Below are positions 1 through 64,000 of a stretch of 64,000 nt of DNA, piece after piece. Made by a program: the position numbers and the translations under genes. Every line of letters starts with the position of its first letter. The stretch's first letter is position 1. The notes under the pieces are model-generated. The model was given only the letters and a program-made list of their open reading frames with translations, had not been told where the DNA came from and did no database searches. The stretch is from Candidatus Woesearchaeota archaeon. Lineage in GTDB: Archaea; Nanobdellota; Nanobdellia; Woesearchaeales; JABGUJ01. The DNA is taken from the NCBI GenBank assembly GCA_018646625.1, contig JABGUJ010000004.1, forward strand, positions 62,001 to 126,000, written 5' to 3'.

Positions 1-3000
1 AATATTATGAAAATAATACTGATGCTTCTGGCTATTATACAATAAATAACTTACCATTTGGTGGATACAGGTTTGATGTCGAATCAGATGACGAATCAAT
101 TGGCTCTGTATCTAATGATCTTGATGAAATTGATTCTTTAGTTATCTCAGAGAATATTGAACTTAACGCTTCTCTTCCTGCTGGTTTATTTTTTAATATC
201 TTGACTGATAAAGGAAGTTATGCGCTTGATGATACTGCTTATGTTAATATCACTGTTTATAATTACGGAGAATTTGATTTGCACAATTGGACCATTTTTA
301 CAGAAGGTTATGCTGAGAACGACTCTAACGATGAAACATTCTTTGAGAATCTCATTAGTGAGGACGTTACAATCTTACAAGGAGAAAACATCAGTTTCAA
401 CTTTAGTGTTTTCTTGAATGAGACTGCAATCTCTTCTGTAACTGATGCTGAAGTTTACATTTCTCCTGTAGCTCTGAAACAGAACAATAGTCTTGTTTCC
501 ATTTCTTCAGGTCAAGATATGGATGTTGCGGGAATTTTCTGGTATGATAAGCAACTTAACATTACAGAAGAACCTGTCTGTGGTTATTCTGGCGGAGATT
601 GGAATATTACAACTCCAATTAACTGTTCTGATGAAGAGATTTATGTGGACGGAGATATCACCATCGTGGCGGGCGACTTAGCGACGACTAGTTTCAGCGC
701 AGCATCGACTGCCGCATATGACTTAAGAGGTAACTCAACAGATATTGGTGAAAATTCTGAATTAGATCTTTTAGCTAATGAAGCTGGTTACACAGATGAT
801 TGGGATCAATCAGGAAGCGGAATGGATTTTTACATTGCAATGAATGAAACCTCGAACAGAATACAAATATTAGTGAACTTATCCCCTGGCGCTATTTATA
901 TAATTGATCTTGATCAAGACGCGAGCACAGGGTTTGTTATTGAGGATGGAAGAGGATATGACCTTTGGCTGGGAAATATGCCTGATATGGGAGTATATGG
1001 TGTTGGTGTCTCTAACTCTACTCTTGAGGATGAAGGTGATTTTGGCTGGTTCCAAAACGCAGAAGATGGAGATGTAATGAACACTTCTACAAGTTCAGAC
1101 TGGAATTTAAATTACACAGTATACATGAATAAATCCGATGACAACTTTACGATAGAATTAATAATCGACATGTACTCAACAGAAGAGTGGGCTGATAAGA
1201 CGGTATTTATGGCGGTTTTTGGAGAAGGAGATGATTCTGGATATACAACATTTATGAACTCATCACTTGAAGAGGGTGGGCAACTAAGTCTTGAAAACAT
1301 TACGCTTGAGATTGAAGGAAACATCTCTGCTGATGGCACTCTAATCATAAACAACTCCGAAATTGAATTCCAAGTAATAGATAATTCAACCGATTTTGTA
1401 TGTGGATCTGGCTCGGTTGTGCTGATAAATAATTCGTTGATAGGCGCAAATAACTCGGACTTTGCATTTGGATTTAAATCATACTCTCCTTCATTAACAT
1501 TACAAAACACAGAATTCTCTAGTCTTATTCAGGATTATGATTGGGGGAGTGAGGAAACATCCAGTGGTATCCATCTTGAAGAAGGTGATGCACTCATAAC
1601 TAATGTCACACTAACAGATTTTTCGGGTTGGAATTGCTTTTATGTTCAATCTGCTGGTGCGGTGTTGTCGAACTTAAATACTAGCGAGAACAGTTGCTCG
1701 CTTTATTTGAACGGAGGGGGATCATACACCGTAAGAGATAGTCACCTGAGCTCCCTTTCTCTGATGAACGGGCCTAGTAACTGTCTGATCTCTAACAATA
1801 AAATCACTTATTCCCTAAGCGTGAGTTCAAATGGAGAAACGGCTGACAATATCTTTGTGAATAATAATCTTGAGAATGCACGGTTTTTTGACATTAGTAA
1901 CACAACAAACTCAAACTATTTAATCTACAACAACTCTTTTGGGGAAGTTAGCTGGTACTTATCAAACCTTACAATAAATTCTTCATTCGGTAACACACTT
2001 AATTTCTCTATCGGAGAAAATGTATACGTAGAGAATAACACCATTGGACTGAGCGATCATTCAAGATTCTCTAACTTAAACGATTCCGCAACTCTAACAT
2101 TCAGAGGTTTATTTTGGGAGTCTGACACGGCAGAAGTATGCGAATCTGGTGCATCTTGCTTCGATTGTAATTCAACAAACAACTGCACATATAATTATGA
2201 TGCTAGGGTTCTCGTTGTGAATGTAACTCACTTCAGTAACTATACTACAAACGGAACAAATGTAGGACCTCCTAGTTATACTTTATCTGGTTACGTGAAA
2301 TATCTTAACGGTACACCTGTCTATGATATCGATGTTTATCTTGAACACAACTTCACTTATTCTGAATACTATAACACCACAGACGCTTCTGGTTATTATG
2401 AAATCCATAACGTACCTGCGGGAGGATATAACTATGATGTTGAACCTGACAACGAAGAGATGGGATACAGTGGAGTGACCACTGACTTTGGCGACAACGA
2501 GGAGTACTTAGAGATATTGGAAGATATTGAAGTGAACGCATCTTTGTATCCTGACATAATAGTGACCTTAATGACAAATACAGACGTGTATCAGCTCAAT
2601 GCTACGGTTTTCGCCAACGTAACCGTATACAACAATGGAGAGTATGATATCTTAAACTGGATTCCTTTCTCCGAGGCATATATAGAAAACGACACTTACT
2701 GCTGTGGTGAACTTTACGAAAGCGAGGGGGACAACATAAGTTTATTGTCTGGTCAAAACTTGAGCTATACCTTAGACGTATTTTTAAATTCATCAATCAT
2801 TAACCAAATTGAATCACCTGAAGTGTATCTTGAATCCGCCGCAATAACATTGAACAATAGTTTGATTTCCGTCTCAACAGGACAAGACCTGACTGTTGCA
2901 GGGATCTTTGGTGCAGAGATTAAAATAAACATCTCTGAGTTCGGAAGTAACACTTTATCTGGTTATGCGAGATACTTGAACGGAACTCCTATTGATGGAG

Positions 3001-6000
3001 CAGAAGTTTGGATGCAAAACAACATTTCTTTCATATCGTATGAAGAACTCACAAACGCCACGGGTTATTACGAAGTCACTAACCTTTCAGGAATTGGCGG
3101 ATATGATGTTGAGATTGGCCGTCACCGAATGGGTCTTGCTGGTGCTAGTAATTGGAATCTAGAATCTGATGAATCTGATTGGCTAATTATTTCTGAAGAT
3201 ACTGAGTTAAACTCATCTCACTATAGTGGCCTTTACATTAATGTAACGTTAAATAAGGAACAATATTCATTAGATAGTATAGTATTAGTTAACATTATTA
3301 TAGATAACGTTGGACCTTATAACTTAGTTAATTGGACTCCTACGTTGTATGGTTACGCTGAAGATGACAATACCAATGATAGATACTTCTATGACGTAAC
3401 CGGGGCCAATCTTACTTTATCATCCGGACAACAATTTAATTTTAGTTTCAATTTTACAATAAATTCTACTGAAATGATTGGAAACGGAATAAATTTATCC
3501 GAACCTTTTGAAGTTTATGCAGGGTGCGATCTTCTAAAACAAAACGACAGCGGATTTTCTGTTTCCAACGGCCAGAATTTAGACCAAGTTTACGAGTTTA
3601 GCAATGAAAGGTTAGTTAATGTTACTGAGCTGCCTGACTTACCCGACTTACCACTACTAAAGTTCTTTGATGATTTTACAGGTCCAACAATTAATGATAG
3701 GTATTCTGTGTTTAATGGCGGATTAAATACTTCGCAGAACAATGTTTTGATTATTAATGGATCCCCAGGAAAAGGCGGTTTGTATACTAATGACTTTGTC
3801 GATCACTCTAATCATTTCACAGCATCTGCATACGTTGAATTGATCAACACAAGTGAAATACCGGGACCTTACAACGAAAGCCAATTATTCTTAGGATTTA
3901 TGGATATGAATGCATTTCAAATGTTAAGTAATTGCGAAATACAAATAGGGGCGGATGGTTCGATGCAATTGGAAGCTTCAAACATGGGTTACGGAGGCAA
4001 TTCTGAAAACATAACTTCACTTAACGGTACACTAACTGCTCATTTTGATAACGAAACTGGATACACTCATTGCTCCTTCGAAGATGCTTACGCTAATGTC
4101 ACTAATGGTACTTCTTTAGATACCGAAAATAGATTTTCCATAATACTTATAGCAACCAACGAAGACGGTCCACATTATGTTGAAGCGAGATATGATACTC
4201 TTAACTTTAGTTACCCACAACCACAAGGTCCACCTCCTGAAGGTCCAACTTACACTTTATCAGGTTATTTAACTTTCATCAACGGAACACCTATAGAAAG
4301 TATGGGGATGGAAGTTCAGAAAGGTGGTCAAGGTCAGTATCAAAGCAACATAACTAATGCGTCAGGTTATTACGAAATAACTGGTTTATCTGAAGGCAAT
4401 TATACGATGTACGCCGACTATGATTTAGACTTTCCTGGAGTTGGAATGATTGCAAACGACTTTGAATTTAATGATTGGATTATTATATCTGAAGACACTG
4501 AGTTAAATGCATCAATCTACGGAGATGTTTATTTTACTTTTGAGACTGATAAAGAAACTTATTCACTAAATGATACAGTATACATAAACGTTACAATAAA
4601 CAACTCAGGTAATTATGATTTAATAGATATGGTTCCTATACTTGAGGCAACGGTGGAAGAAAACGAAGGAGATCGTGAAACCGAAGACTTATACCTGTCT
4701 ATGGGAAATAATATAACTATTTTAACCCAAGGGCAGCAGATAGTTAACTATAGCTTCTTCTTAAACTCTACCACGATGGGGACTTTAAACACACCATACA
4801 CTGTATCTGCAAACGTTTTGATCGTTCAAAACAATAACAGCTTAGTTTCAATCTCTAACGGACAATCATTTACTGGAATAGTTGCAGGAAGTGAAGGAAT
4901 TCAGATGATAAATATGAGCGAACAAGAAGCGCCTCCTGCGGGTGGCGAATTATATCCGTTTGTTCCTGGAGATATAGAAGCAACAGATTTCGCTTCAGAC
5001 AATAATGGTGCAGACGCTGCTTCAGATATTTTAGAATTCTACGCTACTGACAACGGTTCAATGTTTTTTGCTAGATTTAATGTAACTGATTTATCTAATT
5101 TAGCAATTTGCGGTGGCAGTTATCCTGAACCTGCAAACGTTACATCATATAATATTGATGTTGATAACAATGGCACCGGAGGTTATTCTGGGCCGGGCGG
5201 ATTAGAAGATGGAGATAAAAGATTTGGAATTAGTATTGATGACACTCCTTCCATTACTTCTTATGTTTTAAAATACAATGGGACTGATTACGTTACCGAT
5301 GTCATATCGGTTGTGCGTTACAATTATTCGTGTGAATCTGATACGATTGATTTAGGGATGTCTTATGCTGATCTTGGAACTCAAGAAGGAAAGACTGTGA
5401 CTTTGCAACCTGGAATTACTTGGCAAGTTGGTATAGAGCTAGGATTACTTGATGGTTTGGACAGTGATATAAATTATACTATTAGCAGTGAAGCGCCTTC
5501 TGAAAATATTTCATGTACTGATTTTGATGGAGATGGTTTCAACTCTTCTGGTTTGGTTGGATGCGGTTTACAAGATTGTAATGACTATAATGTTTCAATC
5601 TATCCAGGAACTGAAGAAAATTGTACTGATGGTGTAGATAATAATTGTAATTGGTTAGTTGATAGTGATGATTTAGTTTGTGGTGGTCAGTCGTATCCTG
5701 ATTGGTCAGGAATTGGATTCCAAAAAGCGCCTTACGCTGCGAATGGAAATGGTTGTCACCAAGTAGGTGAAGAAACAAGTGAAGGAAATTCTCCTGGAGT
5801 TAACTGTCCGAACAATGGAGATCCTGCTTTTGATGTTGCAGCAGTATGGGTAGATCAAGACTACGAGTTTGTATACTGGAAGTTTGCTTCAGCTAACATA
5901 ACTGGTGCAAAGTTCTGTGGCGGAACAAATGAAGTAAGATTGTATGTTGAATTTAACGCAGATGACAACATGTCTACAGGGAGTAGAAATGGTATACCTA

Positions 6001-9000
6001 ATGATGGTTCTTACCCTGGATCTGACTATCAATTTAAAGTTAATCTAGACGGTTATGGTGAAATGTGGGAGTATGATAGAAATGGAACTTATTGTAATCA
6101 CACTCCTGATAATCAATCTTGTTATGATCCTATTAATGGATCTGCAGGAGAATGTTATTGTTTTACTTACAACAGCAGCATGCCTGTTTATGTTAACATT
6201 ACCGAGAACCCCGATGGTTCGTGTAAGCATAGTAAATCAGAGATAACAGTCGCTGTGAGAAAGAATACTATTATGAATATTACTGAAATGAATTTTGAAG
6301 CCAATTCATTCCCCGCAACAGATGTATACAATGGTGGTGGACCAATAGATATGCACAGAGGCGGAGACGATTTTGATCAATTCTTTGGAGCGGGACAGGG
6401 AGAAGATCCTATGGCATGTGGACAGTTTAGTGATAACCAAAGCAAATGTGATGATGATGGTGATGAGTTTTTTTGTAGATACAATCATGGTATTCAACAA
6501 TGTGGACCGGATCCGCAAAATTTCGACGATTGTGATGAAGCTTGTTTTGCTTGTTCGACAGAAAACGATTGTACTAACAGCGAAGAAGGAATTTGTGAAT
6601 GGGATACAGATAATCCCCATATTCCTGAAGGACAAGATGGTATTTGTAGAGAGGAGATAGGTTTCCAAGATTTGGGTGGTAGTGACTGCGATAATGATTG
6701 TTATGGTTGTTTTACCGAAAATTCCTGTTCAAACAGCCTAGCCAATGGTGGCGGTACAGGTTACGGTGGTTGTACTTGGTTTGTTGATGCATTCAATGGA
6801 GATCAGTTCTGTGAAGTTTTCGGAGTCCGAATGCCTGAATGTAGAAATCAAGCTTCTGATAGTGTGGGTGCTTGGACGGGCTGTACAACCCAGAGTGCTT
6901 GCGAAGATAACGGCTGGTACTGGGATGCCCCTTATCGAATATGTTCTGAAACATCCGGCTCGGAGATATGTTATGATACTATAGATAATGATGGAGATGG
7001 TCAGACAGATTGTCGAGACACTGATTGTTATGCTGATTTTGTCTGTGGTGGCACAATTGAAACCATCACTGGTGACTACGCCACACAAAACCCTTTTGAA
7101 GTAATGGATGAATTTATGCAGCAAGGGTTTGATCCTGCACCTCCTTTTGTAATTGGAACTGATTCTGTTGGGGAAACTGCAATAGAATATGCCGATATAA
7201 CTGCAATTAGTATCAAAGACGGTCCGAAGGCAATCTTCTTTGGAACTGAGTTGCTCAATGTATCTGAACTTCAAATGAATGATGATATGTGCCAACTTAA
7301 CGGTACGGAAAACATAAAGATTATTGATTTTTTAGATATTGATGATAATGAGACCAGCGGTTGTAACATAACAATAAACTCTCAAATTTATACCGGTTAT
7401 GAGTTTACTCTGCGAAATGATGTATCTGGCGGGGATATTTTGGGAAGTGCATTAAAATGTATTAACGATACCTGGAGATTGGTTCCGATCAGACTTTCTT
7501 CTGTTAAAAATGCAATGTGTAATACTATTCCTGAAGTAGTTCTTCTAGTGCAAAAAGCCGACATAGGTAATCCAACTGATACAATGGAGATTCATACAGT
7601 AACCATGAACACATCTTGGTGGAACCTGTCGAATCTAACTGTGCTTGATCAATATAATGAGTACTACACTCCTGGATCTGTTGACTTTGAACCAATAGAT
7701 TGCTTTGCAGAACCAACTCGATGCGGTGCGTTTAGTTTGGTCGGAGAGGGTAGATCTATGCCTTTTGAAGATTGTCCTGAGCCTGGGGACTACGATCTTG
7801 ATGGACTTGAAGGCTGTGATGACCCTGACTGTAGTTACCTTCCTAGCTGCTCTGATAATTATAATGCATCTGAGGATAATGATGCGTCAAGGGTTTCTAT
7901 GGGGACGACTGAAGAATTTGATGTGGGTGCATCCATTGTGTGGTCAACTAATGAACCAACTAACAGCAGTTTGTTATTCTTTCATAATGACTCAACTTGT
8001 ACAGAACATAATGAAACCTTAACAGAACCTCTTCCACAAGATTTCCAAATTCTTAATCCATTCAAACCATGGCACAGCGTAATGGTGGATGATTATAATT
8101 TAGGTTACTCATTATCTACATCAACCACATACTACTACAAACTACAAGACATAGATCGTGCAGACAACGTTGCTCAAAGTAAATGTCTTAACTTCACAAC
8201 AACCAGTGCTCCGGGTATTATTTCTATTTTGTTTAATTTCACACCTACTGCAAGTAACAATGTATCGGTGAGAATTAATGATCAAAACATAACCTTTGGT
8301 CAAGTACAGGAATACAATCTAACGAGAGATGTAAACTTAACGTTTTATGGTCCGAAGAACTCTTCGGTTTTAGATAATGGTTGGGAAATTACTTGTGTTG
8401 ATGCAGATCTTGTTAGGGCCGCGGACTTAGACTTAAGGGACGCTATGTTAATTAACTTCTCGGGAGATAATAACTTCCTTGGTATGGACATTGGACTTTG
8501 GAATGAAATAACTCAGAAGCTCGGTTGTGAATTTATAAAGGTGCGAATACCTGAAGAGGGCAATGATCTATTAAAATGTGCTGATAACGGTACTAATTGT
8601 GAGACTGTTGATGATTTTAGTGCGGAGCTAATTAATTATGGTGGTTCTGGAGACACAGCATACAGTTTATGGAGAGTTAATGTGAATTTAGGTTTCTCTA
8701 CATATAGATCTAACCAAAGCACTGGTGACGTTAACTTTACAATTAATGCAACTTTATTTAACGAATCTGTAGATGAAGGTCAAGACATTGAAGTTCAATT
8801 GAATATCACCAATACTGATAGTAGAAACTTAAGCATAATTAATGTTAATGGTTCTTTCCTTGCAGGATACTTGGACTTTACATACTCTAGCGACGGTATG
8901 CCTTCAGATTATGGTCAAGACGGACCAACTGAATGGGGGTACTGGGATAATGTAACTGATAGTGTCCCATTAGAGCCTGGACAATCATACATAATTAATT

Positions 9001-12000
9001 GGACCTTTAATACTTCCAGTGGGCAAAACGACATACCTATTGGTGCTTTAGTGGATGTAATTGCTGATGATGGAAATACTAGCAATGTTTCAACAACTGT
9101 TTACGTTAATGTGAGCAGTACTTATTGTGGTGGTGCGTACTCTGGTTCAGGTGATTGGACTATTTTAAACGCAACTACTTGTTCTAATGAAAATATTACT
9201 GTTACCGGGGGCCTGACAATTTCATCTCAAGGAGATGTGCCTACTACTAATTTTAGTACTAATAGCTTATCATCTTACGATGCAAGATCAAATTCTTCGA
9301 CAATTAGTTTGTCCGACATAGATTTAGTTGCAGATGATACTTCATATACTGATGACTGGGATGATACAACCATCTCCGAATTTTACACTCGAATTAATGG
9401 ATCTGAGCACATAATACAAATGTATGTTGATAATAATAATTTAAGCTATGCTTACTTTATTGATGTTGATAGCAGTTCTAATTCAGGGGTGGGTTTAGAT
9501 AAATCTGAAACTCGCGGCTATGACTTATTTATTGGTTACTTCCCTGATTTTAATTTAACTCATGTGGCTGTATTTAATAGATCCATTTCGCCACCTAATC
9601 CTGAATGGCCGTCAGGATGGTTTCAGAACGCAACTAATGGTATGACTGTGACTGCCGATTATGATTCTGGTCTGACTGAGAATTACACAGTTAATTTCAT
9701 AAACGATACTAGTAATTACAAATATGAAGTAATGATTAACATGACTGGAGCATGGACTGATAAACCGGTTGCTCTGTTCTATGGGGGACCTGGTGATTAT
9801 CCTGAATACTTTACCACATTCAAAAACTCTGAGTTACTTGATCCGATGATTGGTGCGTTAACTCTAAACAACGTGACTCTCGAACTTTCTGGTAATCTGG
9901 ACGCTAACGCGAATACTAACTTAACTATTCAGGATTCAACCATAGAATTCCAAATGACTGACAATGAGAGTGCAAATCTTTCTGCTTTTGATTTGAACTG
10001 GTTAATAATTAATCATTCAACAATAAGTTCCAACGGATCGTATTATTACACTCTGGAATTTGAGGAAATAGTAAATCAGAAAATATTAAACAGCAACATG
10101 TCATCGATGTGTGTTTCATCTGATGGTCCGCAGACTTGTCAACTAGCATCGAGCAGCAATACTGTAATATATAATAACACTTTTGATGATTGTGGCGTCG
10201 GTTCGTTATACCTGGGTGGCGGATCATCAAATGTAAACATAAGTTATAACAATTTTTTATCAACTTGTAGTCTTTATCTAACCTCATCAGGAGCCGATTT
10301 TACACTTGAAGATTCTTACTTCGTTGGCAACACATTCAATAATGGTGCAACTGCGCGGGGTTGTATCAATTGTATTATTAGGGATAACAACATTACTTCT
10401 AATGGTTTTTCTCTTTCATCAACAGGTAGCGAATCTGGTGAACCTTCCGTTAATTGTACGCTGGAGAACAACATAATAAGTGGGTCACTGAGTGATTATA
10501 ATTCAACTGGATCTAATACGTTAATATACAACAATGAATATGGACAAATTGTTTGGTCAAATAAATCAAATCTTTCAATAGGGTACATAGACGGAATCCT
10601 AGGCTTAATACCTGGCACTACAATCTTTTTAGAAAACAACTTGTTAGGTATACAGGATAGGTCTCAATTTACTCAGATAAACACAACTGCGCAATTATCT
10701 TTCTATGGATTAACCTGGGAAGGGACTGCAGAAGTGTGTGAATCTGGTGCATCTTGCTTTACTTGTAATTCTGGAAACAATTGTACTTACAATTCCGGAA
10801 CTGGTGTACTAACAGTAAACGTAACTCACTTCAGTAATTATTCTACTAACGGAACTGAGCCAACATACAACATGACTGGATGGGTTTTAGCACCAAATGG
10901 TTCTGGAAGATCTGGTGTTTCGGCAAGAATAATACACTCCGTTACATCCGATGCCGATAACACAACAACCAATGGTTCTGGTTTCTTTGAATTCCAAAAC
11001 ATTAGTTCAGGATTATATGAAGTGCGCATAAACAAAGCTTTACCGGGACTTGAAAACTTAACTACGCTTGTGCCTGGCGATATAGGTGGTCAAGACTATT
11101 TTGTGAATCTAACTGCCGGCAACCAAGAAGTAAACGCAACGGTGTATGACATTTTTGTTGCAATGCAAACAAACTCTTCAACATATAATGAAGATTCAAA
11201 TGCTACTGTGAATGTTTCAGTAACTAATTTAGGAGATGTGAATTTAACCAATTGGATTGTTAGCGTATATGCTGAAGGAACTGAAGATGTTGATGATGAT
11301 GAAACCACCGTTAATATCTCAGCAGGAGAAACTTATAATCATACTTTTACTTTATTCATGAACGGTACTGCAATTGGAGAAGATACTACTCTTGATTTCT
11401 ACGCGGGCACATTCAAGCAAGATGAATTCTACAACACATCCACTGAGACTTTAACTGGGGAGAATTATATAGAAGATTATGTTGAGGTCAACATAACTCA
11501 AGCAATACCAACCGCATCAGGAAACTTGAGTTCCTTCTTTGATGATTTTGCAAGCGGAATAAACACAAGCTTCTTTGGACAAAGTGAATCAAACATAACT
11601 ATCGGTGAGGTGTCTGGACAAATATATATGAATGGTTCAGTACAGGATACTGGTGTTGATGAAATTGGAATTTTTTACACACATCAAAACATGACTGGTG
11701 AATCATTCAATGTAAGTGTTATCATAAATTTGACCAATACAACTAGCACAGCAGAAGGCGATTATTTAATTGACTCAGGTATTTTTTTGTATAATGAAGC
11801 GGATTTCTCATCTAGCATGGGTTGTGTGGCCGCGTACGCTGCATTCAGTCCAGGAAATGCGATGTTAGGGTTGCAAAATGGAAGCATAGAGGGAATGCCT
11901 TATACTACGTCTATCCCAGATTCGCAAGGGTTATTGACTCTAACGTACAACGCAAGCAGTGGAATTTTTAACTGTTCCTTAGACGGAATATCTCTTGCTG

Positions 12001-15000
12001 AAACTTCAGACTACTTTGCCGATACAAACTACTCTCTTGCACTCTACAGTAGACTTGGTTCGGTCGGAGCAGTTGATCCGAACGCATCATTAAACGTAAC
12101 ATTTGATGATCTAAACTACACTATTACGCCTTCGGAAGATCCAGGTGCTTCAAGTTGCGGAAACGTATCTTCTAATATAACTTTAACCGAGAATTTATTT
12201 TCAAATGCGACTTGCTTAACTGTGGCTGCAGATGATATTACAATAGATTGTGCTGGATATACAATCAATTACTCTAGAGATATGATGCAACTTGGTAAGG
12301 GAGTTGACATTAGCAATTATAACAACATTACTGTAAAGAATTGCATATTTGAAACTGCTTTTGATGATATGGATGTGAATTATGCTATATATTTAAGCAA
12401 CTCCACCGATAGTGAAATAATCAACAACACCGTAACAGGTGCACTTCCCGAAACGAGTTATTATTTCATATTCTTAACTGCGGGATCAAATGATAATTTA
12501 ATAGCAAATAATAGTGTGTCTGGTTCACTAATGGCAGGAAATGGTATATATGTACAACAAAGCTCTGAGAATAACACGATACAAAATAATGTTGTGACTC
12601 TTTCTGATTCAAGGGGAATAAGCATTTTGAATTCAAACTACAACAACATACTTTACAACAATCTATCAACAGATCCTGACACGATGGATTACGATGCTAT
12701 ATATTTGTACAATTCAAATGAATCTACAATTTCATTCAACAATTTATATGCTGATGCTAATGCAATGTTTTTAGAAGGTTCGGCTTTACGTTTGAGTGAC
12801 AGTCATAACAATGTTATTGGTGAAAACAACTTATCTGCATCTGATGATGAGGCCTATTCTTTATATCTTGACCAGGGATCATCCGGCAATTTATTTTCAA
12901 ATAATTTCGTAAGTTCTACGGATCGAGTAATATATGACTTGGCTGGTGCTGAGAATACTCTTCTTTACAACAACTCTTTCGGACAAATAAATTGGACATC
13001 AACAAACCTATCAACAAACATAACATTACAACTACACAATACAATATTCCTAGAAGATAATAACTTAGGATTGGTAGATGACTCACAAGCCTTATACTTG
13101 AATGGCTCCGCAGTTATTTCATTACACGGTTTAGGATATGACTCACAACCTTGGTTACTGAAGAACGGCGTAAGATGCGATAATACTAGCTCATGTAATA
13201 TTTCTGATTGGGCTGGCAACACATTAATTGCAAACGTCTCTAGTTTTAGTAATTATACAACAACAGAAGATCCAAGCGCTTCGGGTTGCGGAAACATATC
13301 TTCTGATATGACTTTAACTGAGAATCTATTTTCGAATGCAACTTGTTTAACCGTTGCAGCGGATGATATCACAATAGATTGTGCAGGATATATCATCAAT
13401 TACTCTAGAGATGATATGCAACTTGGTAAGGGGGTCGACATTAGCAATTATAACAACATTACTGTGCGGAATTGTATTTTTGAATCTAATGAAATGGATA
13501 TGGATGTGAATTATGCTGTATATCTGAGCAACTCCAATGACAGTCAAATAATCAACAACACAGTAATAGGTTCACTCCCTATGATGATGGGTTATTATTT
13601 TGTGTTTTTAACTGCTGGATCGAGTGATAATTTGATCGCCAACAATAGTGTGTCTGGTTCAGCGATGGAAGGGAAGGGAATATACGTGCAACAGGGATCT
13701 GAGAATAATACAATACAAAATAATGTCATAACTCTTTCTGATTCACAAGGATTAAGTATCTTGAATTCGAATAACAATAACCTATTTTACAACAACATAT
13801 CAACATCTGCCGGAGCGTCGGCCTATGATGCTATATATCTGTACAATTCAAACGAATCTATAATTTCATTCAATAATTTATATGCAGACGGTATGGCAAT
13901 GATGATGCCAGGTGCTGCTTTATATTTAGTAAATTCTCATAATAATATTATTGATGAAAACAATTTATCCGCATCTGACGAAGAGGTCTATTCTTTATAT
14001 TTTACACAGGGATCATCCGGCAATTTATTTTCAAATAATTTTGTAAGTTCTACGGATCGAATAATCTATGACTTGGCTGATGCTAGTAATACTCTCTTTT
14101 ACAACAACTCATTTGGTCAAATAAACTGGACCTCAACAAACCTAACAACAAACCTAACATTACAACTACACAATACAATATTCCTAGAAGATAATAACTT
14201 AGGATTGGTAGATGACTCACAAGCCTTATACTTGAATGGCTCTGCAGTTATTTCATTACACGGTTTAAGCTACCCCACACAACCGCAGCTACTTAAGAAC
14301 GGAGTACAATGCGATGATTTGGACATTTGTAACATATCTTCTTGGGATGGCTCAACACTAATCGCAAACGTCTCAAGCTTTAGTAATTATACAACAAGCG
14401 AAGCACCTGAAGTCTGTGTTAACTTATCAGACGCATCTACATATCAGAGTAAAGTCGTAAACACAAGCGATGGTTATTACATCAATGATAGTCTAACTCT
14501 TTGTCAGGATACTTATACTACTAACATAACTATGATTCGGATTAATAACTCGGGCATAACTATTGATTGCAATGGTGCAACACTACAAGGGGATAGCAGC
14601 GGCTCAAGCGACTATGGATTTTATGAATCAAACATTGATGATTATGTTCTTAGAAACTGTATCACCCGTAACTTTTCTTATGGATTTATCCTATATGGGG
14701 ATAACATCGTACTAGACAACATTTCAGCATATGATGCTGGTGTTTATGGTCTTCTTTTGGGCGGAGAGAATACAACTTTAACTAACTCTCGATCTCAAGA
14801 TAGTGGTACCGATGGTTTGCGGATTTCTAGCTCTGTGGGTGGTGTATTAGTTAACAATACTTTAATTAATAGTTCTCGTTACGATTTTGTGACTAGTGAG
14901 TGTCCTACATTGGTATTTGAAAACAATACTGGTTCTGGTAATCGTCCGATAAATTATACCAACAGCCAAGTTACTTGGAGAGATTTTGAATCCTCTTTGA

Positions 15001-18000
15001 TAATATTGTGTGGCGCAAATGGGTCGGTTTTAGACAATGTAACTGTACGAGGTGTTGGAAATAATATGTTATCTCTCAGATATGCTGACAATGTTGTTAT
15101 AGCTAATTCAACAATCTCGGATTGTTATAATGGTATTGTTCCTTATGTAAGTAATAATTTCACAATCATCAACAACACAATTTTTAATAATTCAGACGTG
15201 GGAATAGATCTGAACAATAATCACCGCAACTTCAGCATTTTACAGAACAACATTTCAAATAATGATGAGGGAATATTCATTAATGGTCAGCCAGGGAATT
15301 GTTCTATATCTGGAAACACAATATCGAACAACACATACGGTGTAAAAATATGGAAAGCCGCTGATTCTGTGTTAGGTTGTCTTATATCTAACAACACAAT
15401 TTCTGCTTCAACATCTCGGGCATTCGAGATATATACTTTAGGACAAAACATTTCAAACTATCAAATAATTGATAACGTAATTTACGCCGCGTCTAATGAT
15501 GGTATCAATTTTGTTGAAACAAGCAGCTATTACATAACAGATAACATTATTTCAGGAAACACAATACATAATGCAGATTCCGCAATCTATCTTGATAGAG
15601 ATACAATAAACAATGTATTTGATAACAACACAATCTACAACGCAGCCAACTATGCTGTTTACTTCTATGCTAGTGGAGGGGATCCTATAGGGAACACATT
15701 TAACAACTTGACAATATATCAAGATGATAACTTTATTTACACGTCTACGGCATTATCTGGAGAAAACAACTTCACAAACTTGAACATCTGTTACAACTCT
15801 TCAGGCTTGGGATGTATAACTTGGCCTTCACTAAACATTAGCAGCGCAGACCTTGATAATACAAACTTAAAATTAGCTCAAGACTTTGTATCCTTAAACT
15901 CATCAGACACTGGCGCAACACAATTCAACAGATCTGCAAACATAACAATCAACACATCAACTTGTGAAATAGATTACTTTATCGCATCAGGCTTCCCACA
16001 AACAAGAGCTGACATAATATCTTCGGAAACAATATTTACGCCTTCATATTCAACATGCGCAAATAACATATCAACATTCTCTGTAGATTCATTCTCTGGT
16101 TACACGGTACAAGAAGAATCTTGTGTGGATTTAAACAACGAATCAACATATTATGGCAGAGTTGTAAATTCATCAGGAGTATTCTATGTCAATGATGATG
16201 TAACTCTTTGTCCAGGAACATATAATACAACTGGAGATCTGATAGACATAAATGCTAGCAGTATAACTTTAGACTGTAATGGTGCAACACTTATGGGGGA
16301 CGGTGCAGGATCAGACACTGGTGTGGATATATCGGTTAAATCGAACGTTAATATATTGAACTGTATAATTACTAATTTTTCGAAAGGGCTGGAAATTTAT
16401 GTTGGGAGCGGTAACATCAGTAATAACACCATACATGAAAATACAGTACTGGACATAGATCTTTCTGTTAACTCAGGCGGAGGCTGCGTTCATAGCATAT
16501 ATAATAATACAGGATCAGGTGGCAGGGATATCTTATATGCCAACAGCCAAGTCACTTGGAGTAATCAAGTTGCATCTCAGATAATTCTTTGTAATGCTGA
16601 CGGGTCTTCTTTAACTAACATGACTGTTAGCGGTTCTGATACGCTTGATAATAATGAACTATATTCGAAATTTAGTGATAATTTATCGATTGTAAATTCC
16701 ACCTCGTCTGGAAATTATCGTGGCGCATATCTTCGTCAAGGAGACGAAATTACTGTGACGGGCAGCAACTTTAGCAATAATGATGGTTATGGGTTATACA
16801 TTTACCTTTCCAACAACATCACGGTAGATCAAAATAATATCTTTAATAATAGCGACGGACTGCATGCCAGATACTCAACAAACCTTACAGTAACTGCGAA
16901 TACGATAAGCCAGAATACCAATTCAATAAATGCACCTATAGATGTAAGTAATAGTCTAATTGCTCATAATTTTTTCTCTGGAGCATCAGGTAATGAAATA
17001 GCCACGGATGGGGGATATAATAACCAATTTATTAACAATTCCTTTTCCTCTGCTGGGTTAGCATTTTGGTTTACTGATTCCTATAACAACACTTTGGTAG
17101 ACAACACATTAACTGATGTGTCTTATGGATTTTACTTCAGGGGAATAACTAATAACAATACAATTAACAACACAATTATTTCGGGAGTGACCGAGTATGT
17201 GGCATTAACTTTCTACCAGTATGCTGGAGAATATCCTGTTAGAAATATATTTAACAATCTGACTATATATGGTGAAACCGATTTCATGTTAACTAGCGCA
17301 GTATTACCTTCGGAGAATAATTTCACAGATCTAAAGATCTGCTTAAATTCCTTAGAACTAGGATGCATAGAATGGCCATCCCTAAATATTACTTTTGCAG
17401 AATTAGATAACAACAACTTAATACTTAATCAAAGTTTTGTGTCATTAGATTCATCTAACGCCAGCGCGGCACAATTCAGTCAACCTGCTAACATTACAAT
17501 TAACACATCAACTTGTACGATTGATTACTACAATGCATCAGGTTTCCCTGAAAACAGAACGGAAGTTCTAGCATCAGGAACACAATTCACACCATCATAC
17601 ACATCATGTGCAAACAATATCTCAACATTCTCTGTAGATTCATTCTCGGGATATACTGTTTTCTTATCAGATTTACTTGATCCGGAAGTTAATTTAGTTT
17701 CTCCAGCAAATGAAACGGCAACAGGAGATTCATTACAAACATTTACTTGTAATATCATAGATAACCGAGCTATAGGAAACTTGTCATTATATTTATGGAA
17801 TCAATCTAATTCATTAATCTACAATCCAACTACAACTTTAACCGGAATAAGTAATGAAACGTCCTTCCTATACGATTTACCTACTGAAGGAAATTACACA
17901 TGGAACTGCTTAGGTTCTGACGCTGCAGGTAATGCTGTCTGGAGTGAACAAAACAATTACACAATATCTCTAACTAAATCATACATTGACAATTGTACAA

Positions 18001-21000
18001 CTTTAAGTTCGGAAGGTGTATACTATCTGAACGCATCAGTTAACTCAACAGGGACCTGTTTCACAATAACATCGAATAACGTTACCATAGATTGTGATGG
18101 ATATACAATTAATTATTCGACCAGTGGTGCAGGATTTGGTATAACATCTGACAATTATGATAATTTAGAAGCGAGAAGTTGTATCATAACTTCAACAGGA
18201 TTCTCAGCTGATGATAGTATTTACATAGCAAATGCAAACAACATAACGCTAAGATCCAACACCATTAATGTTACAACAAGCAATGTGGCAACTGCCATAT
18301 TATTTAGCTCAACAACAAATAGTCTAATAACCGGCAACAATCTATTTTCATTTGCAGAAGATGTCGTTGAATTAACGGGATCCTCTACTGGGAACACATT
18401 ATCAAACAACGTAATTATTGCCACCGGACTATACAACGATGCGGGAGTATCCATACTTGCTGCAAGTAATACGCTAACAGACAATAATATCACCGTCACT
18501 GCAGCCGGATCGACTAACAACCCGAGTGCAATAGAAGTTCAATCCGGGACGAATACATTTAACGGAAACAGAATAACAACTTACAACGATGACATATATG
18601 GTATATACTTTGCTAACGGCGCTGCAGATAATAACGATCTGAACAACAACGTTATACTAACGAACGGAAGCAACAGCTTCGGAATATATCTGCCATACTA
18701 TAATGCGAACAATGATTTCGTAGGTAACAACGTAACAACTTCTGGACAATACGCTTACGGTGTTTTCTTAGATGATAATTCTGACAGCAACCAGTTCAAC
18801 ACAACAACAATAATAACATCTGGAGATTATGGCCATGGTATTTATGTTAATAACTCGGACAGTAATGAATTCTTCAGCAACACAATAATTATGAACGGAA
18901 GATTTAGTGATGGGTTACATGCGAGATTCGGGGCTGATTCAAACACAATACAGGGTAATAACATTACTACATACAATACTTCTTCGGGATCTAATGGCAT
19001 TAACTTATATGCTTCAGGACTGGGTACGGGAATACAAGGAAATTCTATACTTGACAACGACATAACCACTTATGGGCCTTCTACTGATGGAATATATATA
19101 GGACGAACCAAAGGAAACGCTATTGAGAACAACAGAATAACCACTTTTGGAGTTCATAGTAATGCCATGTATATCGCAATCGCCGATCCGCACAATATAT
19201 CTTATAACAATTTCACTCCAAATTCGGGAATTGGTGTGAGGGTGCAAGGTGTAAGTTCGTTATACTATAATCACAGTCTTCCAATTACAAATAATGTGCA
19301 CGGGTTACCTCTGTTGTACAATACTTCTTTAGAAAACCAGATTATATTTGAAAATCAAGATTTATCTAGTACGTATGGGCAAATAACTTGTGCATCATGT
19401 ACTAATGTATCGTACTCTAATTTAACTCTGGCCGGAGCAGGAATTGCTTTATTTAGTTCATCCTATTCTGACGTAAGCGACATAACAGGAACTGTGGTAT
19501 CAAACGGATTATATCTATACGACTCGATTAATGTAACTTTGAATTCTTTGGATATTTCAATGACAGGCCAGAACGCTTATGGTGTGTATTTAGTAAGTTC
19601 GGATAATAATTCATTAATCAATACAAATGTTTTGGCTGACGGCGGTGCAATCAAATCATCTGCATCTGACGCAAATACTTTAACACTAAACAACTCTTAT
19701 GGTCAGATATCTTGGACAAAAAATGACCTTACAACAGATCAAAACATATCTCCAAGCACTACGTTCCTTGAGAGCAACAACTTAGGCTTACTAGATCACG
19801 CAGGGTTAGCAAATTTAAACAGTTTTGCAACCATCCAAATAAGACAACTATCAAGCGGTTTATCTCCTTACTTGCTAAAGAATGGAGTAAGATGTGATAA
19901 TACTTCTGCATGTAACATTTCTAGTTATGCGAATGGAGTTCTAACTGCAGAAGTTTCAAGCTTCAGTAATTATACAACCCAAAATGTCGTTGACTGCGGT
20001 ATTGTTGCATCCGACTACACATTAAATCAAAGCATATCCTCTGCAGGAACTTGCTTGAATGTAACTGCGAGCGACATCACAATAGACTGCGCAGGTAATT
20101 CAATAACTTACGGTACTTCTTCTGGTGCGAACAAATATGGTGTCTATGTGGGGAACTACAACAACGTTACTATACGGAATTGCCAAATCACTGAATCCGA
20201 TCAAGGTAACGAACCTACGCGTTATGCGGTATATTACAACGCAGCAGTATTACAGCTAAGTGGAACAATAACGAACAACACAATTTCTACAGTGTGGGGT
20301 GCTGGAATTTATTTATACGGACACGATTCTCTAAACATAAGTACTAATACCATAAGCTGTACTGGGAGCTGTGTCGGATTATATCTTAAATTTGGTTCAA
20401 ATAACTCTGAAATTGCAGACAACTCTATAACTTCGACAAACTGGTATGGTGTTGAGATTGAAGGTAGCTCTGCAGGAAACACATTCAGAAATAACGATAT
20501 CTCTGGTGGATCTAAAGCAATCTTTGATTTTACGGGCGGTCAAAACAATTTAGTTTATAGCAACGCATACGGTGAGATAACTTGGACAGACACGTCATTC
20601 CTTAACGAAATGGATATAGATGCAGATATCGGCTTAGGAACTAACCTATACATAGGAGAGAACATCGTAGCACTAAACACAACCGCATTTAGTGAATTAG
20701 GAATTAACTCAAGCGCAAACATAACAATGCGACAACTAGAACTAACAGACGTCTCAGCAATAAAAAGACTAGACAATTACAGTACGAGTGCAGCATACGT
20801 ACAAGCGAACGGCGCAGACTGCTTAGGCGGCACATGTGTAAATCTAAGTTTTGATAATGCAACAAAAGTACTGGTATTCAACACAACGAGCTTCAGCAGC
20901 TTCTCAGCAGAAGGTTCTGCAACGCCAGACACAACAGATCCTGTGATAAATCTTATTGGTCCACTGAATGCAACACCTTATGAGAACTTAGATCATACTT

Positions 21001-22121
21001 TCTCATGTAATATTACTGACAATATCGGGGTAGAGAATTTAACTCTATACATCTGGAACGGTTCAAATTTAATCTACAACACAACAAACACAACTATAAC
21101 AGGCACGCAAAACGAATCATCATTCCCTTACACATTACCAACTGCAATAAACTACACTTGGAACTGCTTAGGATTTGATAATTCAACTAACGGCGACTGG
21201 AGCCAACAAGGAAATTATACTTTAGAAATAGTTGAAATAACTGCAATAGATGCTCCTACTGCGTTATCCATCACAAACATAAACGATTCGGCATTGTACT
21301 TGAATTGGACTAACGTTACTGATGCAGATAGCTACACTGTGTACTACAGTACAAATGTAAGTCAAATATTAAACTTAAACACTAGCAACTTAGGTGACGC
21401 GGTAACAAATGTAACTGGAATATCAATACTAAATTGGACTGACACAAGTTCAGGTTCTGTAACTGAGAGATATTATAGAGTTGCTGCAATTAGATTAAGT
21501 AATGATAATGTAACAAATTCGACAGTTGGTAAATATGACATAGAGGTAGTTGAGGCGACGGGAATACCAGGAAGTGATGTGGATTTGAACCTAATATCTA
21601 TTCCTCTAATTCCTAACGATTATAGCATAAATACGATAATCAATCAGTCATCTAATAGTGACTTGATATATAGATACAACACAGATACGCAAAACTATCA
21701 AAGTACTCAGTTTTTTGCTGGCTTTGGCTGGTTTGGGGACTTTGATGAATTCGAGCCTGGCGTTGGATATGCCTTTAAACCTGTAGCTGCCTCTTACAAC
21801 TTTACAGTACTAGGTACGGTTCCTGCGGGGAATTTAACCGTAACAGTTAAAAACGCAACCGGTATTCCAGGTAGTGGAATTGATTTGAATCTTATAGGTT
21901 GGCACAGTCCAATAGCTAAGTGCGACTTGGGGTCGTTTATAACAGGTGCATCGGATAACGACATAATATATCGTTACAATACTCAAACTCAAAACTATCA
22001 AAGCACCCAGTACTTCGAAGGATTTGGTTGGTTTGGTGATTTTGATTGCTTAGAATCTGGGGTGGCTTACGAATTCAAACCAGTTTCGAGTGATTATGAT
22101 TATAGTTATGAAAGAACATGA
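1..22121 (+). CDS. Giant multidomain surface protein, 5' end outside window
   Basis: The frame is open from base 3 without a stop, so the gene starts upstream; more than 7,300 codons are visible. The visible order is: CARDB-like end (3-575), W/DOMON-like plus short beta-helix block (579-2258), three carboxypeptidase-regulatory-like + CARDB-like pairs (2270-4920) interrupted by a LamG-like segment (about 3650-4230), MopE-like metal-binding motif (about 5512-5690, pattern DxDGDG...DCND...DGVDNNC), Cys-rich segments (about 6400-7050), Fn3-like segment (about 7900), a second W/DOMON block (9126-10856), a second LamG-like segment (about 11535-12120), NosD-like beta-helix arrays (12135-17650 and 17980-20930) separated by Ig-like domains, an Fn3 domain and a terminal repeat module (21252-22118). 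Asn-x-Ser/Thr sequons are extremely frequent, which fits an extracellular N-glycosylated protein. No C-terminal membrane helix is present. Gene 2 follows after 15 nt, probably in the same transcript. Adhesion or host contact is inferred, not shown. Confidence 0.9.
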   Translation, partial: YYENNTDASGYYTINNLPFGGYRFDVESDDESIGSVSNDLDEIDSLVISENIELNASLPAGLFFNILTDKGSYALDDTAYVNITVYNYGEFDLHNWTIFTEGYAENDSNDETFFENLISEDVTILQGENISFNFSVFLNETAISSVTDAEVYISPVALKQNNSLVSISSGQDMDVAGIFWYDKQLNITEEPVCGYSGGDWNITTPINCSDEEIYVDGDITIVAGDLATTSFSAASTAAYDLRGNSTDIGENSELDLLANEAGYTDDWDQSGSGMDFYIAMNETSNRIQILVNLSPGAIYIIDLDQDASTGFVIEDGRGYDLWLGNMPDMGVYGVGVSNSTLEDEGDFGWFQNAEDGDVMNTSTSSDWNLNYTVYMNKSDDNFTIELIIDMYSTEEWADKTVFMAVFGEGDDSGYTTFMNSSLEEGGQLSLENITLEIEGNISADGTLIINNSEIEFQVIDNSTDFVCGSGSVVLINNSLIGANNSDFAFGFKSYSPSLTLQNTEFSSLIQDYDWGSEETSSGIHLEEGDALITNVTLTDFSGWNCFYVQSAGAVLSNLNTSENSCSLYLNGGGSYTVRDSHLSSLSLMNGPSNCLISNNKITYSLSVSSNGETADNIFVNNNLENARFFDISNTTNSNYLIYNNSFGEVSWYLSNLTINSSFGNTLNFSIGENVYVENNTIGLSDHSRFSNLNDSATLTFRGLFWESDTAEVCESGASCFDCNSTNNCTYNYDARVLVVNVTHFSNYTTNGTNVGPPSYTLSGYVKYLNGTPVYDIDVYLEHNFTYSEYYNTTDASGYYEIHNVPAGGYNYDVEPDNEEMGYSGVTTDFGDNEEYLEILEDIEVNASLYPDIIVTLMTNTDVYQLNATVFANVTVYNNGEYDILNWIPFSEAYIENDTYCCGELYESEGDNISLLSGQNLSYTLDVFLNSSIINQIESPEVYLESAAITLNNSLISVSTGQDLTVAGIFGAEIKINISEFGSNTLSGYARYLNGTPIDGAEVWMQNNISFISYEELTNATGYYEVTNLSGIGGYDVEIGRHRMGLAGASNWNLESDESDWLIISEDTELNSSHYSGLYINVTLNKEQYSLDSIVLVNIIIDNVGPYNLVNWTPTLYGYAEDDNTNDRYFYDVTGANLTLSSGQQFNFSFNFTINSTEMIGNGINLSEPFEVYAGCDLLKQNDSGFSVSNGQNLDQVYEFSNERLVNVTELPDLPDLPLLKFFDDFTGPTINDRYSVFNGGLNTSQNNVLIINGSPGKGGLYTNDFVDHSNHFTASAYVELINTSEIPGPYNESQLFLGFMDMNAFQMLSNCEIQIGADGSMQLEASNMGYGGNSENITSLNGTLTAHFDNETGYTHCSFEDAYANVTNGTSLDTENRFSIILIATNEDGPHYVEARYDTLNFSYPQPQGPPPEGPTYTLSGYLTFINGTPIESMGMEVQKGGQGQYQSNITNASGYYEITGLSEGNYTMYADYDLDFPGVGMIANDFEFNDWIIISEDTELNASIYGDVYFTFETDKETYSLNDTVYINVTINNSGNYDLIDMVPILEATVEENEGDRETEDLYLSMGNNITILTQGQQIVNYSFFLNSTTMGTLNTPYTVSANVLIVQNNNSLVSISNGQSFTGIVAGSEGIQMINMSEQEAPPAGGELYPFVPGDIEATDFASDNNGADAASDILEFYATDNGSMFFARFNVTDLSNLAICGGSYPEPANVTSYNIDVDNNGTGGYSGPGGLEDGDKRFGISIDDTPSITSYVLKYNGTDYVTDVISVVRYNYSCESDTIDLGMSYADLGTQEGKTVTLQPGITWQVGIELGLLDGLDSDINYTISSEAPSENISCTDFDGDGFNSSGLVGCGLQDCNDYNVSIYPGTEENCTDGVDNNCNWLVDSDDLVCGGQSYPDWSGIGFQKAPYAANGNGCHQVGEETSEGNSPGVNCPNNGDPAFDVAAVWVDQDYEFVYWKFASANITGAKFCGGTNEVRLYVEFNADDNMSTGSRNGIPNDGSYPGSDYQFKVNLDGYGEMWEYDRNGTYCNHTPDNQSCYDPINGSAGECYCFTYNSSMPVYVNITENPDGSCKHSKSEITVAVRKNTIMNITEMNFEANSFPATDVYNGGGPIDMHRGGDDFDQFFGAGQGEDPMACGQFSDNQSKCDDDGDEFFCRYNHGIQQCGPDPQNFDDCDEACFACSTENDCTNSEEGICEWDTDNPHIPEGQDGICREEIGFQDLGGSDCDNDCYGCFTENSCSNSLANGGGTGYGGCTWFVDAFNGDQFCEVFGVRMPECRNQASDSVGAWTGCTTQSACEDNGWYWDAPYRICSETSGSEICYDTIDNDGDGQTDCRDTDCYADFVCGGTIETITGDYATQNPFEVMDEFMQQGFDPAPPFVIGTDSVGETAIEYADITAISIKDGPKAIFFGTELLNVSELQMNDDMCQLNGTENIKIIDFLDIDDNETSGCNITINSQIYTGYEFTLRNDVSGGDILGSALKCINDTWRLVPIRLSSVKNAMCNTIPEVVLLVQKADIGNPTDTMEIHTVTMNTSWWNLSNLTVLDQYNEYYTPGSVDFEPIDCFAEPTRCGAFSLVGEGRSMPFEDCPEPGDYDLDGLEGCDDPDCSYLPSCSDNYNASEDNDASRVSMGTTEEFDVGASIVWSTNEPTNSSLLFFHNDSTCTEHNETLTEPLPQDFQILNPFKPWHSVMVDDYNLGYSLSTSTTYYYKLQDIDRADNVAQSKCLNFTTTSAPGIISILFNFTPTASNNVSVRINDQNITFGQVQEYNLTRDVNLTFYGPKNSSVLDNGWEITCVDADLVRAADLDLRDAMLINFSGDNNFLGMDIGLWNEITQKLGCEFIKVRIPEEGNDLLKCADNGTNCETVDDFSAELINYGGSGDTAYSLWRVNVNLGFSTYRSNQSTGDVNFTINATLFNESVDEGQDIEVQLNITNTDSRNLSIINVNGSFLAGYLDFTYSSDGMPSDYGQDGPTEWGYWDNVTDSVPLEPGQSYIINWTFNTSSGQNDIPIGALVDVIADDGNTSNVSTTVYVNVSSTYCGGAYSGSGDWTILNATTCSNENITVTGGLTISSQGDVPTTNFSTNSLSSYDARSNSSTISLSDIDLVADDTSYTDDWDDTTISEFYTRINGSEHIIQMYVDNNNLSYAYFIDVDSSSNSGVGLDKSETRGYDLFIGYFPDFNLTHVAVFNRSISPPNPEWPSGWFQNATNGMTVTADYDSGLTENYTVNFINDTSNYKYEVMINMTGAWTDKPVALFYGGPGDYPEYFTTFKNSELLDPMIGALTLNNVTLELSGNLDANANTNLTIQDSTIEFQMTDNESANLSAFDLNWLIINHSTISSNGSYYYTLEFEEIVNQKILNSNMSSMCVSSDGPQTCQLASSSNTVIYNNTFDDCGVGSLYLGGGSSNVNISYNNFLSTCSLYLTSSGADFTLEDSYFVGNTFNNGATARGCINCIIRDNNITSNGFSLSSTGSESGEPSVNCTLENNIISGSLSDYNSTGSNTLIYNNEYGQIVWSNKSNLSIGYIDGILGLIPGTTIFLENNLLGIQDRSQFTQINTTAQLSFYGLTWEGTAEVCESGASCFTCNSGNNCTYNSGTGVLTVNVTHFSNYSTNGTEPTYNMTGWVLAPNGSGRSGVSARIIHSVTSDADNTTTNGSGFFEFQNISSGLYEVRINKALPGLENLTTLVPGDIGGQDYFVNLTAGNQEVNATVYDIFVAMQTNSSTYNEDSNATVNVSVTNLGDVNLTNWIVSVYAEGTEDVDDDETTVNISAGETYNHTFTLFMNGTAIGEDTTLDFYAGTFKQDEFYNTSTETLTGENYIEDYVEVNITQAIPTASGNLSSFFDDFASGINTSFFGQSESNITIGEVSGQIYMNGSVQDTGVDEIGIFYTHQNMTGESFNVSVIINLTNTTSTAEGDYLIDSGIFLYNEADFSSSMGCVAAYAAFSPGNAMLGLQNGSIEGMPYTTSIPDSQGLLTLTYNASSGIFNCSLDGISLAETSDYFADTNYSLALYSRLGSVGAVDPNASLNVTFDDLNYTITPSEDPGASSCGNVSSNITLTENLFSNATCLTVAADDITIDCAGYTINYSRDMMQLGKGVDISNYNNITVKNCIFETAFDDMDVNYAIYLSNSTDSEIINNTVTGALPETSYYFIFLTAGSNDNLIANNSVSGSLMAGNGIYVQQSSENNTIQNNVVTLSDSRGISILNSNYNNILYNNLSTDPDTMDYDAIYLYNSNESTISFNNLYADANAMFLEGSALRLSDSHNNVIGENNLSASDDEAYSLYLDQGSSGNLFSNNFVSSTDRVIYDLAGAENTLLYNNSFGQINWTSTNLSTNITLQLHNTIFLEDNNLGLVDDSQALYLNGSAVISLHGLGYDSQPWLLKNGVRCDNTSSCNISDWAGNTLIANVSSFSNYTTTEDPSASGCGNISSDMTLTENLFSNATCLTVAADDITIDCAGYIINYSRDDMQLGKGVDISNYNNITVRNCIFESNEMDMDVNYAVYLSNSNDSQIINNTVIGSLPMMMGYYFVFLTAGSSDNLIANNSVSGSAMEGKGIYVQQGSENNTIQNNVITLSDSQGLSILNSNNNNLFYNNISTSAGASAYDAIYLYNSNESIISFNNLYADGMAMMMPGAALYLVNSHNNIIDENNLSASDEEVYSLYFTQGSSGNLFSNNFVSSTDRIIYDLADASNTLFYNNSFGQINWTSTNLTTNLTLQLHNTIFLEDNNLGLVDDSQALYLNGSAVISLHGLSYPTQPQLLKNGVQCDDLDICNISSWDGSTLIANVSSFSNYTTSEAPEVCVNLSDASTYQSKVVNTSDGYYINDSLTLCQDTYTTNITMIRINNSGITIDCNGATLQGDSSGSSDYGFYESNIDDYVLRNCITRNFSYGFILYGDNIVLDNISAYDAGVYGLLLGGENTTLTNSRSQDSGTDGLRISSSVGGVLVNNTLINSSRYDFVTSECPTLVFENNTGSGNRPINYTNSQVTWRDFESSLIILCGANGSVLDNVTVRGVGNNMLSLRYADNVVIANSTISDCYNGIVPYVSNNFTIINNTIFNNSDVGIDLNNNHRNFSILQNNISNNDEGIFINGQPGNCSISGNTISNNTYGVKIWKAADSVLGCLISNNTISASTSRAFEIYTLGQNISNYQIIDNVIYAASNDGINFVETSSYYITDNIISGNTIHNADSAIYLDRDTINNVFDNNTIYNAANYAVYFYASGGDPIGNTFNNLTIYQDDNFIYTSTALSGENNFTNLNICYNSSGLGCITWPSLNISSADLDNTNLKLAQDFVSLNSSDTGATQFNRSANITINTSTCEIDYFIASGFPQTRADIISSETIFTPSYSTCANNISTFSVDSFSGYTVQEESCVDLNNESTYYGRVVNSSGVFYVNDDVTLCPGTYNTTGDLIDINASSITLDCNGATLMGDGAGSDTGVDISVKSNVNILNCIITNFSKGLEIYVGSGNISNNTIHENTVLDIDLSVNSGGGCVHSIYNNTGSGGRDILYANSQVTWSNQVASQIILCNADGSSLTNMTVSGSDTLDNNELYSKFSDNLSIVNSTSSGNYRGAYLRQGDEITVTGSNFSNNDGYGLYIYLSNNITVDQNNIFNNSDGLHARYSTNLTVTANTISQNTNSINAPIDVSNSLIAHNFFSGASGNEIATDGGYNNQFINNSFSSAGLAFWFTDSYNNTLVDNTLTDVSYGFYFRGITNNNTINNTIISGVTEYVALTFYQYAGEYPVRNIFNNLTIYGETDFMLTSAVLPSENNFTDLKICLNSLELGCIEWPSLNITFAELDNNNLILNQSFVSLDSSNASAAQFSQPANITINTSTCTIDYYNASGFPENRTEVLASGTQFTPSYTSCANNISTFSVDSFSGYTVFLSDLLDPEVNLVSPANETATGDSLQTFTCNIIDNRAIGNLSLYLWNQSNSLIYNPTTTLTGISNETSFLYDLPTEGNYTWNCLGSDAAGNAVWSEQNNYTISLTKSYIDNCTTLSSEGVYYLNASVNSTGTCFTITSNNVTIDCDGYTINYSTSGAGFGITSDNYDNLEARSCIITSTGFSADDSIYIANANNITLRSNTINVTTSNVATAILFSSTTNSLITGNNLFSFAEDVVELTGSSTGNTLSNNVIIATGLYNDAGVSILAASNTLTDNNITVTAAGSTNNPSAIEVQSGTNTFNGNRITTYNDDIYGIYFANGAADNNDLNNNVILTNGSNSFGIYLPYYNANNDFVGNNVTTSGQYAYGVFLDDNSDSNQFNTTTIITSGDYGHGIYVNNSDSNEFFSNTIIMNGRFSDGLHARFGADSNTIQGNNITTYNTSSGSNGINLYASGLGTGIQGNSILDNDITTYGPSTDGIYIGRTKGNAIENNRITTFGVHSNAMYIAIADPHNISYNNFTPNSGIGVRVQGVSSLYYNHSLPITNNVHGLPLLYNTSLENQIIFENQDLSSTYGQITCASCTNVSYSNLTLAGAGIALFSSSYSDVSDITGTVVSNGLYLYDSINVTLNSLDISMTGQNAYGVYLVSSDNNSLINTNVLADGGAIKSSASDANTLTLNNSYGQISWTKNDLTTDQNISPSTTFLESNNLGLLDHAGLANLNSFATIQIRQLSSGLSPYLLKNGVRCDNTSACNISSYANGVLTAEVSSFSNYTTQNVVDCGIVASDYTLNQSISSAGTCLNVTASDITIDCAGNSITYGTSSGANKYGVYVGNYNNVTIRNCQITESDQGNEPTRYAVYYNAAVLQLSGTITNNTISTVWGAGIYLYGHDSLNISTNTISCTGSCVGLYLKFGSNNSEIADNSITSTNWYGVEIEGSSAGNTFRNNDISGGSKAIFDFTGGQNNLVYSNAYGEITWTDTSFLNEMDIDADIGLGTNLYIGENIVALNTTAFSELGINSSANITMRQLELTDVSAIKRLDNYSTSAAYVQANGADCLGGTCVNLSFDNATKVLVFNTTSFSSFSAEGSATPDTTDPVINLIGPLNATPYENLDHTFSCNITDNIGVENLTLYIWNGSNLIYNTTNTTITGTQNESSFPYTLPTAINYTWNCLGFDNSTNGDWSQQGNYTLEIVEITAIDAPTALSITNINDSALYLNWTNVTDADSYTVYYSTNVSQILNLNTSNLGDAVTNVTGISILNWTDTSSGSVTERYYRVAAIRLSNDNVTNSTVGKYDIEVVEATGIPGSDVDLNLISIPLIPNDYSINTIINQSSNSDLIYRYNTDTQNYQSTQFFAGFGWFGDFDEFEPGVGYAFKPVAASYNFTVLGTVPAGNLTVTVKNATGIPGSGIDLNLIGWHSPIAKCDLGSFITGASDNDIIYRYNTQTQNYQSTQYFEGFGWFGDFDCLESGVAYEFKPVSSDYDYSYERT
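579..2258 (+). repeat. Paralogous domain block, copy 1 (within giant gene 1)
   Basis: The encoded block begins with a Cys-Gly and GDWNI-like segment, continues through a TDDWD / RGYDL region that resembles a DOMON or carbohydrate-binding fold, then beta-helix-like Asn-rich turns, and ends with AEVCESGASCF and VTHFSNY motifs. The same order and motifs recur at 9126-10856 with strongly diverged sequence. Confidence 0.75.
9126..10856 (+). repeat. Paralogous domain block, copy 2 (within giant gene 1)
   Basis: This is the second copy of the block at 579-2258. Both copies share the GDW start, the TDDWD motif, the RGYDL motif and the terminal AEVCESGASCF...VTHFSNY pattern. Protein-level similarity is obvious while the DNA has diverged, so this duplication is older than the one at 12135-14400. 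Confidence 0.75.
12135..13265 (+). repeat. Tandem duplication unit A (1131-bp period, beta-helix)
   Basis: The first of two adjacent, in-frame units (377 codons) that encode NosD-like beta-helix turns. Anchor words such as the TLTENLFSNATCLTVAADD run and the LQLHNTIFLEDNNLGLVDD run recur exactly 1131 bases later, with long identical DNA stretches near the ends of the units (for example around 13020-13110 and 14150-14240). Confidence 0.9.
13266..14400 (+). repeat. Tandem duplication unit B (beta-helix)
   Basis: The second copy of the unit at 12135-13265. It differs by scattered substitutions and a few codon insertions (for example Met-rich segments near 13580 and 13900). High DNA identity argues for a recent unequal crossover or gene conversion inside the giant gene. 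Confidence 0.9.
21252..22118 (+). repeat. Shared C-terminal module, copy in gene 1 (Fn3 + two 75-residue repeats)
   Basis: These last 289 codons contain an Fn3-like domain (motifs LYLNWTNV, SYTVYYST) followed by two repeats that each carry PGSxxDLNLI, DxIYRYNT, QNYQSTQ and GFGWFGDFD motifs. The end of gene 3 (39330-40196) is the same length and aligns without gaps by eye. It is a good candidate for a sorting, anchoring or partner-binding domain because neither protein has a C-terminal membrane helix. Confidence 0.9.
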
Positions 22122-22123
22122 AA

Positions 22124-22130
22124 GAGGTGA
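22124..22130 (+). promoter_or_regulatory. Shine-Dalgarno deciding the start of gene 2
   Basis: The sequence GAGGTGA lies 6 nt before an ATT codon at 22137 and 21 nt before the TTG at 22152. Gene 3 has the same GAGGTGA with exactly 6 nt before its GTG start, which supports initiation at ATT 22137. Confidence 0.6.
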
Positions 22131-22136
22131 AGTAGT

Positions 22137-25100
22137 ATTACAAGAAAAATATTGACCGCGATTTTACTTTTAGTTATTATGTCTTATGGAGTTTATGCAG
22201 CAGCATGTACAATTCAAGGAGAAATTAAAGATTCTTCCGGAACTGAAGTTGCACTTGGAACTGCGGTTAATTGTTCTCTTTTTAGAAATAACGGTAATAA
22301 TGAAAATTATACTACTACGACGGGAGCGGGGTTTCCTCCAGTTCTTGCATACTATCACCAATATAAGTGTTCTATGAATTGTGATGTGATTGGCAGCGAT
22401 ACTGTTACTGTTGCAGGATACAACTCTACTCACGTTGGTGAAAATTCTACAACCATGTCAGCATCTTCTACTTCTATGAATGTGACTGTTGACGATCGTC
22501 CCGTGCCGGACACCGCACCAACGTCAACACCATCATTACCTACAGATGCACAAAATTACAATACATATACTCAACCTTACAATGTGACATTTGAATGTAA
22601 CGCAACTGATACGCATCAATTGGCAAGCATTAAATTATATTTAACAGATGAAACAAATTCTAGTTTTGCACTAAATCAAACATATTCTGCCTCGGGCACA
22701 TCTAATTCAACTACCTGGACTATAGAATTACTTGGTGGGGATTATACTTGGAACTGTCTTGCAACAGACAATGCATCACAAACAGATTGGGGAACAAACA
22801 GAACACTATCTGTTAACTACACCGCTCCAACTTACAATGTTAATGTTACAAAAACGCTTTTATCTGCAGATCCTCACGCAGTTGGAGATATCGTACAATT
22901 TAGAATAGATGTTGAAAATAATGGTTCATTTAACATAACTGACTTATATGTTTTAGATATGTTTAGTGCATCTGAATTGGCGTACAATGCAACTAATTAT
23001 TCTAATGGACTCACAATAATTTCAGGTGAAGTTGAGTGGGATTTAGAACTAAATGTTGGCGAAACTTTGAGCATATTAATCAACTTCACAGCATTAGATG
23101 AAGTAAACACGACTAACGTTGCGTCAGTAATAAATGATAGCGACTATGACTTTGGAAATGCTACCGCTGTTGCGGAGCTAGAACTTCCTGTTTATGAAGC
23201 AAATGTCACAAAGACGCTAGAATCTTCAGGCCCTCATTTGGTTGGGACAACTGCACAGTTCTTGATTAATGCAACGAACATAGGAGATTACGCAATCTCT
23301 GGATTTACTTTGTATGACGATTATGACCATACTTATTTAGACTACACTGCAGCAAACGACACTTCTGGAATAACAGTAACACAAGCATCTGGAGAGATAG
23401 AGTGGACTCTTAGTTTAGCAGTAAACGAGTCTAGATTGATTTTAGTTAACTTTACTACACTACAAGTAGGAACCACTTTCAACGAGATACATGTAGAAAA
23501 CTCGAGTGAAGATGAATTTGCTTACGACAATGTAAGTGTCAATATCCCTGCAAACGTAGATCCGACAAACAACGTCAGTACGATTGGATATCTAAATGTT
23601 TTAGAAGATAGCTTCAATAATTCGATTAACTTAAGCTTATACACTAGCGATACGGAAGATGCAATTGCAGATTTAAACTGGAGTTGTTCATCTAATGAAT
23701 CTTATGTAACTGCTTCTGCAAGCAACACAACAAAATTCCTTAATGTTAGTGCATCGAGTAACTTTTATGGTTATGCGAATATTACTTGTATAGTATATGA
23801 TACTAACTCTGGAAGCGCTACAGATAGCTTCTTAGCTAATGTATCTAACGTAAACGATCAACCATTCATACCTGATATTTCTAACAATGATACTGCAATA
23901 ACTAGAGGACAACAAGTCCAAGCGAGATGTTATGCTGAAGATGTCGATAACGACAATTCTGGACTAATTGTTAACATATCTTATAGACTTGAGACGGGTA
24001 GTTGGGTATACGTGCCTGGAGCTACATATTCTTCAGGAGATGACTGGTGGTATGTTAACATAACTGCGGGTACATCTGATGCTTGGATATCAACAGTAGA
24101 TATTGCTTGTAATGTTAGTGATGGATCGTTAGTCAATTGGTTCTCTGAGCTGGATAATATAACTGTGACTAATAATGCGCCAGTGTTAGATAGTTTATCT
24201 GGATTAAGTCCATATAGCATGGATGAAGATTCAACAAATGCATCCACTAACTTGTCTGCTTATGCAGTAGATGTGGAAGACGCAGATGCGGCTTTAAACT
24301 ATACCTGTACTGATAATGAAACAGACTTTACTGTCTCCGTTGATAATTCCTCTAAACTAATTAATTTAACAGCATCTAACAACTTTTATGGTTCTGTTCT
24401 AGTTAACTGTACGCTTTACGATACAGATGGTGCGACAGACATACAAACATTCACCGTTGCTGTTTCAAACGTAAACGATGCACCAACGGTTGATCTGAGC
24501 AGCTTAGATAATTTTGCTTTAGCCGAAGATACTACGAATAGCTCAATTGATGTGAGCGCAACAGTAACTGATATTGATACTTCGTCCTTTACTTGGACTT
24601 GTACTAGCAACAACACAGGAAATCTTTCTGTATCTGTAGCATCCACTACAATGACCATCTCAGCCTCAAACAACTTTACAGGATATATTAATGTAAGTTG
24701 TAACGTTTCAGATGGCGAATACATTGCAAATGATACATTTATAGTTAATGTGACTGCAGTAAATGATGCTCCGGTAATATCTAGTGTTGCGATTTCACCT
24801 GCAACTGCGTATACTAACTCAACTTTAAACTGTACTGGAACTTACTCTGACGTTGAACTAGACGCTGAATCTGGAAGTACATTTAAGTGGTTTAAAGGCG
24901 GAACTCAGATATCTGGTCAAACAACTCAAACTCTTGCAAGTACGTTCTTCAATAAAACACACACTATGATTTGTGAGTATACCCCTAACGATGGAACTAC
25001 TGCGGGAGATGCTGTGAATTCCTCTGGTGTTGTAATATCTAACTTGGCGCCTTACATTAATCATACAGTAACTAACCATGAAACAAACGAGAATGAAAGT

Positions 25101-28028
25101 TTCTCATATGATTTCAATTGTACTGATGTTGATGAGGATAGCATAACGTACGCTCTAAATGACACATCTGTCTTCACAATCAATTCTTCAACTGGTGTTG
25201 TATCTGGAACTCCCACCTTCAACCAGGAAGGAGAATACTACTATAACATAACTTGTACCGATGGGGCTGCAACAGCATCCACACTATGGAACGTTAATGT
25301 AACTGACGTGCCTATACTATCTTTCTCAGTTAGCAAAACATTAGTAACATCCGCTGTGGCTTTACCTGAGGCAATAGTGTCTTTCAACATAACAATAAGT
25401 CACGTACAAGATGGAAATTTAACTAATGTAACTGTAAATGATACTTACGATACAGGATACTTGAGCTATAATGCCTCTTCAATAATACCCGCTAGTGCGG
25501 TTGATGATGGTAATATAGAATTTGGAGATATTACTTCTCAGCTAGGGAATGTTACAGAAAATGGGGAAATATCATTCATTGTGAACTTCACAGCTTTAAG
25601 TAATTTGACTACTCAAACAAACAACACAGCCAGTGTTTATGTGTTATCTACAACGGGATTAAACGCAACAACTAGCGACATTGCTTCTGTTGGAATTCAA
25701 AATGCATCCATTAGTGTAACTAAATCTGCTTCGCCTTCTTCAGGTGCTGTTGGAGACGGAACACAATTTACAATTAACGTAACTAGCGTTGGCGCATTAA
25801 ATCTAACTAATGTTACATTAACTGATTACTTACCAGATGGACTAACTTACGTAACATCAAATACAACACCAGATAGTTCTGCTGGAGGTGTAATTGTTTG
25901 GACTTTAGGTAACTTCACATCAGGACAAACACAACTAATCACAGTAAACGCTACAATAGATGCTGATGCAAGATCTGTTTGCGCAGGATTTAGTTGTACT
26001 AACACAGCAAATGTAACTTCATTAATGGAAGGAACATCTACTGAGATTCCTGATACTGGAACTGCTGCTGTTGCAATAACTAACACAGCACCTTCTGTTT
26101 TGAGTGTTGCAATTTCACCAACAACTGCTTACACTAATACAACTCTAAATTGTACTGGAACATTCAACGATACAGACACTGGCGACTCAGAATCTGGAAG
26201 CAGTTGGAGATGGTATAATCAAACAGGACTAATCACTGGGGTAACCAGTCAAACAATTGCAGGAAACAACTTTTCAAAAGGTGACACAATAATTTGTGAA
26301 TATACTCCAAGCGATAGTTATGATAATGGAACTGCAGCCAACTCAAGTGGAATTACAATATCTAACTTAGCTCCGACTCTTGATCATGACTTATCTGCTC
26401 TTACTGTAAATCAAAATGAAACGACAACTTATGATATAAACTGTTCAGATCTTGATGAGGATGACAGCGTTGACACTTTAACTTATTCGCTAGATGATAC
26501 AACTTACTTTAACATAAATGCATCTACAGGGTTGGTCAACTGGACAACGAATTTATCTCACAGAGGATTATATCAGTTTGTGGTAACTTGTAGTGATGGA
26601 ACTGCGAGTGCGACAGACACACTAAATATTACAGTAACTGATGTATTTGCTCCAACGGTAACAATTACGTCACCAAGTGGATCTTACACGGATAGTTATA
26701 ATATGGATTTGAATGTTACAACATCTGAGATCACAACTTGTAATTATTCCATTGATGGTGCGAGCTTCACAGCATTTGGTACTAATGCAACATCACATTA
26801 TACAACATTTAGTGTAGTAACAAACGGCGCACACAACGTAACTGTGAACTGTACAGATCAGGCAGGGTTAACTGCGCAAGAGAATGTATCCTTTACAATA
26901 AATGATACGACTGCACCAAATGTGACTGCGACGGGACCATCTGGAACAAAGTCATCTAGATCTCAAACACTGACTGTAACAACGGATGAGACTGCGTTAT
27001 GTAGATATTCTACGACAGATTTGGCATACGCCAATATGACGAATAATTTTACAACTACTAATTCAACAACACACACACAAAGTCTGACTAGTTTGTCAAA
27101 CGGTGCTAAAACATACTACGTACGGTGTGCTGACTTGCTAAACAACACAATGAACGCTTCTGAGACTATTACTTTTACTATCTCTGTAACTACAACAACT
27201 ACCACAACGGGTGGTGGTGGCGGTGGCAGCAGCAGCCGAGTTATTGTTGGCTACGGTGAGGATGGTGCTGACGTAGGAGGATTCGCAGTTAGCTTTGAAG
27301 ATGATGTTGGGGAGATAGCTAAAGGGAGAAAAGGCGAAATATACACATTCCAATATGGTTCAAAATCATATGAGTTGAGCATTGACAGCGTATACCTTGA
27401 TTCTGTTAAGGTGACTATCGCAGGTGTGCAGTCACAAATATACAAAGACGCACCAATAGACTTTGATGTTAATGGAGATGGCGAGAATGACTTTACTGTC
27501 TTGTTAAAGAATATAGTGATGAACTATGCTCAGATCAAGATGTTTAAGTTACAAGCAGCACCTCCTGAAGAACCAACAGTAGATGCGGAACCAACAACTG
27601 AAGACGTAACAACCACTCCTTCAGATGGTGCGACAACACAACAGGAAGAGAAAACTCCTGAAGAAATCATTGCTGAAGCTGAAGAAGAGGGTGGAAACGC
27701 AATACTCTGGGTATTCGCGGCAATAGTGTTACTAGTTGTTGCTGGTGTGTTAATCTACTTAGGGTTTGGAAAAGGAGGATTAGGGGGAAGCTCATCAAAA
27801 CCTCCGACTCAACCTTCAAAACCAGGCCAACCTGACATGTTACAACAAATGAAAAGTGAGTTTAACAGGGATGCCGCGGTTGTTCAACAAACTGTAGCAA
27901 AAGAAACAGATACTGCTTGGCACGCTTTCAAAGACGTTGTTATACGTCCAATCAAAGGCATGTTCAAGAAAGCAACGACACCAAAAAACAACTTCAAAGC
28001 TAGAATGAAACCTGGCAATTTTCCTTAA
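22137..28028 (+). CDS. Membrane-anchored surface protein with DUF11-like and cadherin/VCBS-like repeats
   Basis: A 1,963-aa protein if translation starts at ATT 22137; this start is chosen because it gives correct Shine-Dalgarno spacing and a complete signal peptide with basic residues (TRK, then a hydrophobic core ending in VYAAA). The TTG at 22152 would lose the basic residues. Visible modules: two DUF11-like domains (about residues 232-475, each starting VTKTL), cadherin/VCBS-like repeats marked by NDAP/NNAP boundaries (about 480-1050), two more DUF11-like domains (about 1061-1310), Ig-like domains, a Thr- and Gly-rich linker (about 1680-1700), a compact domain of about 90 residues, a membrane helix (about 1855-1878) and a basic cytoplasmic tail of about 85 residues. 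Sequons are frequent. It is probably co-transcribed with gene 1 and may be the membrane anchor or cell-wall partner of the two unanchored giants; that is inference. Confidence 0.85.
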   Translation: MTRKILTAILLLVIMSYGVYAAACTIQGEIKDSSGTEVALGTAVNCSLFRNNGNNENYTTTTGAGFPPVLAYYHQYKCSMNCDVIGSDTVTVAGYNSTHVGENSTTMSASSTSMNVTVDDRPVPDTAPTSTPSLPTDAQNYNTYTQPYNVTFECNATDTHQLASIKLYLTDETNSSFALNQTYSASGTSNSTTWTIELLGGDYTWNCLATDNASQTDWGTNRTLSVNYTAPTYNVNVTKTLLSADPHAVGDIVQFRIDVENNGSFNITDLYVLDMFSASELAYNATNYSNGLTIISGEVEWDLELNVGETLSILINFTALDEVNTTNVASVINDSDYDFGNATAVAELELPVYEANVTKTLESSGPHLVGTTAQFLINATNIGDYAISGFTLYDDYDHTYLDYTAANDTSGITVTQASGEIEWTLSLAVNESRLILVNFTTLQVGTTFNEIHVENSSEDEFAYDNVSVNIPANVDPTNNVSTIGYLNVLEDSFNNSINLSLYTSDTEDAIADLNWSCSSNESYVTASASNTTKFLNVSASSNFYGYANITCIVYDTNSGSATDSFLANVSNVNDQPFIPDISNNDTAITRGQQVQARCYAEDVDNDNSGLIVNISYRLETGSWVYVPGATYSSGDDWWYVNITAGTSDAWISTVDIACNVSDGSLVNWFSELDNITVTNNAPVLDSLSGLSPYSMDEDSTNASTNLSAYAVDVEDADAALNYTCTDNETDFTVSVDNSSKLINLTASNNFYGSVLVNCTLYDTDGATDIQTFTVAVSNVNDAPTVDLSSLDNFALAEDTTNSSIDVSATVTDIDTSSFTWTCTSNNTGNLSVSVASTTMTISASNNFTGYINVSCNVSDGEYIANDTFIVNVTAVNDAPVISSVAISPATAYTNSTLNCTGTYSDVELDAESGSTFKWFKGGTQISGQTTQTLASTFFNKTHTMICEYTPNDGTTAGDAVNSSGVVISNLAPYINHTVTNHETNENESFSYDFNCTDVDEDSITYALNDTSVFTINSSTGVVSGTPTFNQEGEYYYNITCTDGAATASTLWNVNVTDVPILSFSVSKTLVTSAVALPEAIVSFNITISHVQDGNLTNVTVNDTYDTGYLSYNASSIIPASAVDDGNIEFGDITSQLGNVTENGEISFIVNFTALSNLTTQTNNTASVYVLSTTGLNATTSDIASVGIQNASISVTKSASPSSGAVGDGTQFTINVTSVGALNLTNVTLTDYLPDGLTYVTSNTTPDSSAGGVIVWTLGNFTSGQTQLITVNATIDADARSVCAGFSCTNTANVTSLMEGTSTEIPDTGTAAVAITNTAPSVLSVAISPTTAYTNTTLNCTGTFNDTDTGDSESGSSWRWYNQTGLITGVTSQTIAGNNFSKGDTIICEYTPSDSYDNGTAANSSGITISNLAPTLDHDLSALTVNQNETTTYDINCSDLDEDDSVDTLTYSLDDTTYFNINASTGLVNWTTNLSHRGLYQFVVTCSDGTASATDTLNITVTDVFAPTVTITSPSGSYTDSYNMDLNVTTSEITTCNYSIDGASFTAFGTNATSHYTTFSVVTNGAHNVTVNCTDQAGLTAQENVSFTINDTTAPNVTATGPSGTKSSRSQTLTVTTDETALCRYSTTDLAYANMTNNFTTTNSTTHTQSLTSLSNGAKTYYVRCADLLNNTMNASETITFTISVTTTTTTTGGGGGGSSSRVIVGYGEDGADVGGFAVSFEDDVGEIAKGRKGEIYTFQYGSKSYELSIDSVYLDSVKVTIAGVQSQIYKDAPIDFDVNGDGENDFTVLLKNIVMNYAQIKMFKLQAAPPEEPTVDAEPTTEDVTTTPSDGATTQQEEKTPEEIIAEAEEEGGNAILWVFAAIVLLVVAGVLIYLGFGKGGLGGSSSKPPTQPSKPGQPDMLQQMKSEFNRDAAVVQQTVAKETDTAWHAFKDVVIRPIKGMFKKATTPKNNFKARMKPGNFP

Positions 28029-28030
28029 TT

Positions 28031-28042
28031 CTTTTTTTCTTT
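28031..28042 (+). terminator. T-rich terminator after gene 2
   Basis: A T-run interrupted by two C residues follows the gene 2 stop codon by 2 nt. Archaeal RNA polymerase terminates at such T-tracts without needing a hairpin. Confidence 0.5.
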
Positions 28043-28053
28043 ATATAAGAAAG

Positions 28054-28063
28054 CTTTATAAGC
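28054..28063 (+). promoter_or_regulatory. Candidate TATA box for gene 3
   Basis: CTTTATAAG-like TATA element between the gene 2 terminator and gene 3. A start site about 26 nt downstream would give a 5' leader of roughly 145 nt before the GTG at 28230. A second, weaker A/T element (28201-28210) lies closer to the start and could give a short leader. Confidence 0.45.
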
Positions 28064-28116
28064 TGTAGCTCTCTTAAATTACTATAATTAAAGGGGTGGC
28101 CTTCTGTGAAGACTAT

Positions 28117-28190
28117 TCCACAAAAGAGGTAGATTGATTGTACACTAATTCAAGTGGAGTATCTTCTCTACCAAGAGGGGTATTTTTATT
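28117..28190 (+). promoter_or_regulatory. Structured 5' leader of gene 3, possible pseudoknot/attenuator
   Basis: TCCAC (28117-28121) can pair with GTGGA (28154-28158), and GGTAGA (28128-28133) with TCTACC (28167-28172); the order of the arms would make an H-type pseudoknot. The TACC at 28169-28172 can alternatively pair with GGTA at 28179-28182 just before a T-run (28182-28187), a terminator-like alternative. All of this is pairing by eye; function is speculative. Confidence 0.25.
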
Positions 28191-28216
28191 AGATTCTTCT
28201 AGATTTATCTTTTTTC

Positions 28217-28223
28217 GAGGTGA
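28217..28223 (+). promoter_or_regulatory. Shine-Dalgarno of gene 3
   Basis: GAGGTGA, 6 nt upstream of the GTG at 28230; an in-frame TGA at 28224 excludes an earlier start. Confidence 0.7.
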
Positions 28224-28229
28224 TGATTT

Positions 28230-31200
28230 GTGAACACCTCTAGACTGTTTCTAGCGATCTTTGTAGTCTACTTTCTTCTAATTCAACCTTTGGCTGCAAC
28301 TTCGCAAATTAATCCCTCATACTCTTTTAATTTGCCTGTAGATGATACTACGTTAGATGATTGTCTTACTAATGATGACTGCGATGAAAGTTATCACTGT
28401 TCTAATGAAAGTCTTTGTGCAGAATGTAGTCTTTGGGAGGATGATGACATCTGTTGTAATGGTGAACGAGGCGGTGATTGTGGATTGGAAGAAGAAACAA
28501 ATTGCCAAGATGGAACTGATAATGACGATGATTACTTTGTTGACTGTGAAGATGCTGATTGTATATTGAATGAGGAATGTCGTTGTAGTGCTAGAGATGA
28601 TTGTTGGGATAATACTTACTGCTTTGACGGTTTATGTATTCCTTGTGATAAGAATGAAGATGATTGGGTTTGTTGCCAAGGGGAAGATCTAAAGAGCGCA
28701 GATTGCCAATCCGAAGATAATGTTGAGAGAATCTGTGATGATTTAAGAGATAATGATTTTGACGGCAACAAAGACTGCGAAGATTCTGATTGCAAAGATA
28801 ATTGGCAATGCTTTTCATATAGCACAAACGAAATTTATACAATATCCTCTTCAGAGCCTGCCAGTAGTTTTTTTGATGACTTTAATTTGGGAATAAATTC
28901 TTCTTTTTACATAATCTCGAATGGAACTGATCTAACTATTAATTCTTATAACGGAATGGTGTTGGTAAACGGTAGCTTTGATCACGAGCTTGAATTATAT
29001 CCTTATGTTGATATTAAAACAATAAGCAACATCTCTGACGGAGATTTTCTTGCTACAGTTGATATTAACATAACTGACACAGGTGGTTCATTAGTTAGTG
29101 CGGAATTATATGGAGGTTTTGTATTGTCAAACACTTCAGGTCAATATGTCACATGTGAAATAGATTTAAACACCACTCACTATCGTCTACTTATATACAA
29201 CGATTCTTATGGTGAGGCTGCAGATAAAGCTTTGTTAACAAACGGCACCGGCTTGCTCAGTATGGGATATAACAGTGAAACAAACAACATTACTTGCGAG
29301 TTTGGAGGTGAGTCTATATCTGCATACTATCCATATATTGCAAATGAAGATCACGGTCTAGTTATAACTGGAGGGTTATCGGCAATTGGTACACCTGATA
29401 ACATTGGTGGAGATGTAAACATAACTTTTGATAATCTTAATTACACTCTTATTCCACTAGAATGTGGTGCGAATCTAGCCAGTTCAACAACTCTAGATTC
29501 TGATCTTTTAGGGTGTGGTAGTTACGCAATAAATATTTCATCAGATAACGTTACCTTGGATTGTAACGGCTACACAATACAGGGAGATGGTTCCTACGGA
29601 ATATATGTTGATGCAAATAACTTCACACTACAAAATTGTAATATATCCTTTAACGGAACGAGCAGCAACTATGCTATATATTATACATACGACAACAAGA
29701 GCAACAGTAACTTATTCAACAACACAATTTACGCGGGAAATAATACTGCGATATGGGTGCATAACAGGCTTTTCAATCTTACAATTACGGATAATCACAT
29801 CGAAGCTGCGGACTTCAACGTGCTTATGATTAGCAGCACATCAAGCGGTGTTGTACTGACAAATAATACAATTCTAGGACAAGGTTGGATAGTGAGCTTT
29901 GGTGCTTCTAATGGTGTAGTTACCAACAACGTGATGAATGCCTCCAATGGATGGTATGCCTTTTCGTTAATTGGGGACAATAATACTGTTGCCAACAATA
30001 ACATCTCAGCTACTGGTCAAAAAACATTCTATTTAGAAGGGAGCAACAATACTGTTTACGATAACAGAGTGCAAGCTAACGGGCCAGCACTATTCTCTCA
30101 ATCCGCCGACCCAGATCAAAATACTTTCCTTAACAACAGATTTGCTACATCACTAAATATAGGGTACTTAGTTTCATTGTATAGTTTCTCTCATTCTAAT
30201 GTTCTAGTTTACAACAATTCATTTGGAGAGATACGATGGTCTGGAGAAGGTCTCTCTTTAGATACAAGTGATGCAGCCACGCTTGACCACGGAGAAGGAT
30301 TAAATATTTCTCAAAACTTTATTAGCTTTGATTCTGATACATTCACTGAAGTATATGATCAAATAGCTACAATATCTTTTTACAACTTAAGCTACAATGA
30401 AACACCAGTTTTACTTAAAGATGGGGCAAGGTGTGATCATACGGACTCTTGCAACATAAGCTATAACAATGTTACAGGGATACTTTACGCCAACGTAAGC
30501 GAGTTCAGCAACTACACGACAACAGCAGATGTGCCTTGTGGAATTATAAACTCTAACTTCAATTTGAGCTATGATCTCACCTCAAGTGAAACTTGTTTCA
30601 CAATAAACTCATCCAACGTAGTGCTAGACTGCGCAGGATACACAATCACTGGTAACGGCTCAGGCTACGGGGTTAACATCACTAATGTAGATAACGTTAC
30701 CATTGAAAATTGTATTGTTAACAACTTTAGTCGTGGAATTAGCAAAGATGGTTATGATCTTAATACCTATTACACTTTTCAGAACAACACAATAAACACA
30801 TATGGTGAGTCTGGATATGGGCTTTATTTAATAGTTTCACAGAATTCTACAATCTTCAATAACACAATAACTACTAGTGGATATCAAGGAAGTGCACTGT
30901 ATTTCAATCCTGGAATTAATTACAGTAACGTAAGTCAGAACACATTAACAACTTACGCTAATTGGAGTTACGGAATATTCCCTGCACTCTCTTACAACAA
31001 CGTCATAGATAGCAACACCATAGTTACCTATGGGAACACCTCTGATGGAATGGATGCTCCTAGCTCATATGGTAACACAATTAGCAACAACAACATAACA
31101 ATCTACGGAGAAGCAGGAGGTATAGATATAGTATACAATTCTTCCCACAACACCATTAGCAACAACGTTATAACACATTCTGGAGATGATAGTGCTGCTC

Positions 31201-34200
31201 TGGAATTGTGTGAATACGCGACTAACAACACGCTCTCGAACAACATAGTTCAAATAACAGGCACCGATAGCGCGGGAATAGATATTTGTGATTATGCTTA
31301 CAACAATACAATAATAAACGGAATATTAAATGCAACACTCTTTTCAGATGTAATATTAGAAAATGGTGGGAACAACAACGTGTTCCTCAACGTATCATTC
31401 AACAAGAGCGATGTTGGTTTTGAAGGTACTTCAGGATCAATAATTGTAAGGTGGTATGTACAGGTGAATGTAACCGACGAACTAAGTTCTCCCATCTCAT
31501 CTGTAAACGTCTCAGGATACAATGTCACTAGTCAGGTTGAAGATTCCGCTTTAACGGATGCAAACGGGCAAGCCACTTTAACTCTCACAGAATTCACTCA
31601 AAACTCCTCCCACACAACATACGCGACGCCACATAGCGTGATCGCTTCACTTCAAGGATATGCTGACGATTCGTCTTCAGTAAATCTCACTCAAACAGAG
31701 TCAACTACTGTTCAACTAACTTTAACCAACGACTGTGCGGTCTTGAACGGAGATTACACTTTAGTAAGAGACATAACAACTTCAGGAACCTGCTTCCACA
31801 TAAACGCTTCTGACATAACTATTGATGGTGCTGGCTATTCGCTAACAGGAGACGGCACTGGCTATGGGATAAACAACTCTGGACAGTTTGACAATCTAAT
31901 AATCAGAAACTTTGGAAACATTTCAAACTTCAAGTTTCCGATTTACACATATTTCATGACTGACTCAGTCATTTATAACAATACCATTGACATACCAGCC
32001 ATAGGTGGAGGTTCAGGAGTATACTTAAAATATTCAGACAACAACAATATCTCTCTGAACAATATAACAACCCAAAGTTCTAGCACAGGGATAGAAGGTC
32101 CTGGAGCAGATAACAACGACATCTTTTATAATACAATCTCAACAACTGGGGGCACAGGTTATGGAATTCAATTCTACACAAGCTCTAGCTCAAATACATT
32201 ATTTGGCAATACAATCTCATCATCGGGAGTGGGCACGGACGCGGTAAGAATATCTGGAGGAAGTAGCTATAACATCTCAAACAACACTCTATTCTCTCTT
32301 AACTCTACAAGCATGGGACTCTACTTAAGCGCTAGCCATTCATTTGTCATCTCAAACACCATTAACACCACAGGCAACTCTGCGGATGGAATCAATTTAG
32401 TCGGAGTAACAAATATGACTCTTACCTCAAATACAATCTACACAACAGGTGAAGGCAGTGGAGGGTATGGTATAGATTTAGCAACAGTATCTGATTCTCA
32501 CATCGCCGAAAACAATATTACAACAACAGGGGACAACTTTGGTGCAATAACCTTCTCTAATTCAAATAGCAACGTCGTTGAATTAAATACTGCCACCACA
32601 TACGGATCTGAAAGCGACTCCTTATTATTAGTAAACGCAGATCATAACATTGTTTCAGAAAATATTATTACGACATACGGTTATGATGCAAATGGCGTCT
32701 ATATATCATCAGGATCTACAAATTGCACTTTGATTTCGAATACTATAAACACCCAAAGTCAATATGGGCGAGGCATTCAGATGGCTTCAACTCCAGATTA
32801 TCCTTCTATGACGTTTTTCAACAACAACATCACTACTGAAGGATATCTCGCAGAAGGAATGTGGCTATATTATGCTCATTACGCTAATGTGACATCAAAC
32901 AGAATAACAACTAATGGGAATTCTAGTATTGTGTTAAGATATAGTTTATCTAATCACACCTCAAGCCAAAATAACATATTAATATCCAATGGAAACTCAA
33001 GTCATTGCTTGACGCATTCAACCTCTTTTAATTCTACTGCGAGTAACAACATAATAAACACAACAGGAAATTCTAGTCACGGAACTTGGAGTTCAAACAT
33101 AGAGAGCACTAACATATCGTACAACAACATAACGACAGAATCGGCACTAGCCAGAGGCATAATGCACGATAACTCTAACGACAACTGGTTTACAAACAAC
33201 ATAATAGTTACGAATGGAGATGATGCAATAGGTATTACTAATTCAAATTGTGAACGAGACACGATATCTTACAATACAGTTACGACTCAAGGAAACGACG
33301 CCGATGGTATTTATTTTGTGGGATCTCCAAACACAACTGCCAACAACAATAATATATCTATTACTGGAGAATCGGGTAACGCTATGTTGATTGTAACTTC
33401 ACAAAGAGCAAACCTTTCCAATAATACTGCGAGTGTTGAAAGAGACTCTGTGTTTGATGTGTACTTGATAACTTCAAACAATTCTCAAGTTATTGGGAAT
33501 TACTTTATATCGGATGGTAATAATAGTCACCCAATTGTACTTGAGCGAACGCATCACAGTCTTATTAGCGATAATGAAATAATAACGTATAACCTTTCTT
33601 CAGGTATTTACTTGGCGAATCTTTCATCTCTCAACAACATAACATCTAATAATATTACCACGTACGGAGATCAAGGACACGGGATATATAGCAATTATAA
33701 CGCTTCTCAGAATAGAATAGAAAATAATTATGTTGATGTAAGTGGAAACGCCACAACAGGCATTACATTGCTTGGTTTTTCTAATAATTATACAATCGCC
33801 AACAACACTTTAAGCTATTCGGGTAATGAAGTATTTCAAGGCATTTACATTAACGCATCAGATAATAATATTATTTTGTCTAATCTCGCGGATTATCAAC
33901 CCGGGACAGGCAAATGGGCATTTTATATTTATGATGTCGAAAATACATTAGTGAATGGACTAGTTATGCCGGAAAGTGTGAACATAACAACCAACTATCT
34001 AAAAAGGGTGGCTGTAGACATTGAGTCCTCTCCTGAGTCGCATTCAAGTGAGCTACGAAACCTTTCCACCTTCTTACAAATTCTCGGTGTAACAGACGAA
34101 GCATACATAGATTTCAATTTGAGTTATGATGGGGTTGATATTACAAGCATTGATGAATCCTCACTTAGAATTTATTGGTATAATGGTACTGATTGGGCGG

Positions 34201-37200
34201 TCTTACCAAATTCAAGCATTGATGTGGAGAATAATGTTATTTCATCAGGGAATATTTCTTTGTCTTCTTTAGAAGTTTTTGCCCCTTTAGGTCAATCTAG
34301 CTCAATGTGTCAAACACTCAACTCTGATCTCCTACTAGATATTAATCTCGATACAAATGGGAGTTGTTTTACAATAAATTCCTCGAATATAGTCATCAAC
34401 GGAAATGGTTACACGATCACAGGTGATGGATCGGGATATGGTATAAACAACTCGGCAGGCTTCGATAATATCACAATAATAAACTTTACTGGAATCAATA
34501 ATTTCTCAAATGGCATATACGCAGAAGGCATGCAAAATTCTACAATATATAACAATACCATACAAAGCGCAAATGGTAACAATGCGCATGCGATTCGTTT
34601 AGGGGACTCATCTAGTTTCAATAATATATCTTCAAACACAATTAGTTTAAACGGAAACACTGCACATGGAGTCTATTTAACTGGTTCTTCTGATTCTGCT
34701 TATATATCTAGTAATACGATAACTGATACATCCGTAAATAACGAAGCAATCTATATCGTGGCTTCAGATAATGCAATTATAGAACATAATACGATAACTC
34801 TATCGGGTGGTAGGGCTATTGAGTTGAATGGGGCCGTAACTAACAATACAATAACTAACAACAACATTGAAGTATCTTCTGGAGGATATGGTATTATACT
34901 TTTATCAGGTCCTTACAATAACATGGTTTCGTATAACAATGTTACTGGTAGTTTAGTATCTCACTCGATATATCTGGTTAACGGAGATGATAATACCATC
35001 TATCATAACATTGTTGATGTGGCCTCAACCGGAGAACCTGTTATGTATCTTAATGTAGGATCTGAGAATAACAACATATCAACGAATATAATAACAACAT
35101 CTGATGTGGGCTCTCATGGAATACGAGTTGAGAACTCTGACAATAACCTATTTGAGTACAATAATGTAACTGCAACACAAACAAGTGGTTATGGTTTTAG
35201 ACTGAATAATGCAGACAATAACACAATATTTGCAAATAATATCAACGGAACAAGTACTTCAACAAACGGGATAGATATTTCTAACAGTACCAACAACAAA
35301 TTATATTCTAACTTCATCAATACTTTGTATTATGGTGCGGAAGGGATATATTTGGACGATGGGACAAATAATACTAACATTTCTATGAATCAAATAGTAA
35401 CTGAAGGAGAAGATGCGTATGGGATTTACATATATCGTGATTCTTCAAACAATTATTTCAACAGTAATAATATTACTGTATTGACATCTATTGGGGTTAT
35501 GGTGCGAGTAGATTCGGATGATAATGAATTCCATTCTGATACTGTCAACGTAGTTAACAACGCAAGTTTCTACATATATCAGAACGCCGCGGGAACGACA
35601 CTCGACGATGTGATAATAAATAATGGCCCGAACATCTCTAGTAGTTCAATGGATAACATATCGATCGGCGGGGTGGTTGCGATTCCGCCAGATGTTGATA
35701 ATCTAAGCAACATGTCAGACTATCTAACTATAAATAGTCAAGGAGATGGCGCGCATATTGATCTCAACTTAAGTTATACAACAGTCGATGTTACTAATGT
35801 ATCTGAGAGCAGCATACGCTTATATGAGTATAACGGATCAAACTGGACTTTGGTATCTACTTCTGGAGTTGATACATTAAACAATGTTGTTTATTCAGGA
35901 GAAATAATTAATTTTTCCATCTTTGCTCCTTTTGGAACATCTGGTGCATTTAATCCGACGATTAATAACATAGAATGTAGTGTTGATAATGGCACCAACT
36001 GGTCAACATGTTCCTCTGTTACGTATGGGGGGGAAATAACCAATCTATCTATTAATTGCACAGATCCTAACGGCGATGTTTCCTATGCGAGTTTTAGAGT
36101 TTATAACGAATATGATGATAACAATGTACTGAACCAAACAAACTCTACGCAGTCCTTAGGAGATCGTTGGATTATTAACACAAACTTCTCATTTCAAGAT
36201 TCAGGAAATATGTTGATTGAGACAATATGCACAGACTTACAAAACAACACAGATGACTATAACACAACTTGGTTTGTAGATTGGGGCACTTTACAACCAT
36301 ATTACGTGAATTCTACTGGTGATCTAGTGTATTCGCTAGATGGCTTCAATGTTACTCGATCCGAATTTTTCAATATGACAACAGGCGTACTCTGTGTTGG
36401 AGGAGAATGTCCTAATGTAACTGCTGCCCTAGATCCAATGCCCGTCGTAAAGAAGATTAAGGCAAAAGTTGCAGGTCGCAGTTTGAGAAAAGCAGAGAAT
36501 TTACCAAAACGATTCAGAGAGAACAAAAAAGAGCGTAAACCAGGCCAAATAAAAATAATACACTTCAAGTCTATTATTCAAGATGAATGGAAAGAAGAAC
36601 TAACTAGTCTTGGTGTAGTTCTCTATAATTATCGTCCTGAAAACTCCTTTGTTGCAAGAATAACAGACATAGGTTCTGTTACATCTTTACCTTATGTTGA
36701 ATCCATTGGTGATTTACCCAAGGAACGTAAGATTGTTGGTGCGGAAAGAAAGAAAGCCAGAAGGCAAAGTTACAAAGCATCTGTTAACAAACGAACCCGA
36801 TTTTCTTTGGGGATATTTGATGAAGGGGATAGAGATGATGTGATTACTAATCTGAATAATAATTCAATAGAGATCTTAACAGTTACTGATGATAAGATCA
36901 CATTCATTGCAAGCACACAAGAAGTAGACTCAATTGTATCTTTACCTGAAGTTGAATATGTTGAAGACGTGATTCAATATACCATAAAGAATGATTTAGC
37001 TACTGACACTATGGAAATTGACCAGGTAGGTTGGTTAGCTTATGGTTTGTCCGGAAATAACATGACTGTCGCAGTTGCTGATTCTGGATTAGATACGGGT
37101 GTAGATAACTTCTCGGTTGATGATGATATTCACAGGGATTTTGATAATCGGGCGACTATTTATAATTGGAATTGCACAGTTTACGGTGAGAGTTGTACTG

Positions 37201-40199
37201 ATCCTGATGATAAGAACGGGCATGGAACTCATGTGACTGGTTCGGTTGCGGGAGATGGTAACAGATCGACTAACCAATATAGAGGGTCTGCATATGAGTC
37301 AAACATAATCTTTCAAGCCATAGGTGATGACGATGGATCGAGAAGTGTATATCCTCCTCCTACTTTGGCTGAATTATTCTCGCAAGCATACAACGCTGGT
37401 GCGAGAATACATACAAATAGTTGGGGCGGCGGCGGTAATGGCTATTACTACAGCGATTGTACTGCGGTTGATGCGTTTTTGTATGATTATCCTGAATTAT
37501 TAATCCTTTTTGCAGCAGGCAATGAAGGATCTGGAACTAATACTATTGACGCACCTGGAACTTCAAAAAATACGTTGACTGTTGGTGCCTCATACAATTC
37601 AAGATCGGGAAATATAGATACTATTGCTAGTTTTAGTTCAAGAGGACAAACAGATGATGGTAGAGTTAAACCAGACGTGGTCGCACCTGGGACTGCAATA
37701 TATTCAACTAAATCTAGTCAAATTGATTCCGCAACACCGGCATGTAATACTGGAGGACTGGGGGGATCATACTATTCATCATGTCAAGGAACTAGTATGG
37801 CGACACCTTTAGTTGCAGGTATGGCTACTCTAACTAGAGAATATTTTCAAGAATGGCAAGACGAAACAAATGTTTCGGGAGTTTTAGTTAAGGCGGCAAT
37901 AATCAGTGGTGCAGATGAAACAAGTTACGGCTTTCCAAGCACTGCGACAGGGTGGGGCAGAGTGAATCTAACAAGAACCATTAATCCGCCACCTCCTGCA
38001 GGTTTTGACTACATAGATAACAAAACTGGTTTAACAACAGGAAATACTGCATCTTACACTTTTGATGTAACTGACACTTCGGTTCCTGTAAAAGTAACAT
38101 TAGTCTGGATGGACTATGAAGCATCCGCTGGCGCCGATCCTACACTAATCAATGATTTAAATCTGTTAGTACAAACACCAAACGCCAGTTTATACAGAGG
38201 AAATGATTTCGATGCAACGCCTGATGATGAAAATGATTCCATAAACAACGTTGAGATTGTAAGAATTAGCGATCCAGAAACAGGAACGTTCACAGTTAAC
38301 ATAACAGGGTACAACATTCCTCAAGGACCTCAACCTTATGCATTAATTTTCTATGGCGGAATAAGGCTGGCCGCATCAGATAAATTTGATGACGTATTAT
38401 CGACTGATTTAGAATCTCTAAACAATACAGCGATACAAAACGTAACCAATTTAACAATTGGAATTGCAAACAAAGGTCAAATAAATTATGGTTTGCAAGG
38501 AGTTAATGTCTCTGGGGCCGATTTGAATAAATACATAACAATAGATGATAACTTAATTAGTTTAGATGCGGACAACCTACCACTGCTAAATACGTCTGCA
38601 AGGCTAAGTATTTTTGATCTATCTTATTCTTGGACGCCGCTAATATACAAAGACGGCTCAGTATGTTCAGATTGTAGTGACATAACTTACACTAATGGGA
38701 ACTTATCATTTAATGTGACTGGATTCAGCAACTATACGACAAGTGTTAGTGCACAACTTGCTATTAATGACGACACTGATGATGGAATTACTGCTTATCC
38801 TAATCAAGAAATATATTTCTATGCGAACTACACCAATATAACTGACAACTCTCCAATAAATAACTCGGTTGGACAATGTACTATTACTTTTGAGAGTTCT
38901 CCTACTCACACCATGACATATAATGCTGCAACAGGAGAATATGAATATAGTAGAACCTTTTCTTCAAATACTACATATACTTACATTATCTCATGTAACG
39001 GTACTGATTACGAACCACTAAGTTTGTCAGATGACATAATTGTTCAAAACAGCAGCGAGTCTAAAGGATTAATATCAACAACGGAAGGCGCAACTCCATT
39101 CTGGACAAATGCATCAAGTAATCCTGCCAACTCTTCAGAATATTCTTGTTTATTGAATATGCGGGGAGGAGAAACTTGTAATCAAACCTGGTATGTGACG
39201 CCCACGGGAAATGTAGGCACAACCTGGAACTTCTTTTCAATATACGAATCAACAGTTAATTCAAGTTATGTGATTTCTAATACTTCGAACACAGTTAATG
39301 TTACAATTACTTTGGGATCATCTGTTGAAGCACCTACTGCGTTATTCATCACAAACATAAACGATTCGGCATTGTACTTGAATTGGACAAATGTTGTAGA
39401 TGCAGATAGTTACACGGTTTATTACAGTACAAATGTAACACAAATACTAAACCTGAACATTAGCAATTTAGGTGCTGCTGTAACAAACGTAACTGGAATA
39501 CCGATACTTAACTGGACTGACACAAGTTCCGGATCTGTAACAGAAAGATATTATAGAGTTGCCGCAATTAGGTCGGGTGATGGTAATTTAACAACTGATA
39601 CGATTGGTAAGTACGACATAGAAGTTGTTGAGGCGACAGGAATACCTGGAAGCGGCGTAGATCTTAACTTGATATCCGTTCCTTTAATACCTAACAATTA
39701 TAGCATAAATGCGATACTTAATCAATCATCCGACAATGACTTGATTTACAGATACAATACGGACACCCAGAATTACCAAAGCACGCAATTTTTTGAAGGA
39801 TTTGGTTGGTTTGGTGATTTTGACGAATTTGAACCTGGGGTGGGTTATGCTTTCAAACCAGTTGCAGCTTCTTATAATTTCACAGTACTAGGAATTGTGC
39901 CTTCGAGCAATCTAACTGTGGCTATCAAAAACGCAACAGGGGTGCCGGGCAGCGGAATAGATTTAAATTTAATCGGCTGGCACAGCCCTCAAACCGTGTG
40001 CAATATAAGTGCCATAATTGATAACGCATCTAATAGTGATATAATTTATCGCTACAATACGCAAAGCCAAAACTACCAAAGCACGCAATTCTTCGACGGG
40101 TTTGGTTGGTTTGGTGATTTTGACTGTTTTGAGCCCGGAGTTGCATATGAATTTAAACCAGTAACGAGAAGTTATAATCTCAGCTACGGCCTTTCCTAG
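28230..40199 (+). CDS. Giant secreted beta-helix protein with embedded subtilisin-like protease
   Basis: A 3,989-aa protein with GTG start fixed by a Shine-Dalgarno and an upstream stop. Order: signal peptide (1-24), Cys-rich acidic head (about 40-200), LamG-like segment (about 210-410), long NosD-like right-handed beta-helix arrays (about 420-2700), a subtilase pro-domain-like region (about 2770-2910), S8 peptidase domain (about 2940-3230) with Asp2951 (VADSG), His2998 (GHGTHV), oxyanion Asn3098 (AAGNEG) and Ser3189 (GTSMATP), the beta-barrel domain usual after such subtilases (about 3240-3380), further beta domains, Fn3 and the terminal module shared with gene 1. All catalytic residues are intact. 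In other subtilases the pro-domain is cut off autocatalytically; here that would separate about 2,800 residues of stalk from the protease (inference). Its stop codon directly abuts the stop of the convergent gene at 40200. N-glycosylation sequons are very frequent. Confidence 0.9.
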   Translation: MNTSRLFLAIFVVYFLLIQPLAATSQINPSYSFNLPVDDTTLDDCLTNDDCDESYHCSNESLCAECSLWEDDDICCNGERGGDCGLEEETNCQDGTDNDDDYFVDCEDADCILNEECRCSARDDCWDNTYCFDGLCIPCDKNEDDWVCCQGEDLKSADCQSEDNVERICDDLRDNDFDGNKDCEDSDCKDNWQCFSYSTNEIYTISSSEPASSFFDDFNLGINSSFYIISNGTDLTINSYNGMVLVNGSFDHELELYPYVDIKTISNISDGDFLATVDINITDTGGSLVSAELYGGFVLSNTSGQYVTCEIDLNTTHYRLLIYNDSYGEAADKALLTNGTGLLSMGYNSETNNITCEFGGESISAYYPYIANEDHGLVITGGLSAIGTPDNIGGDVNITFDNLNYTLIPLECGANLASSTTLDSDLLGCGSYAINISSDNVTLDCNGYTIQGDGSYGIYVDANNFTLQNCNISFNGTSSNYAIYYTYDNKSNSNLFNNTIYAGNNTAIWVHNRLFNLTITDNHIEAADFNVLMISSTSSGVVLTNNTILGQGWIVSFGASNGVVTNNVMNASNGWYAFSLIGDNNTVANNNISATGQKTFYLEGSNNTVYDNRVQANGPALFSQSADPDQNTFLNNRFATSLNIGYLVSLYSFSHSNVLVYNNSFGEIRWSGEGLSLDTSDAATLDHGEGLNISQNFISFDSDTFTEVYDQIATISFYNLSYNETPVLLKDGARCDHTDSCNISYNNVTGILYANVSEFSNYTTTADVPCGIINSNFNLSYDLTSSETCFTINSSNVVLDCAGYTITGNGSGYGVNITNVDNVTIENCIVNNFSRGISKDGYDLNTYYTFQNNTINTYGESGYGLYLIVSQNSTIFNNTITTSGYQGSALYFNPGINYSNVSQNTLTTYANWSYGIFPALSYNNVIDSNTIVTYGNTSDGMDAPSSYGNTISNNNITIYGEAGGIDIVYNSSHNTISNNVITHSGDDSAALELCEYATNNTLSNNIVQITGTDSAGIDICDYAYNNTIINGILNATLFSDVILENGGNNNVFLNVSFNKSDVGFEGTSGSIIVRWYVQVNVTDELSSPISSVNVSGYNVTSQVEDSALTDANGQATLTLTEFTQNSSHTTYATPHSVIASLQGYADDSSSVNLTQTESTTVQLTLTNDCAVLNGDYTLVRDITTSGTCFHINASDITIDGAGYSLTGDGTGYGINNSGQFDNLIIRNFGNISNFKFPIYTYFMTDSVIYNNTIDIPAIGGGSGVYLKYSDNNNISLNNITTQSSSTGIEGPGADNNDIFYNTISTTGGTGYGIQFYTSSSSNTLFGNTISSSGVGTDAVRISGGSSYNISNNTLFSLNSTSMGLYLSASHSFVISNTINTTGNSADGINLVGVTNMTLTSNTIYTTGEGSGGYGIDLATVSDSHIAENNITTTGDNFGAITFSNSNSNVVELNTATTYGSESDSLLLVNADHNIVSENIITTYGYDANGVYISSGSTNCTLISNTINTQSQYGRGIQMASTPDYPSMTFFNNNITTEGYLAEGMWLYYAHYANVTSNRITTNGNSSIVLRYSLSNHTSSQNNILISNGNSSHCLTHSTSFNSTASNNIINTTGNSSHGTWSSNIESTNISYNNITTESALARGIMHDNSNDNWFTNNIIVTNGDDAIGITNSNCERDTISYNTVTTQGNDADGIYFVGSPNTTANNNNISITGESGNAMLIVTSQRANLSNNTASVERDSVFDVYLITSNNSQVIGNYFISDGNNSHPIVLERTHHSLISDNEIITYNLSSGIYLANLSSLNNITSNNITTYGDQGHGIYSNYNASQNRIENNYVDVSGNATTGITLLGFSNNYTIANNTLSYSGNEVFQGIYINASDNNIILSNLADYQPGTGKWAFYIYDVENTLVNGLVMPESVNITTNYLKRVAVDIESSPESHSSELRNLSTFLQILGVTDEAYIDFNLSYDGVDITSIDESSLRIYWYNGTDWAVLPNSSIDVENNVISSGNISLSSLEVFAPLGQSSSMCQTLNSDLLLDINLDTNGSCFTINSSNIVINGNGYTITGDGSGYGINNSAGFDNITIINFTGINNFSNGIYAEGMQNSTIYNNTIQSANGNNAHAIRLGDSSSFNNISSNTISLNGNTAHGVYLTGSSDSAYISSNTITDTSVNNEAIYIVASDNAIIEHNTITLSGGRAIELNGAVTNNTITNNNIEVSSGGYGIILLSGPYNNMVSYNNVTGSLVSHSIYLVNGDDNTIYHNIVDVASTGEPVMYLNVGSENNNISTNIITTSDVGSHGIRVENSDNNLFEYNNVTATQTSGYGFRLNNADNNTIFANNINGTSTSTNGIDISNSTNNKLYSNFINTLYYGAEGIYLDDGTNNTNISMNQIVTEGEDAYGIYIYRDSSNNYFNSNNITVLTSIGVMVRVDSDDNEFHSDTVNVVNNASFYIYQNAAGTTLDDVIINNGPNISSSSMDNISIGGVVAIPPDVDNLSNMSDYLTINSQGDGAHIDLNLSYTTVDVTNVSESSIRLYEYNGSNWTLVSTSGVDTLNNVVYSGEIINFSIFAPFGTSGAFNPTINNIECSVDNGTNWSTCSSVTYGGEITNLSINCTDPNGDVSYASFRVYNEYDDNNVLNQTNSTQSLGDRWIINTNFSFQDSGNMLIETICTDLQNNTDDYNTTWFVDWGTLQPYYVNSTGDLVYSLDGFNVTRSEFFNMTTGVLCVGGECPNVTAALDPMPVVKKIKAKVAGRSLRKAENLPKRFRENKKERKPGQIKIIHFKSIIQDEWKEELTSLGVVLYNYRPENSFVARITDIGSVTSLPYVESIGDLPKERKIVGAERKKARRQSYKASVNKRTRFSLGIFDEGDRDDVITNLNNNSIEILTVTDDKITFIASTQEVDSIVSLPEVEYVEDVIQYTIKNDLATDTMEIDQVGWLAYGLSGNNMTVAVADSGLDTGVDNFSVDDDIHRDFDNRATIYNWNCTVYGESCTDPDDKNGHGTHVTGSVAGDGNRSTNQYRGSAYESNIIFQAIGDDDGSRSVYPPPTLAELFSQAYNAGARIHTNSWGGGGNGYYYSDCTAVDAFLYDYPELLILFAAGNEGSGTNTIDAPGTSKNTLTVGASYNSRSGNIDTIASFSSRGQTDDGRVKPDVVAPGTAIYSTKSSQIDSATPACNTGGLGGSYYSSCQGTSMATPLVAGMATLTREYFQEWQDETNVSGVLVKAAIISGADETSYGFPSTATGWGRVNLTRTINPPPPAGFDYIDNKTGLTTGNTASYTFDVTDTSVPVKVTLVWMDYEASAGADPTLINDLNLLVQTPNASLYRGNDFDATPDDENDSINNVEIVRISDPETGTFTVNITGYNIPQGPQPYALIFYGGIRLAASDKFDDVLSTDLESLNNTAIQNVTNLTIGIANKGQINYGLQGVNVSGADLNKYITIDDNLISLDADNLPLLNTSARLSIFDLSYSWTPLIYKDGSVCSDCSDITYTNGNLSFNVTGFSNYTTSVSAQLAINDDTDDGITAYPNQEIYFYANYTNITDNSPINNSVGQCTITFESSPTHTMTYNAATGEYEYSRTFSSNTTYTYIISCNGTDYEPLSLSDDIIVQNSSESKGLISTTEGATPFWTNASSNPANSSEYSCLLNMRGGETCNQTWYVTPTGNVGTTWNFFSIYESTVNSSYVISNTSNTVNVTITLGSSVEAPTALFITNINDSALYLNWTNVVDADSYTVYYSTNVTQILNLNISNLGAAVTNVTGIPILNWTDTSSGSVTERYYRVAAIRSGDGNLTTDTIGKYDIEVVEATGIPGSGVDLNLISVPLIPNNYSINAILNQSSDNDLIYRYNTDTQNYQSTQFFEGFGWFGDFDEFEPGVGYAFKPVAASYNFTVLGIVPSSNLTVAIKNATGVPGSGIDLNLIGWHSPQTVCNISAIIDNASNSDIIYRYNTQSQNYQSTQFFDGFGWFGDFDCFEPGVAYEFKPVTRSYNLSYGLS
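36550..37930 (+). other. Pro-domain plus S8 peptidase domain inside gene 3
   Basis: The pro-domain-like part (about 36550-36980) has two small alpha/beta repeats ending near PLPYVE and SLPEVEYVE motifs, the pattern of I9-like subtilase inhibitors. The catalytic part carries the Asp codon at 37080, His at 37221, Asn at 37521 and Ser at 37794, each in its canonical motif. Confidence 0.9.
39330..40196 (+). repeat. Shared C-terminal module, copy in gene 3
   Basis: 289 codons that align without gaps by eye to 21252-22118 of gene 1, including more than 40 identical bases around 39350-39390. The two GFGWFGDFD repeats are preserved. High DNA identity across 18 kb suggests recent duplication or ongoing gene conversion. 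Confidence 0.9.
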
Positions 40200-41042
40200 T
40201 CACTTAAACAGCAAACAACCATAACCAACACAGCAAGAATAATCTCCACTAACATCTCCTGAAGTATAATACTTTAACAGCGAAGAATTCTTATCTTTCA
40301 ATAAAGAAACTAAAACAGGAATATTATTTCGACCACAAATTGTGGCTTCCTTCTCCGAAACATAGAAGTTAAAACCAATTGCATCATTCTTAAGAATAAA
40401 ATCGATTGCGCCTTTATCTAACTCATAAACATTCTTTTTAACATCCGAGGTGAATGGAACATAACCATAATTAACACCATAATGTGTGAAGTCGGAAGAA
40501 GCGATCACAATAACTTCTTTACCACTTTCGGAGATTGCTTTCTGAATCAAAGCAGAATTATTCTCAAACTCACTATCACCAATTAACAATGGAACGAACT
40601 TAAAGTCTGGATAAATAAACTGCAAGAAAGGAATCTGAACTTCAATTGAATGTTCATTTTGATGATTCTCAGAACTCTCGATGGCACCATGCTTAACCAA
40701 CAAGTCCACAAACTCATCATCACACTCAGCTACGCCTAACGGAGTCTCCCACCCGCCTTTCATCGTACATGGTTTACCTTTATATCTATGATTTGTACCT
40801 AATATCAAAACTAAATCTGGCTTTTTACTCTCTGCCAAAGCCTTGTAGAACCAAGCAGCACACATACCTGAGTAAGGATATCCCGCGTGAGGAACTATTC
40901 CGCCATATATCCTTAAAGAACCAGCTGAGCCAGGCAAAGAACCAGGTCCAAAAGAAGAAGTAAAACATTCCTTAATAGAATTAAGCAATTCTTCTTTATC
41001 TGAAGAGTAAAACTGTCCTGAAACTATCGGTTTTCGTATCAT
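40200..41042 (-). CDS. MEMO1 family protein (AmmeMemoRadiSam system protein B)
   Basis: A 280-aa protein that matches the MEMO family over its full length: it begins with the typical RKPxVSGQFY motif, has the GGIVPHAGYPYSG segment, LGTNHR, EHSIEVQIPFLQ and ASSDFTHYG motifs. The family has the fold of class III extradiol dioxygenases; in prokaryotes it often occurs with an AMMECR1 protein and a radical SAM protein, and its substrate is not known. Neither partner is in this window. The gene is convergent with gene 3, stop to stop with no gap. The ATG at 41042 lies 27 nt from an A/T-rich TATA element (41064-41073), so the mRNA is probably leaderless. Confidence 0.85.
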   Translation of the reverse strand: MIRKPIVSGQFYSSDKEELLNSIKECFTSSFGPGSLPGSAGSLRIYGGIVPHAGYPYSGMCAAWFYKALAESKKPDLVLILGTNHRYKGKPCTMKGGWETPLGVAECDDEFVDLLVKHGAIESSENHQNEHSIEVQIPFLQFIYPDFKFVPLLIGDSEFENNSALIQKAISESGKEVIVIASSDFTHYGVNYGYVPFTSDVKKNVYELDKGAIDFILKNDAIGFNFYVSEKEATICGRNNIPVLVSLLKDKNSSLLKYYTSGDVSGDYSCCVGYGCLLFK

Positions 41043-41063
41043 ATCATTAGTTCAACAAGCGCC

Positions 41064-41073
41064 AATTAAATTT
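41064..41073 (-). promoter_or_regulatory. TATA box of the MEMO gene
   Basis: AAATTTAATT on the minus strand with a purine-rich BRE-like stretch before it, centred 27 nt from the ATG; predicts leaderless transcription. Confidence 0.5.
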
Positions 41074-41215
41074 CTTTCGTATTTTCTAAATTTTTTCACT
41101 GGACATCCAAATTATTTTCGAATAAGCCTATACAACAGATATCTATCACATAGAATCGCTAAAGCACACTGGTCACTAGACTTCTACTCGTGTGAGATTA
41201 ATAAAAAGAAAGAAT

Positions 41216-41271
41216 GCTGGAGTAACAGAGCCCAGCAAGCAACGAACAAAAGTTCGCCGACACACCACGTC
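41216..41271 (+). pseudogene. Decayed partial copy of the downstream tRNA-Leu gene
   Basis: The first 17 bases match the 5' end of the tRNA gene at 41311 with one change, and the last 15 match its variable arm (ACACCACGTC plus flank) with one indel. The anticodon arm is replaced by an unrelated perfect hairpin (CGAAC-AAAA-GTTCG, 41243-41256), and T arm and 3' acceptor strand are missing. It therefore cannot fold into a normal tRNA. It may be a relic of tandem duplication or a derived small RNA. Confidence 0.6.
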
Positions 41272-41310
41272 AAAGAACATAATACAAACAAAATATTTAA
41301 ATTTTTGTAT

Positions 41311-41430
41311 GCTGGAGTAGCAGAGCCTGGTTAATGCGCCGGCCTCAAGGACCGGCGACGACACCACGTCTCGCGGGTTCAAATCTCGCTATACGAATTT
41401 GGATTGCGGGTGAAATTCCCGCCTCCAGCG
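41311..41430 (+). tRNA. tRNA-Leu(CAA) with a 33-nt intron in the T-loop
   Basis: Exons are 41311-41383 and 41417-41430. Acceptor stem GCTGGAG/CTCCAGC (41311-41317 with 41423-41429), 3-bp D stem with the usual GCCTGG loop, anticodon stem CCGG/CCGG with an apparent C-A mismatch at 31-39, loop CTCAAGG with anticodon CAA (41344-41346), and a variable arm GACG-ACACCA-CGTC typical of type II tRNAs. Removing the intron restores a perfect T arm, GCGGG-TTCAAAT-CCCGC. The spliced length is 87 nt including the discriminator, which appears to be G (41430) where archaeal tRNA-Leu normally has A. CCA is not encoded. The assignment to Leu rests on the anticodon; the G73 is odd because G73 is typical for tRNA-Ser. 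Confidence 0.9.
41384..41416 (+). other. Archaeal tRNA intron with canonical bulge-helix-bulge, T-loop (59/60)
   Basis: The pre-tRNA pairs GCGGG (41373-41377) with CCCGC (41418-41422), then TTCA (41378-41381) with TGAA (41411-41414), has 3-nt bulges AAT (41382-41384) and ATT (41415-41417), and continues with CTCGC (41385-41389) pairing with GCGGG (41406-41410) under a 16-nt loop. Two 3-nt bulges flanking a 4-bp helix are exactly the splicing-endonuclease substrate; cutting after the second base of each bulge gives a 33-nt intron. Confidence 0.9.
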
Positions 41431-41434
41431 CCCT

Positions 41435-41731
41435 TTACTTTATTTTCTTATCAAGAATTTTATACATGGTAATAATCCAGAAAGGGATAATCAAAATGAA
41501 CAAATACTCTTCGATGGGCATCAAACCAATCTTTATTCCTATTAAACCAGGCCCTGGAAAGTCCCAATGTCCTCTAAAAATAGCGAATGAATCCCATAGA
41601 ATCCCTATCACAAAGAAAACTAAAGTAACAATGATTCTTTCTTTTCGAGAGTGATACAAATGCACCCGATACTTCCACTCGATAAATAGACCGACGGCCA
41701 ACAAAACAAGTAAGATTATCAAATACTCCAT
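41435..41731 (-). CDS. Single lycopene cyclase-like domain membrane protein
   Basis: A 98-aa protein with three predicted membrane helices. The motifs WDSFA, GHWDF and especially MPIEEYLF match the lycopene cyclase domain found as CrtYc/CrtYd heterodimer subunits in actinobacteria and as the two halves of fungal and archaeal cyclases. In those systems two such domains are needed; only one is present here and no other carotenoid gene is in the window, so activity on lycopene is uncertain. It ends 5 nt from the tRNA gene, convergent with it. The ATG at 41731 is 26 nt from a TATA box (41753-41762), so the mRNA is probably leaderless. Confidence 0.7.
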   Translation of the reverse strand: MEYLIILLVLLAVGLFIEWKYRVHLYHSRKERIIVTLVFFVIGILWDSFAIFRGHWDFPGPGLIGIKIGLMPIEEYLFILIIPFWIITMYKILDKKIK

Positions 41732-41752
41732 ACTCTAGATAATCTTTAAAGC

Positions 41753-41762
41753 ATATATAAAT
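41753..41762 (-). promoter_or_regulatory. TATA box of the lycopene cyclase-like gene
   Basis: ATTTATATAT-like element on the minus strand, centred 26 nt upstream of the ATG at 41731, between this gene and the stop of the SAH hydrolase gene. Confidence 0.5.
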
Positions 41763-41766
41763 ATTT

Positions 41767-43173
41767 TCAATACTTATAATGCTCTGGCTTATATGGTCCT
41801 TCTTTAGGATAACCTAAGTAAGATGCCTGATCATCGCTCAAGGTAGTTAACTTAACACCTAACTTAGCCAAATGCAATCTAGCAACTTCTTCATCAAGTT
41901 TCTTTGGTAGCATGTAAACACCAACTTCATACTCATTCTGCCACAATTCGATCTGTGCCAACACTTGATTACTAAACGAGTTACTCATTACAAAACTTGG
42001 ATGTCCTGTTGCATTACCTAGATTCACTAGTCTACCACGAGAAAGCATGATAATTGAATGTCCGTCTTCAAAGATAAACTTGTCAACTTGCGGTTTAATG
42101 TTTAGTTCTTTAACGCCTGGATATTCTTCAAGCTGTTCTATTTGAATCTCATTGTCAAAGTGACCTATGTTACAAACAATTGTCTCATCTTTCATCTTTG
42201 ACATGTGATCTGCAGTGATAACATCTTTATTGCCTGTTGCAGTAACAAAGATATTTCCTTCTGCTAAAGCATCTTCAACCGTCATTACTCGATATCCTTC
42301 CATTGCAGCTTGTAAAGCACAAATTGGATCAATTTCAGTTACAATTACGTTTGCACCAAATCCTTTCATAGATTGCGCACAACCTTTACCTACGTCACCA
42401 TAACCACATACAACCACAGTTTTACCTGCGATCATAACATCAGTTCCTCTCTTTATACCGTCTGCAAGACTCTCTCTACACCCATATAAGTTATCGAACT
42501 TTGACTTAGTTACAGAATCGTTAACATTGATTGCTGGAAACAAAAGTGATTTATCTTCCATCATTTGATACAATCTATGAACGCCGGTAGTTGTTTCTTC
42601 AGAAACTCCTTTGATTTTCTCTGCCATCTTTGTCCATTTCTGAGAACTAGCATCAAAACCTTCTTTCAAAGTTTGCATAACAACGTTTAACTCTTTATTT
42701 CCTGTATCTTTTTCTAGAATTGAAGGATCTTTTTCTGCTTCCACGCCTTTATGAACCATCATTGTTGCGTCTCCGCCATCATCTACTATCAAGTCAGGTC
42801 CGGAACCATCTGAGAAAGTTAAAGCTTTCTTAGTACATTCCCAATACTCTTCTAATGTTTCGCCTTTCCATGCAAATACTGCAACTCCTGTTTTTGCAAT
42901 TGCCGCCGCCGCATGATCTTGCGTAGAATAAATGTTACATGATACCCATCTAACTTCTGCACCTAAATCGACCAGTGTTTCAATTAGTACTGCTGTTTGT
43001 ATAGTCATGTGCAATGAACCCATAATCTTTGCACCTGCAAATGGTTTTTCACTTGCATGCTTCTTTCTTATTGCCATTAAACCTGGCATTTCTTTTTCTG
43101 CCATATCAATTTCTTTTCTTCCAAATTCTGCTAAAGAAATGTCTCTTACTTTGTAATTTTCAGTTTCATCCAT
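41767..43173 (-). CDS. ahcY: Adenosylhomocysteinase (S-adenosylhomocysteine hydrolase)
   Basis: A 468-aa enzyme that splits S-adenosylhomocysteine into adenosine and homocysteine and so relieves inhibition of methyltransferases; cytosolic, NAD-dependent. The substrate segment ([16 protein letters not shown]), the [14 protein letters not shown]-binding motif, the family motif RVMTVEDAL and the C-terminal tail ending in EHYKY are all present; length is normal. I chose ATG 43173 over the GTG at 43182 because GGGTGA (43179-43184) then lies 5 nt upstream. A TATA box lies at about 43221-43233 (minus strand). The product adenosine can be used by the adenosine kinase-like gene at 47056-48036. Confidence 0.95.
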
Positions 43174-43178
43174 ACTAT

Positions 43179-43184
43179 TCACCC
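43179..43184 (-). promoter_or_regulatory. Shine-Dalgarno deciding the ahcY start
   Basis: GGGTGA on the minus strand, 5 nt before ATG 43173. It overlaps the alternative GTG at 43182, which makes that start unlikely. Confidence 0.6.
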
Positions 43185-43220
43185 ATTTAATCTATTTGAT
43201 AGACCTTCAGCCATTGTACA

Positions 43221-43235
43221 TATTATTATATATTT
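43221..43235 (-). promoter_or_regulatory. BRE/TATA promoter of ahcY
   Basis: On the minus strand GCGAAATATATAATA: a BRE-like CGAAA followed by a TATA box. The predicted start site near 43202 leaves a leader of about 29 nt that contains the Shine-Dalgarno. Confidence 0.55.
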
Positions 43236-43251
43236 CGCAAATGAATATACC

Positions 43252-43286
43252 ATTTGTCCAATAAATATACGAAAAGGTAGACAAAT
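43252..43286. promoter_or_regulatory. Inverted repeat in the ahcY / small-protein divergent promoter
   Basis: ATTTGTC (43252-43258) and GACAAAT (43280-43286) form 7-base arms 21 nt apart, just upstream of the rightward TATA box. This could be an operator for the Lrp regulator encoded at 44741, or chance in an AT-rich region. Confidence 0.3.
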
Positions 43287-43295
43287 ATAGGCATC

Positions 43296-43308
43296 TTTAT
43301 ATATAAAT
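43296..43308 (+). promoter_or_regulatory. TATA box of the small protein/MFS/Lrp operon
   Basis: TTTATATATAAAT centred 25 nt before ATG 43327; predicts a leaderless operon transcript. Confidence 0.6.
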
Positions 43309-43326
43309 AGGACATCCCCTCCTGTT

Positions 43327-43578
43327 ATGGAGAAGCTAGCAAAATCATTCAAAACCATAGTAGAAAAATACGGCTTAAACGATGAAAAGAAGGCAGATGC
43401 GGTTGCGCATTATGTTACTAGTAAAGACACTAAACACTTTTCTCTAAAAGATTTCTGCGATGAATTCAACATGGAACCAAGAGATGCAGAGTTATTTCTA
43501 GAATTTATCTACAAAGGAATTGAGTTCAGAGAACAAAATTTAACGAACGCAAATGACCTTGAGAAAAAAAGCTCTTGA
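43327..43578 (+). CDS. Small helical protein of unknown function
   Basis: An 83-aa protein, rich in charged residues and predicted helical, with no recognised motif; the spacing of helices (SLKDFCDEF, EPRDAELFLEF) could fit a small winged-helix or helix-turn-helix domain. It is the first gene of an operon: its last 26 bases overlap the start of the MFS transporter gene, and the Lrp-type regulator follows that. The start is set by the TATA box 25 nt upstream. Confidence 0.7.
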   Translation: MEKLAKSFKTIVEKYGLNDEKKADAVAHYVTSKDTKHFSLKDFCDEFNMEPRDAELFLEFIYKGIEFREQNLTNANDLEKKSS

Positions 43579-44740
43579 AGCTAACATCTGGAAATACTAC
43601 GCTTTAGGTTTCATACGGATGTTTATGTTAATTATGCCAATCATAGTTATTTTCTTTCAAGAAAATGGCTTAAACATGGCAGAAGTTATGATTCTTCAAG
43701 CGGCATTTTCTGTTACTGTTGCAATAATGGAACTGCCTTCTGGTTTCTTAGCAGATGTTTTAACTAGAAAAACAACTTTAATCATTGGTTTCATCTTAAG
43801 CTTCCTTGGATTCTTATCATATTCTCTCTCATACAGTTTCTTGGGTTTTTTAATTGCGGAAATTGTTTTAGGCTTTGGGTCTAGTTTCATTTCCGGTACT
43901 GACTCCGCATTAATGTATGATACTCTAATAGAAATAAAGAAAGAGAAGAAGTACAAAGAAATTGAAGGTAAAGCAATGATGTTCAGAGGCTTTGCTGAAG
44001 CAACTGCTGCAATCATTGGAGGATTATTGGCCATTGTAAGCTTAAGACTTCCTTTTGTAATAGAATCATGCATTATGTTCTTTTGTATTCCTTTGGCATT
44101 CATGATAACAGAGCCGAAAAGGAAACGTTTCAGTCACAAAAAAGGTTATGCGTATGGTTTATACAAAATATTGAGATTTGCCCTCTACAAAAACAAGAAT
44201 GTGAAGTGGTTAATAATCTATAGCTCGATCATTTCAACATGTACTCTTGTAGCTGTCTGGTTTTATCAACCATACTTCCAGTTAGTTGGCTTACCTTTAG
44301 TATACTTTGGAATAACTTGGGCGGCGATTAACTTTTCTGTAGGGATATTCTCAAAATATGCGTACGACATAGAGAAAAAGTTAGGAAAAAGAAATTCATT
44401 CCTTATACTCATCCCATTAATTGTTGTAGCCTACTTAATCATGGGTAATGTAGTATTCCTACCCTCAATACTTTGTGTAATCATCTTTGCATTTGTACGG
44501 GGATTATCAAATCCGGTTATGCAAGATTACATCAACCAAGTAACATACTCCGATAAGCGAGCTACAGTAATGTCACTCAAGAATTTAGTTGGAAGAATTA
44601 TCTTTGTAATATTCTCTCCATTTATTGGTTGGTTCGCGGATGTATACACAATACCTGTCGCGCTATCTCTCTCTGCCGCATTTGCATTAGTCTTTGGCGG
44701 AGTAGCAATAATATTCCTAAGAAAACACGAGGTTATCTAA
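43553..44740 (+). CDS. MFS transporter
   Basis: A 395-aa membrane protein with about 12 hydrophobic segments. The motif GFLADVLTRKTT after helix 2 is the MFS loop 2-3 signature (GxLaDrxGRk), and the second half repeats the pattern less clearly (GWFADVY near the C-terminus). Substrate is unknown; the family includes drug and small-molecule exporters. It overlaps the upstream small gene by 26 bases, and the Lrp-type regulator gene begins on the base after its stop, so the three form an operon and the regulator may respond to the transported compound. Confidence 0.85.
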   Translation: MTLRKKALEANIWKYYALGFIRMFMLIMPIIVIFFQENGLNMAEVMILQAAFSVTVAIMELPSGFLADVLTRKTTLIIGFILSFLGFLSYSLSYSFLGFLIAEIVLGFGSSFISGTDSALMYDTLIEIKKEKKYKEIEGKAMMFRGFAEATAAIIGGLLAIVSLRLPFVIESCIMFFCIPLAFMITEPKRKRFSHKKGYAYGLYKILRFALYKNKNVKWLIIYSSIISTCTLVAVWFYQPYFQLVGLPLVYFGITWAAINFSVGIFSKYAYDIEKKLGKRNSFLILIPLIVVAYLIMGNVVFLPSILCVIIFAFVRGLSNPVMQDYINQVTYSDKRATVMSLKNLVGRIIFVIFSPFIGWFADVYTIPVALSLSAAFALVFGGVAIIFLRKHEVI

Positions 44741-45160
44741 ATGAGATTAGATGATAAAGATCACAAAATTATAAACGTACTAAAAAAGAATTCTCGAGAA
44801 CCAATCAGAGAGATCGCCAAAAAAACAAAACTACGTCCAAGCACAGTTCATGTTAGAATAAGAAAACTAGTTGCCGAAGGTGTAATAGACAAGTTCACTC
44901 TAAAGCTGAATAACGAGTTGATGGATGAAGGTTTTATTGCCATTATTCTGCTAAACACTGACAATCTTGATCCTAAAGTGATCTCAAACAAACAAGTAAA
45001 AGAAATATTTGGGATAACTGGTGAGTATGACATATTAATGAAGGCCAAATTCAAAGGTGTTTCTGAGTTCAACGATTTTGTTCTGGCTTTGAGAAAGCTA
45101 TACAACATCAAACAAACCTTATCTATGGTGGTTACAGCCAATATAAAGGAAGATATATGA
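44741..45160 (+). CDS. Lrp/AsnC family transcriptional regulator
   Basis: A 139-aa protein with the family layout: an N-terminal winged helix-turn-helix (DDKDHKIINVLKKNSREP, then a TVHVRIRKL recognition helix) at residues 3-50 and a RAM ligand-binding domain at about 65-135 (motif ITGEYDILMKAKF). Such proteins form octamers that bind an amino acid or other small effector and act on nearby promoters. It starts immediately after the MFS stop, so it is translated with it and probably controls its own operon. Confidence 0.9.
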   Translation: MRLDDKDHKIINVLKKNSREPIREIAKKTKLRPSTVHVRIRKLVAEGVIDKFTLKLNNELMDEGFIAIILLNTDNLDPKVISNKQVKEIFGITGEYDILMKAKFKGVSEFNDFVLALRKLYNIKQTLSMVVTANIKEDI

Positions 45161-45171
45161 TTTTCAAAACC

Positions 45172-45179
45172 TTTAAATA
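45172..45179 (+). promoter_or_regulatory. TATA box of the Kazal lipoprotein operon
   Basis: TTTAAATA followed by a predicted start near 45200; a short leader contains AGGGGGT (45202-45208), 6 nt before the ATG at 45215. Confidence 0.55.
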
Positions 45180-45214
45180 CACCCAATTTCTCACTCTCGT
45201 TAGGGGGTTATTTC

Positions 45215-46066
45215 ATGAGCAAAGGATTGGTGATTGCAAGTTTATTAACATTGATTATTCTGATTTCCGGTTGTGCCGGCAATAGTATTCTATCATCTGA
45301 GAAGGAAGTAACTGGTTTAGCAGTAGCTTCTATGTGTGTAGATAACGATAAAGGATTAGCATATGATGTTAAAAGTTATGTTATCTTCGAAGGAGAAGAT
45401 TTTCATGATAGATGTTATGATGATGATACTGTCATAGAGTATTATTGTAAAGATGATGCGAAGGTTGGTAGAAAACACATTTGTGACTCTGGTTGTTATG
45501 AAGGTGTTTGTGCAGAGATTGTTGAAGAAATCATTCTAGAAGATGGTGAAGAAATGTCATCATCTGAAGAGATTGTCAACACTACAACTACAACAATAGA
45601 AACTTCTCAGCTTAATGAAGTTACTGTAGATCTTATCAAAGGAGATTGTGTTTGTACTCAACAACTTAACCCTGCTTGCGGTACTGATGGATTAACATAC
45701 TACAACGCTTGTCACGCTAGATGCCTAGGTTCGGGTGTAAGGTACAAAGGCGAGTGTGATTCAACGGTTGATAAACCGGCTGAAGTGGCCGAATTAAATG
45801 GTACCTTGAAATGTACTAAAGATTCTGTGATTTATTTCGTAAAGAATAAATACCTCTATTTCACTGAAGAAGATGGTAGAGAAAGAGCATACTCGGCAAA
45901 CGGAGCATTTTCACGAGGCTTCGACAGTAGAAAATGGGTATACAATGCTCATATTAACAGAGTATCAAACTTTTATCAAGAATTTTTGAAATTTTCAGAA
46001 GACGTTTGTAAGAACACTGGAGACGTTCCCGAAGATTTCGAAGAATTCCTTAAATTGTACAGTTAA
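45215..46066 (+). CDS. Lipoprotein with a Kazal-type protease inhibitor domain
   Basis: A 283-aa protein with a lipobox (LISGC, Cys20), a Cys-containing N-terminal domain, a Thr/Glu-rich linker (about residues 110-140), a Kazal-like domain (about 145-182) with CVC...ACGTDGLTYYNACHARC...GEC, and a C-terminal domain of about 80 residues without a known motif. Kazal domains inhibit serine proteases of the chymotrypsin and subtilisin families by a substrate-like loop. The surface subtilase of gene 3 lies 7 kb upstream, so self-protection is a possible role (inference). It has a Shine-Dalgarno and starts an operon with the next two genes. Confidence 0.8.
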   Translation: MSKGLVIASLLTLIILISGCAGNSILSSEKEVTGLAVASMCVDNDKGLAYDVKSYVIFEGEDFHDRCYDDDTVIEYYCKDDAKVGRKHICDSGCYEGVCAEIVEEIILEDGEEMSSSEEIVNTTTTTIETSQLNEVTVDLIKGDCVCTQQLNPACGTDGLTYYNACHARCLGSGVRYKGECDSTVDKPAEVAELNGTLKCTKDSVIYFVKNKYLYFTEEDGRERAYSANGAFSRGFDSRKWVYNAHINRVSNFYQEFLKFSEDVCKNTGDVPEDFEEFLKLYS

Positions 46067-46444
46067 ATGGCAACTAAAAAAAAGAGGGTGAAAGCTCGAG
46101 TAGTATTTGACGAAGTCAAAAAAGAACGCTACAAACGAGGTTTCTTTGCATTAACTTTCGCTAAACTACTTTGGTTTCTATTGTTAATGGTTGTACCTGT
46201 TTGTTTATGGGTTGCAAATATTAAGTTAGTAAGTCAATTGGGCGTACAAATCATCTTTGGATTGTTAATGGTTCCTTTAGATATCGTATGGCTATTCTTT
46301 GCTTATTTCTTCGCATGCGGTTTTGCATGGATCGGAAAGAAAAGCGGATTCCTTGGCTTTGTTATCTTTAGTGTTTACTTGGTAATACACTTATCACTTC
46401 TAGCGATAATACTTCTTATCCATTTATTTGCAGGATTAATATAG
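46067..46444 (+). CDS. Small integral membrane protein
   Basis: A 125-aa protein with a very basic N-terminus (KKKRVKARV, residues 4-12) followed by three predicted membrane helices (about 30-50, 55-85, 95-122). No family recognised. Its ATG follows directly on the stop of the lipoprotein gene and the HAD gene follows 3 nt after it, so the three are probably one operon. Confidence 0.75.
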   Translation: MATKKKRVKARVVFDEVKKERYKRGFFALTFAKLLWFLLLMVVPVCLWVANIKLVSQLGVQIIFGLLMVPLDIVWLFFAYFFACGFAWIGKKSGFLGFVIFSVYLVIHLSLLAIILLIHLFAGLI

Positions 46445-46447
46445 AGA

Positions 46448-47059
46448 ATGATAAATGCTTTAATCTTCGACTGGGCTGGCACTTTACAGAATAACATCGA
46501 TGTTTATGTAGAACTGTGCGGTGTTATCTTTAAGAAATTAGGAAAAACACCTATTAGCAAGGAAGAGATAAGACAAAACATTACTATTCCGTATATGAAC
46601 TTCTGGAATAAATACTTCCCAGACATGACTCTTGAAAAACAGAATAAACTTTATGCGGAAACAATCATCTCTTTGGATAAATCTCAATTATATGATGGGG
46701 TGAAGGAGACTCTTGAACACTTATCGCAAAAAGGCATCAAATTGTTTGTGGTAAGTTCGGAAATGTCTTTCACACTTTTACCTGAAGCAAAAAGAGGGAA
46801 CCTGCTTGATTTATTTACTGAAGTCATCGCGGATGTACACGAAAAAGAAGAGTCGATAAAAGAGGTTATCGCTAAACACAATCTTGATCCTGAAAAAACA
46901 GCTTACGTCGGTGATACGGATGGCGATATTATTGCTGGGAAAACCTGTGGTGTTAAAACTATAGCCATAACTTGGGGTATGCAAGCCAAAGAACCACTAA
47001 CTGCATCTAATCCAGACATTATGATTGACGATATTAAAGAAATACTAGACTTAGTCTAA
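46448..47059 (+). CDS. HAD superfamily hydrolase
   Basis: A 203-aa enzyme with the HAD motifs in order: FDWAGT (nucleophile Asp8, acid/base position Ala rather than Asp at +2), VVSSE (motif II), and GDTDGDIIAGKTCGV (motif IV). The DWAGT form of motif I is seen in phosphonoacetaldehyde hydrolase-like proteins, but the cap is short and the substrate cannot be named. It overlaps the convergent adenosine kinase gene by 4 bases. Confidence 0.85.
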   Translation: MINALIFDWAGTLQNNIDVYVELCGVIFKKLGKTPISKEEIRQNITIPYMNFWNKYFPDMTLEKQNKLYAETIISLDKSQLYDGVKETLEHLSQKGIKLFVVSSEMSFTLLPEAKRGNLLDLFTEVIADVHEKEESIKEVIAKHNLDPEKTAYVGDTDGDIIAGKTCGVKTIAITWGMQAKEPLTASNPDIMIDDIKEILDLV

Positions 47060-48036
47060 ATCTTATCAATTTCTTCTTTAATAGAATATTCTAATTTGGC
47101 GCCAATCTGTTGTACAATCTTAGACGCAACCAAATTTCCTGACGCTGCACACTTATCTAAACTTTTACCTTGAGTAAATGCATATAAGAATCCTGCCGCA
47201 AACAAGTCGCCAGCACCTGTCGTATCAACAGCGTCAACAACATGCCCTTGAACATTATACACATCAGATCCACTTTTAACTAGTGCTCCTTTCTTACCTA
47301 ATTTAACAATTGCAATCTCAACGTTTTCTGCAACTTTATGCACAGCTTCTTCCGCACCAACACCTGAGAAAACTTCTGCTTCACTTTCATTCAAGAATAG
47401 AATATCTGCATGCTCATTAACAATCTTACGCAAATCGTCAATATTTCTTCTAATCAACTCAGGATCCGCTAAGTCTATAGCTACTTTAACATTATTTTCT
47501 TTAGCAATTGAAATTGCATGTAAAGCAGCCTCGCGAAGATTTGGAGCTTCCAAAACATAACCAGTCAAATAAATAACTTTACTTTTCACAATATCTTCTT
47601 CAAACACATCTTGTTTTTGCAAAGTGATTGCGGCACCCAAATGAGTTGCCATTGTTCTCTCTGAATCTGGCGTGATAAAACTAATCACCTGACCAGTACT
47701 TTGTGCACTTGTTCGAACCAAGCACGATTTTATATTATCTTTAGTAATAACATCTTCATAGATGTCTCCTCGATCATCACTTCCAATCTTACCACACAAC
47801 ACACATTTTCCTCCTAGATTAGCCACACCCATTACGGTATTAGGGCAAGCCCCGGCTGGAGTTATTTTAATGTCTTGTTTAGACACTTCATCATAAAGCT
47901 GATTAGCTCTTTCTTTATCGATAAGATGCATAGTACCTTTCTTTAAATCTAGTTCAATAAGTTTATCAGATTCAACTTTGATAAGAATATCAATCAACGG
48001 ATTTCCAATGCCAAACACATCAAATTCTTTTTCCAT
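47056..48036 (-). CDS. PfkB family sugar kinase, probable adenosine kinase
   Basis: A 326-aa protein of the ribokinase/PfkB family. It has the N-terminal GIGNPLID motif, the GACPNTVMGVANLGG signature, DSERTMATHLGAA, and the C-terminal DTTGAGDLFAAGF motif with the catalytic Asp. The N-terminal part matches the adenosine kinase-like group better than ribokinase or fructokinase. Phosphorylating adenosine to AMP would complement SAH hydrolase in the same region. ATG 48036 is 27 nt from a TATA box (48058-48067), so the mRNA is probably leaderless. Confidence 0.8.
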   Translation of the reverse strand: MEKEFDVFGIGNPLIDILIKVESDKLIELDLKKGTMHLIDKERANQLYDEVSKQDIKITPAGACPNTVMGVANLGGKCVLCGKIGSDDRGDIYEDVITKDNIKSCLVRTSAQSTGQVISFITPDSERTMATHLGAAITLQKQDVFEEDIVKSKVIYLTGYVLEAPNLREAALHAISIAKENNVKVAIDLADPELIRRNIDDLRKIVNEHADILFLNESEAEVFSGVGAEEAVHKVAENVEIAIVKLGKKGALVKSGSDVYNVQGHVVDAVDTTGAGDLFAAGFLYAFTQGKSLDKCAASGNLVASKIVQQIGAKLEYSIKEEIDKI

Positions 48037-48057
48037 AACTCAGAAACTACTTGTCCC

Positions 48058-48067
48058 CTTTATAAAG
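48058..48067 (-). promoter_or_regulatory. TATA box of the adenosine kinase-like gene
   Basis: Self-complementary CTTTATAAAG centred 27 nt from ATG 48036. Confidence 0.55.
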
Positions 48068-48100
48068 ATTCTGGAATCCTTCCAGATCATCCACCCAAAA

Positions 48101-48110
48101 CTATTTAACG
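48101..48110 (+). promoter_or_regulatory. TATA box of the PD-(D/E)XK nuclease gene
   Basis: CTATTTAACG centred 26 nt before ATG 48132; predicts a leaderless mRNA. Confidence 0.5.
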
Positions 48111-48131
48111 CTCTCTTAATTCCAAAGAAAA

Positions 48132-48941
48132 ATGACTGATAGAAAACTTTCTCCGAGCAGCATAAATACGTACATGCAATGCCCTAAGAAATATTACTAT
48201 CATTACATAGAACAACTCCCAACCAAACCTTCGATACATCTTCTGATGGGTAGCATAGTTCACAAGGTTTTAGAGGAATTCTTCAATCGAAAACACAACA
48301 TGACTGGTTCCTACCGAGAGAACCTAAAACAAGCAATAACTATTTTGCTTGAGAACTATTGGGACATATCTGAATTAAAGCTTCCTGAAGAGGAACAAGC
48401 ACTTTATAGGAGCCAAGCAACGCGCATGGTTAATAATTTTATTGCCAGATTTATTAATCAGATTGATATGCTTATAGAATCGAAAAAAGCAGTAGATCCT
48501 AATCATGCATTTAACTTAATTAAACCAAAACTAAAAGAGAAATACTACTCAGATGATCACTTAAATATTCACGGTTACGTTGATTCAATAGAAAAAGATT
48601 TCGATGGTAACATCACTTTAATTGACTACAAAACATCGCAAAAATACAAGAATGTTCTAAATCCAGACTATAAAAGACAATTGGCAATTTATGCTTTACT
48701 ATATCAAAAAGAAGAAGGCCACCTTCCGCAACTTGTCGGTATACATTATCTAAGATACGGTGAAGTTTTCTTTGTAGAAGTCACTCCCGAATTAGTAACT
48801 TGGGCCGAAGGCGAAGTAAAATTTGTTTCTGAAAAGGTAAAAACCAAAGAAATAGTGGATTATGATCGAAAACCATCAAAATTATGCAGATGGTGTGATT
48901 TCTATGATGTTTGTTGGAAAGGAGAAGTACCTCCATACTAA
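48132..48941 (+). CDS. PD-(D/E)XK nuclease, RecB/Cas4-like
   Basis: A 269-aa protein of the RecB-family exonuclease group. It starts with LSPSSINTYMQCPKKYYYHY (an N-terminal Cys of an iron-sulfur site), has GSIVHKVLEEFF, the catalytic LIDYKTSQ strand (Asp-x-Lys) near residue 170, and ends with CRWCDFYDVCW, the three C-terminal Cys of the Fe-S cluster as in Cas4 and AddB. No helicase, cas gene or CRISPR array is nearby, so a general DNA repair role is more likely than CRISPR adaptation. It is expressed from its own leaderless promoter. Confidence 0.85.
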   Translation: MTDRKLSPSSINTYMQCPKKYYYHYIEQLPTKPSIHLLMGSIVHKVLEEFFNRKHNMTGSYRENLKQAITILLENYWDISELKLPEEEQALYRSQATRMVNNFIARFINQIDMLIESKKAVDPNHAFNLIKPKLKEKYYSDDHLNIHGYVDSIEKDFDGNITLIDYKTSQKYKNVLNPDYKRQLAIYALLYQKEEGHLPQLVGIHYLRYGEVFFVEVTPELVTWAEGEVKFVSEKVKTKEIVDYDRKPSKLCRWCDFYDVCWKGEVPPY

Positions 48942-48944
48942 AAA

Positions 48945-48952
48945 TTTATAAA
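48945..48952 (+). promoter_or_regulatory. TATA box of the small Cys-rich protein gene
   Basis: TTTATAAA centred 28 nt before ATG 48977. It supports that ATG as the true start rather than an upstream in-frame Met at 48911 inside the nuclease gene. Confidence 0.5.
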
Positions 48953-48976
48953 CCCAAAACCACATTCATCAAAACT

Positions 48977-49135
48977 ATGGCAATATGCAGAAAAAACGAT
49001 TACTGCAAGTTTGGTATTGTAGTGGGTGATGAGACTGAAGGCAAAGATGATTCAGATTATGAATCAAAGCGATGCTTCAGATGCATGGCCACAAGCTACG
49101 ATCTGTTCGAACCTGTAGACGACGAAGAGGAATAA
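48977..49135 (+). CDS. Small Cys-rich acidic protein, possible zinc-binding
   Basis: A 52-aa protein with two Cys pairs (CRKNDYC at residues 4-10 and CFRC at about 33-36) and an acidic C-terminus. Four Cys in two pairs suggest one zinc ribbon. No family recognised. The start is taken from the TATA box spacing; it lies 35 nt after the nuclease gene, on the same strand. Confidence 0.6.
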   Translation: MAICRKNDYCKFGIVVGDETEGKDDSDYESKRCFRCMATSYDLFEPVDDEEE

Positions 49136-49142
49136 ACTCATT

Positions 49143-49721
49143 CTACCTTACAACTTTAGCATCCACATACTTGCTAGCTTCGTGATCTGAAAACTGGAAT
49201 GCATACACCGCAGGACACGATTTCGCAACCTTATGTTCATACACTTCCCACGCACCATCAAATTGAGCCATATGCCATCGCATTAATAATGCTTCATTCG
49301 GTGTTAATTCTATATGCTTTCCTGCCATCATTACTGATTTTTCGCCATGACCTAATGGCATTTCATCTTTAACAACATACGGCTTTGCTTCTGAAACTTT
49401 ACCCGACTTCAACACATTTGGTTTATAGGTGTTAACTTTGCACAAGTCATGTAGCAACGCAGCGATAGCCATTTCATCATCACCAACTTCCAGACCATAC
49501 ATAGCAACTTTTCCTCTAAATAATTGATAAACATTTAGCGAGTGCTCTGCCAATCCTCCTTCGTGACATCCATGAAAATCTGGACGAGATGATGCTGGAG
49601 CAGTGAAGTAATCACTCTGCTCTAACCAACCAACCAATCCATCTATTCCTTCTCTGCCAGTTTCTTGTAGTAATGAGATTATGTTAGCTTTATTTTCTTC
49701 TACTTTATCTACTAAACTCAT
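49143..49721 (-). CDS. HD-domain phosphohydrolase
   Basis: A 192-aa protein with HD-superfamily metal ligands: HGCHEGGLAEHS (His near residues 50-60), LLHDLCKV (the HD pair near 90) and later His residues (GHGEKS, RWHMAQ). The domain resembles the HD part of the YhaM exoribonuclease and viral/archaeal HD hydrolases of nucleotides or nucleic acid ends; substrate not assignable. Its start codon overlaps the stop of the DNA ligase gene by 4 bases, so the two are translationally coupled and may act on the same process. Confidence 0.8.
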   Translation of the reverse strand: MSLVDKVEENKANIISLLQETGREGIDGLVGWLEQSDYFTAPASSRPDFHGCHEGGLAEHSLNVYQLFRGKVAMYGLEVGDDEMAIAALLHDLCKVNTYKPNVLKSGKVSEAKPYVVKDEMPLGHGEKSVMMAGKHIELTPNEALLMRWHMAQFDGAWEVYEHKVAKSCPAVYAFQFSDHEASKYVDAKVVR

Positions 49722-50854
49722 TTTGAACCCTCCTGCAATCTGTATAATGTTCTGACTGCGCTAGTCTTGGTGGCTTGCCTAGGACCTTTGTCATATCGTA
49801 CTTGATTAGCAAACCCAATTCTCATAGAAAATGCTCTTCCCTCATCTAATCCGCAAGTTTGCCAATTATTTGAATAGTTCAAGTTCATTGCCTTAACTTC
49901 CAACACTGCAGAACTCTCAGGATCAACATACAAGTCTGGAACATATTTGGAAAATGCATCTCTGTCAAGCTTTTCAGAGACAACCACATTACCTGGACGA
50001 GCATTTTGTAATTTATCGCCAATCAAAGCATTAATTTCATTAGCCAATCCGTTTCTTGTTGCTCCTATCTTACCGATTGTTTCATACTTTCCAGTTTCAT
50101 CATTGTAAGTAGCACACAATACTGAAGTAAACGGTAAATCTCTTCCATAATCTGCCGTGTAAACACCAATCACTACTAAGTCTAGTGGCTCAGAACGTTT
50201 GAACTTAACCCAATCAATTGTATTCCCTCCTGGAACATACTGTGAAGATGGATTTTTACAAACTCTACCTTCTTGCTTCTCTCCAAAACTTGACACAACC
50301 AGTTCTTCTAGTGCGTCTACTCCTTCAACAACTTCAATCTCTGAAGGAACAATTCCTGTTGAATCAAATCTCTCGGTGTATGCTCGTCGTTCACTTAAAG
50401 GAAGATACAGCGTACCTCTTTTCTCAAATCTGATTGTATCAAATACTCTTAGAGATAATGGTGTACCTTCAACAACTCCGCTTGTAAGATACTTTTCTAA
50501 ACTTTTGTCGCTTATTCCTGCACGTCTAAATCTTTTCTTTACATTGTCAAAAACTTCTTTATGTCCATTACCTTCTCCAACCAACTCTGCTTCTAAAATG
50601 CATTGTGGTAAAGATTCTGCGATCTTTACAATCTCAGGATAGCAAGCATAGTTTAACTCGTTACCATTCCTTGTAAAAACTTTTAATCCTCTTCCGCTCT
50701 TGTGAATCTGAACTCTATATCCGTCATACTTTATTTCTGAAAATGTTTTACCGCCATGCGCTTCCATTACTTCTTTGTAATCTGCATACATTGGTTGCAT
50801 TGTTGGAATAAATGTTCCAATTCTTGGTAGAGCTCTCGCTAATTTCTTATTCAT
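49718..50854 (-). CDS. ATP-dependent DNA ligase, compact form
   Basis: A 378-aa ligase with motif I KYDGYR (adenylated Lys42), motif III near VFDTIRF, motif IV EGRVCKN, motif V WVKFKR and an OB-fold C-terminus. It lacks the N-terminal DNA-binding domain of typical 550-600-aa archaeal replicative ligases, so it is either a minimal ligase or depends on a partner. I chose ATG 50854 over ATG 50869 because a GGTGGTGA Shine-Dalgarno then sits 5 nt upstream. It overlaps the HD gene by 4 bases. An inverted repeat at 50925-50940 lies upstream of its predicted TATA box (about 50908-50917). Confidence 0.9.
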   Translation of the reverse strand: MNKKLARALPRIGTFIPTMQPMYADYKEVMEAHGGKTFSEIKYDGYRVQIHKSGRGLKVFTRNGNELNYACYPEIVKIAESLPQCILEAELVGEGNGHKEVFDNVKKRFRRAGISDKSLEKYLTSGVVEGTPLSLRVFDTIRFEKRGTLYLPLSERRAYTERFDSTGIVPSEIEVVEGVDALEELVVSSFGEKQEGRVCKNPSSQYVPGGNTIDWVKFKRSEPLDLVVIGVYTADYGRDLPFTSVLCATYNDETGKYETIGKIGATRNGLANEINALIGDKLQNARPGNVVVSEKLDRDAFSKYVPDLYVDPESSAVLEVKAMNLNYSNNWQTCGLDEGRAFSMRIGFANQVRYDKGPRQATKTSAVRTLYRLQEGSK

Positions 50855-50924
50855 GTATTTCACCACCATAGGTTGTTTTTCTCTATTGGTGGTTATTAGT
50901 CAAAACAAATATATGAATAAGTGT

Positions 50925-50940
50925 GGTGACATTATTCACC
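50925..50940. promoter_or_regulatory. Inverted repeat upstream of the ligase-HD operon
   Basis: GGTGA-CATTAT-TCACC, perfect 5-base arms. It lies just upstream of the ligase promoter and 3' of the TrmB-like gene; a possible operator, but short. Confidence 0.3.
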
Positions 50941-50971
50941 TCAGAAATTAGCAAATAAACAAATTAAGTAC

Positions 50972-51706
50972 TTACAAGTCTTTTCCTTCTGGTTTAATAA
51001 CTTTAGAACTTCTCCAAAGCCAGTCGAAATACGCATCATAAGTCGCAACTATATTTTTATTCTCCATTACAATTGCAAAATAAGGTTCTTCCCAAATAAA
51101 TTGAGTTACTCGGTCTCCAAACAACAATAAACTAGTAGGTAGTTGTATATCTTCTGGAACCTTCCTCCACTCTTCATATTTCTGCGGAGTTATATCTTCC
51201 TCACCTTGACATATCAAAACTTTACCAGGGATTTTATTCTTTTCATACACGCTCAAGTAATATTCCATCATGTGCGGGAAAAGTGTTTCGAACTCTCTTG
51301 CCGCACCGACGACCTTGTACGGAGTTTTAGACTCAAACAAGTTTTTAATCAAAGAACGCAATCCTTCTTTACCTTTGTACACTTCAATTTTAGTTTCTTC
51401 TTTAGCAAGTTTTTGCAAACCTAACAGCTGCGGCATTAATTGATTTAATTCTCTTTTTCTTTCATCAACATCTTCCATTAATTTGTTTGGAGATGCCGCA
51501 TTAAAGTATCGAACATTTTTCTTTGTAAAAAAACTCACTAGCCCTTTGTCAATCAACTTCTCAATAATACTATAACACAGAGTTCGTTCTATTCTCGTCT
51601 CTTTTGAAATCTGTGTGGCTGTTATAGCTCCCAATTTAAGCAAAGCCAGGTATATCTTAATCTCTTTTCCTTCCAGACCTAATTTTTCTAAAACATCTGT
51701 ATCCAT
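50972..51706 (-). CDS. TrmB-like transcriptional regulator
   Basis: A 244-aa protein with an N-terminal TrmB-type winged helix (LEKLGLEGKEIKIYLALLKLG, then ERTLCYSIIEKL; residues 5-70), a short coiled coil (about 75-105) and a C-terminal PLD-like fold region (about 110-240, VYKGKEGLRSLIKNL and later segments). TrmB proteins usually bind sugars and control transport genes. It is divergent from a solute-binding lipoprotein gene, with a palindrome between them. Confidence 0.85.
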   Translation of the reverse strand: MDTDVLEKLGLEGKEIKIYLALLKLGAITATQISKETRIERTLCYSIIEKLIDKGLVSFFTKKNVRYFNAASPNKLMEDVDERKRELNQLMPQLLGLQKLAKEETKIEVYKGKEGLRSLIKNLFESKTPYKVVGAAREFETLFPHMMEYYLSVYEKNKIPGKVLICQGEEDITPQKYEEWRKVPEDIQLPTSLLLFGDRVTQFIWEEPYFAIVMENKNIVATYDAYFDWLWRSSKVIKPEGKDL

Positions 51707-51730
51707 GATATTATTAATACACGGGCCATT

Positions 51731-51737
51731 ATTTAAA
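51731..51737 (-). promoter_or_regulatory. TATA box of the TrmB-like gene
   Basis: TTTAAAT-type element on the minus strand, about 28-30 nt from ATG 51706; it abuts the palindrome at 51738-51758. Confidence 0.45.
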
Positions 51738-51758
51738 TGTTGTTAATTATTCACAACA
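51738..51758. promoter_or_regulatory. Palindrome in the TrmB / solute-binding lipoprotein divergent promoter
   Basis: TGTTGT-TAATTATTC-ACAACA: perfect 6-base arms with a 9-base spacer, about two helical turns overall, as expected for a dimeric winged-helix regulator. It sits between the two TATA boxes (51731-51737 minus, about 51763-51771 plus), so one bound dimer could control both genes. Confidence 0.5.
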
Positions 51759-51762
51759 GAGG

Positions 51763-51771
51763 CTTATATAC
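51763..51771 (+). promoter_or_regulatory. TATA box of the solute-binding lipoprotein gene
   Basis: CTTATATAC element; start site predicted near 51793. The leader carries GGAGGT about 10 nt before ATG 51840. Confidence 0.45.
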
Positions 51772-51839
51772 TTTCTCGCCTTTTTCCATTTCAAGGGTGT
51801 TCTGAGCAATATAGTTGATAGAAGGAGGTCTAAGATAAA

Positions 51840-52967
51840 ATGAACTCAATAACCAAGATAGCGTTAGCTATTTTCATGTGTTTGATAATTATGGGCTGTG
51901 GCTCACAAACTATTACTGGTAAAGTTATAGAACGAGAACAAACAATCAAAGTAGGATTCATTGCTCCGCTAACTGTTCTTGCAGAAGTCGGAGAAGAAAT
52001 GCGCAACGGTGTAGAGCTAGCACTAGATGATGTTAATGATCCAAGACTAAAGATCATAATTGAAGATGGACAATGCCAACCAAAGCCAGCAGTAAACGCA
52101 GCACAAAAGTTAATGACGGTCGACAAAGTAATTGCAATCATCGGGCCTGCGTGTACAACATCTATCTTACCTGTTGCACCTTTGGCTAATCATTACAAAA
52201 TTCCTATTATTGGAACTGTAGATTCCAGTGAGGATATTGGAAAAGCGGGTGAGTATGTTTTCTCGGCAGGATTTTCTGTAGAAGATGGTGCGAAGTTGAT
52301 GGCAAACTTCGCATATACTGAACTAGATGCAAGAACTGCTTCGTTGTTGTACGACACAGACGATTGGGCTCAAGTTTTAACTGAGAGCTTTAAACAAGAG
52401 TTTGAGATGCTTGGAGGAACTGTGTTAGACCATTTACATCATGATATTTCATCTAAAGATTATAGAACTGAGCTTCTTAAGATGAAACACTCCAACCCTG
52501 ATGTTCTATATACCATTCCTCTTACTCTTGACGGCACAATATTAAGGCAGGCAAGAGAGCTAAAGCTAACGCAAACGTTCTTGGGTGCGGATTCGTTTGG
52601 AATCGAAAGTGTAATTGAAGGTGCAGGACCTGCTGCGGAAGGAACATTCTTTTCTTATCAATTACCTTACAACCAAGAAACTGAAGACAAGCTAGAAACT
52701 CTAAGACAGAAGTATCTTGCAAAGTTTGGAAAAGAACCTTTCAATCTGCTTTATGTTGGAATGGCCTACGACAATGTGGTTATGCTCTCTAAAATATTAA
52801 AACACGCAAAAACATCGGAAGAAGTCAAAGACGCTTTGGCTCACATGGAACCACATCAAGGTTTCATAGGGGTGATTGACTTTGATGAGCGAGGCTTGGC
52901 TAGCAGACCACAATTCATCAACACAATACATAACAACGAGTTTGAGAGTGTAGACTTCCAAACTTAA
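51840..52967 (+). CDS. Lipoprotein, LivJ-like periplasmic-binding-type receptor
   Basis: A 375-aa protein with a lipobox (IIMGC, Cys20) and a full type I periplasmic-binding fold of the branched-chain amino acid receptor group: IKVGFIAPLT, NGVELALDDVN, IIEDGQCQPK, AIIGPACTTSILPVAPLA and GFIGVIDFDERG. Such proteins deliver amino acids, amides or other ligands to an ABC importer. No permease or ATPase gene is in the window. It has a strong Shine-Dalgarno and is controlled from the promoter shared with the TrmB-like regulator, which suggests ligand-linked regulation. Confidence 0.85.
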   Translation: MNSITKIALAIFMCLIIMGCGSQTITGKVIEREQTIKVGFIAPLTVLAEVGEEMRNGVELALDDVNDPRLKIIIEDGQCQPKPAVNAAQKLMTVDKVIAIIGPACTTSILPVAPLANHYKIPIIGTVDSSEDIGKAGEYVFSAGFSVEDGAKLMANFAYTELDARTASLLYDTDDWAQVLTESFKQEFEMLGGTVLDHLHHDISSKDYRTELLKMKHSNPDVLYTIPLTLDGTILRQARELKLTQTFLGADSFGIESVIEGAGPAAEGTFFSYQLPYNQETEDKLETLRQKYLAKFGKEPFNLLYVGMAYDNVVMLSKILKHAKTSEEVKDALAHMEPHQGFIGVIDFDERGLASRPQFINTIHNNEFESVDFQT

Positions 52968-52980
52968 TTTTTTATTTTTT
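52968..52980. terminator. T-rich terminator between convergent genes
   Basis: A run of T with one A directly follows the stop of the LivJ-like gene and runs into the stop of the convergent helicase gene. It could terminate the rightward transcript. Confidence 0.5.
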
Positions 52981-54916
52981 AGAATTCTACTTTTACAACA
53001 TCACGATCGAGTTTATGGATACAATCTAGCATTCTGTCCTTTAATTCATAATTGTCAGTTGCTTTAGCTATTTGCTTCAATACATCAATCACTCTTCTGA
53101 ATAATCTAATAATATCTCCCTCTAACAAGTTTGTATTCTTCATCAAACTTTCAAACGTCGCACCATTAGCCCACGACTTAAACAGTTTAACCATTCTTTT
53201 TACATTAAGTCTTTTTACTCTTTTAGACAAGATCTTATTCTTAGAAACCGACTTTAATATTCTGTTAAAATCTTTATCAATATTCTGGAAATTAAATTTA
53301 TCGCTCATTCTTGGTTCATATTCGAGAGCGGCAATCAATATAAGCACATCAACATCGCTCAAACCATCCAACACACCGTTGAATACCATCTCTCCAATCT
53401 CGAGCTCATGAGAATAAATCATCGTGGTGAACTTTCCTTTAGGGGTTAATTTCCCTTCCTTGTCCACATGTCCGAGCTTTTTCAACTGTCGAACTTTATT
53501 CTTATAACTTGTAATAATTCTACTTTGTTTAGCTGACTGTCTTTTTACGAAGAAACCAAAGTTACTTCTTAATATTCTTTCAATCTTATCAGGATCATGA
53601 GCACTTATTAAGTTAACAACTGTATTGTAAGAGGTATCAAACCTGCTCACCATCGGATCTACATCCTTAGATGTTATCTTAATAACTTTGTCCAGATCCA
53701 CGTTGTTTCGATCTATAATCACTATTGCTCTACCAAACTCATCTATACCTCTTCTTCCCGCTCTTCCTGCAATCTGAAAATATTCTTTAGAATTTAAGTA
53801 ACGAAAGCTAATACCATCATATTTCTCCATGCTACCAAAGCAAACAGTCTTTGCAGGCATGTTTATACCAACTGCAAACGTTTCTGTAGTATAAAGAACT
53901 TTAATTATTCCTTTGTTAAACAATTTTTCAACTATTTCTTTTAAAATTGGCAACAAACCTGCATGATGTATACCAATTCCTTTAGTTAATACTTTTTTCA
54001 AGACACTCACAGAACTAAGATGTTTTATTCCATCTGTAACGTTCTTGTTTATGAAACTAATTATCTCCGCTTTTTCTTCGTCTGTTGTGAAATCAAGTTT
54101 AGCATCAACTAAGGCTAATGCATTTGTTTGACATGCTTTTCTTGAGAAACAAAAGAAAAATGCAGGCAATTGCCCTTTTTCTTCCAACTCTTCTATTAAG
54201 TCAATATGACTCGGAACTGGAATTCTGATTCGTTTTTTTCTCTTCTTCCCACCAGCACTCATAACCTTTTCATAGCTAGGGAACGAGTTATCATATTTTA
54301 AGATCGGCTTAAGTTCCTTTGCTGTAGTAATGCCTTCATTAATATCAAATACATAATGATTCAACGGAACCGCTCTTTTCATGTAAGTAACCAAGTCAAC
54401 TGTGTGTCCTTTTACTTCTTGAATCCATTGCCCAAACTGTTTAGCGTTAGGAATGGTTGCACTCAAGCAAAGAAATCTTACATTTTCTGGAGAAAAGATA
54501 ATAGATTCTTCCCATACTGTTCCTCGTTCTATATCACTTAAGAAATGAATTTCATCAAATATCACATAAGTTATTTCATCTACAACAGGATCATGACTCA
54601 ACAACATATTTCTATAGATCTCTGTTGTCATTATCAAGATCTGGGCTCTATCGTTAATGGTAACATCTCCTGTCAACAATCCGATCTTATCCCCGTAATC
54701 TTCCTTAAACTCTCGAAATTTCTGATTAGATAAAGCCTTAATAGGTGCTGTATATACTACTCTTTTATCTTCCTTAATTGCTTTATTAATTATGTAATCC
54801 GCAATCAAGGTTTTTCCTGTACCTGTAGCTGCACTAACAACTACAGAATTATTTTTTTCTATAGAATGAATAGAATCTTCCTGAAACTTGTCCAGCTCAA
54901 AATTTTTATATCTCAT
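52979..54916 (-). CDS. Ski2-like superfamily 2 helicase
   Basis: A 645-aa helicase with motif I ATGTGKT (residues 30-36), DEIH box (121-124), SATIP (motif III), the HHAGLLP and ETFAVGINMPAKT segments and motif VI QIAGRAGRRG. DEIH followed by HFLSD and the ARR pattern place it with the Mtr4/Ski2-like RNA helicases rather than Hel308 DNA helicases. It lacks the arch insert of Mtr4 and has only a shortened C-terminal helical region. A role with the archaeal exosome in 3'-5' RNA decay is inferred from the eukaryotic relatives. The start codon has a TATA element about 30 nt upstream. Confidence 0.9.
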   Translation of the reverse strand: MRYKNFELDKFQEDSIHSIEKNNSVVVSAATGTGKTLIADYIINKAIKEDKRVVYTAPIKALSNQKFREFKEDYGDKIGLLTGDVTINDRAQILIMTTEIYRNMLLSHDPVVDEITYVIFDEIHFLSDIERGTVWEESIIFSPENVRFLCLSATIPNAKQFGQWIQEVKGHTVDLVTYMKRAVPLNHYVFDINEGITTAKELKPILKYDNSFPSYEKVMSAGGKKRKKRIRIPVPSHIDLIEELEEKGQLPAFFFCFSRKACQTNALALVDAKLDFTTDEEKAEIISFINKNVTDGIKHLSSVSVLKKVLTKGIGIHHAGLLPILKEIVEKLFNKGIIKVLYTTETFAVGINMPAKTVCFGSMEKYDGISFRYLNSKEYFQIAGRAGRRGIDEFGRAIVIIDRNNVDLDKVIKITSKDVDPMVSRFDTSYNTVVNLISAHDPDKIERILRSNFGFFVKRQSAKQSRIITSYKNKVRQLKKLGHVDKEGKLTPKGKFTTMIYSHELEIGEMVFNGVLDGLSDVDVLILIAALEYEPRMSDKFNFQNIDKDFNRILKSVSKNKILSKRVKRLNVKRMVKLFKSWANGATFESLMKNTNLLEGDIIRLFRRVIDVLKQIAKATDNYELKDRMLDCIHKLDRDVVKVEF

Positions 54917-54980
54917 ATTCTACTTTAAACGACCAATCCTTGATTTATATAGTTATCCTTTGACCATTTCCATTCAATAG

Positions 54981-54990
54981 CTTTTTAAAC
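54981..54990 (+). promoter_or_regulatory. TATA box of the second MFS gene
   Basis: CTTTTTAAAC centred 26 nt before ATG 55012; leaderless mRNA predicted. Confidence 0.55.
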
Positions 54991-55011
54991 CCCTTAAACC
55001 GCAAAAAACAC

Positions 55012-56187
55012 ATGCACCACGGCATAATCAAGTCACGTCACAGAAAGGTACATAGCATTGCAGACATGTCTGCTGTCAATGTTATCACTTGCATAGGTGT
55101 GTCTTTAGCATTTACATTCTGGGCAGTTTTCCTAAAATCATTTCTACATGAAGATTATCTAGTTGGTTTGGCTACTGGTGTGTTTACTTTAGTATCATTA
55201 TTCGCACATTTCTATTTTGTACCTTTAGTGCAAAAGTCAGATGAGGCCAAACTCTATGTCTACTGTTTAATTTCATTAATGCTTGGATATTTAGTATATT
55301 TCATCACCCGAAACGTATGGGTATTTTTACTCGTAACGATGGGAGTAATCATAGCCAGAGTATTACGAAGAGAATCGTTTGGTATTTTACTAAGAGATAA
55401 TTCCAGCAGAAAAACCATTGCAAAAAACGAAGGGTTTCTTTACACGATGAGTAACATTGGTTGGGTTCTTGGTCCATTAATTGCGGGACTCATTGCAGCA
55501 AACTATGATGTACGTCATGTATACTTGTTCGCAGGACTGTTCATGTTCTTGGCAATCATTGCATTTGCATTTTTCAAAATCGAAGATAAAAATCATAAGA
55601 AAGTTAAGATAGATAGCAGTACTTGGAAAACACTAAAACACCTTGCCACTCACAAGTATCTAAGAAAAGCATACTTAGTAAGTATGGGTCTAAACATCTG
55701 GTGGGCTGCGGTCTACATTTACATGCCTTTATTGATAATGAAACATCTTAGTGCGGTCTGGGTTGGTTATTTCTTATTTGCAATTCCTATTCCTATGGTT
55801 ATGTTAGAGTACATGGTCGGCAAGTATGAGAAAAAGTTCAGTGCCCGAAAGTTCTTTGTAATCGGATACGCGATGTTGGCAGTAATCTCAGTAGCCGCAT
55901 TCTTTGCACCAAACATATATTGGATCTTAGGATTGTTCATTTTCGGAAGCATTGCCGCTTCTCTAATTGAACCAACGCGAGAATCATATTTCTTTGAACT
56001 AGTACCTCAAAAAGATGAAAAAAGCTACTACGGACCATACATGTCTTCTATGGAAGTTGGAAGATTAGTAGGCAGATTTGGATTTGCACTTGTAATACTC
56101 TTCTTACCATTCAATGCAATATTTATTTTCTTAGCACTTGCAATGCTAGCAACTTCTATTATTTCATTAAAATTAAAGAAAGTTTAG
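55012..56187 (+). CDS. MFS transporter
   Basis: A 391-aa membrane protein with about 12 hydrophobic segments, a basic N-terminus (HGIIKSRHRKVHS) and an MFS-like motif RVLRRESFGILLRDN in the central part of the first half, in place of the classical loop 2-3 signature. Substrate not assignable. It is unrelated in close sequence to the MFS gene at 43553. Its last 4 bases overlap the end of the convergent beta-barrel-like gene. Confidence 0.8.
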   Translation: MHHGIIKSRHRKVHSIADMSAVNVITCIGVSLAFTFWAVFLKSFLHEDYLVGLATGVFTLVSLFAHFYFVPLVQKSDEAKLYVYCLISLMLGYLVYFITRNVWVFLLVTMGVIIARVLRRESFGILLRDNSSRKTIAKNEGFLYTMSNIGWVLGPLIAGLIAANYDVRHVYLFAGLFMFLAIIAFAFFKIEDKNHKKVKIDSSTWKTLKHLATHKYLRKAYLVSMGLNIWWAAVYIYMPLLIMKHLSAVWVGYFLFAIPIPMVMLEYMVGKYEKKFSARKFFVIGYAMLAVISVAAFFAPNIYWILGLFIFGSIAASLIEPTRESYFFELVPQKDEKSYYGPYMSSMEVGRLVGRFGFALVILFLPFNAIFIFLALAMLATSIISLKLKKV

Positions 56188-57230
56188 AACTCATAACCTA
56201 GCATTAACATTGCACGCCACATATCTTTCTTAAGAACTTTACTTAAATCTCGAGTTTCAACTTTTCCACCTGGATCGGCATCTGTTGCTAAAACGCCTTC
56301 ATCAAAACCATGTCTTTCATGAACATTAACCCACACTCTATTTACTCTGTATGCGCCGTCTAAAATTATGTGGAAATCATAGATTCTAAAATCTAATTGT
56401 AGTCTTGCATCGAACGCAACACCCCATCCTTCGGTATTAACATCAATACTTTCGTTAGAATATATCTCAAATGCCCTTAACGGAGGAAACATTGCTAAAG
56501 TATCTTCATTTAACATCTGCATATCGATGCTCGTATGACTGTTGTGATAGGATGGTCCAACACCTGCACCAATTCCTGGCGCCCAATCAAAACAACCTGC
56601 TTTCAATTCAGGAACATAGTACATTGCTCCTAAAGTTAAATTTCCAGAAAATATTAATTCTTGAGTCCAATCAAAAGCCACATCACCTATTGGTAAAAAG
56701 CTCCCTTCTAGAATCTCAATGTTTGAATCGTGAACGCGACTATCAATAGTTTTCTTTCCGAATGAAGATGCAAAATCAAATTCACCAAATAACTTTAACT
56801 TACCATACTGCTCTGGTATCAATCCTAAATCTAACATCACACCCAGATTGATCATTGGAACTATTGTATCGAATGTTAACTGATCTGCAACACCGGGCAT
56901 AGATTTGTAATAGTCAATTGCTTCCTGCGTGTATCTTTCCATATCGCCGCCATAGCTTGGATGTAGAACACCACCAACGCCTGCACCTATGTAGGGCATA
57001 ACTCGGATTCTTTTTTTCTTTGGTAACCATAGTGTTGGAGCAGCATTTCCTTCATCATCTGCTGGAGCTACTCTATCTTCTAAGGGTTCACTAGCAGCTA
57101 CTGGTAGAACAAGCTCGTGGCCTGCTGGTTGTATTATTAATCCATCTCCATCATCTGCTTTAGCTGGAGATGCCGCAAGCAACAAAGCCAAGGCAGCGGC
57201 CGATAGAATTCCTGTAAATGCTCCTCTCAT
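56184..57230 (-). CDS. Secreted protein resembling an outer-membrane beta-barrel
   Basis: A 348-aa protein with a classical Sec signal peptide (residues 1-25, cleavage after AKA), a Pro/Glu-rich stretch (about 26-70), then amphipathic strands with alternating hydrophobic residues (for example VMPYIGAGVGGVL, KLKLFGEFDFAS, LIFSGNLTLGAMYYV, FDARLQLDFRIYDF, IILDGAYRVNRVWVNV) and a final strand MLMLGYEF that ends in Phe. This is the pattern of small bacterial OmpA/OmpW-type barrels, including the C-terminal aromatic residue. No family is recognised with certainty. A good archaeal TATA box lies 25 nt upstream (57251-57260), so it belongs to this genome's expression system. Either a soluble beta-protein or a true barrel is possible. 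Confidence 0.7.
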   Translation of the reverse strand: MRGAFTGILSAAALALLLAASPAKADDGDGLIIQPAGHELVLPVAASEPLEDRVAPADDEGNAAPTLWLPKKKRIRVMPYIGAGVGGVLHPSYGGDMERYTQEAIDYYKSMPGVADQLTFDTIVPMINLGVMLDLGLIPEQYGKLKLFGEFDFASSFGKKTIDSRVHDSNIEILEGSFLPIGDVAFDWTQELIFSGNLTLGAMYYVPELKAGCFDWAPGIGAGVGPSYHNSHTSIDMQMLNEDTLAMFPPLRAFEIYSNESIDVNTEGWGVAFDARLQLDFRIYDFHIILDGAYRVNRVWVNVHERHGFDEGVLATDADPGGKVETRDLSKVLKKDMWRAMLMLGYEF

Positions 57231-57250
57231 TGTAACCCAAATATCTATTG

Positions 57251-57260
57251 CATATAAAAA
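57251..57260 (-). promoter_or_regulatory. TATA box of the beta-barrel-like gene
   Basis: TTTTTATATG on the minus strand, centred 25 nt from ATG 57230; predicts leaderless transcription. Confidence 0.55.
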
Positions 57261-57287
57261 AGATTCGCTAATTCAACAAGAACGTTA

Positions 57288-58217
57288 TTAACCGTCTTGG
57301 GACGAATTAGAAATACGCAAAAACTCTTCTTCAAACTTAGTTGCAATTACAGAGTCATGTATTATTAACACATTTTCATCATTATTCACATCCCCATTTA
57401 TACTTGGGTTAAAACTTCCTGTCACAATAATTTCACTATCGACAATAAACACTTTATGATGCATATTTGCTCCATTATTATCCCACTTAACATCTAAACT
57501 TTTATTCATTATATCAAATTGACTGTATTTGCTATTCTGACTTTTCTCCATCACACCTTTTACTTCAATTTTTCCTGATTTCTCAATCAAAACTTCAGCA
57601 ACCTTTCGATGCGTAAACGAAAAGACCATAAAATGTATTGACTTTTCTGCAGAATCAAGAACATCTATTATTTTATTGGCACACCAATCTTCTGGGCAGA
57701 AATAATTCTCATACAATTTACCATTGAGAGTCATCTTTGATCTTTTTGTCTTAAGACCTCCTCCATACACTCCTACTTGTAGTTCATAAAACTCTTTCAA
57801 ATAGTTCTCTGCTAACAAGCGAGACCTAACGAGCACAACATTGTTGTTATTAACAGAATCTCCGCGATGGGTGGGATTAAAACTACCTGTCCAAACCATA
57901 GAAGAATCAAATACGCAAAACTTATTGTGCATATATTGAAACTTAGTGTCTTTGATTGTAAAGTTTAAGCGTTGATCATAATTTATGTTATCAACGACGA
58001 CCGAAGCATTCTTTATTTTCAATATTGAAATTATTCCCTCTCTATCAACATCGAACAAAGCACACTTTACTTCTTCACTTTGATTAATCAAATAAATTAA
58101 GTTCTTGCCGCAATCATCTCTAGGGCAAAACAACACAATGGTGTGCGTATCTTCTTCACTAATATTTTCTGCACAACCAAACAACACAAGAACCATCAAC
58201 AAAAAGAATATCCTCAT
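57288..58217 (-). CDS. Phospholipase D-like lipoprotein with two HKD motifs
   Basis: A 309-aa protein with a lipobox (VLFGC, Cys15) and two PLD half-domains. Motif 1 is H97-x-K99-x4-D104 followed by GSFN, motif 2 is H253-x-K255-x4-D260 followed by GSFN. The second half resembles Nuc-type endonucleases and mitochondrial PLD (phosphodiesterase acting on DNA or lipids). Each half also has a CxxDxC pair (CPRDDC, CPEDWC), perhaps a disulfide or metal site. It is exported and tethered to the membrane, so it acts outside the cell; nucleic acid scavenging is one plausible role (inference). Confidence 0.85.
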   Translation of the reverse strand: MRIFFLLMVLVLFGCAENISEEDTHTIVLFCPRDDCGKNLIYLINQSEEVKCALFDVDREGIISILKIKNASVVVDNINYDQRLNFTIKDTKFQYMHNKFCVFDSSMVWTGSFNPTHRGDSVNNNNVVLVRSRLLAENYLKEFYELQVGVYGGGLKTKRSKMTLNGKLYENYFCPEDWCANKIIDVLDSAEKSIHFMVFSFTHRKVAEVLIEKSGKIEVKGVMEKSQNSKYSQFDIMNKSLDVKWDNNGANMHHKVFIVDSEIIVTGSFNPSINGDVNNDENVLIIHDSVIATKFEEEFLRISNSSQDG

Positions 58218-58311
58218 ACTAAAACCATTCCAGAACCAATTATAACTTCATTCCAATAGATCTCGAAACTCTTCCATTATTCTCGTAATATTTTCAAAAC
58301 CCTCAGAAATC

Positions 58312-58319
58312 TTTAAATA
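58312..58319 (+). promoter_or_regulatory. TATA box of the PsbP-like lipoprotein gene
   Basis: TTTAAATA centred 26 nt before ATG 58342; leaderless mRNA predicted. Confidence 0.55.
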
Positions 58320-58341
58320 GCCTCGTTCGCCTATTAACACA

Positions 58342-59412
58342 ATGTACGGCAAACTATCATTTATTGCGATTGTTATCATGCTCTTCTGTATAGGTTGTGG
58401 ATCTACTGCAAACATTAATGAAACGACTAATGAAACAAACACTTCATCGCTTGAAACTACTGAATTAGAAACTCAACCAATCATTGCTGGACAATACAAC
58501 GACAACGGGATAGAATTCACATACCCTGAAGATTGGGAGGTCAACTTATCCGTATCAAGCAGAATACTCTTCTTCGCTCACGATCCAACAACTGAAGACA
58601 AGTTTGACGAAGCTCTCATTGTATCTAGATATTCTAACAAGAAAGATCATACAGTCTGGTCAATTCAGAACAAAGTAGAAGAAGACCTTGAATTTATGAA
58701 CGGTTTTCAGAAGAGAGAATTTGCAACTCTAGATCACTACGCGATACGCTTCAGCTATAAAGATGAACTTGCAGACAAATATCGTTTATCAAAGAGACTA
58801 TACATAATCTCTGAAGATTATTACTATACTGTTGAATTTCTAACAGATTCAGACAGTTATGATGATTATCTTCATGGCTTCAAGAACATAGCAAAAACCA
58901 TCAAGATAGAAAATACTACATTAAACATCACGGAACTTTTCGATGGCCCCGATCTTCATGAATACCAAATTCCTGAAAAGCCAGTAAAAGAGATTGAATA
59001 CGAGGAGAGTGACGATCCAACACAACCTCCTAAACCTAAATACACCAATAAAGATTTCATACAAAAAGATGAAAATATTCTTTACGACTTCAACGGTAGA
59101 ATAACTGACAAAGACCAAGAAGATCTGCACTCTTTTACAGTAAAAGAACCCGGTTATGTTCTAACCGAAACCGCATACTGGGGGAAAGGAACTGGAAGAC
59201 TTACAACTGAAATATATCAATTCTTAAGTGATCCACCTGTTGACTGGGATTACGCAGAAGATGATGATTCCTTCTCAGAAAACATAAAATACGATCCGGG
59301 AAAATATATTGTAAAAGTGCGACCATATACTGACGCAGATTTAGGCGTATATACATTCAAAGCAAAATGGTGTGAAGATAAATGCCAACTTACTGGTCAA
59401 TCAACTTCTTAA
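58342..59412 (+). CDS. Lipoprotein with PsbP-like and pre-peptidase-like domains
   Basis: A 356-aa protein with a lipobox (FCIGC, Cys19), an Asn/Thr-rich linker, a domain starting GIEFTYPEDWEV (about residues 53-195) in the style of PsbP/DUF1795-like folds, a Pro/Lys-rich linker (about 215-240) and a C-terminal beta-sandwich (about 245-345) that resembles bacterial pre-peptidase C-terminal domains (motif YDPGKYIVKVRPYTDADLGVYTF, read in part). It ends with a short LTGQ motif. Function unknown; the ligand-binding look suggests a surface receptor. Its end overlaps the convergent gene at 59390 by 23 bases. Confidence 0.75.
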   Translation: MYGKLSFIAIVIMLFCIGCGSTANINETTNETNTSSLETTELETQPIIAGQYNDNGIEFTYPEDWEVNLSVSSRILFFAHDPTTEDKFDEALIVSRYSNKKDHTVWSIQNKVEEDLEFMNGFQKREFATLDHYAIRFSYKDELADKYRLSKRLYIISEDYYYTVEFLTDSDSYDDYLHGFKNIAKTIKIENTTLNITELFDGPDLHEYQIPEKPVKEIEYEESDDPTQPPKPKYTNKDFIQKDENILYDFNGRITDKDQEDLHSFTVKEPGYVLTETAYWGKGTGRLTTEIYQFLSDPPVDWDYAEDDDSFSENIKYDPGKYIVKVRPYTDADLGVYTFKAKWCEDKCQLTGQSTS

Positions 59413-59845
59413 TTGCATCATAACTCTTCAACAAGCTATATCTCGTCTGAGGATATTTCTCTGACAACTTCGCAACTAAATCTTTTATTTCGTCCTTTTT
59501 AATTTTCAAAGAAATCTTGTTTGCTTTAGCATACTGCAACAATTCTTCATCACTAACAAACTTAAACAACTTAATAATTTTAGAATTTTCTTTCTTCAAC
59601 TTTTTATTATTCAGTACACAACGCAGTAATTCTTTATCTTCATCATCTAATGTCCATAAAACTACTTTTTTATCGTGCTTTCCGCTCTTCACAACCTTGT
59701 GCGGTAATCCTTTTACTGCTTTCTTTAAACAAAACTCTACAATTTTATCTTCTACCAGAACTAGCTCATCTTTCTTAATCGGATTTAGCTTTATTGCTTT
59801 CCTTAACTTCCTTTCAAAGCTTTCTGCTGATCGTTTTTCCACCAT
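59390..59845 (-). CDS. Conserved-looking basic protein of unknown function
   Basis: A 151-aa protein, rich in Lys, Glu and Leu, predicted mostly helical with a short beta element (KKVVLWTLDDED). No family recognised. It has no signal peptide. The final 23 bases overlap the end of the convergent lipoprotein gene. The opposite-strand frames here look like shadows because they lack charge balance and promoters. Confidence 0.65.
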   Translation of the reverse strand: MVEKRSAESFERKLRKAIKLNPIKKDELVLVEDKIVEFCLKKAVKGLPHKVVKSGKHDKKVVLWTLDDEDKELLRCVLNNKKLKKENSKIIKLFKFVSDEELLQYAKANKISLKIKKDEIKDLVAKLSEKYPQTRYSLLKSYDAIKKLIDQ

Positions 59846-59925
59846 ATATTGCCCTTTTATAATGCTCTTTATATCATTTTTGTAAGTTTTATAAATGTCG
59901 TCACTACTCCAGAGTGCTCCCGAAT

Positions 59926-59940
59926 CCGAAATATTTAAAT
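59926..59940 (+). promoter_or_regulatory. BRE/TATA promoter of the candidate small RNA
   Basis: CCGAA followed by ATATTTAAAT, a strong archaeal BRE/TATA pair with no start codon at the expected place. The predicted start site is near 59961. Confidence 0.55.
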
Positions 59941-59960
59941 ATGAAGAGAACCACTGATAA

Positions 59961-60047
59961 GTAAGAACGGGGGAAAGGTTCTACTTTTTATCACAATCAC
60001 CTCTTTTTCCCAACAAAGTGCTCTTCGGAGTGCTTTGCTTGGGTTTT
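59961..60047 (+). ncRNA. Candidate structured small RNA ending in a UUCG hairpin
   Basis: The segment starts about 26 nt after a strong promoter, contains AGAAC...GTTCT (59964-59981) around a GGGGGAAAG loop that could pair with CTTTTTCCC (60003-60011), and ends with a long hairpin: CCCAA-CAAAGTGCTC, a TTCG tetraloop (60024-60027), GAGTGCTTTG and TTGGG with one bulged base (60009-60043), followed by TTTT. No good open reading frame is present. It does not resemble a tRNA, SRP RNA or RNase P RNA. The hairpin may alternatively be just a terminator or a 5' leader element of the next gene. Confidence 0.5.
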
Positions 60048-60093
60048 ACATCATCTAACATCTACAAAATCAAAACAAGTTTCATAGAAACAT

Positions 60094-60101
60094 TTTTAAA
60101 T
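60094..60101 (+). promoter_or_regulatory. TATA box of the first receiver-like gene
   Basis: TTTTAAAT with a predicted start near 60124, a few bases before ATG 60130. This favours ATG 60130 over the TTG at 60115, which would lie upstream of the transcript start. Confidence 0.5.
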
Positions 60102-60129
60102 AAATCAAAAAATCTTGAAAATAGGGAAA

Positions 60130-60555
60130 ATGGGAGGAACTGACTTACCACTACAAGCTAGAATTCTTTTGCTTAATATAGATCCTGCGGTAGGACGAGT
60201 TATGCAAAGAGCTACGAAGAAGGTACTTGATCGAACATATGAGTTTCCAACTCAAACAGGAAGATCTGTAGAATCACTTGATGGTCAGCTAGAAGGTGTT
60301 GATTTAGTTATAATGAGTATAGGCAATGTTCCCGCTTTACAAGACAAAAGCTATGCTCAACTAGATGATCTTGTTGAGCAAGGAACTAAAACCATAGTTA
60401 TGTCTGGTGGCGGAAATAGTGCTACTGCTTATGGTAGGGGCGCCAACGGATATATTGCTTTGCCTGCAAATTCAGAACTAATGGCACAAACACTTCAAGA
60501 TGTTCTTACTGTAGGTAAAGACGCAGGAAGAATACGTTATGACCAAGCACATTAG
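60130..60555 (+). CDS. Stand-alone receiver-fold protein without phosphoacceptor Asp (copy 1)
   Basis: A 141-aa protein that reads like a response-regulator receiver domain: strand 1 ARILLLNIDP (residues 10-19), strand 3 GVDLVIMS (56-63), strand 4 TKTIVMSGG and the alpha4-beta5 signature GANGYIALP. The phosphoacceptor position after strand 3 is Ser63 instead of Asp, and the conserved Lys is not evident, so it is probably a pseudo-receiver that works by protein contacts. There is no output domain. ATG 60130 was chosen from the promoter position. A second protein of the same kind follows 45 nt downstream. Confidence 0.7.
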   Translation: MGGTDLPLQARILLLNIDPAVGRVMQRATKKVLDRTYEFPTQTGRSVESLDGQLEGVDLVIMSIGNVPALQDKSYAQLDDLVEQGTKTIVMSGGGNSATAYGRGANGYIALPANSELMAQTLQDVLTVGKDAGRIRYDQAH

Positions 60556-60586
60556 AATCTAATTCTATTCTTTAATTTAACTTTAA

Positions 60587-60593
60587 GAGGTGA
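60587..60593 (+). promoter_or_regulatory. Shine-Dalgarno of the second receiver-like gene
   Basis: GAGGTGA, 7 nt before ATG 60601, the same motif as used by the giant surface genes; suggests translation from a transcript shared with the first receiver-like gene. Confidence 0.6.
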
Positions 60594-60600
60594 GGGAAAC

Positions 60601-61038
60601 ATGAGTAGTGACGGAAATTTAGGTGACGTTGTAAACGTCACATTGGTAAACGCAGAGGTTCTTGCAGCGCAACAAGTGCACAAAGCATTAACTGCAGACG
60701 GCAACAACGGAAGATACCGGTTTACATTTGGCAACACCCAACTTACAACGCCAGAAACTTTACTGGCTAGAGCAGATATTCTAATAGTTCAAGGAGACTA
60801 CACGAACGGGCAAACACCTGCGCTTATTGGTGCTGCAAGAGAAACACCTGTAATTGTTATGTCATATGAAGGTAGAGATGCAAGAACTGTTGCATACGAT
60901 CAAGGCGCAAAAGGATATATTGACCTGATAAGAAGACAAGATCCTTTAGATGTTGTAGAGGATGTTTTAGCTTCTGGAGAAGATACTGAACATTTTTTCT
61001 ACAAAATGAGAAAATCTCGGCAAGAGCGACCAAGTTAA
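60601..61038 (+). CDS. Stand-alone receiver-fold protein without phosphoacceptor Asp (copy 2)
   Basis: A 145-aa protein with receiver-like strand order: VNVTLVNAE (residues 11-19), ADILIVQGD (58-66), ETPVIVMSYEGRDA and the DQGAKGYIDL signature of alpha4-beta5. The phosphoacceptor position is Gln64, and the acidic pair after strand 1 is reduced to one Glu. It is a diverged neighbour of the first receiver-like protein, and also lacks an output domain; the C-terminus is basic (KMRKSRQERP). No histidine kinase is in the window. It overlaps the convergent S16 protease gene by 4 bases. Confidence 0.7.
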   Translation: MSSDGNLGDVVNVTLVNAEVLAAQQVHKALTADGNNGRYRFTFGNTQLTTPETLLARADILIVQGDYTNGQTPALIGAARETPVIVMSYEGRDARTVAYDQGAKGYIDLIRRQDPLDVVEDVLASGEDTEHFFYKMRKSRQERPS

Positions 61039-62894
61039 TCGTTTCTTAACTTTAATTTTGTTCTTTTGAATCTGCTCTTATAGAGTAGAACTTTCTTTCC
61101 AATTTTCGTCAGAATTAGAACAATAAGAACTAAGCAAACTAACCCAATCAAACCATAAAGAATATTGTACACTATTTGATAGTCGAACGGTTCTGCCTCA
61201 CTAACTAGAACAGCCCCTCCGACATTAATGACTTCTTTACTAAAATAAATATCTAGATTACTCAACTCTAGTGCATATTCTAGATAAAGTAACGCGGAGA
61301 ATTGATCTCCTCTTTGTTGTAATGTTTGTGCATATTCATAATAACTATATGCCATTATAGGAAAAGTTCCATCCTCTATTTGATCAATTAAACTTCTTCT
61401 CGCAGCCTCAATTTTACGAGTAACGGACTTATCAACTTTCTCCATTGCAAGATTCATTGTACTCAAAATTAAATTACTTTTAGCTTTAGTTTTACTCGCT
61501 CTAAACAAACATCGGGCATTATTTCCATCTTCATAATCCTTGTAGATTGAGTTGATATCTTCTCTAAGATTCTTCAACAGATTTGGAAAAAACAAATTAA
61601 CATAGTTGTATCTCTCCTCTGCTTCGTAAATTTTACTCAAACAACTTGCTTTCAGCCTGCCTTTTTCAAAATCAAACTTTTGACCTTGGTGATTATAGAA
61701 TTCTGACCAAGCATATGCGCTATACAATCTCTCAGTAGAAAATGCCAACACATAATATGTTTTATTCAACTGATCTGCCTCAATTGCTTCTCGTAAAGTT
61801 TCTAAATTCTCATCTACTTCTAATAATCTATCCATTACAATATTATACGCTTGCAAGTCTGCAATAGTTTCAATTGGGTTTTCATTCAAGAAATCAAACA
61901 ACTTCTTTTGATCTTCACGGATAGAAGATGCTTGAGAATTAACTTCACTAAAATTAAATTCATAAACTGATAAATATAATGTATTCAAATTAACATTTGC
62001 ACCAAAACACAAACTTGCAGATGAATAATGATCTCCTTGTTCTTTCTCCAACTTTGCTTGATTAGTAGAATTAACTGCAGCATCCATCAAAACCTGAAAA
62101 CCATCGTTCAACTCAAACCCTTCTATCTTCTCAAACAATATATTACTTCTCTCGCACAGATCAGAAGAAAGTTTCTGCATTATTCTGTCATAATTCTCAT
62201 TAACTTCCAATACTTTATCTCCTCTTTCTTTCGAAACGCCTGTAAAATGAAACAATGCTTCGTCGATATCTCCTATTTCTACTACTTCAATACCTAACTC
62301 TTCCCCTACAATAGACAAATCAACTGTGCTGTTATCTTTGTCAACATAAGTCATGGTGCCGACAGGAATCAAAACCTTTTTGATGCCATTTTTGCTAGCT
62401 ACTTCCATCTTTTCTTTTATGCCTGAAACAGGACCAATCAAAAACCCTGAATTAATAGTACCAGTAAGAGCCACAGTCTTATCAATTGGCAAGCCTTCTA
62501 ACATTGCAACTGTCAACACACCAATAGCTGCACTAGCACTTGGTCCGCCAACTAACGTTGATGAACTAGTTATTGCGTATAAAAAATCATGATTATTACA
62601 ATCTGCATCGGCATACTTACATGCCATCTCTTTTGCAAACCTTGTAGAAATTTGAGTGTCTAATTTAGTTGAAGGGAATGTGTTAAGAAAAATCTCGCCA
62701 ACACCTGGACGAATCTCCAGTTCTAACTTAGCCAATTGACCTTTGTATTCACCTTCTGCTGTCTCGGCTACTGCCAACAACAACATTCCTTCTTTCTTTA
62801 CGCCACTCAAACTAACGGCATTAGCTAAATAACTAAGAGAAACAACTACTAGAATTACTAATATTATACTAAAAAGTGCTTTCTTTGCAACCAT
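61035..62894 (-). CDS. Membrane-anchored Lon-like (S16) serine protease without ATPase domain
   Basis: A 619-aa protein with an N-terminal membrane helix or signal anchor (residues 5-26), an S16 protease domain (about 35-210) with catalytic Ser119 in GGPSASAAIG and Lys160 in GPVSGIKEKMEVA, a long helical region (about 220-560) with coiled-coil character, a C-terminal membrane helix (about 580-603) and a basic tail. The Ser-Lys dyad is intact. There is no AAA+ module, so unlike LonB it would be ATP-independent and face the outside of the membrane (topology inferred). AGGGGGGAC lies just upstream of ATG 62894, and a TATA box lies around 62930-62938. Confidence 0.85.
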   Translation of the reverse strand: MVAKKALFSIILVILVVVSLSYLANAVSLSGVKKEGMLLLAVAETAEGEYKGQLAKLELEIRPGVGEIFLNTFPSTKLDTQISTRFAKEMACKYADADCNNHDFLYAITSSSTLVGGPSASAAIGVLTVAMLEGLPIDKTVALTGTINSGFLIGPVSGIKEKMEVASKNGIKKVLIPVGTMTYVDKDNSTVDLSIVGEELGIEVVEIGDIDEALFHFTGVSKERGDKVLEVNENYDRIMQKLSSDLCERSNILFEKIEGFELNDGFQVLMDAAVNSTNQAKLEKEQGDHYSSASLCFGANVNLNTLYLSVYEFNFSEVNSQASSIREDQKKLFDFLNENPIETIADLQAYNIVMDRLLEVDENLETLREAIEADQLNKTYYVLAFSTERLYSAYAWSEFYNHQGQKFDFEKGRLKASCLSKIYEAEERYNYVNLFFPNLLKNLREDINSIYKDYEDGNNARCLFRASKTKAKSNLILSTMNLAMEKVDKSVTRKIEAARRSLIDQIEDGTFPIMAYSYYEYAQTLQQRGDQFSALLYLEYALELSNLDIYFSKEVINVGGAVLVSEAEPFDYQIVYNILYGLIGLVCLVLIVLILTKIGKKVLLYKSRFKRTKLKLRND

Positions 62895-63025
62895 TAGTCC
62901 CCCCTTACGTATTCTCGAGTAGCACTACTATATAAAATTATCTTCAATCTGCCCTTTTTCCGCAAATAGAGCCCGTCTAACCCTTATCTTGTCCATAAAA
63001 GCCCTTAGAGAGAGTTTGCTAAAGA

Positions 63026-63033
63026 TTTAAATA
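63026..63033 (+). promoter_or_regulatory. TATA box of topA
   Basis: TTTAAATA centred 26 nt before ATG 63056; leaderless mRNA predicted. Confidence 0.55.
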
Positions 63034-63055
63034 GAGTTTCTAAATTCCACTTCCT

Positions 63056-64000
63056 ATGGCATATGAGTTAATTATCACCGAAAAACCTTCTGCTGCAAAG
63101 AAAGTTGCTGAAAGTTTAGCGGATGGCAAGCCAATAAAGAAGAGTAATAATGGTGTTCCATATTACGATGTAACTCGCGGTAACAGAGACATTATGGTTG
63201 CCAGTGCGGTTGGTCATCTATATACTGTAACTGAAGCAGAAAAAGGCAAGTGGACCTACCCTGTTTTTGATGTTAAATGGGAACAATCCTCCAAAGTAGA
63301 TAAAAACTCAGCTTACACTTCTAAATATGTAACCACAATCAAAAAGTTAGCTAAAGAAGCTGACGAATTCACGATTGCAACTGACTATGATATCGAAGGA
63401 GAAGTCATAGGACTTAATATTCTAAAATTTGCTTGTAAAAAGAAAGACGGTAACAGAATGAAATACAGTACCGTTACCAAACCTGACTTGATAAAAGCTT
63501 ATGAAAATAAATCTAAAACACTTGATTGGGGCCAAGCAATCGCCGGCGTTACACGACATGAACTTGATTGGTATTATGGTATCAATTTAAGCCGAGCACT
63601 AACCCTTGCGGTAAAAACCACCGGCACTTTTCAATTACTAAGTTCGGGTAGAGTTCAAGGACCTGCACTAAAGGTTCTAGTTGATAAAGAAAAGGAAATC
63701 AAAGCATTTGTTCCTGATCCTTACTGGCAAGTTGAATTACACACTACGATTAAAGACGCGCCTTTAGTTGCATTACATGAAACTGATAAATTCTGGAAAA
63801 AAGAAGAATCTGAATCGGTGATGAACAATGTTAAAGGCCAAAAAGAAACTACTGTCGACAGTATTGATAGAAAACAATTTCAACAAACGCCACCATGTCC
63901 TTTCGACTTAACTACATTACAGACTGAAACTTATAGAAGTATGAGGATACAACCTAAAGATACTCTTGCTGCAGCTCAAGAACTTTACACTGCGGGATTA
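63056..64000 (+). CDS. topA: DNA topoisomerase I (type IA), 3' end outside window
   Basis: The first 315 codons of an archaeal-type topoisomerase I, which relaxes negative supercoils by cutting one strand. The frame is open to the last base. The TOPRIM domain is complete: LIITEKPSAAKKVAE (catalytic Glu9), VGHLYTV and the metal-binding TDYDIEGEVIG (DxDxE). The motif RHELDWYYGINLSRALT and the following SSGRVQGPAL are the usual continuation. The active-site Tyr region and zinc domains would lie beyond the window. Confidence 0.95.
   Translation, partial: MAYELIITEKPSAAKKVAESLADGKPIKKSNNGVPYYDVTRGNRDIMVASAVGHLYTVTEAEKGKWTYPVFDVKWEQSSKVDKNSAYTSKYVTTIKKLAKEADEFTIATDYDIEGEVIGLNILKFACKKKDGNRMKYSTVTKPDLIKAYENKSKTLDWGQAIAGVTRHELDWYYGINLSRALTLAVKTTGTFQLLSSGRVQGPALKVLVDKEKEIKAFVPDPYWQVELHTTIKDAPLVALHETDKFWKKEESESVMNNVKGQKETTVDSIDRKQFQQTPPCPFDLTTLQTETYRSMRIQPKDTLAAAQELYTAGL

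Follow-up and report, generated by a model that had tools for sequence, protein, structure and literature searches.

It has long been asked how DPANN archaea make contact with other cells, hold them and feed on them, and giant surface proteins are one of the prime candidates for these roles. In Nanohaloarchaeota, the SPEARE or giant membrane-anchored proteins measure 5,998-9,409 aa (PMC6642349, PMC10266531). The SPEARE description mentions a serine protease (PMC6642349), and in a reanalysis the protease is absent and a VirB4-like ATPase present (PMC10266531). Huge archaeal proteins with Laminin_G_3 or CarboxypepD_reg/Big architectures have also been described (PMC11573180), and in the bacterium Apilactobacillus kunkeei the consecutive genes Giant1-5 encode extracellular proteins of 3,000-8,000 aa with beta-solenoids, in a 1.5-Mb genome and with recombination and module exchange (PMC12863079). 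From these reports, giant surface proteins of small symbiont genomes are already a known kind, and the locus described here is set apart by its beta-helix bulk, an intact zymogen and a C-terminal module (the C-module). It reads as a dense spot of a shuffled, widespread surface repertoire, an elaborate member rather than a one-off machine.

The locus lies in a 1.57-Mb genome (96% complete, 4 contigs) whose relatives within its order, where named, are Candidatus Woesearchaeota, in keeping with the DPANN archaeon proposed in an earlier note on this DNA. The window, the whole stretch of 64,000 nucleotides analysed, is C3:62001-126000, and its + strand carries the frames 3..22121 (7,372 codons, 5' end open), 22152..28028 and 28230..40199. 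The three consecutive giant surface genes of the earlier note are present as described, and the locus is bigger than it had stated. The upstream contig, where it had proposed to look for the start of gene 1, has a GTG at C3:57215 that lies 4,786 bases ahead of the window and comes with both a ribosome-binding site and a signal peptide. Gene 1 therefore encodes 8,968 aa, and the locus extends over 45 kb. The other two products are ~1,960 aa (gene 2) and 3,989 aa (gene 3), and the three genes together take up 44.8 kb, or 2.8% of the genome. Their main features, in window positions, are:

1..22121 (full gene C3:57215-84121), + strand: gene 1, with the C-terminal 7,372 codons of its 8,968-aa secreted protein in the window
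9909..20564 (C3:71909-82564), + strand: gene 1 beta-helix (NosD/PF13229) region, many blocks
21252..22118, + strand: gene 1 C-terminal module (Fn3 and two repeats), ending ~1 residue before the stop
22137..28028, + strand: gene 2, 1,963 aa from ATT 22137 or 1,958 aa from TTG 22152
27699..27755, + strand: gene 2 transmembrane segment, AILWVFAAIVLLVVAGVLI
28040..28047, + strand: TATA-like element TTTATATA upstream of gene 3, a consensus match only
28230..40199, + strand: gene 3, 3,989 aa, with a GTG start and a strong ribosome-binding site
28230..28763, + strand: gene 3 N-module, a signal peptide and a Cys-rich acidic double-disulfide domain
29574..35627, + strand: gene 3 beta-helix (NosD/PF13229) region
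39330..40196, + strand: gene 3 C-terminal module (Fn3 domain and two repeats), reaching the last residue before the stop

A divergent pair of genes, for a TrmB-type regulator and an ABC-type binding protein, flanks the locus on both sides (L006:9611-11492, judged by eye, and window 50972-52967), as if duplicated.

The earlier note had allowed that the long frames might be an assembly artefact. The frames are real, and an artefact, a chimera and chance frames are all ruled out: there are zero Ns across genes 1-3, only three pairs of exact repeats of at least 30 bp within the 45 kb of the locus (the longest 88 bp), a third-position GC that is low as in the adjacent housekeeping genes, and a codon-fraction correlation with neighbouring housekeeping genes of 0.90-0.92. 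The sequon excess argues the same way. Genes 1, 2 and 3 have 462, 113 and 193 sequons against 193, 45 and 103 in composition shuffles, an excess of ~2-2.5x (z = 22, 12.5 and 11, respectively), and the products are probably heavily N-glycosylated. Pfam matches in the locus are to beta-helix (NosD/Beta_helix), Ig-like/DUF11 and carboxypeptidase-regulatory-like domains, with repeated right-handed beta-helix rungs found by profile (PF13229, PF05048) in genes 1 and 3. With their signal peptides, these are the secreted, sequon-dense, beta-helix and Ig-like surface proteins that had first been recognized by reading the translations.

Gene 1 encodes, in order, a signal peptide, a Cys-rich acidic N-module, carboxypeptidase-regulatory/Ig-like repeats, beta-helix blocks capped by 'FSNYTT' domains, Ig, Fn3 and the C-module. 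No transmembrane anchor was found in this protein besides the signal peptide. A TATA-like element, TTTAAATA, is located upstream of the gene at L006:12983 and is a consensus match only.

Gene 2 encodes a signal peptide, DUF11 and Ig/tandem-95 repeats, and close to its end a single transmembrane segment with a basic tail behind it. Since ATT 22137 lies 6 nt after GAGGTGA and gives the signal peptide a basic start, translation seemingly begins there rather than at TTG 22152, and the ATT would be an unusual initiation codon or an error in the sequence. This start follows the gene 1 stop by 15 nt, and genes 1 and 2 are likely cotranscribed. TATA-like boxes before genes 1 and 3, and none before gene 2, suggest two putative transcription units, one of genes 1 and 2 and one of gene 3. 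Apart from signal peptides, AILWVFAAIVLLVVAGVLI is the sole transmembrane segment of the three proteins, so the membrane anchor is confined to gene 2 as had been noticed before; the basic tail of ~90 aa that follows it is presumably cytoplasmic.

Gene 3 begins with its N-module and continues with beta-helix blocks, an internal PGF-pre-PGF-like stretch, an Ig-like stretch and a propeptide region, which are followed by a KP-43-type subtilase, an 'FSNYTT' domain, Ig, Fn3 and the C-module. Gene 1 has its paralogue in gene 3 at both ends: the C-terminal module that the two had been said to share shows 74% identity over 332 aa, and the N-termini, whose likeness the earlier note could not have seen, show 40% over 143 aa. 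The N-module of gene 3 also has 66% identity to that of a 6,397-aa giant on contig C4. As an order-wide marker the N-module was rejected, since its full-length matches are three only, all in its own genome; outside this genome, an order-wide search matched only its short acidic-disulfide repeat. The only NCBIfam match of the PGF kind is an internal PGF-pre-PGF domain in gene 3 (aa 2508-2566), and there is none within the C-module. Anchoring of the PGF-CTERM/archaeosortase type was rejected, as the combination of a C-terminal PGF motif, a transmembrane helix and a basic tail is absent here.

The active subtilase reported to be embedded in gene 3 is real, to judge from the sequence, with its catalytic residues in place (Pfam, 2.7e-43; KP-43 with gene 3 alone, 3.8e-95). 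Its parts are:

36534..36989 (aa 2769-2920), + strand: Lys/Arg-rich tandem propeptide region, common to the free-standing subtilases
36990..38348 (aa 2921-3373), + strand: KP-43/SubHal-type subtilase and beta-sandwich domain
37080, 37221, 37521 and 37794, + strand: catalytic residues D2951, H2998, N3098 and S3189, from the KP-43 alignment

The Asp/His/Ser triad and the oxyanion Asn are intact and in context, and the alignment spans residues 1-431 of the 434 in 1WMD, including the beta-sandwich domain after the catalytic core. Residues 2691-3989 of gene 3 align end to end, at 35-37% identity, with free-standing proteins of ~1,200 aa (family f38), and a profile of these proteins matches KP-43 (1WMD, 1.1e-131) and SubHal (5FAX) through the beta-sandwich domain. 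The free-standing subtilases carry propeptides and a C-terminal module like those of gene 3, and in several genomes their genes adjoin pyrimidine-biosynthesis-like and dephospho-CoA kinase-like genes (judged from translations).

The 150-200 residues before the subtilase contain 16-18 Lys/Arg per 100 against 1-6 around them, and so stand out as an island in a protein that is otherwise poor in these residues. The Pfam match of the propeptide is marginal (CspB prodomain in two of seven sequences, E = 0.002), and a structure model of propeptide and protease (7 sequences), used for secondary structure only because of its low confidence (pLDDT 47), has two strand/helix domains resembling I9-type propeptides. 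Since residue 1 of mature KP-43 aligns with N2921, the catalytic residues are intact and the Lys/Arg-rich stretch lies just before, self-cleavage is predicted at K2920/N2921, which would free a protease of 1,069 aa. A gene 5 kb downstream of gene 3 (window 45215-46066) encodes a predicted lipoprotein whose lipobox is ISGC; with its Kazal-type serine protease inhibitor domain, it could shield the cell from its own subtilase.

The C-module, modelled with AlphaFold2 (289 aa, pLDDT 93.4), consists of a single Fn3-like domain plus a pair of beta-rich repeats with a short helix. Pfam and NCBIfam recognize only the Fn3 part, weakly, and place the two repeats in no family; a fold search of the PDB and viral models returned only Fn3 chains or generic tail/Fn3 proteins, and with TM-scores <=0.31 on the query these leave the repeats without a fold relative. 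Among 288 genomes of the order, 66 have the C-module by a profile that combines genes 1 and 3 with four relatives; a wider profile finds it in 78 of the 371 genomes of a phylum sample, across many families and in some cases in the same class outside the order. Matches were selected by similarity, not position. In a first set of loci, every complete case with an alignment that reaches the module end has the C-module 0-34 residues from the stop; in L089 and L095, where the alignment stopped early, the length left over agrees with what the module still lacks. In a second set, taken separately, the distance to the stop is 0-17 residues in 21 of 21. The complete carriers examined range from 277 aa to several thousand aa, and each of the nine short ones whose N-terminus is closed bears a hydrophobic signal or anchor.

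Since it is terminal in every complete carrier examined and occurs on exported proteins of many sizes, the C-module would most simply be a sorting or docking domain, a role that other C-terminal domains are known to have. Argued from its position only, it most likely docks its carriers non-covalently to the cell surface, another surface protein or a target polymer. In Bacteroidota, the C-terminal domain of the T9SS sorts its carriers to a surface receptor or export machine. It is possible, and put forward only tentatively, that the C-module is an undescribed sorting or retention domain, class-wide in DPANN, which in the manner of the T9SS domain would deliver fibres and proteases to one specific receptor or export machine.

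These parts can be assembled into one explanation, which as a whole is held with moderate confidence. At this repertoire locus, genes 1 and 3 would encode paralogous, exported beta-helical fibres that are heavily N-glycosylated and have both a Cys-rich N-module and the C-terminal module in common, and gene 2, probably cotranscribed with gene 1, an Ig-like stalk anchored in the membrane. The gene 3 fibre is fused upstream of a complete secreted zymogen of a KP-43-type subtilase. Once folded outside the cell, the protease would cut itself at K2920/N2921 to give a 2,920-aa beta-helical part and the 1,069-aa protease, which would retain its C-terminal module, and this module would sort or dock its carriers as proposed above. 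The set would most likely act as adhesins and provide localized proteolysis where partner cells or particles are touched, and host attachment or digestion, as suggested in the earlier note, is plausible. The locus offers two testable parts, a zymogen with a predicted cut site in a giant fibre and a compact C-module with a confident fold.

It is somewhat unlikely that the role is nutrient acquisition with no host target, in which the beta-helices would bind carbohydrate and a scavenging subtilase would digest extracellular polymers such as glycoproteins and detritus. The closest solved relatives of the subtilase, KP-43 and SubHal, are bacterial enzymes of the kind secreted for bulk proteolysis, a genome of 1.57 Mb is large for DPANN, and the joining of a subtilase to a type I phosphodiesterase domain in giants of relatives would fit digestion. 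However, no polysaccharide-lyase or glycosidase family is matched in the three proteins, and their mass is mostly non-enzymatic repeats. The subtilase-phosphodiesterase giants occur in three other families and have an N-terminal beta-helix or F5/8C, a KP-43-type subtilase and then the phosphodiesterase:

L097:1-8348 (G184:C8): subtilase-phosphodiesterase giant
L098:7661-18776 (G041:C12): subtilase-phosphodiesterase giant
L099:5957-17984 (G075:C31): subtilase-phosphodiesterase giant

Both of those read to their end have Ig domains after the phosphodiesterase. In all three a SurA_N-like gene lies directly upstream, perhaps a dedicated chaperone for these giants.

The reading of the locus as part of a shuffled repertoire draws on the other loci of the same genome, where at least five further surface genes of giant or very large size are found, among them:

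C4:8050-27243 (L008:8050 to L052:7243): giant of 6,397 aa with LamG and Fibrinogen_C, the N-module, a C-terminal membrane anchor and a Lys-rich tail
L051:1952-14278 (C1:~491952-504278): giant of >4,108 aa with 24 DUF285 repeats and beta-helix
Contig C2: large surface genes of 3,746 aa and, twice, ~1,900 aa

Genes 1-3 and the other giant or large surface genes read come to ~6.7% of the genome. The giant on C1 has 1,000 aa in common with gene 1 at 45%; it reaches the end of its contig, and the assembly breaks inside the gene. Laminin_G_3 is present in the C4 and C2 giants. Frames of at least 3,000 aa that match the locus were found in at least 36 other genomes of the order, and order-wide searches turned up scattered homologues. 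At 10,932 aa, the length given for one frame (L054, G082:C12) would exceed that of the 9,409-aa protein described as the largest in cultivated archaea, but a run of N lies in the stretch read. The N-module, the C-module and the stretch common to gene 1 and the C1 giant each recur within the genome, and modules are therefore exchanged among several loci. Woesearchaeota giants are thus built by shuffling a few N-terminal, beta-helix, Ig and C-terminal modules, and such giants belong to a repertoire that is common across the order; this bears on any claim of a special apparatus for one locus.

The earlier note had taken the three genes for one multi-protein surface apparatus. The adjacency, the 15-nt gap between genes 1 and 2, the membrane anchor in gene 2 only and the sharing of both ends by genes 1 and 3 hold, but a single three-protein apparatus is weakly supported. 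One that is self-contained is made less probable by the further giants of the genome, by the shuffling of modules, by the frequency of giants in the order and by the protease standing alone in relatives. In its strict form, with one stoichiometric apparatus whose arms, genes 1 and 3, dock via the shared C-module to gene 2 as their anchor, the proposal is unlikely: C-modules tail free-standing proteases with no evident gene-2-like neighbour in most such loci read, the N-module is also carried by the C4 giant with its own membrane anchor, and gene 3 has its own TATA-like element.

That the proteins make up part of the S-layer or sheath of the cell itself, and that the protease serves as a maturation enzyme, is quite improbable. 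Sequon density, beta-rich repeats and acidic composition would suit such a coat, but the architectures are fast-changing mosaics across families, with several dissimilar giants in a single genome, and do not resemble a uniform lattice. An injection or secretion giant like the SPEARE of Nanohaloarchaeota can hardly be credited, and SPEARE membership was rejected, since beside similar sizes, adhesion domains, a DPANN host and a serine protease in the SPEARE description (PMC6642349) stand a SPEARE reanalysed as without protease and with a VirB4-like ATPase (PMC10266531), no Laminin_G match in genes 1-3 (it is present in other giants of the genome), no Pfam match to a cytoplasmic restriction-type or VirB4/TraG ATPase (gene 2 has only its basic tail) and the lack of a C-terminal membrane segment in genes 1 and 3.

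The locus nevertheless resembles SPEARE in its DPANN origin, giant size, mostly extracellular Ig-like and adhesion domains and a share of a few percent of the genome; it differs in that its bulk is beta-helix, its subtilase is intact, genes 1 and 3 are without a membrane anchor, and LamG and a VirB4/TraG-type ATPase are lacking. It is like the huge archaeal proteins (PMC11573180) in the CarboxypepD_reg repeats of gene 1, and the C4 and C2 giants of the genome are like them in Laminin_G_3, whereas genes 1 and 3 are rich in beta-helix and carry the new C-terminal module. Giant1-5 of A. kunkeei (PMC12863079) are also consecutive genes for giant extracellular proteins with beta-solenoids and module exchange in a small genome, but they are bacterial and have the beta-solenoid at their N-terminal ends, and the likeness is noted without a claim of relation. 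The subtilase of gene 3 agrees with KP-43 and SubHal (1WMD, 5FAX) in full-length alignment, beta-sandwich, catalytic residues and mature N-terminus, and with its free-standing Woesearchaeota relatives (for example JABHXF010000048, JABJHR010000003, JAGVYW010000042) also in the tandem propeptides and C-terminal module. What distinguishes gene 3 from all of these is that its zymogen is fused behind ~2,700 residues of exported beta-helix protein.

Follow-up and report, generated by a model that had tools for sequence, protein, structure and literature searches.

A class II tRNA(CAA) with a T-loop intron, an upstream partial self-copy and a predicted antisense RNA in a Woesearchaeota-type archaeon

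The tRNA gene and its intron

In the 64,000-nucleotide stretch of DNA analysed here (the window, G000:C3:62001-126000), which belongs to an archaeal genome of 1.57 Mb in four contigs (96% complete), a class II tRNA gene with the anticodon CAA is located on the forward strand at 41311-41430 (Table 1). All acceptor pairs are present (7/7), the acceptor branch is of the 7/5 type, the variable region measures 17 nt, and the D and T features are intact. The gene is interrupted at position 59/60 by an intron in a bulge-helix-bulge (BHB) motif, and direct reading of the letters bears out the original prediction of two 3-nt bulges (AAT and ATT), a 4-bp central helix (TTCA/TGAA) and flanking 5-bp stems, the outer being GCGGG/CCCGC and the inner CTCGC/GCGGG, the latter including one G-U pair. 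Excision of the 33 nt leaves, as had also been foreseen, the T-loop TTCAAAT. It is the only perfect BHB within the surrounding 900 bp, and shuffled sequence (shuffled in two-base blocks, here as well as for the copy score, the antisense duplex and the operator below) yields 0.125 perfect motifs per 2.5 kb of one strand. The expectation that simple tRNA searches would miss the gene holds: neither ARAGORN nor Rfam at gathering score has any hit in the window, and the RF00005 model gives the tRNA 20.7 bits, below the cut-off.

Two properties of the gene had gone unremarked. The base following the acceptor stem is a G (41430) and not an A, and the anticodon stem contains a C31-A39 mismatch. A selenocysteine tRNA (anticodon TCA) was ruled out as a candidate, as the stem fits CAA only and the acceptor branch is 7/5.

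Table 1. Features of the locus, in coordinates of the window
Feature	Position	Strand	Remarks
Operator-like direct repeat CACTGGTCACTAGACT	41167-41182	+	15/16 match to CACTGGWCACTRGACA
Putative promoter of the sense transcript (GTGTGAG with an AT-rich, TATA-like box)	41190-41203	+	placed by motif-to-start spacing
Predicted antisense RNA	41198-41272	-	about 75 nt; hairpins, then U-rich 3' end
Partial copy, part 1	41216-41232	+	matches tRNA positions 1-17 (16/17)
Partial copy, part 2	41255-41271	+	corresponds to tRNA positions 43-60 in the variable arm
Reverse TATA-like box for the predicted antisense RNA	41294-41302	-	sequence; family AT profile
tRNA exon 1	41311-41383	+	anticodon CAA; C31-A39 mismatch
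33-nt intron at 59/60	41384-41416	+	BHB
tRNA exon 2	41417-41430	+	discriminator G73 at 41430

The Ala-TGC, Lys-CTT and Gly-TCC tRNAs of the same genome also have 59/60 introns with a perfect central helix, so that splicing in the T-loop appears to be routine in this organism. A strict BHB does not require a splicing endonuclease of relaxed specificity. A profile search identified one PF01974 (EndA) gene in the genome, the sequence of which is closest to the catalytic subunit of Nanoarchaeum equitans and the enzyme of M. jannaschii (3iey_A, 1a79_A). Archaeal tRNA introns at 59/60 are already known from Crenarchaeota and Nanoarchaeota (PMC4090602; PMC6379350), and as far as the available portions of these sources describe them, the window intron shares their position, the BHB and presumed splicing by EndA. 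Unlike these known introns, however, it sits in a family of class II tRNAs with G73, in a core subset of which the intron is predicted to pair with the variable arm rather than to close its own inner helix.

A family of supernumerary class II tRNAs

Judged by its sequence, the window gene is one of a family of class II tRNAs that Woesearchaeota-type archaea possess in excess of the usual set. Covariance models were built in two rounds, R1 from the window gene and one gene of the related genome G047, and R2 from 12 sequences, and the tRNAs that they matched, of class II and with an intron in the T-loop, come from further families of the order as well as from other orders of the class. From 89 parsed matches 83 were kept, one class I, four Ser-anticodon and one badly folded match being set aside; the anticodons of L149 and L305 were assigned by hand. 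These are the matches listed, mostly the best-scoring ones, and hence no random sample, and A35 members had served to build the model; among them, the 83 kept (class II, not Ser, with a good fold) are spread over 49 genomes and 21 families and show G73 in 81, A35 in 82 and a T-loop intron in 82 cases. The anticodons of the 83 listed members are GAA (18), TAA (17), CAA (12), TAT (10), CAG (9), TAG (6), GAT (5), GAG (3), AAG (2) and GTC (1), which correspond to Leu, Ile and Phe, with a single Asp. An independent search with RF00005 in the genomes G323 and G036 found 8 and 2 class II G73 non-Ser genes, respectively, and all of these have A35.

The family genes are additional to the ordinary tRNA complement: G036 has an ordinary Leu-TAA together with a family TAA gene, and G323 contains at least 8 family genes beside its ordinary ones. 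The members keep the tertiary features of tRNAs, U33, an intact T-loop and the BHB. The Levitt pair 15-48 is G-C in 38, A-U in 23 and otherwise in 8 members (n=69), and this covariation indicates that the family consists of folded tRNAs under selection. A viral origin found no support, one exact pattern having 0 matches in viral contigs; no common protein neighbours were obvious at nine family loci, and the search for synteny through a MEMO-like neighbour returned no relatives.

At one locus (L309, G113:C38:1602-3472), five family tRNAs with the anticodons TAG, GAT, CAA, GAA and CAA lie in less than 2 kb, and a small open reading frame among them resembles the products of genes linked to the operator described below (L421, L430, L440). 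A further class II tRNA(CAA) with G73 (L119, G106:C35:1844-1964) has a 5-bp D-stem and a canonical intron, and is without a T-loop intron.

The upstream copy, the predicted antisense RNA and the operator-like motif

Upstream of the tRNA, at 41216-41271, lies a partial copy of the gene itself, which was likewise absent from the original prediction. Its SW score of 29 is reached by none of 2000 shuffles and none of 1975 random window segments. Throughout the family, a partial self-copy is located about 45 nt upstream of most genes and usually runs to the loop of the variable arm; at a score of at least 26 it is present in 44 of 54 members. Among shuffles 2 of 1080 reach this score, among ordinary tRNAs 6 of 71 (two tandem tRNAs and four Ser genes), and the T-loop-intron tRNAs of the own genome outside the family have no copy (scores of 13 to 16). 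The remaining 10 members, several of them from G323, have no clear copy. The four ordinary Ser genes just mentioned (L088, L092, L102, L105) carry a same-strand copy of 14 to 17 nt of their 5' end at 41-105 nt upstream. The copy at the window locus was also considered as half of a split tRNA, which was ruled out, there being no 3' half to partner it and the downstream gene being complete.

The differences between the copies and their tRNAs are strongly directional. Leaving out L149, G to A is found at 89 of 415 and T to C at 55 of 386 sites, whereas the opposite transitions A to G and C to T occur at 6 of 370 and 15 of 388 sites (144 vs. 21, Fisher p 1e-24). By genome, 28 of 34 lean towards G to A and T to C, with two against and four ties. 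Many positions of the anticodon stem are still paired within the tRNA, so that the copy is the side that changed, and the direction of the changes suggests that an antisense RNA transcribed across the copy keeps pairing with the tRNA through G-U. Strand-asymmetric mutation could mimic part of this pattern, and it too would imply transcription of one strand. The window copy, with two blocks left, offers a single informative substitution.

For the antisense RNA predicted at the window locus, the calculated duplex with the pre-tRNA amounts to -77.7 kcal/mol, while among 30 other tRNAs of the genome the strongest partner reaches -46.7. The family medians are -70.8 kcal/mol with the own tRNA, -38.2 with swapped and -31.1 with shuffled partners, and in 30 of 36 cases the own tRNA is the best partner. 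In the family profile the AT fraction is 0.94-1.00 at +25 to +29 from the copy (1.00 at +27/+28); beyond this box a T-rich stretch reads as BRE-like on the reverse strand, and before the copy, at -66 to -50, an A-rich tract corresponds to a U-tract on that strand. The promoter-like box and the U-tract fit an antisense gene, which I infer to be transcribed. The best-scoring reverse TATA of each individual member is scattered (median 22 nt from the copy end, sd 9.3), as are the positions of a second upstream TATA searched per member. A box at -17 was dropped as forward promoter of the tRNA, since ordinary tRNAs here have theirs near -30.

The direct repeat CACTGGTCACTAGACT is the only site of the motif CACTGGWCACTRGACA in the window. 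The own genome contains 12 such sites within two mismatches, preceding genes, and none of the reversed pattern. In five leaderless genes among these the distance from motif to start is +59 to +61, and the same spacing would place the sense start of the tRNA precursor near 41226. Ten of the downstream proteins were scanned. Five of them are in keeping with DNA metabolism (MCM, a DEAD/ResIII helicase and one protein each of the Bro-N, RNase_H_2 and radical SAM kinds), and the other five are uninformative (one GyrI-like, one with DUF4186 and three that match no family above the cut-off). Nine scanned in relatives comprise an ERCC4 nuclease, a methyladenine glycosylase, a Cas4-like nuclease and an HhH protein, and furthermore an integrase, a Bro-N protein, a restriction-type protein and two without a family. 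I read the CACTGGWCACTRGACA motif as the mark of a damage-response regulon. A match of at least 13/16 precedes 12 of 53 family members, compared with 1 of 71 controls and 7 of 1060 shuffles, and the fact that the operator is found in a minority of members counts against the reading of the locus as a damage-controlled cassette.

Identity of the tRNA and the proposed cassette

The original prediction named the gene a tRNA-Leu. The anticodon and the long variable arm agree with this, the discriminator does not: G73 is a serine mark and the ordinary tRNA-Leu genes read have A73, which makes the plain label doubtful. A73 is found in all four ordinary Leu genes of G036 and in 10 of 11 listed ones from the own and related genomes, the eleventh (L399) being a 3'-incomplete match; the own genome's ordinary Leu-GAG, Leu-TAA and Leu-TAG all have it. 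According to the available part of PMC9976931, G73 is an antideterminant for LeuRS, and changing A73 to G73 switches Leu tRNAs to serine acceptors. The window tRNA combines G73 and the long variable arm of a tRNA-Ser with an anticodon that is not a serine one (CAA instead of NGA or GCU). Since the first two point to charging by SerRS, the tRNA is probably serine-accepting. One strong SerRS match per genome was seen in 13 of 14 genomes (G047 has fragments only), and a second SerRS in none.

Alternatively, the gene could code for a tRNA-Leu(CAA) that is divergent but otherwise ordinary and has a 59/60 intron, the LeuRS of this organism tolerating G73 and the copy being a decaying tandem duplicate. 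The anticodon is in its favour, as is A35 in 82 of the 83 relatives listed, which suits the decoding of hydrophobic codons and would be unexpected in a serine tRNA. The single LeuRS gene of the genome, beside which no second was seen, is of the bacterial type (TIGR00396, 1021 bits), which is usual here, the archaeal type being present in 2 of 14 genomes checked (G018 and G099). No second tRNA(CAA) gene, which the original prediction had named as grounds for its refutation, was found in the genome, and UUG reads as leucine: in the UUG columns of the own LeuRS, Leu prevails in 5 of 8 and mainly Ser in 0 of 8. Insertion of serine at UUG is therefore not the rule, and a reassignment of the codon is not supported by these LeuRS columns; UUG could be read by the ordinary Leu-TAA. 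However, ordinary Leu tRNAs keep A73, Leu-CAA genes of the ordinary kind, having A73 and a canonical intron, occur in G108 and G040 (L393, L394), the family also includes Ile, Phe and Asp anticodons, and the copy is fixed in position and diverges from the tRNA directionally. I consider this alternative unlikely.

A second alternative is suggested by the precursor itself. In 29 core genes, the intron begins with a segment that complements the 5' strand of the variable arm, and a bistable precursor is predicted from this. The two segments covary (helix weight 12.59 vs. 9.03 for shuffled partners, sd 0.48, 0 of 2000), also after reduction to 18 distinct arms, and the intron carries a second copy of the 5' T-stem strand. 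An alternative fold that makes use of these is at least as stable as cloverleaf plus BHB in 35 of 68 family precursors, whereas for all three control introns of the own genome the cloverleaf is the more stable by 9 to 13 kcal/mol. With -50.6 for the cloverleaf and -53.1 for the alternative, the window precursor is a weaker case than the core. Pairing between the V-loop and the T-stem is conserved as well (12.07 vs. 9.32 for letter shuffles, sd 0.37), and shows no covariation beyond partner shuffles after deduplication. The covariation and the fold preference would also suit an RNA of tRNA-like form that is regulated and stays uncharged, with the bistable precursor or the antisense partner working as a decoy, a sponge or an RNA switch. 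Against it, the full set of tertiary features, U33, T-loop and BHB are kept and A35 would have no reason to persist, and I give it only a small chance.

With its C31-A39 mismatch and a copy reduced to two blocks, the window member looks worn, and other degenerate copies exist in relatives, for example in G047 (L046), yet a decaying pseudogene is quite improbable in view of the 7/7 acceptor pairs, the perfect BHB, the intact D and T features, the 15/16 operator and the strong antisense complementarity at two sites.

With confidence that is about evenly balanced, I interpret 41167-41430 as one cassette for a damage-inducible, antisense-controlled and probably serine-accepting missense tRNA. In this cassette, the damage-type operator would drive the precursor, from which the splicing endonuclease would excise the intron. 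A divergent promoter between copy and tRNA would give rise to the short antisense RNA, with a start at about 41272, which would pair, G-U pairs included, with the 5' strand of the acceptor and the D-arm as well as with the variable arm, and so keep the tRNA inactive. Upon damage, the tRNA transcript would come to exceed the antisense RNA and mature tRNA would build up, which, once charged by SerRS, would insert serine at UUG codons. Such a mistranslating tRNA would probably be toxic or cause dormancy, the antisense RNA being the antidote. A35 poses the main difficulty: serine at hydrophobic codons would be damaging and hence fit a toxin; if the charge is leucine, the system would fit tolerance instead. 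The more general proposal, that many copies of an RNA-only toxin-antitoxin or stress switch exist in Woesearchaeota-type archaea, with a damage-inducible missense tRNA, gating by a bistable intron and a co-evolving antisense RNA, is a tentative one, which I hold with less than even confidence.

SOS-controlled toxins with an antisense RNA are known from tisB/istR-1 and symE/symR. The locus would resemble these, as far as signs in the DNA tell, in a putative damage-type operator on the effector and an adjacent putative antisense RNA, but their effector is a peptide mRNA and here it would be a tRNA, in an archaeon. The nev-tRNAs of nematodes are leucine-type class II bodies with mismatched anticodons, of eukaryotic origin and not known to have an antisense partner. 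The present family shares the class II body with a mismatched anticodon, and differs in being archaeal, in its serine-type G73 and in the predicted antisense partner. To my knowledge, no other system combines a family of tRNAs with a bistable intron and a conserved, predicted antisense partner, and this would hold even without toxicity. A description of such a system was not found in the open-access literature of PubMed Central.

In the available part of PMC7609411, allo-tRNAs are bacterial serine-type tRNAs with non-Ser anticodons, including those for Leu and Ile, and the tested ones insert serine in E. coli. The family is like them in uniting serine identity marks, here predicted from sequence, with a non-Ser anticodon. 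As described there, however, allo-tRNAs have a 12-bp acceptor branch of 8/4 or 9/3, diverse anticodons and bacterial hosts, in contrast to 7/5, almost exclusively A35 and archaea, and the intron, the antisense copy and the operator are further differences. In CreTA, as far as the consulted portion of PMC8501985 goes, an RNA toxin sequesters a rare tRNA, and the RNA antidote, CreA, serves as a CRISPR guide that targets the promoter through Cascade. Both partners are RNA and are aimed at tRNA decoding, as proposed here, but unlike in that account of CreTA the predicted antidote is a direct antisense RNA of a tRNA.

If the proposal is correct, a tRNA would itself be the regulated effector of a damage response and an antisense RNA its brake. 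Mistranslation, introns in tRNA genes and the control of stress would then be linked in archaea for which there is as yet no cultivation. As tRNA finders miss or misname the family genes, codon assignments derived from them may be wrong.

Other tRNA genes of the genome deserve mention. A Thr tRNA with the anticodon AGT (L011, G000:C4:278397-278469) occurs beside the normal Thr set, A34 being unusual in archaea, and three tRNA-His(GTG) genes (L017, L018, L027) are present in this one small genome. A tRNA-Lys(TTT) has an insert in the D-loop (L035, G000:C1:129285-129362), with a similar one in a relative (L069). Within the window, positions 28230-40199 are occupied by an open reading frame of 3989 amino acids with many repeats and a subtilase-like stretch.
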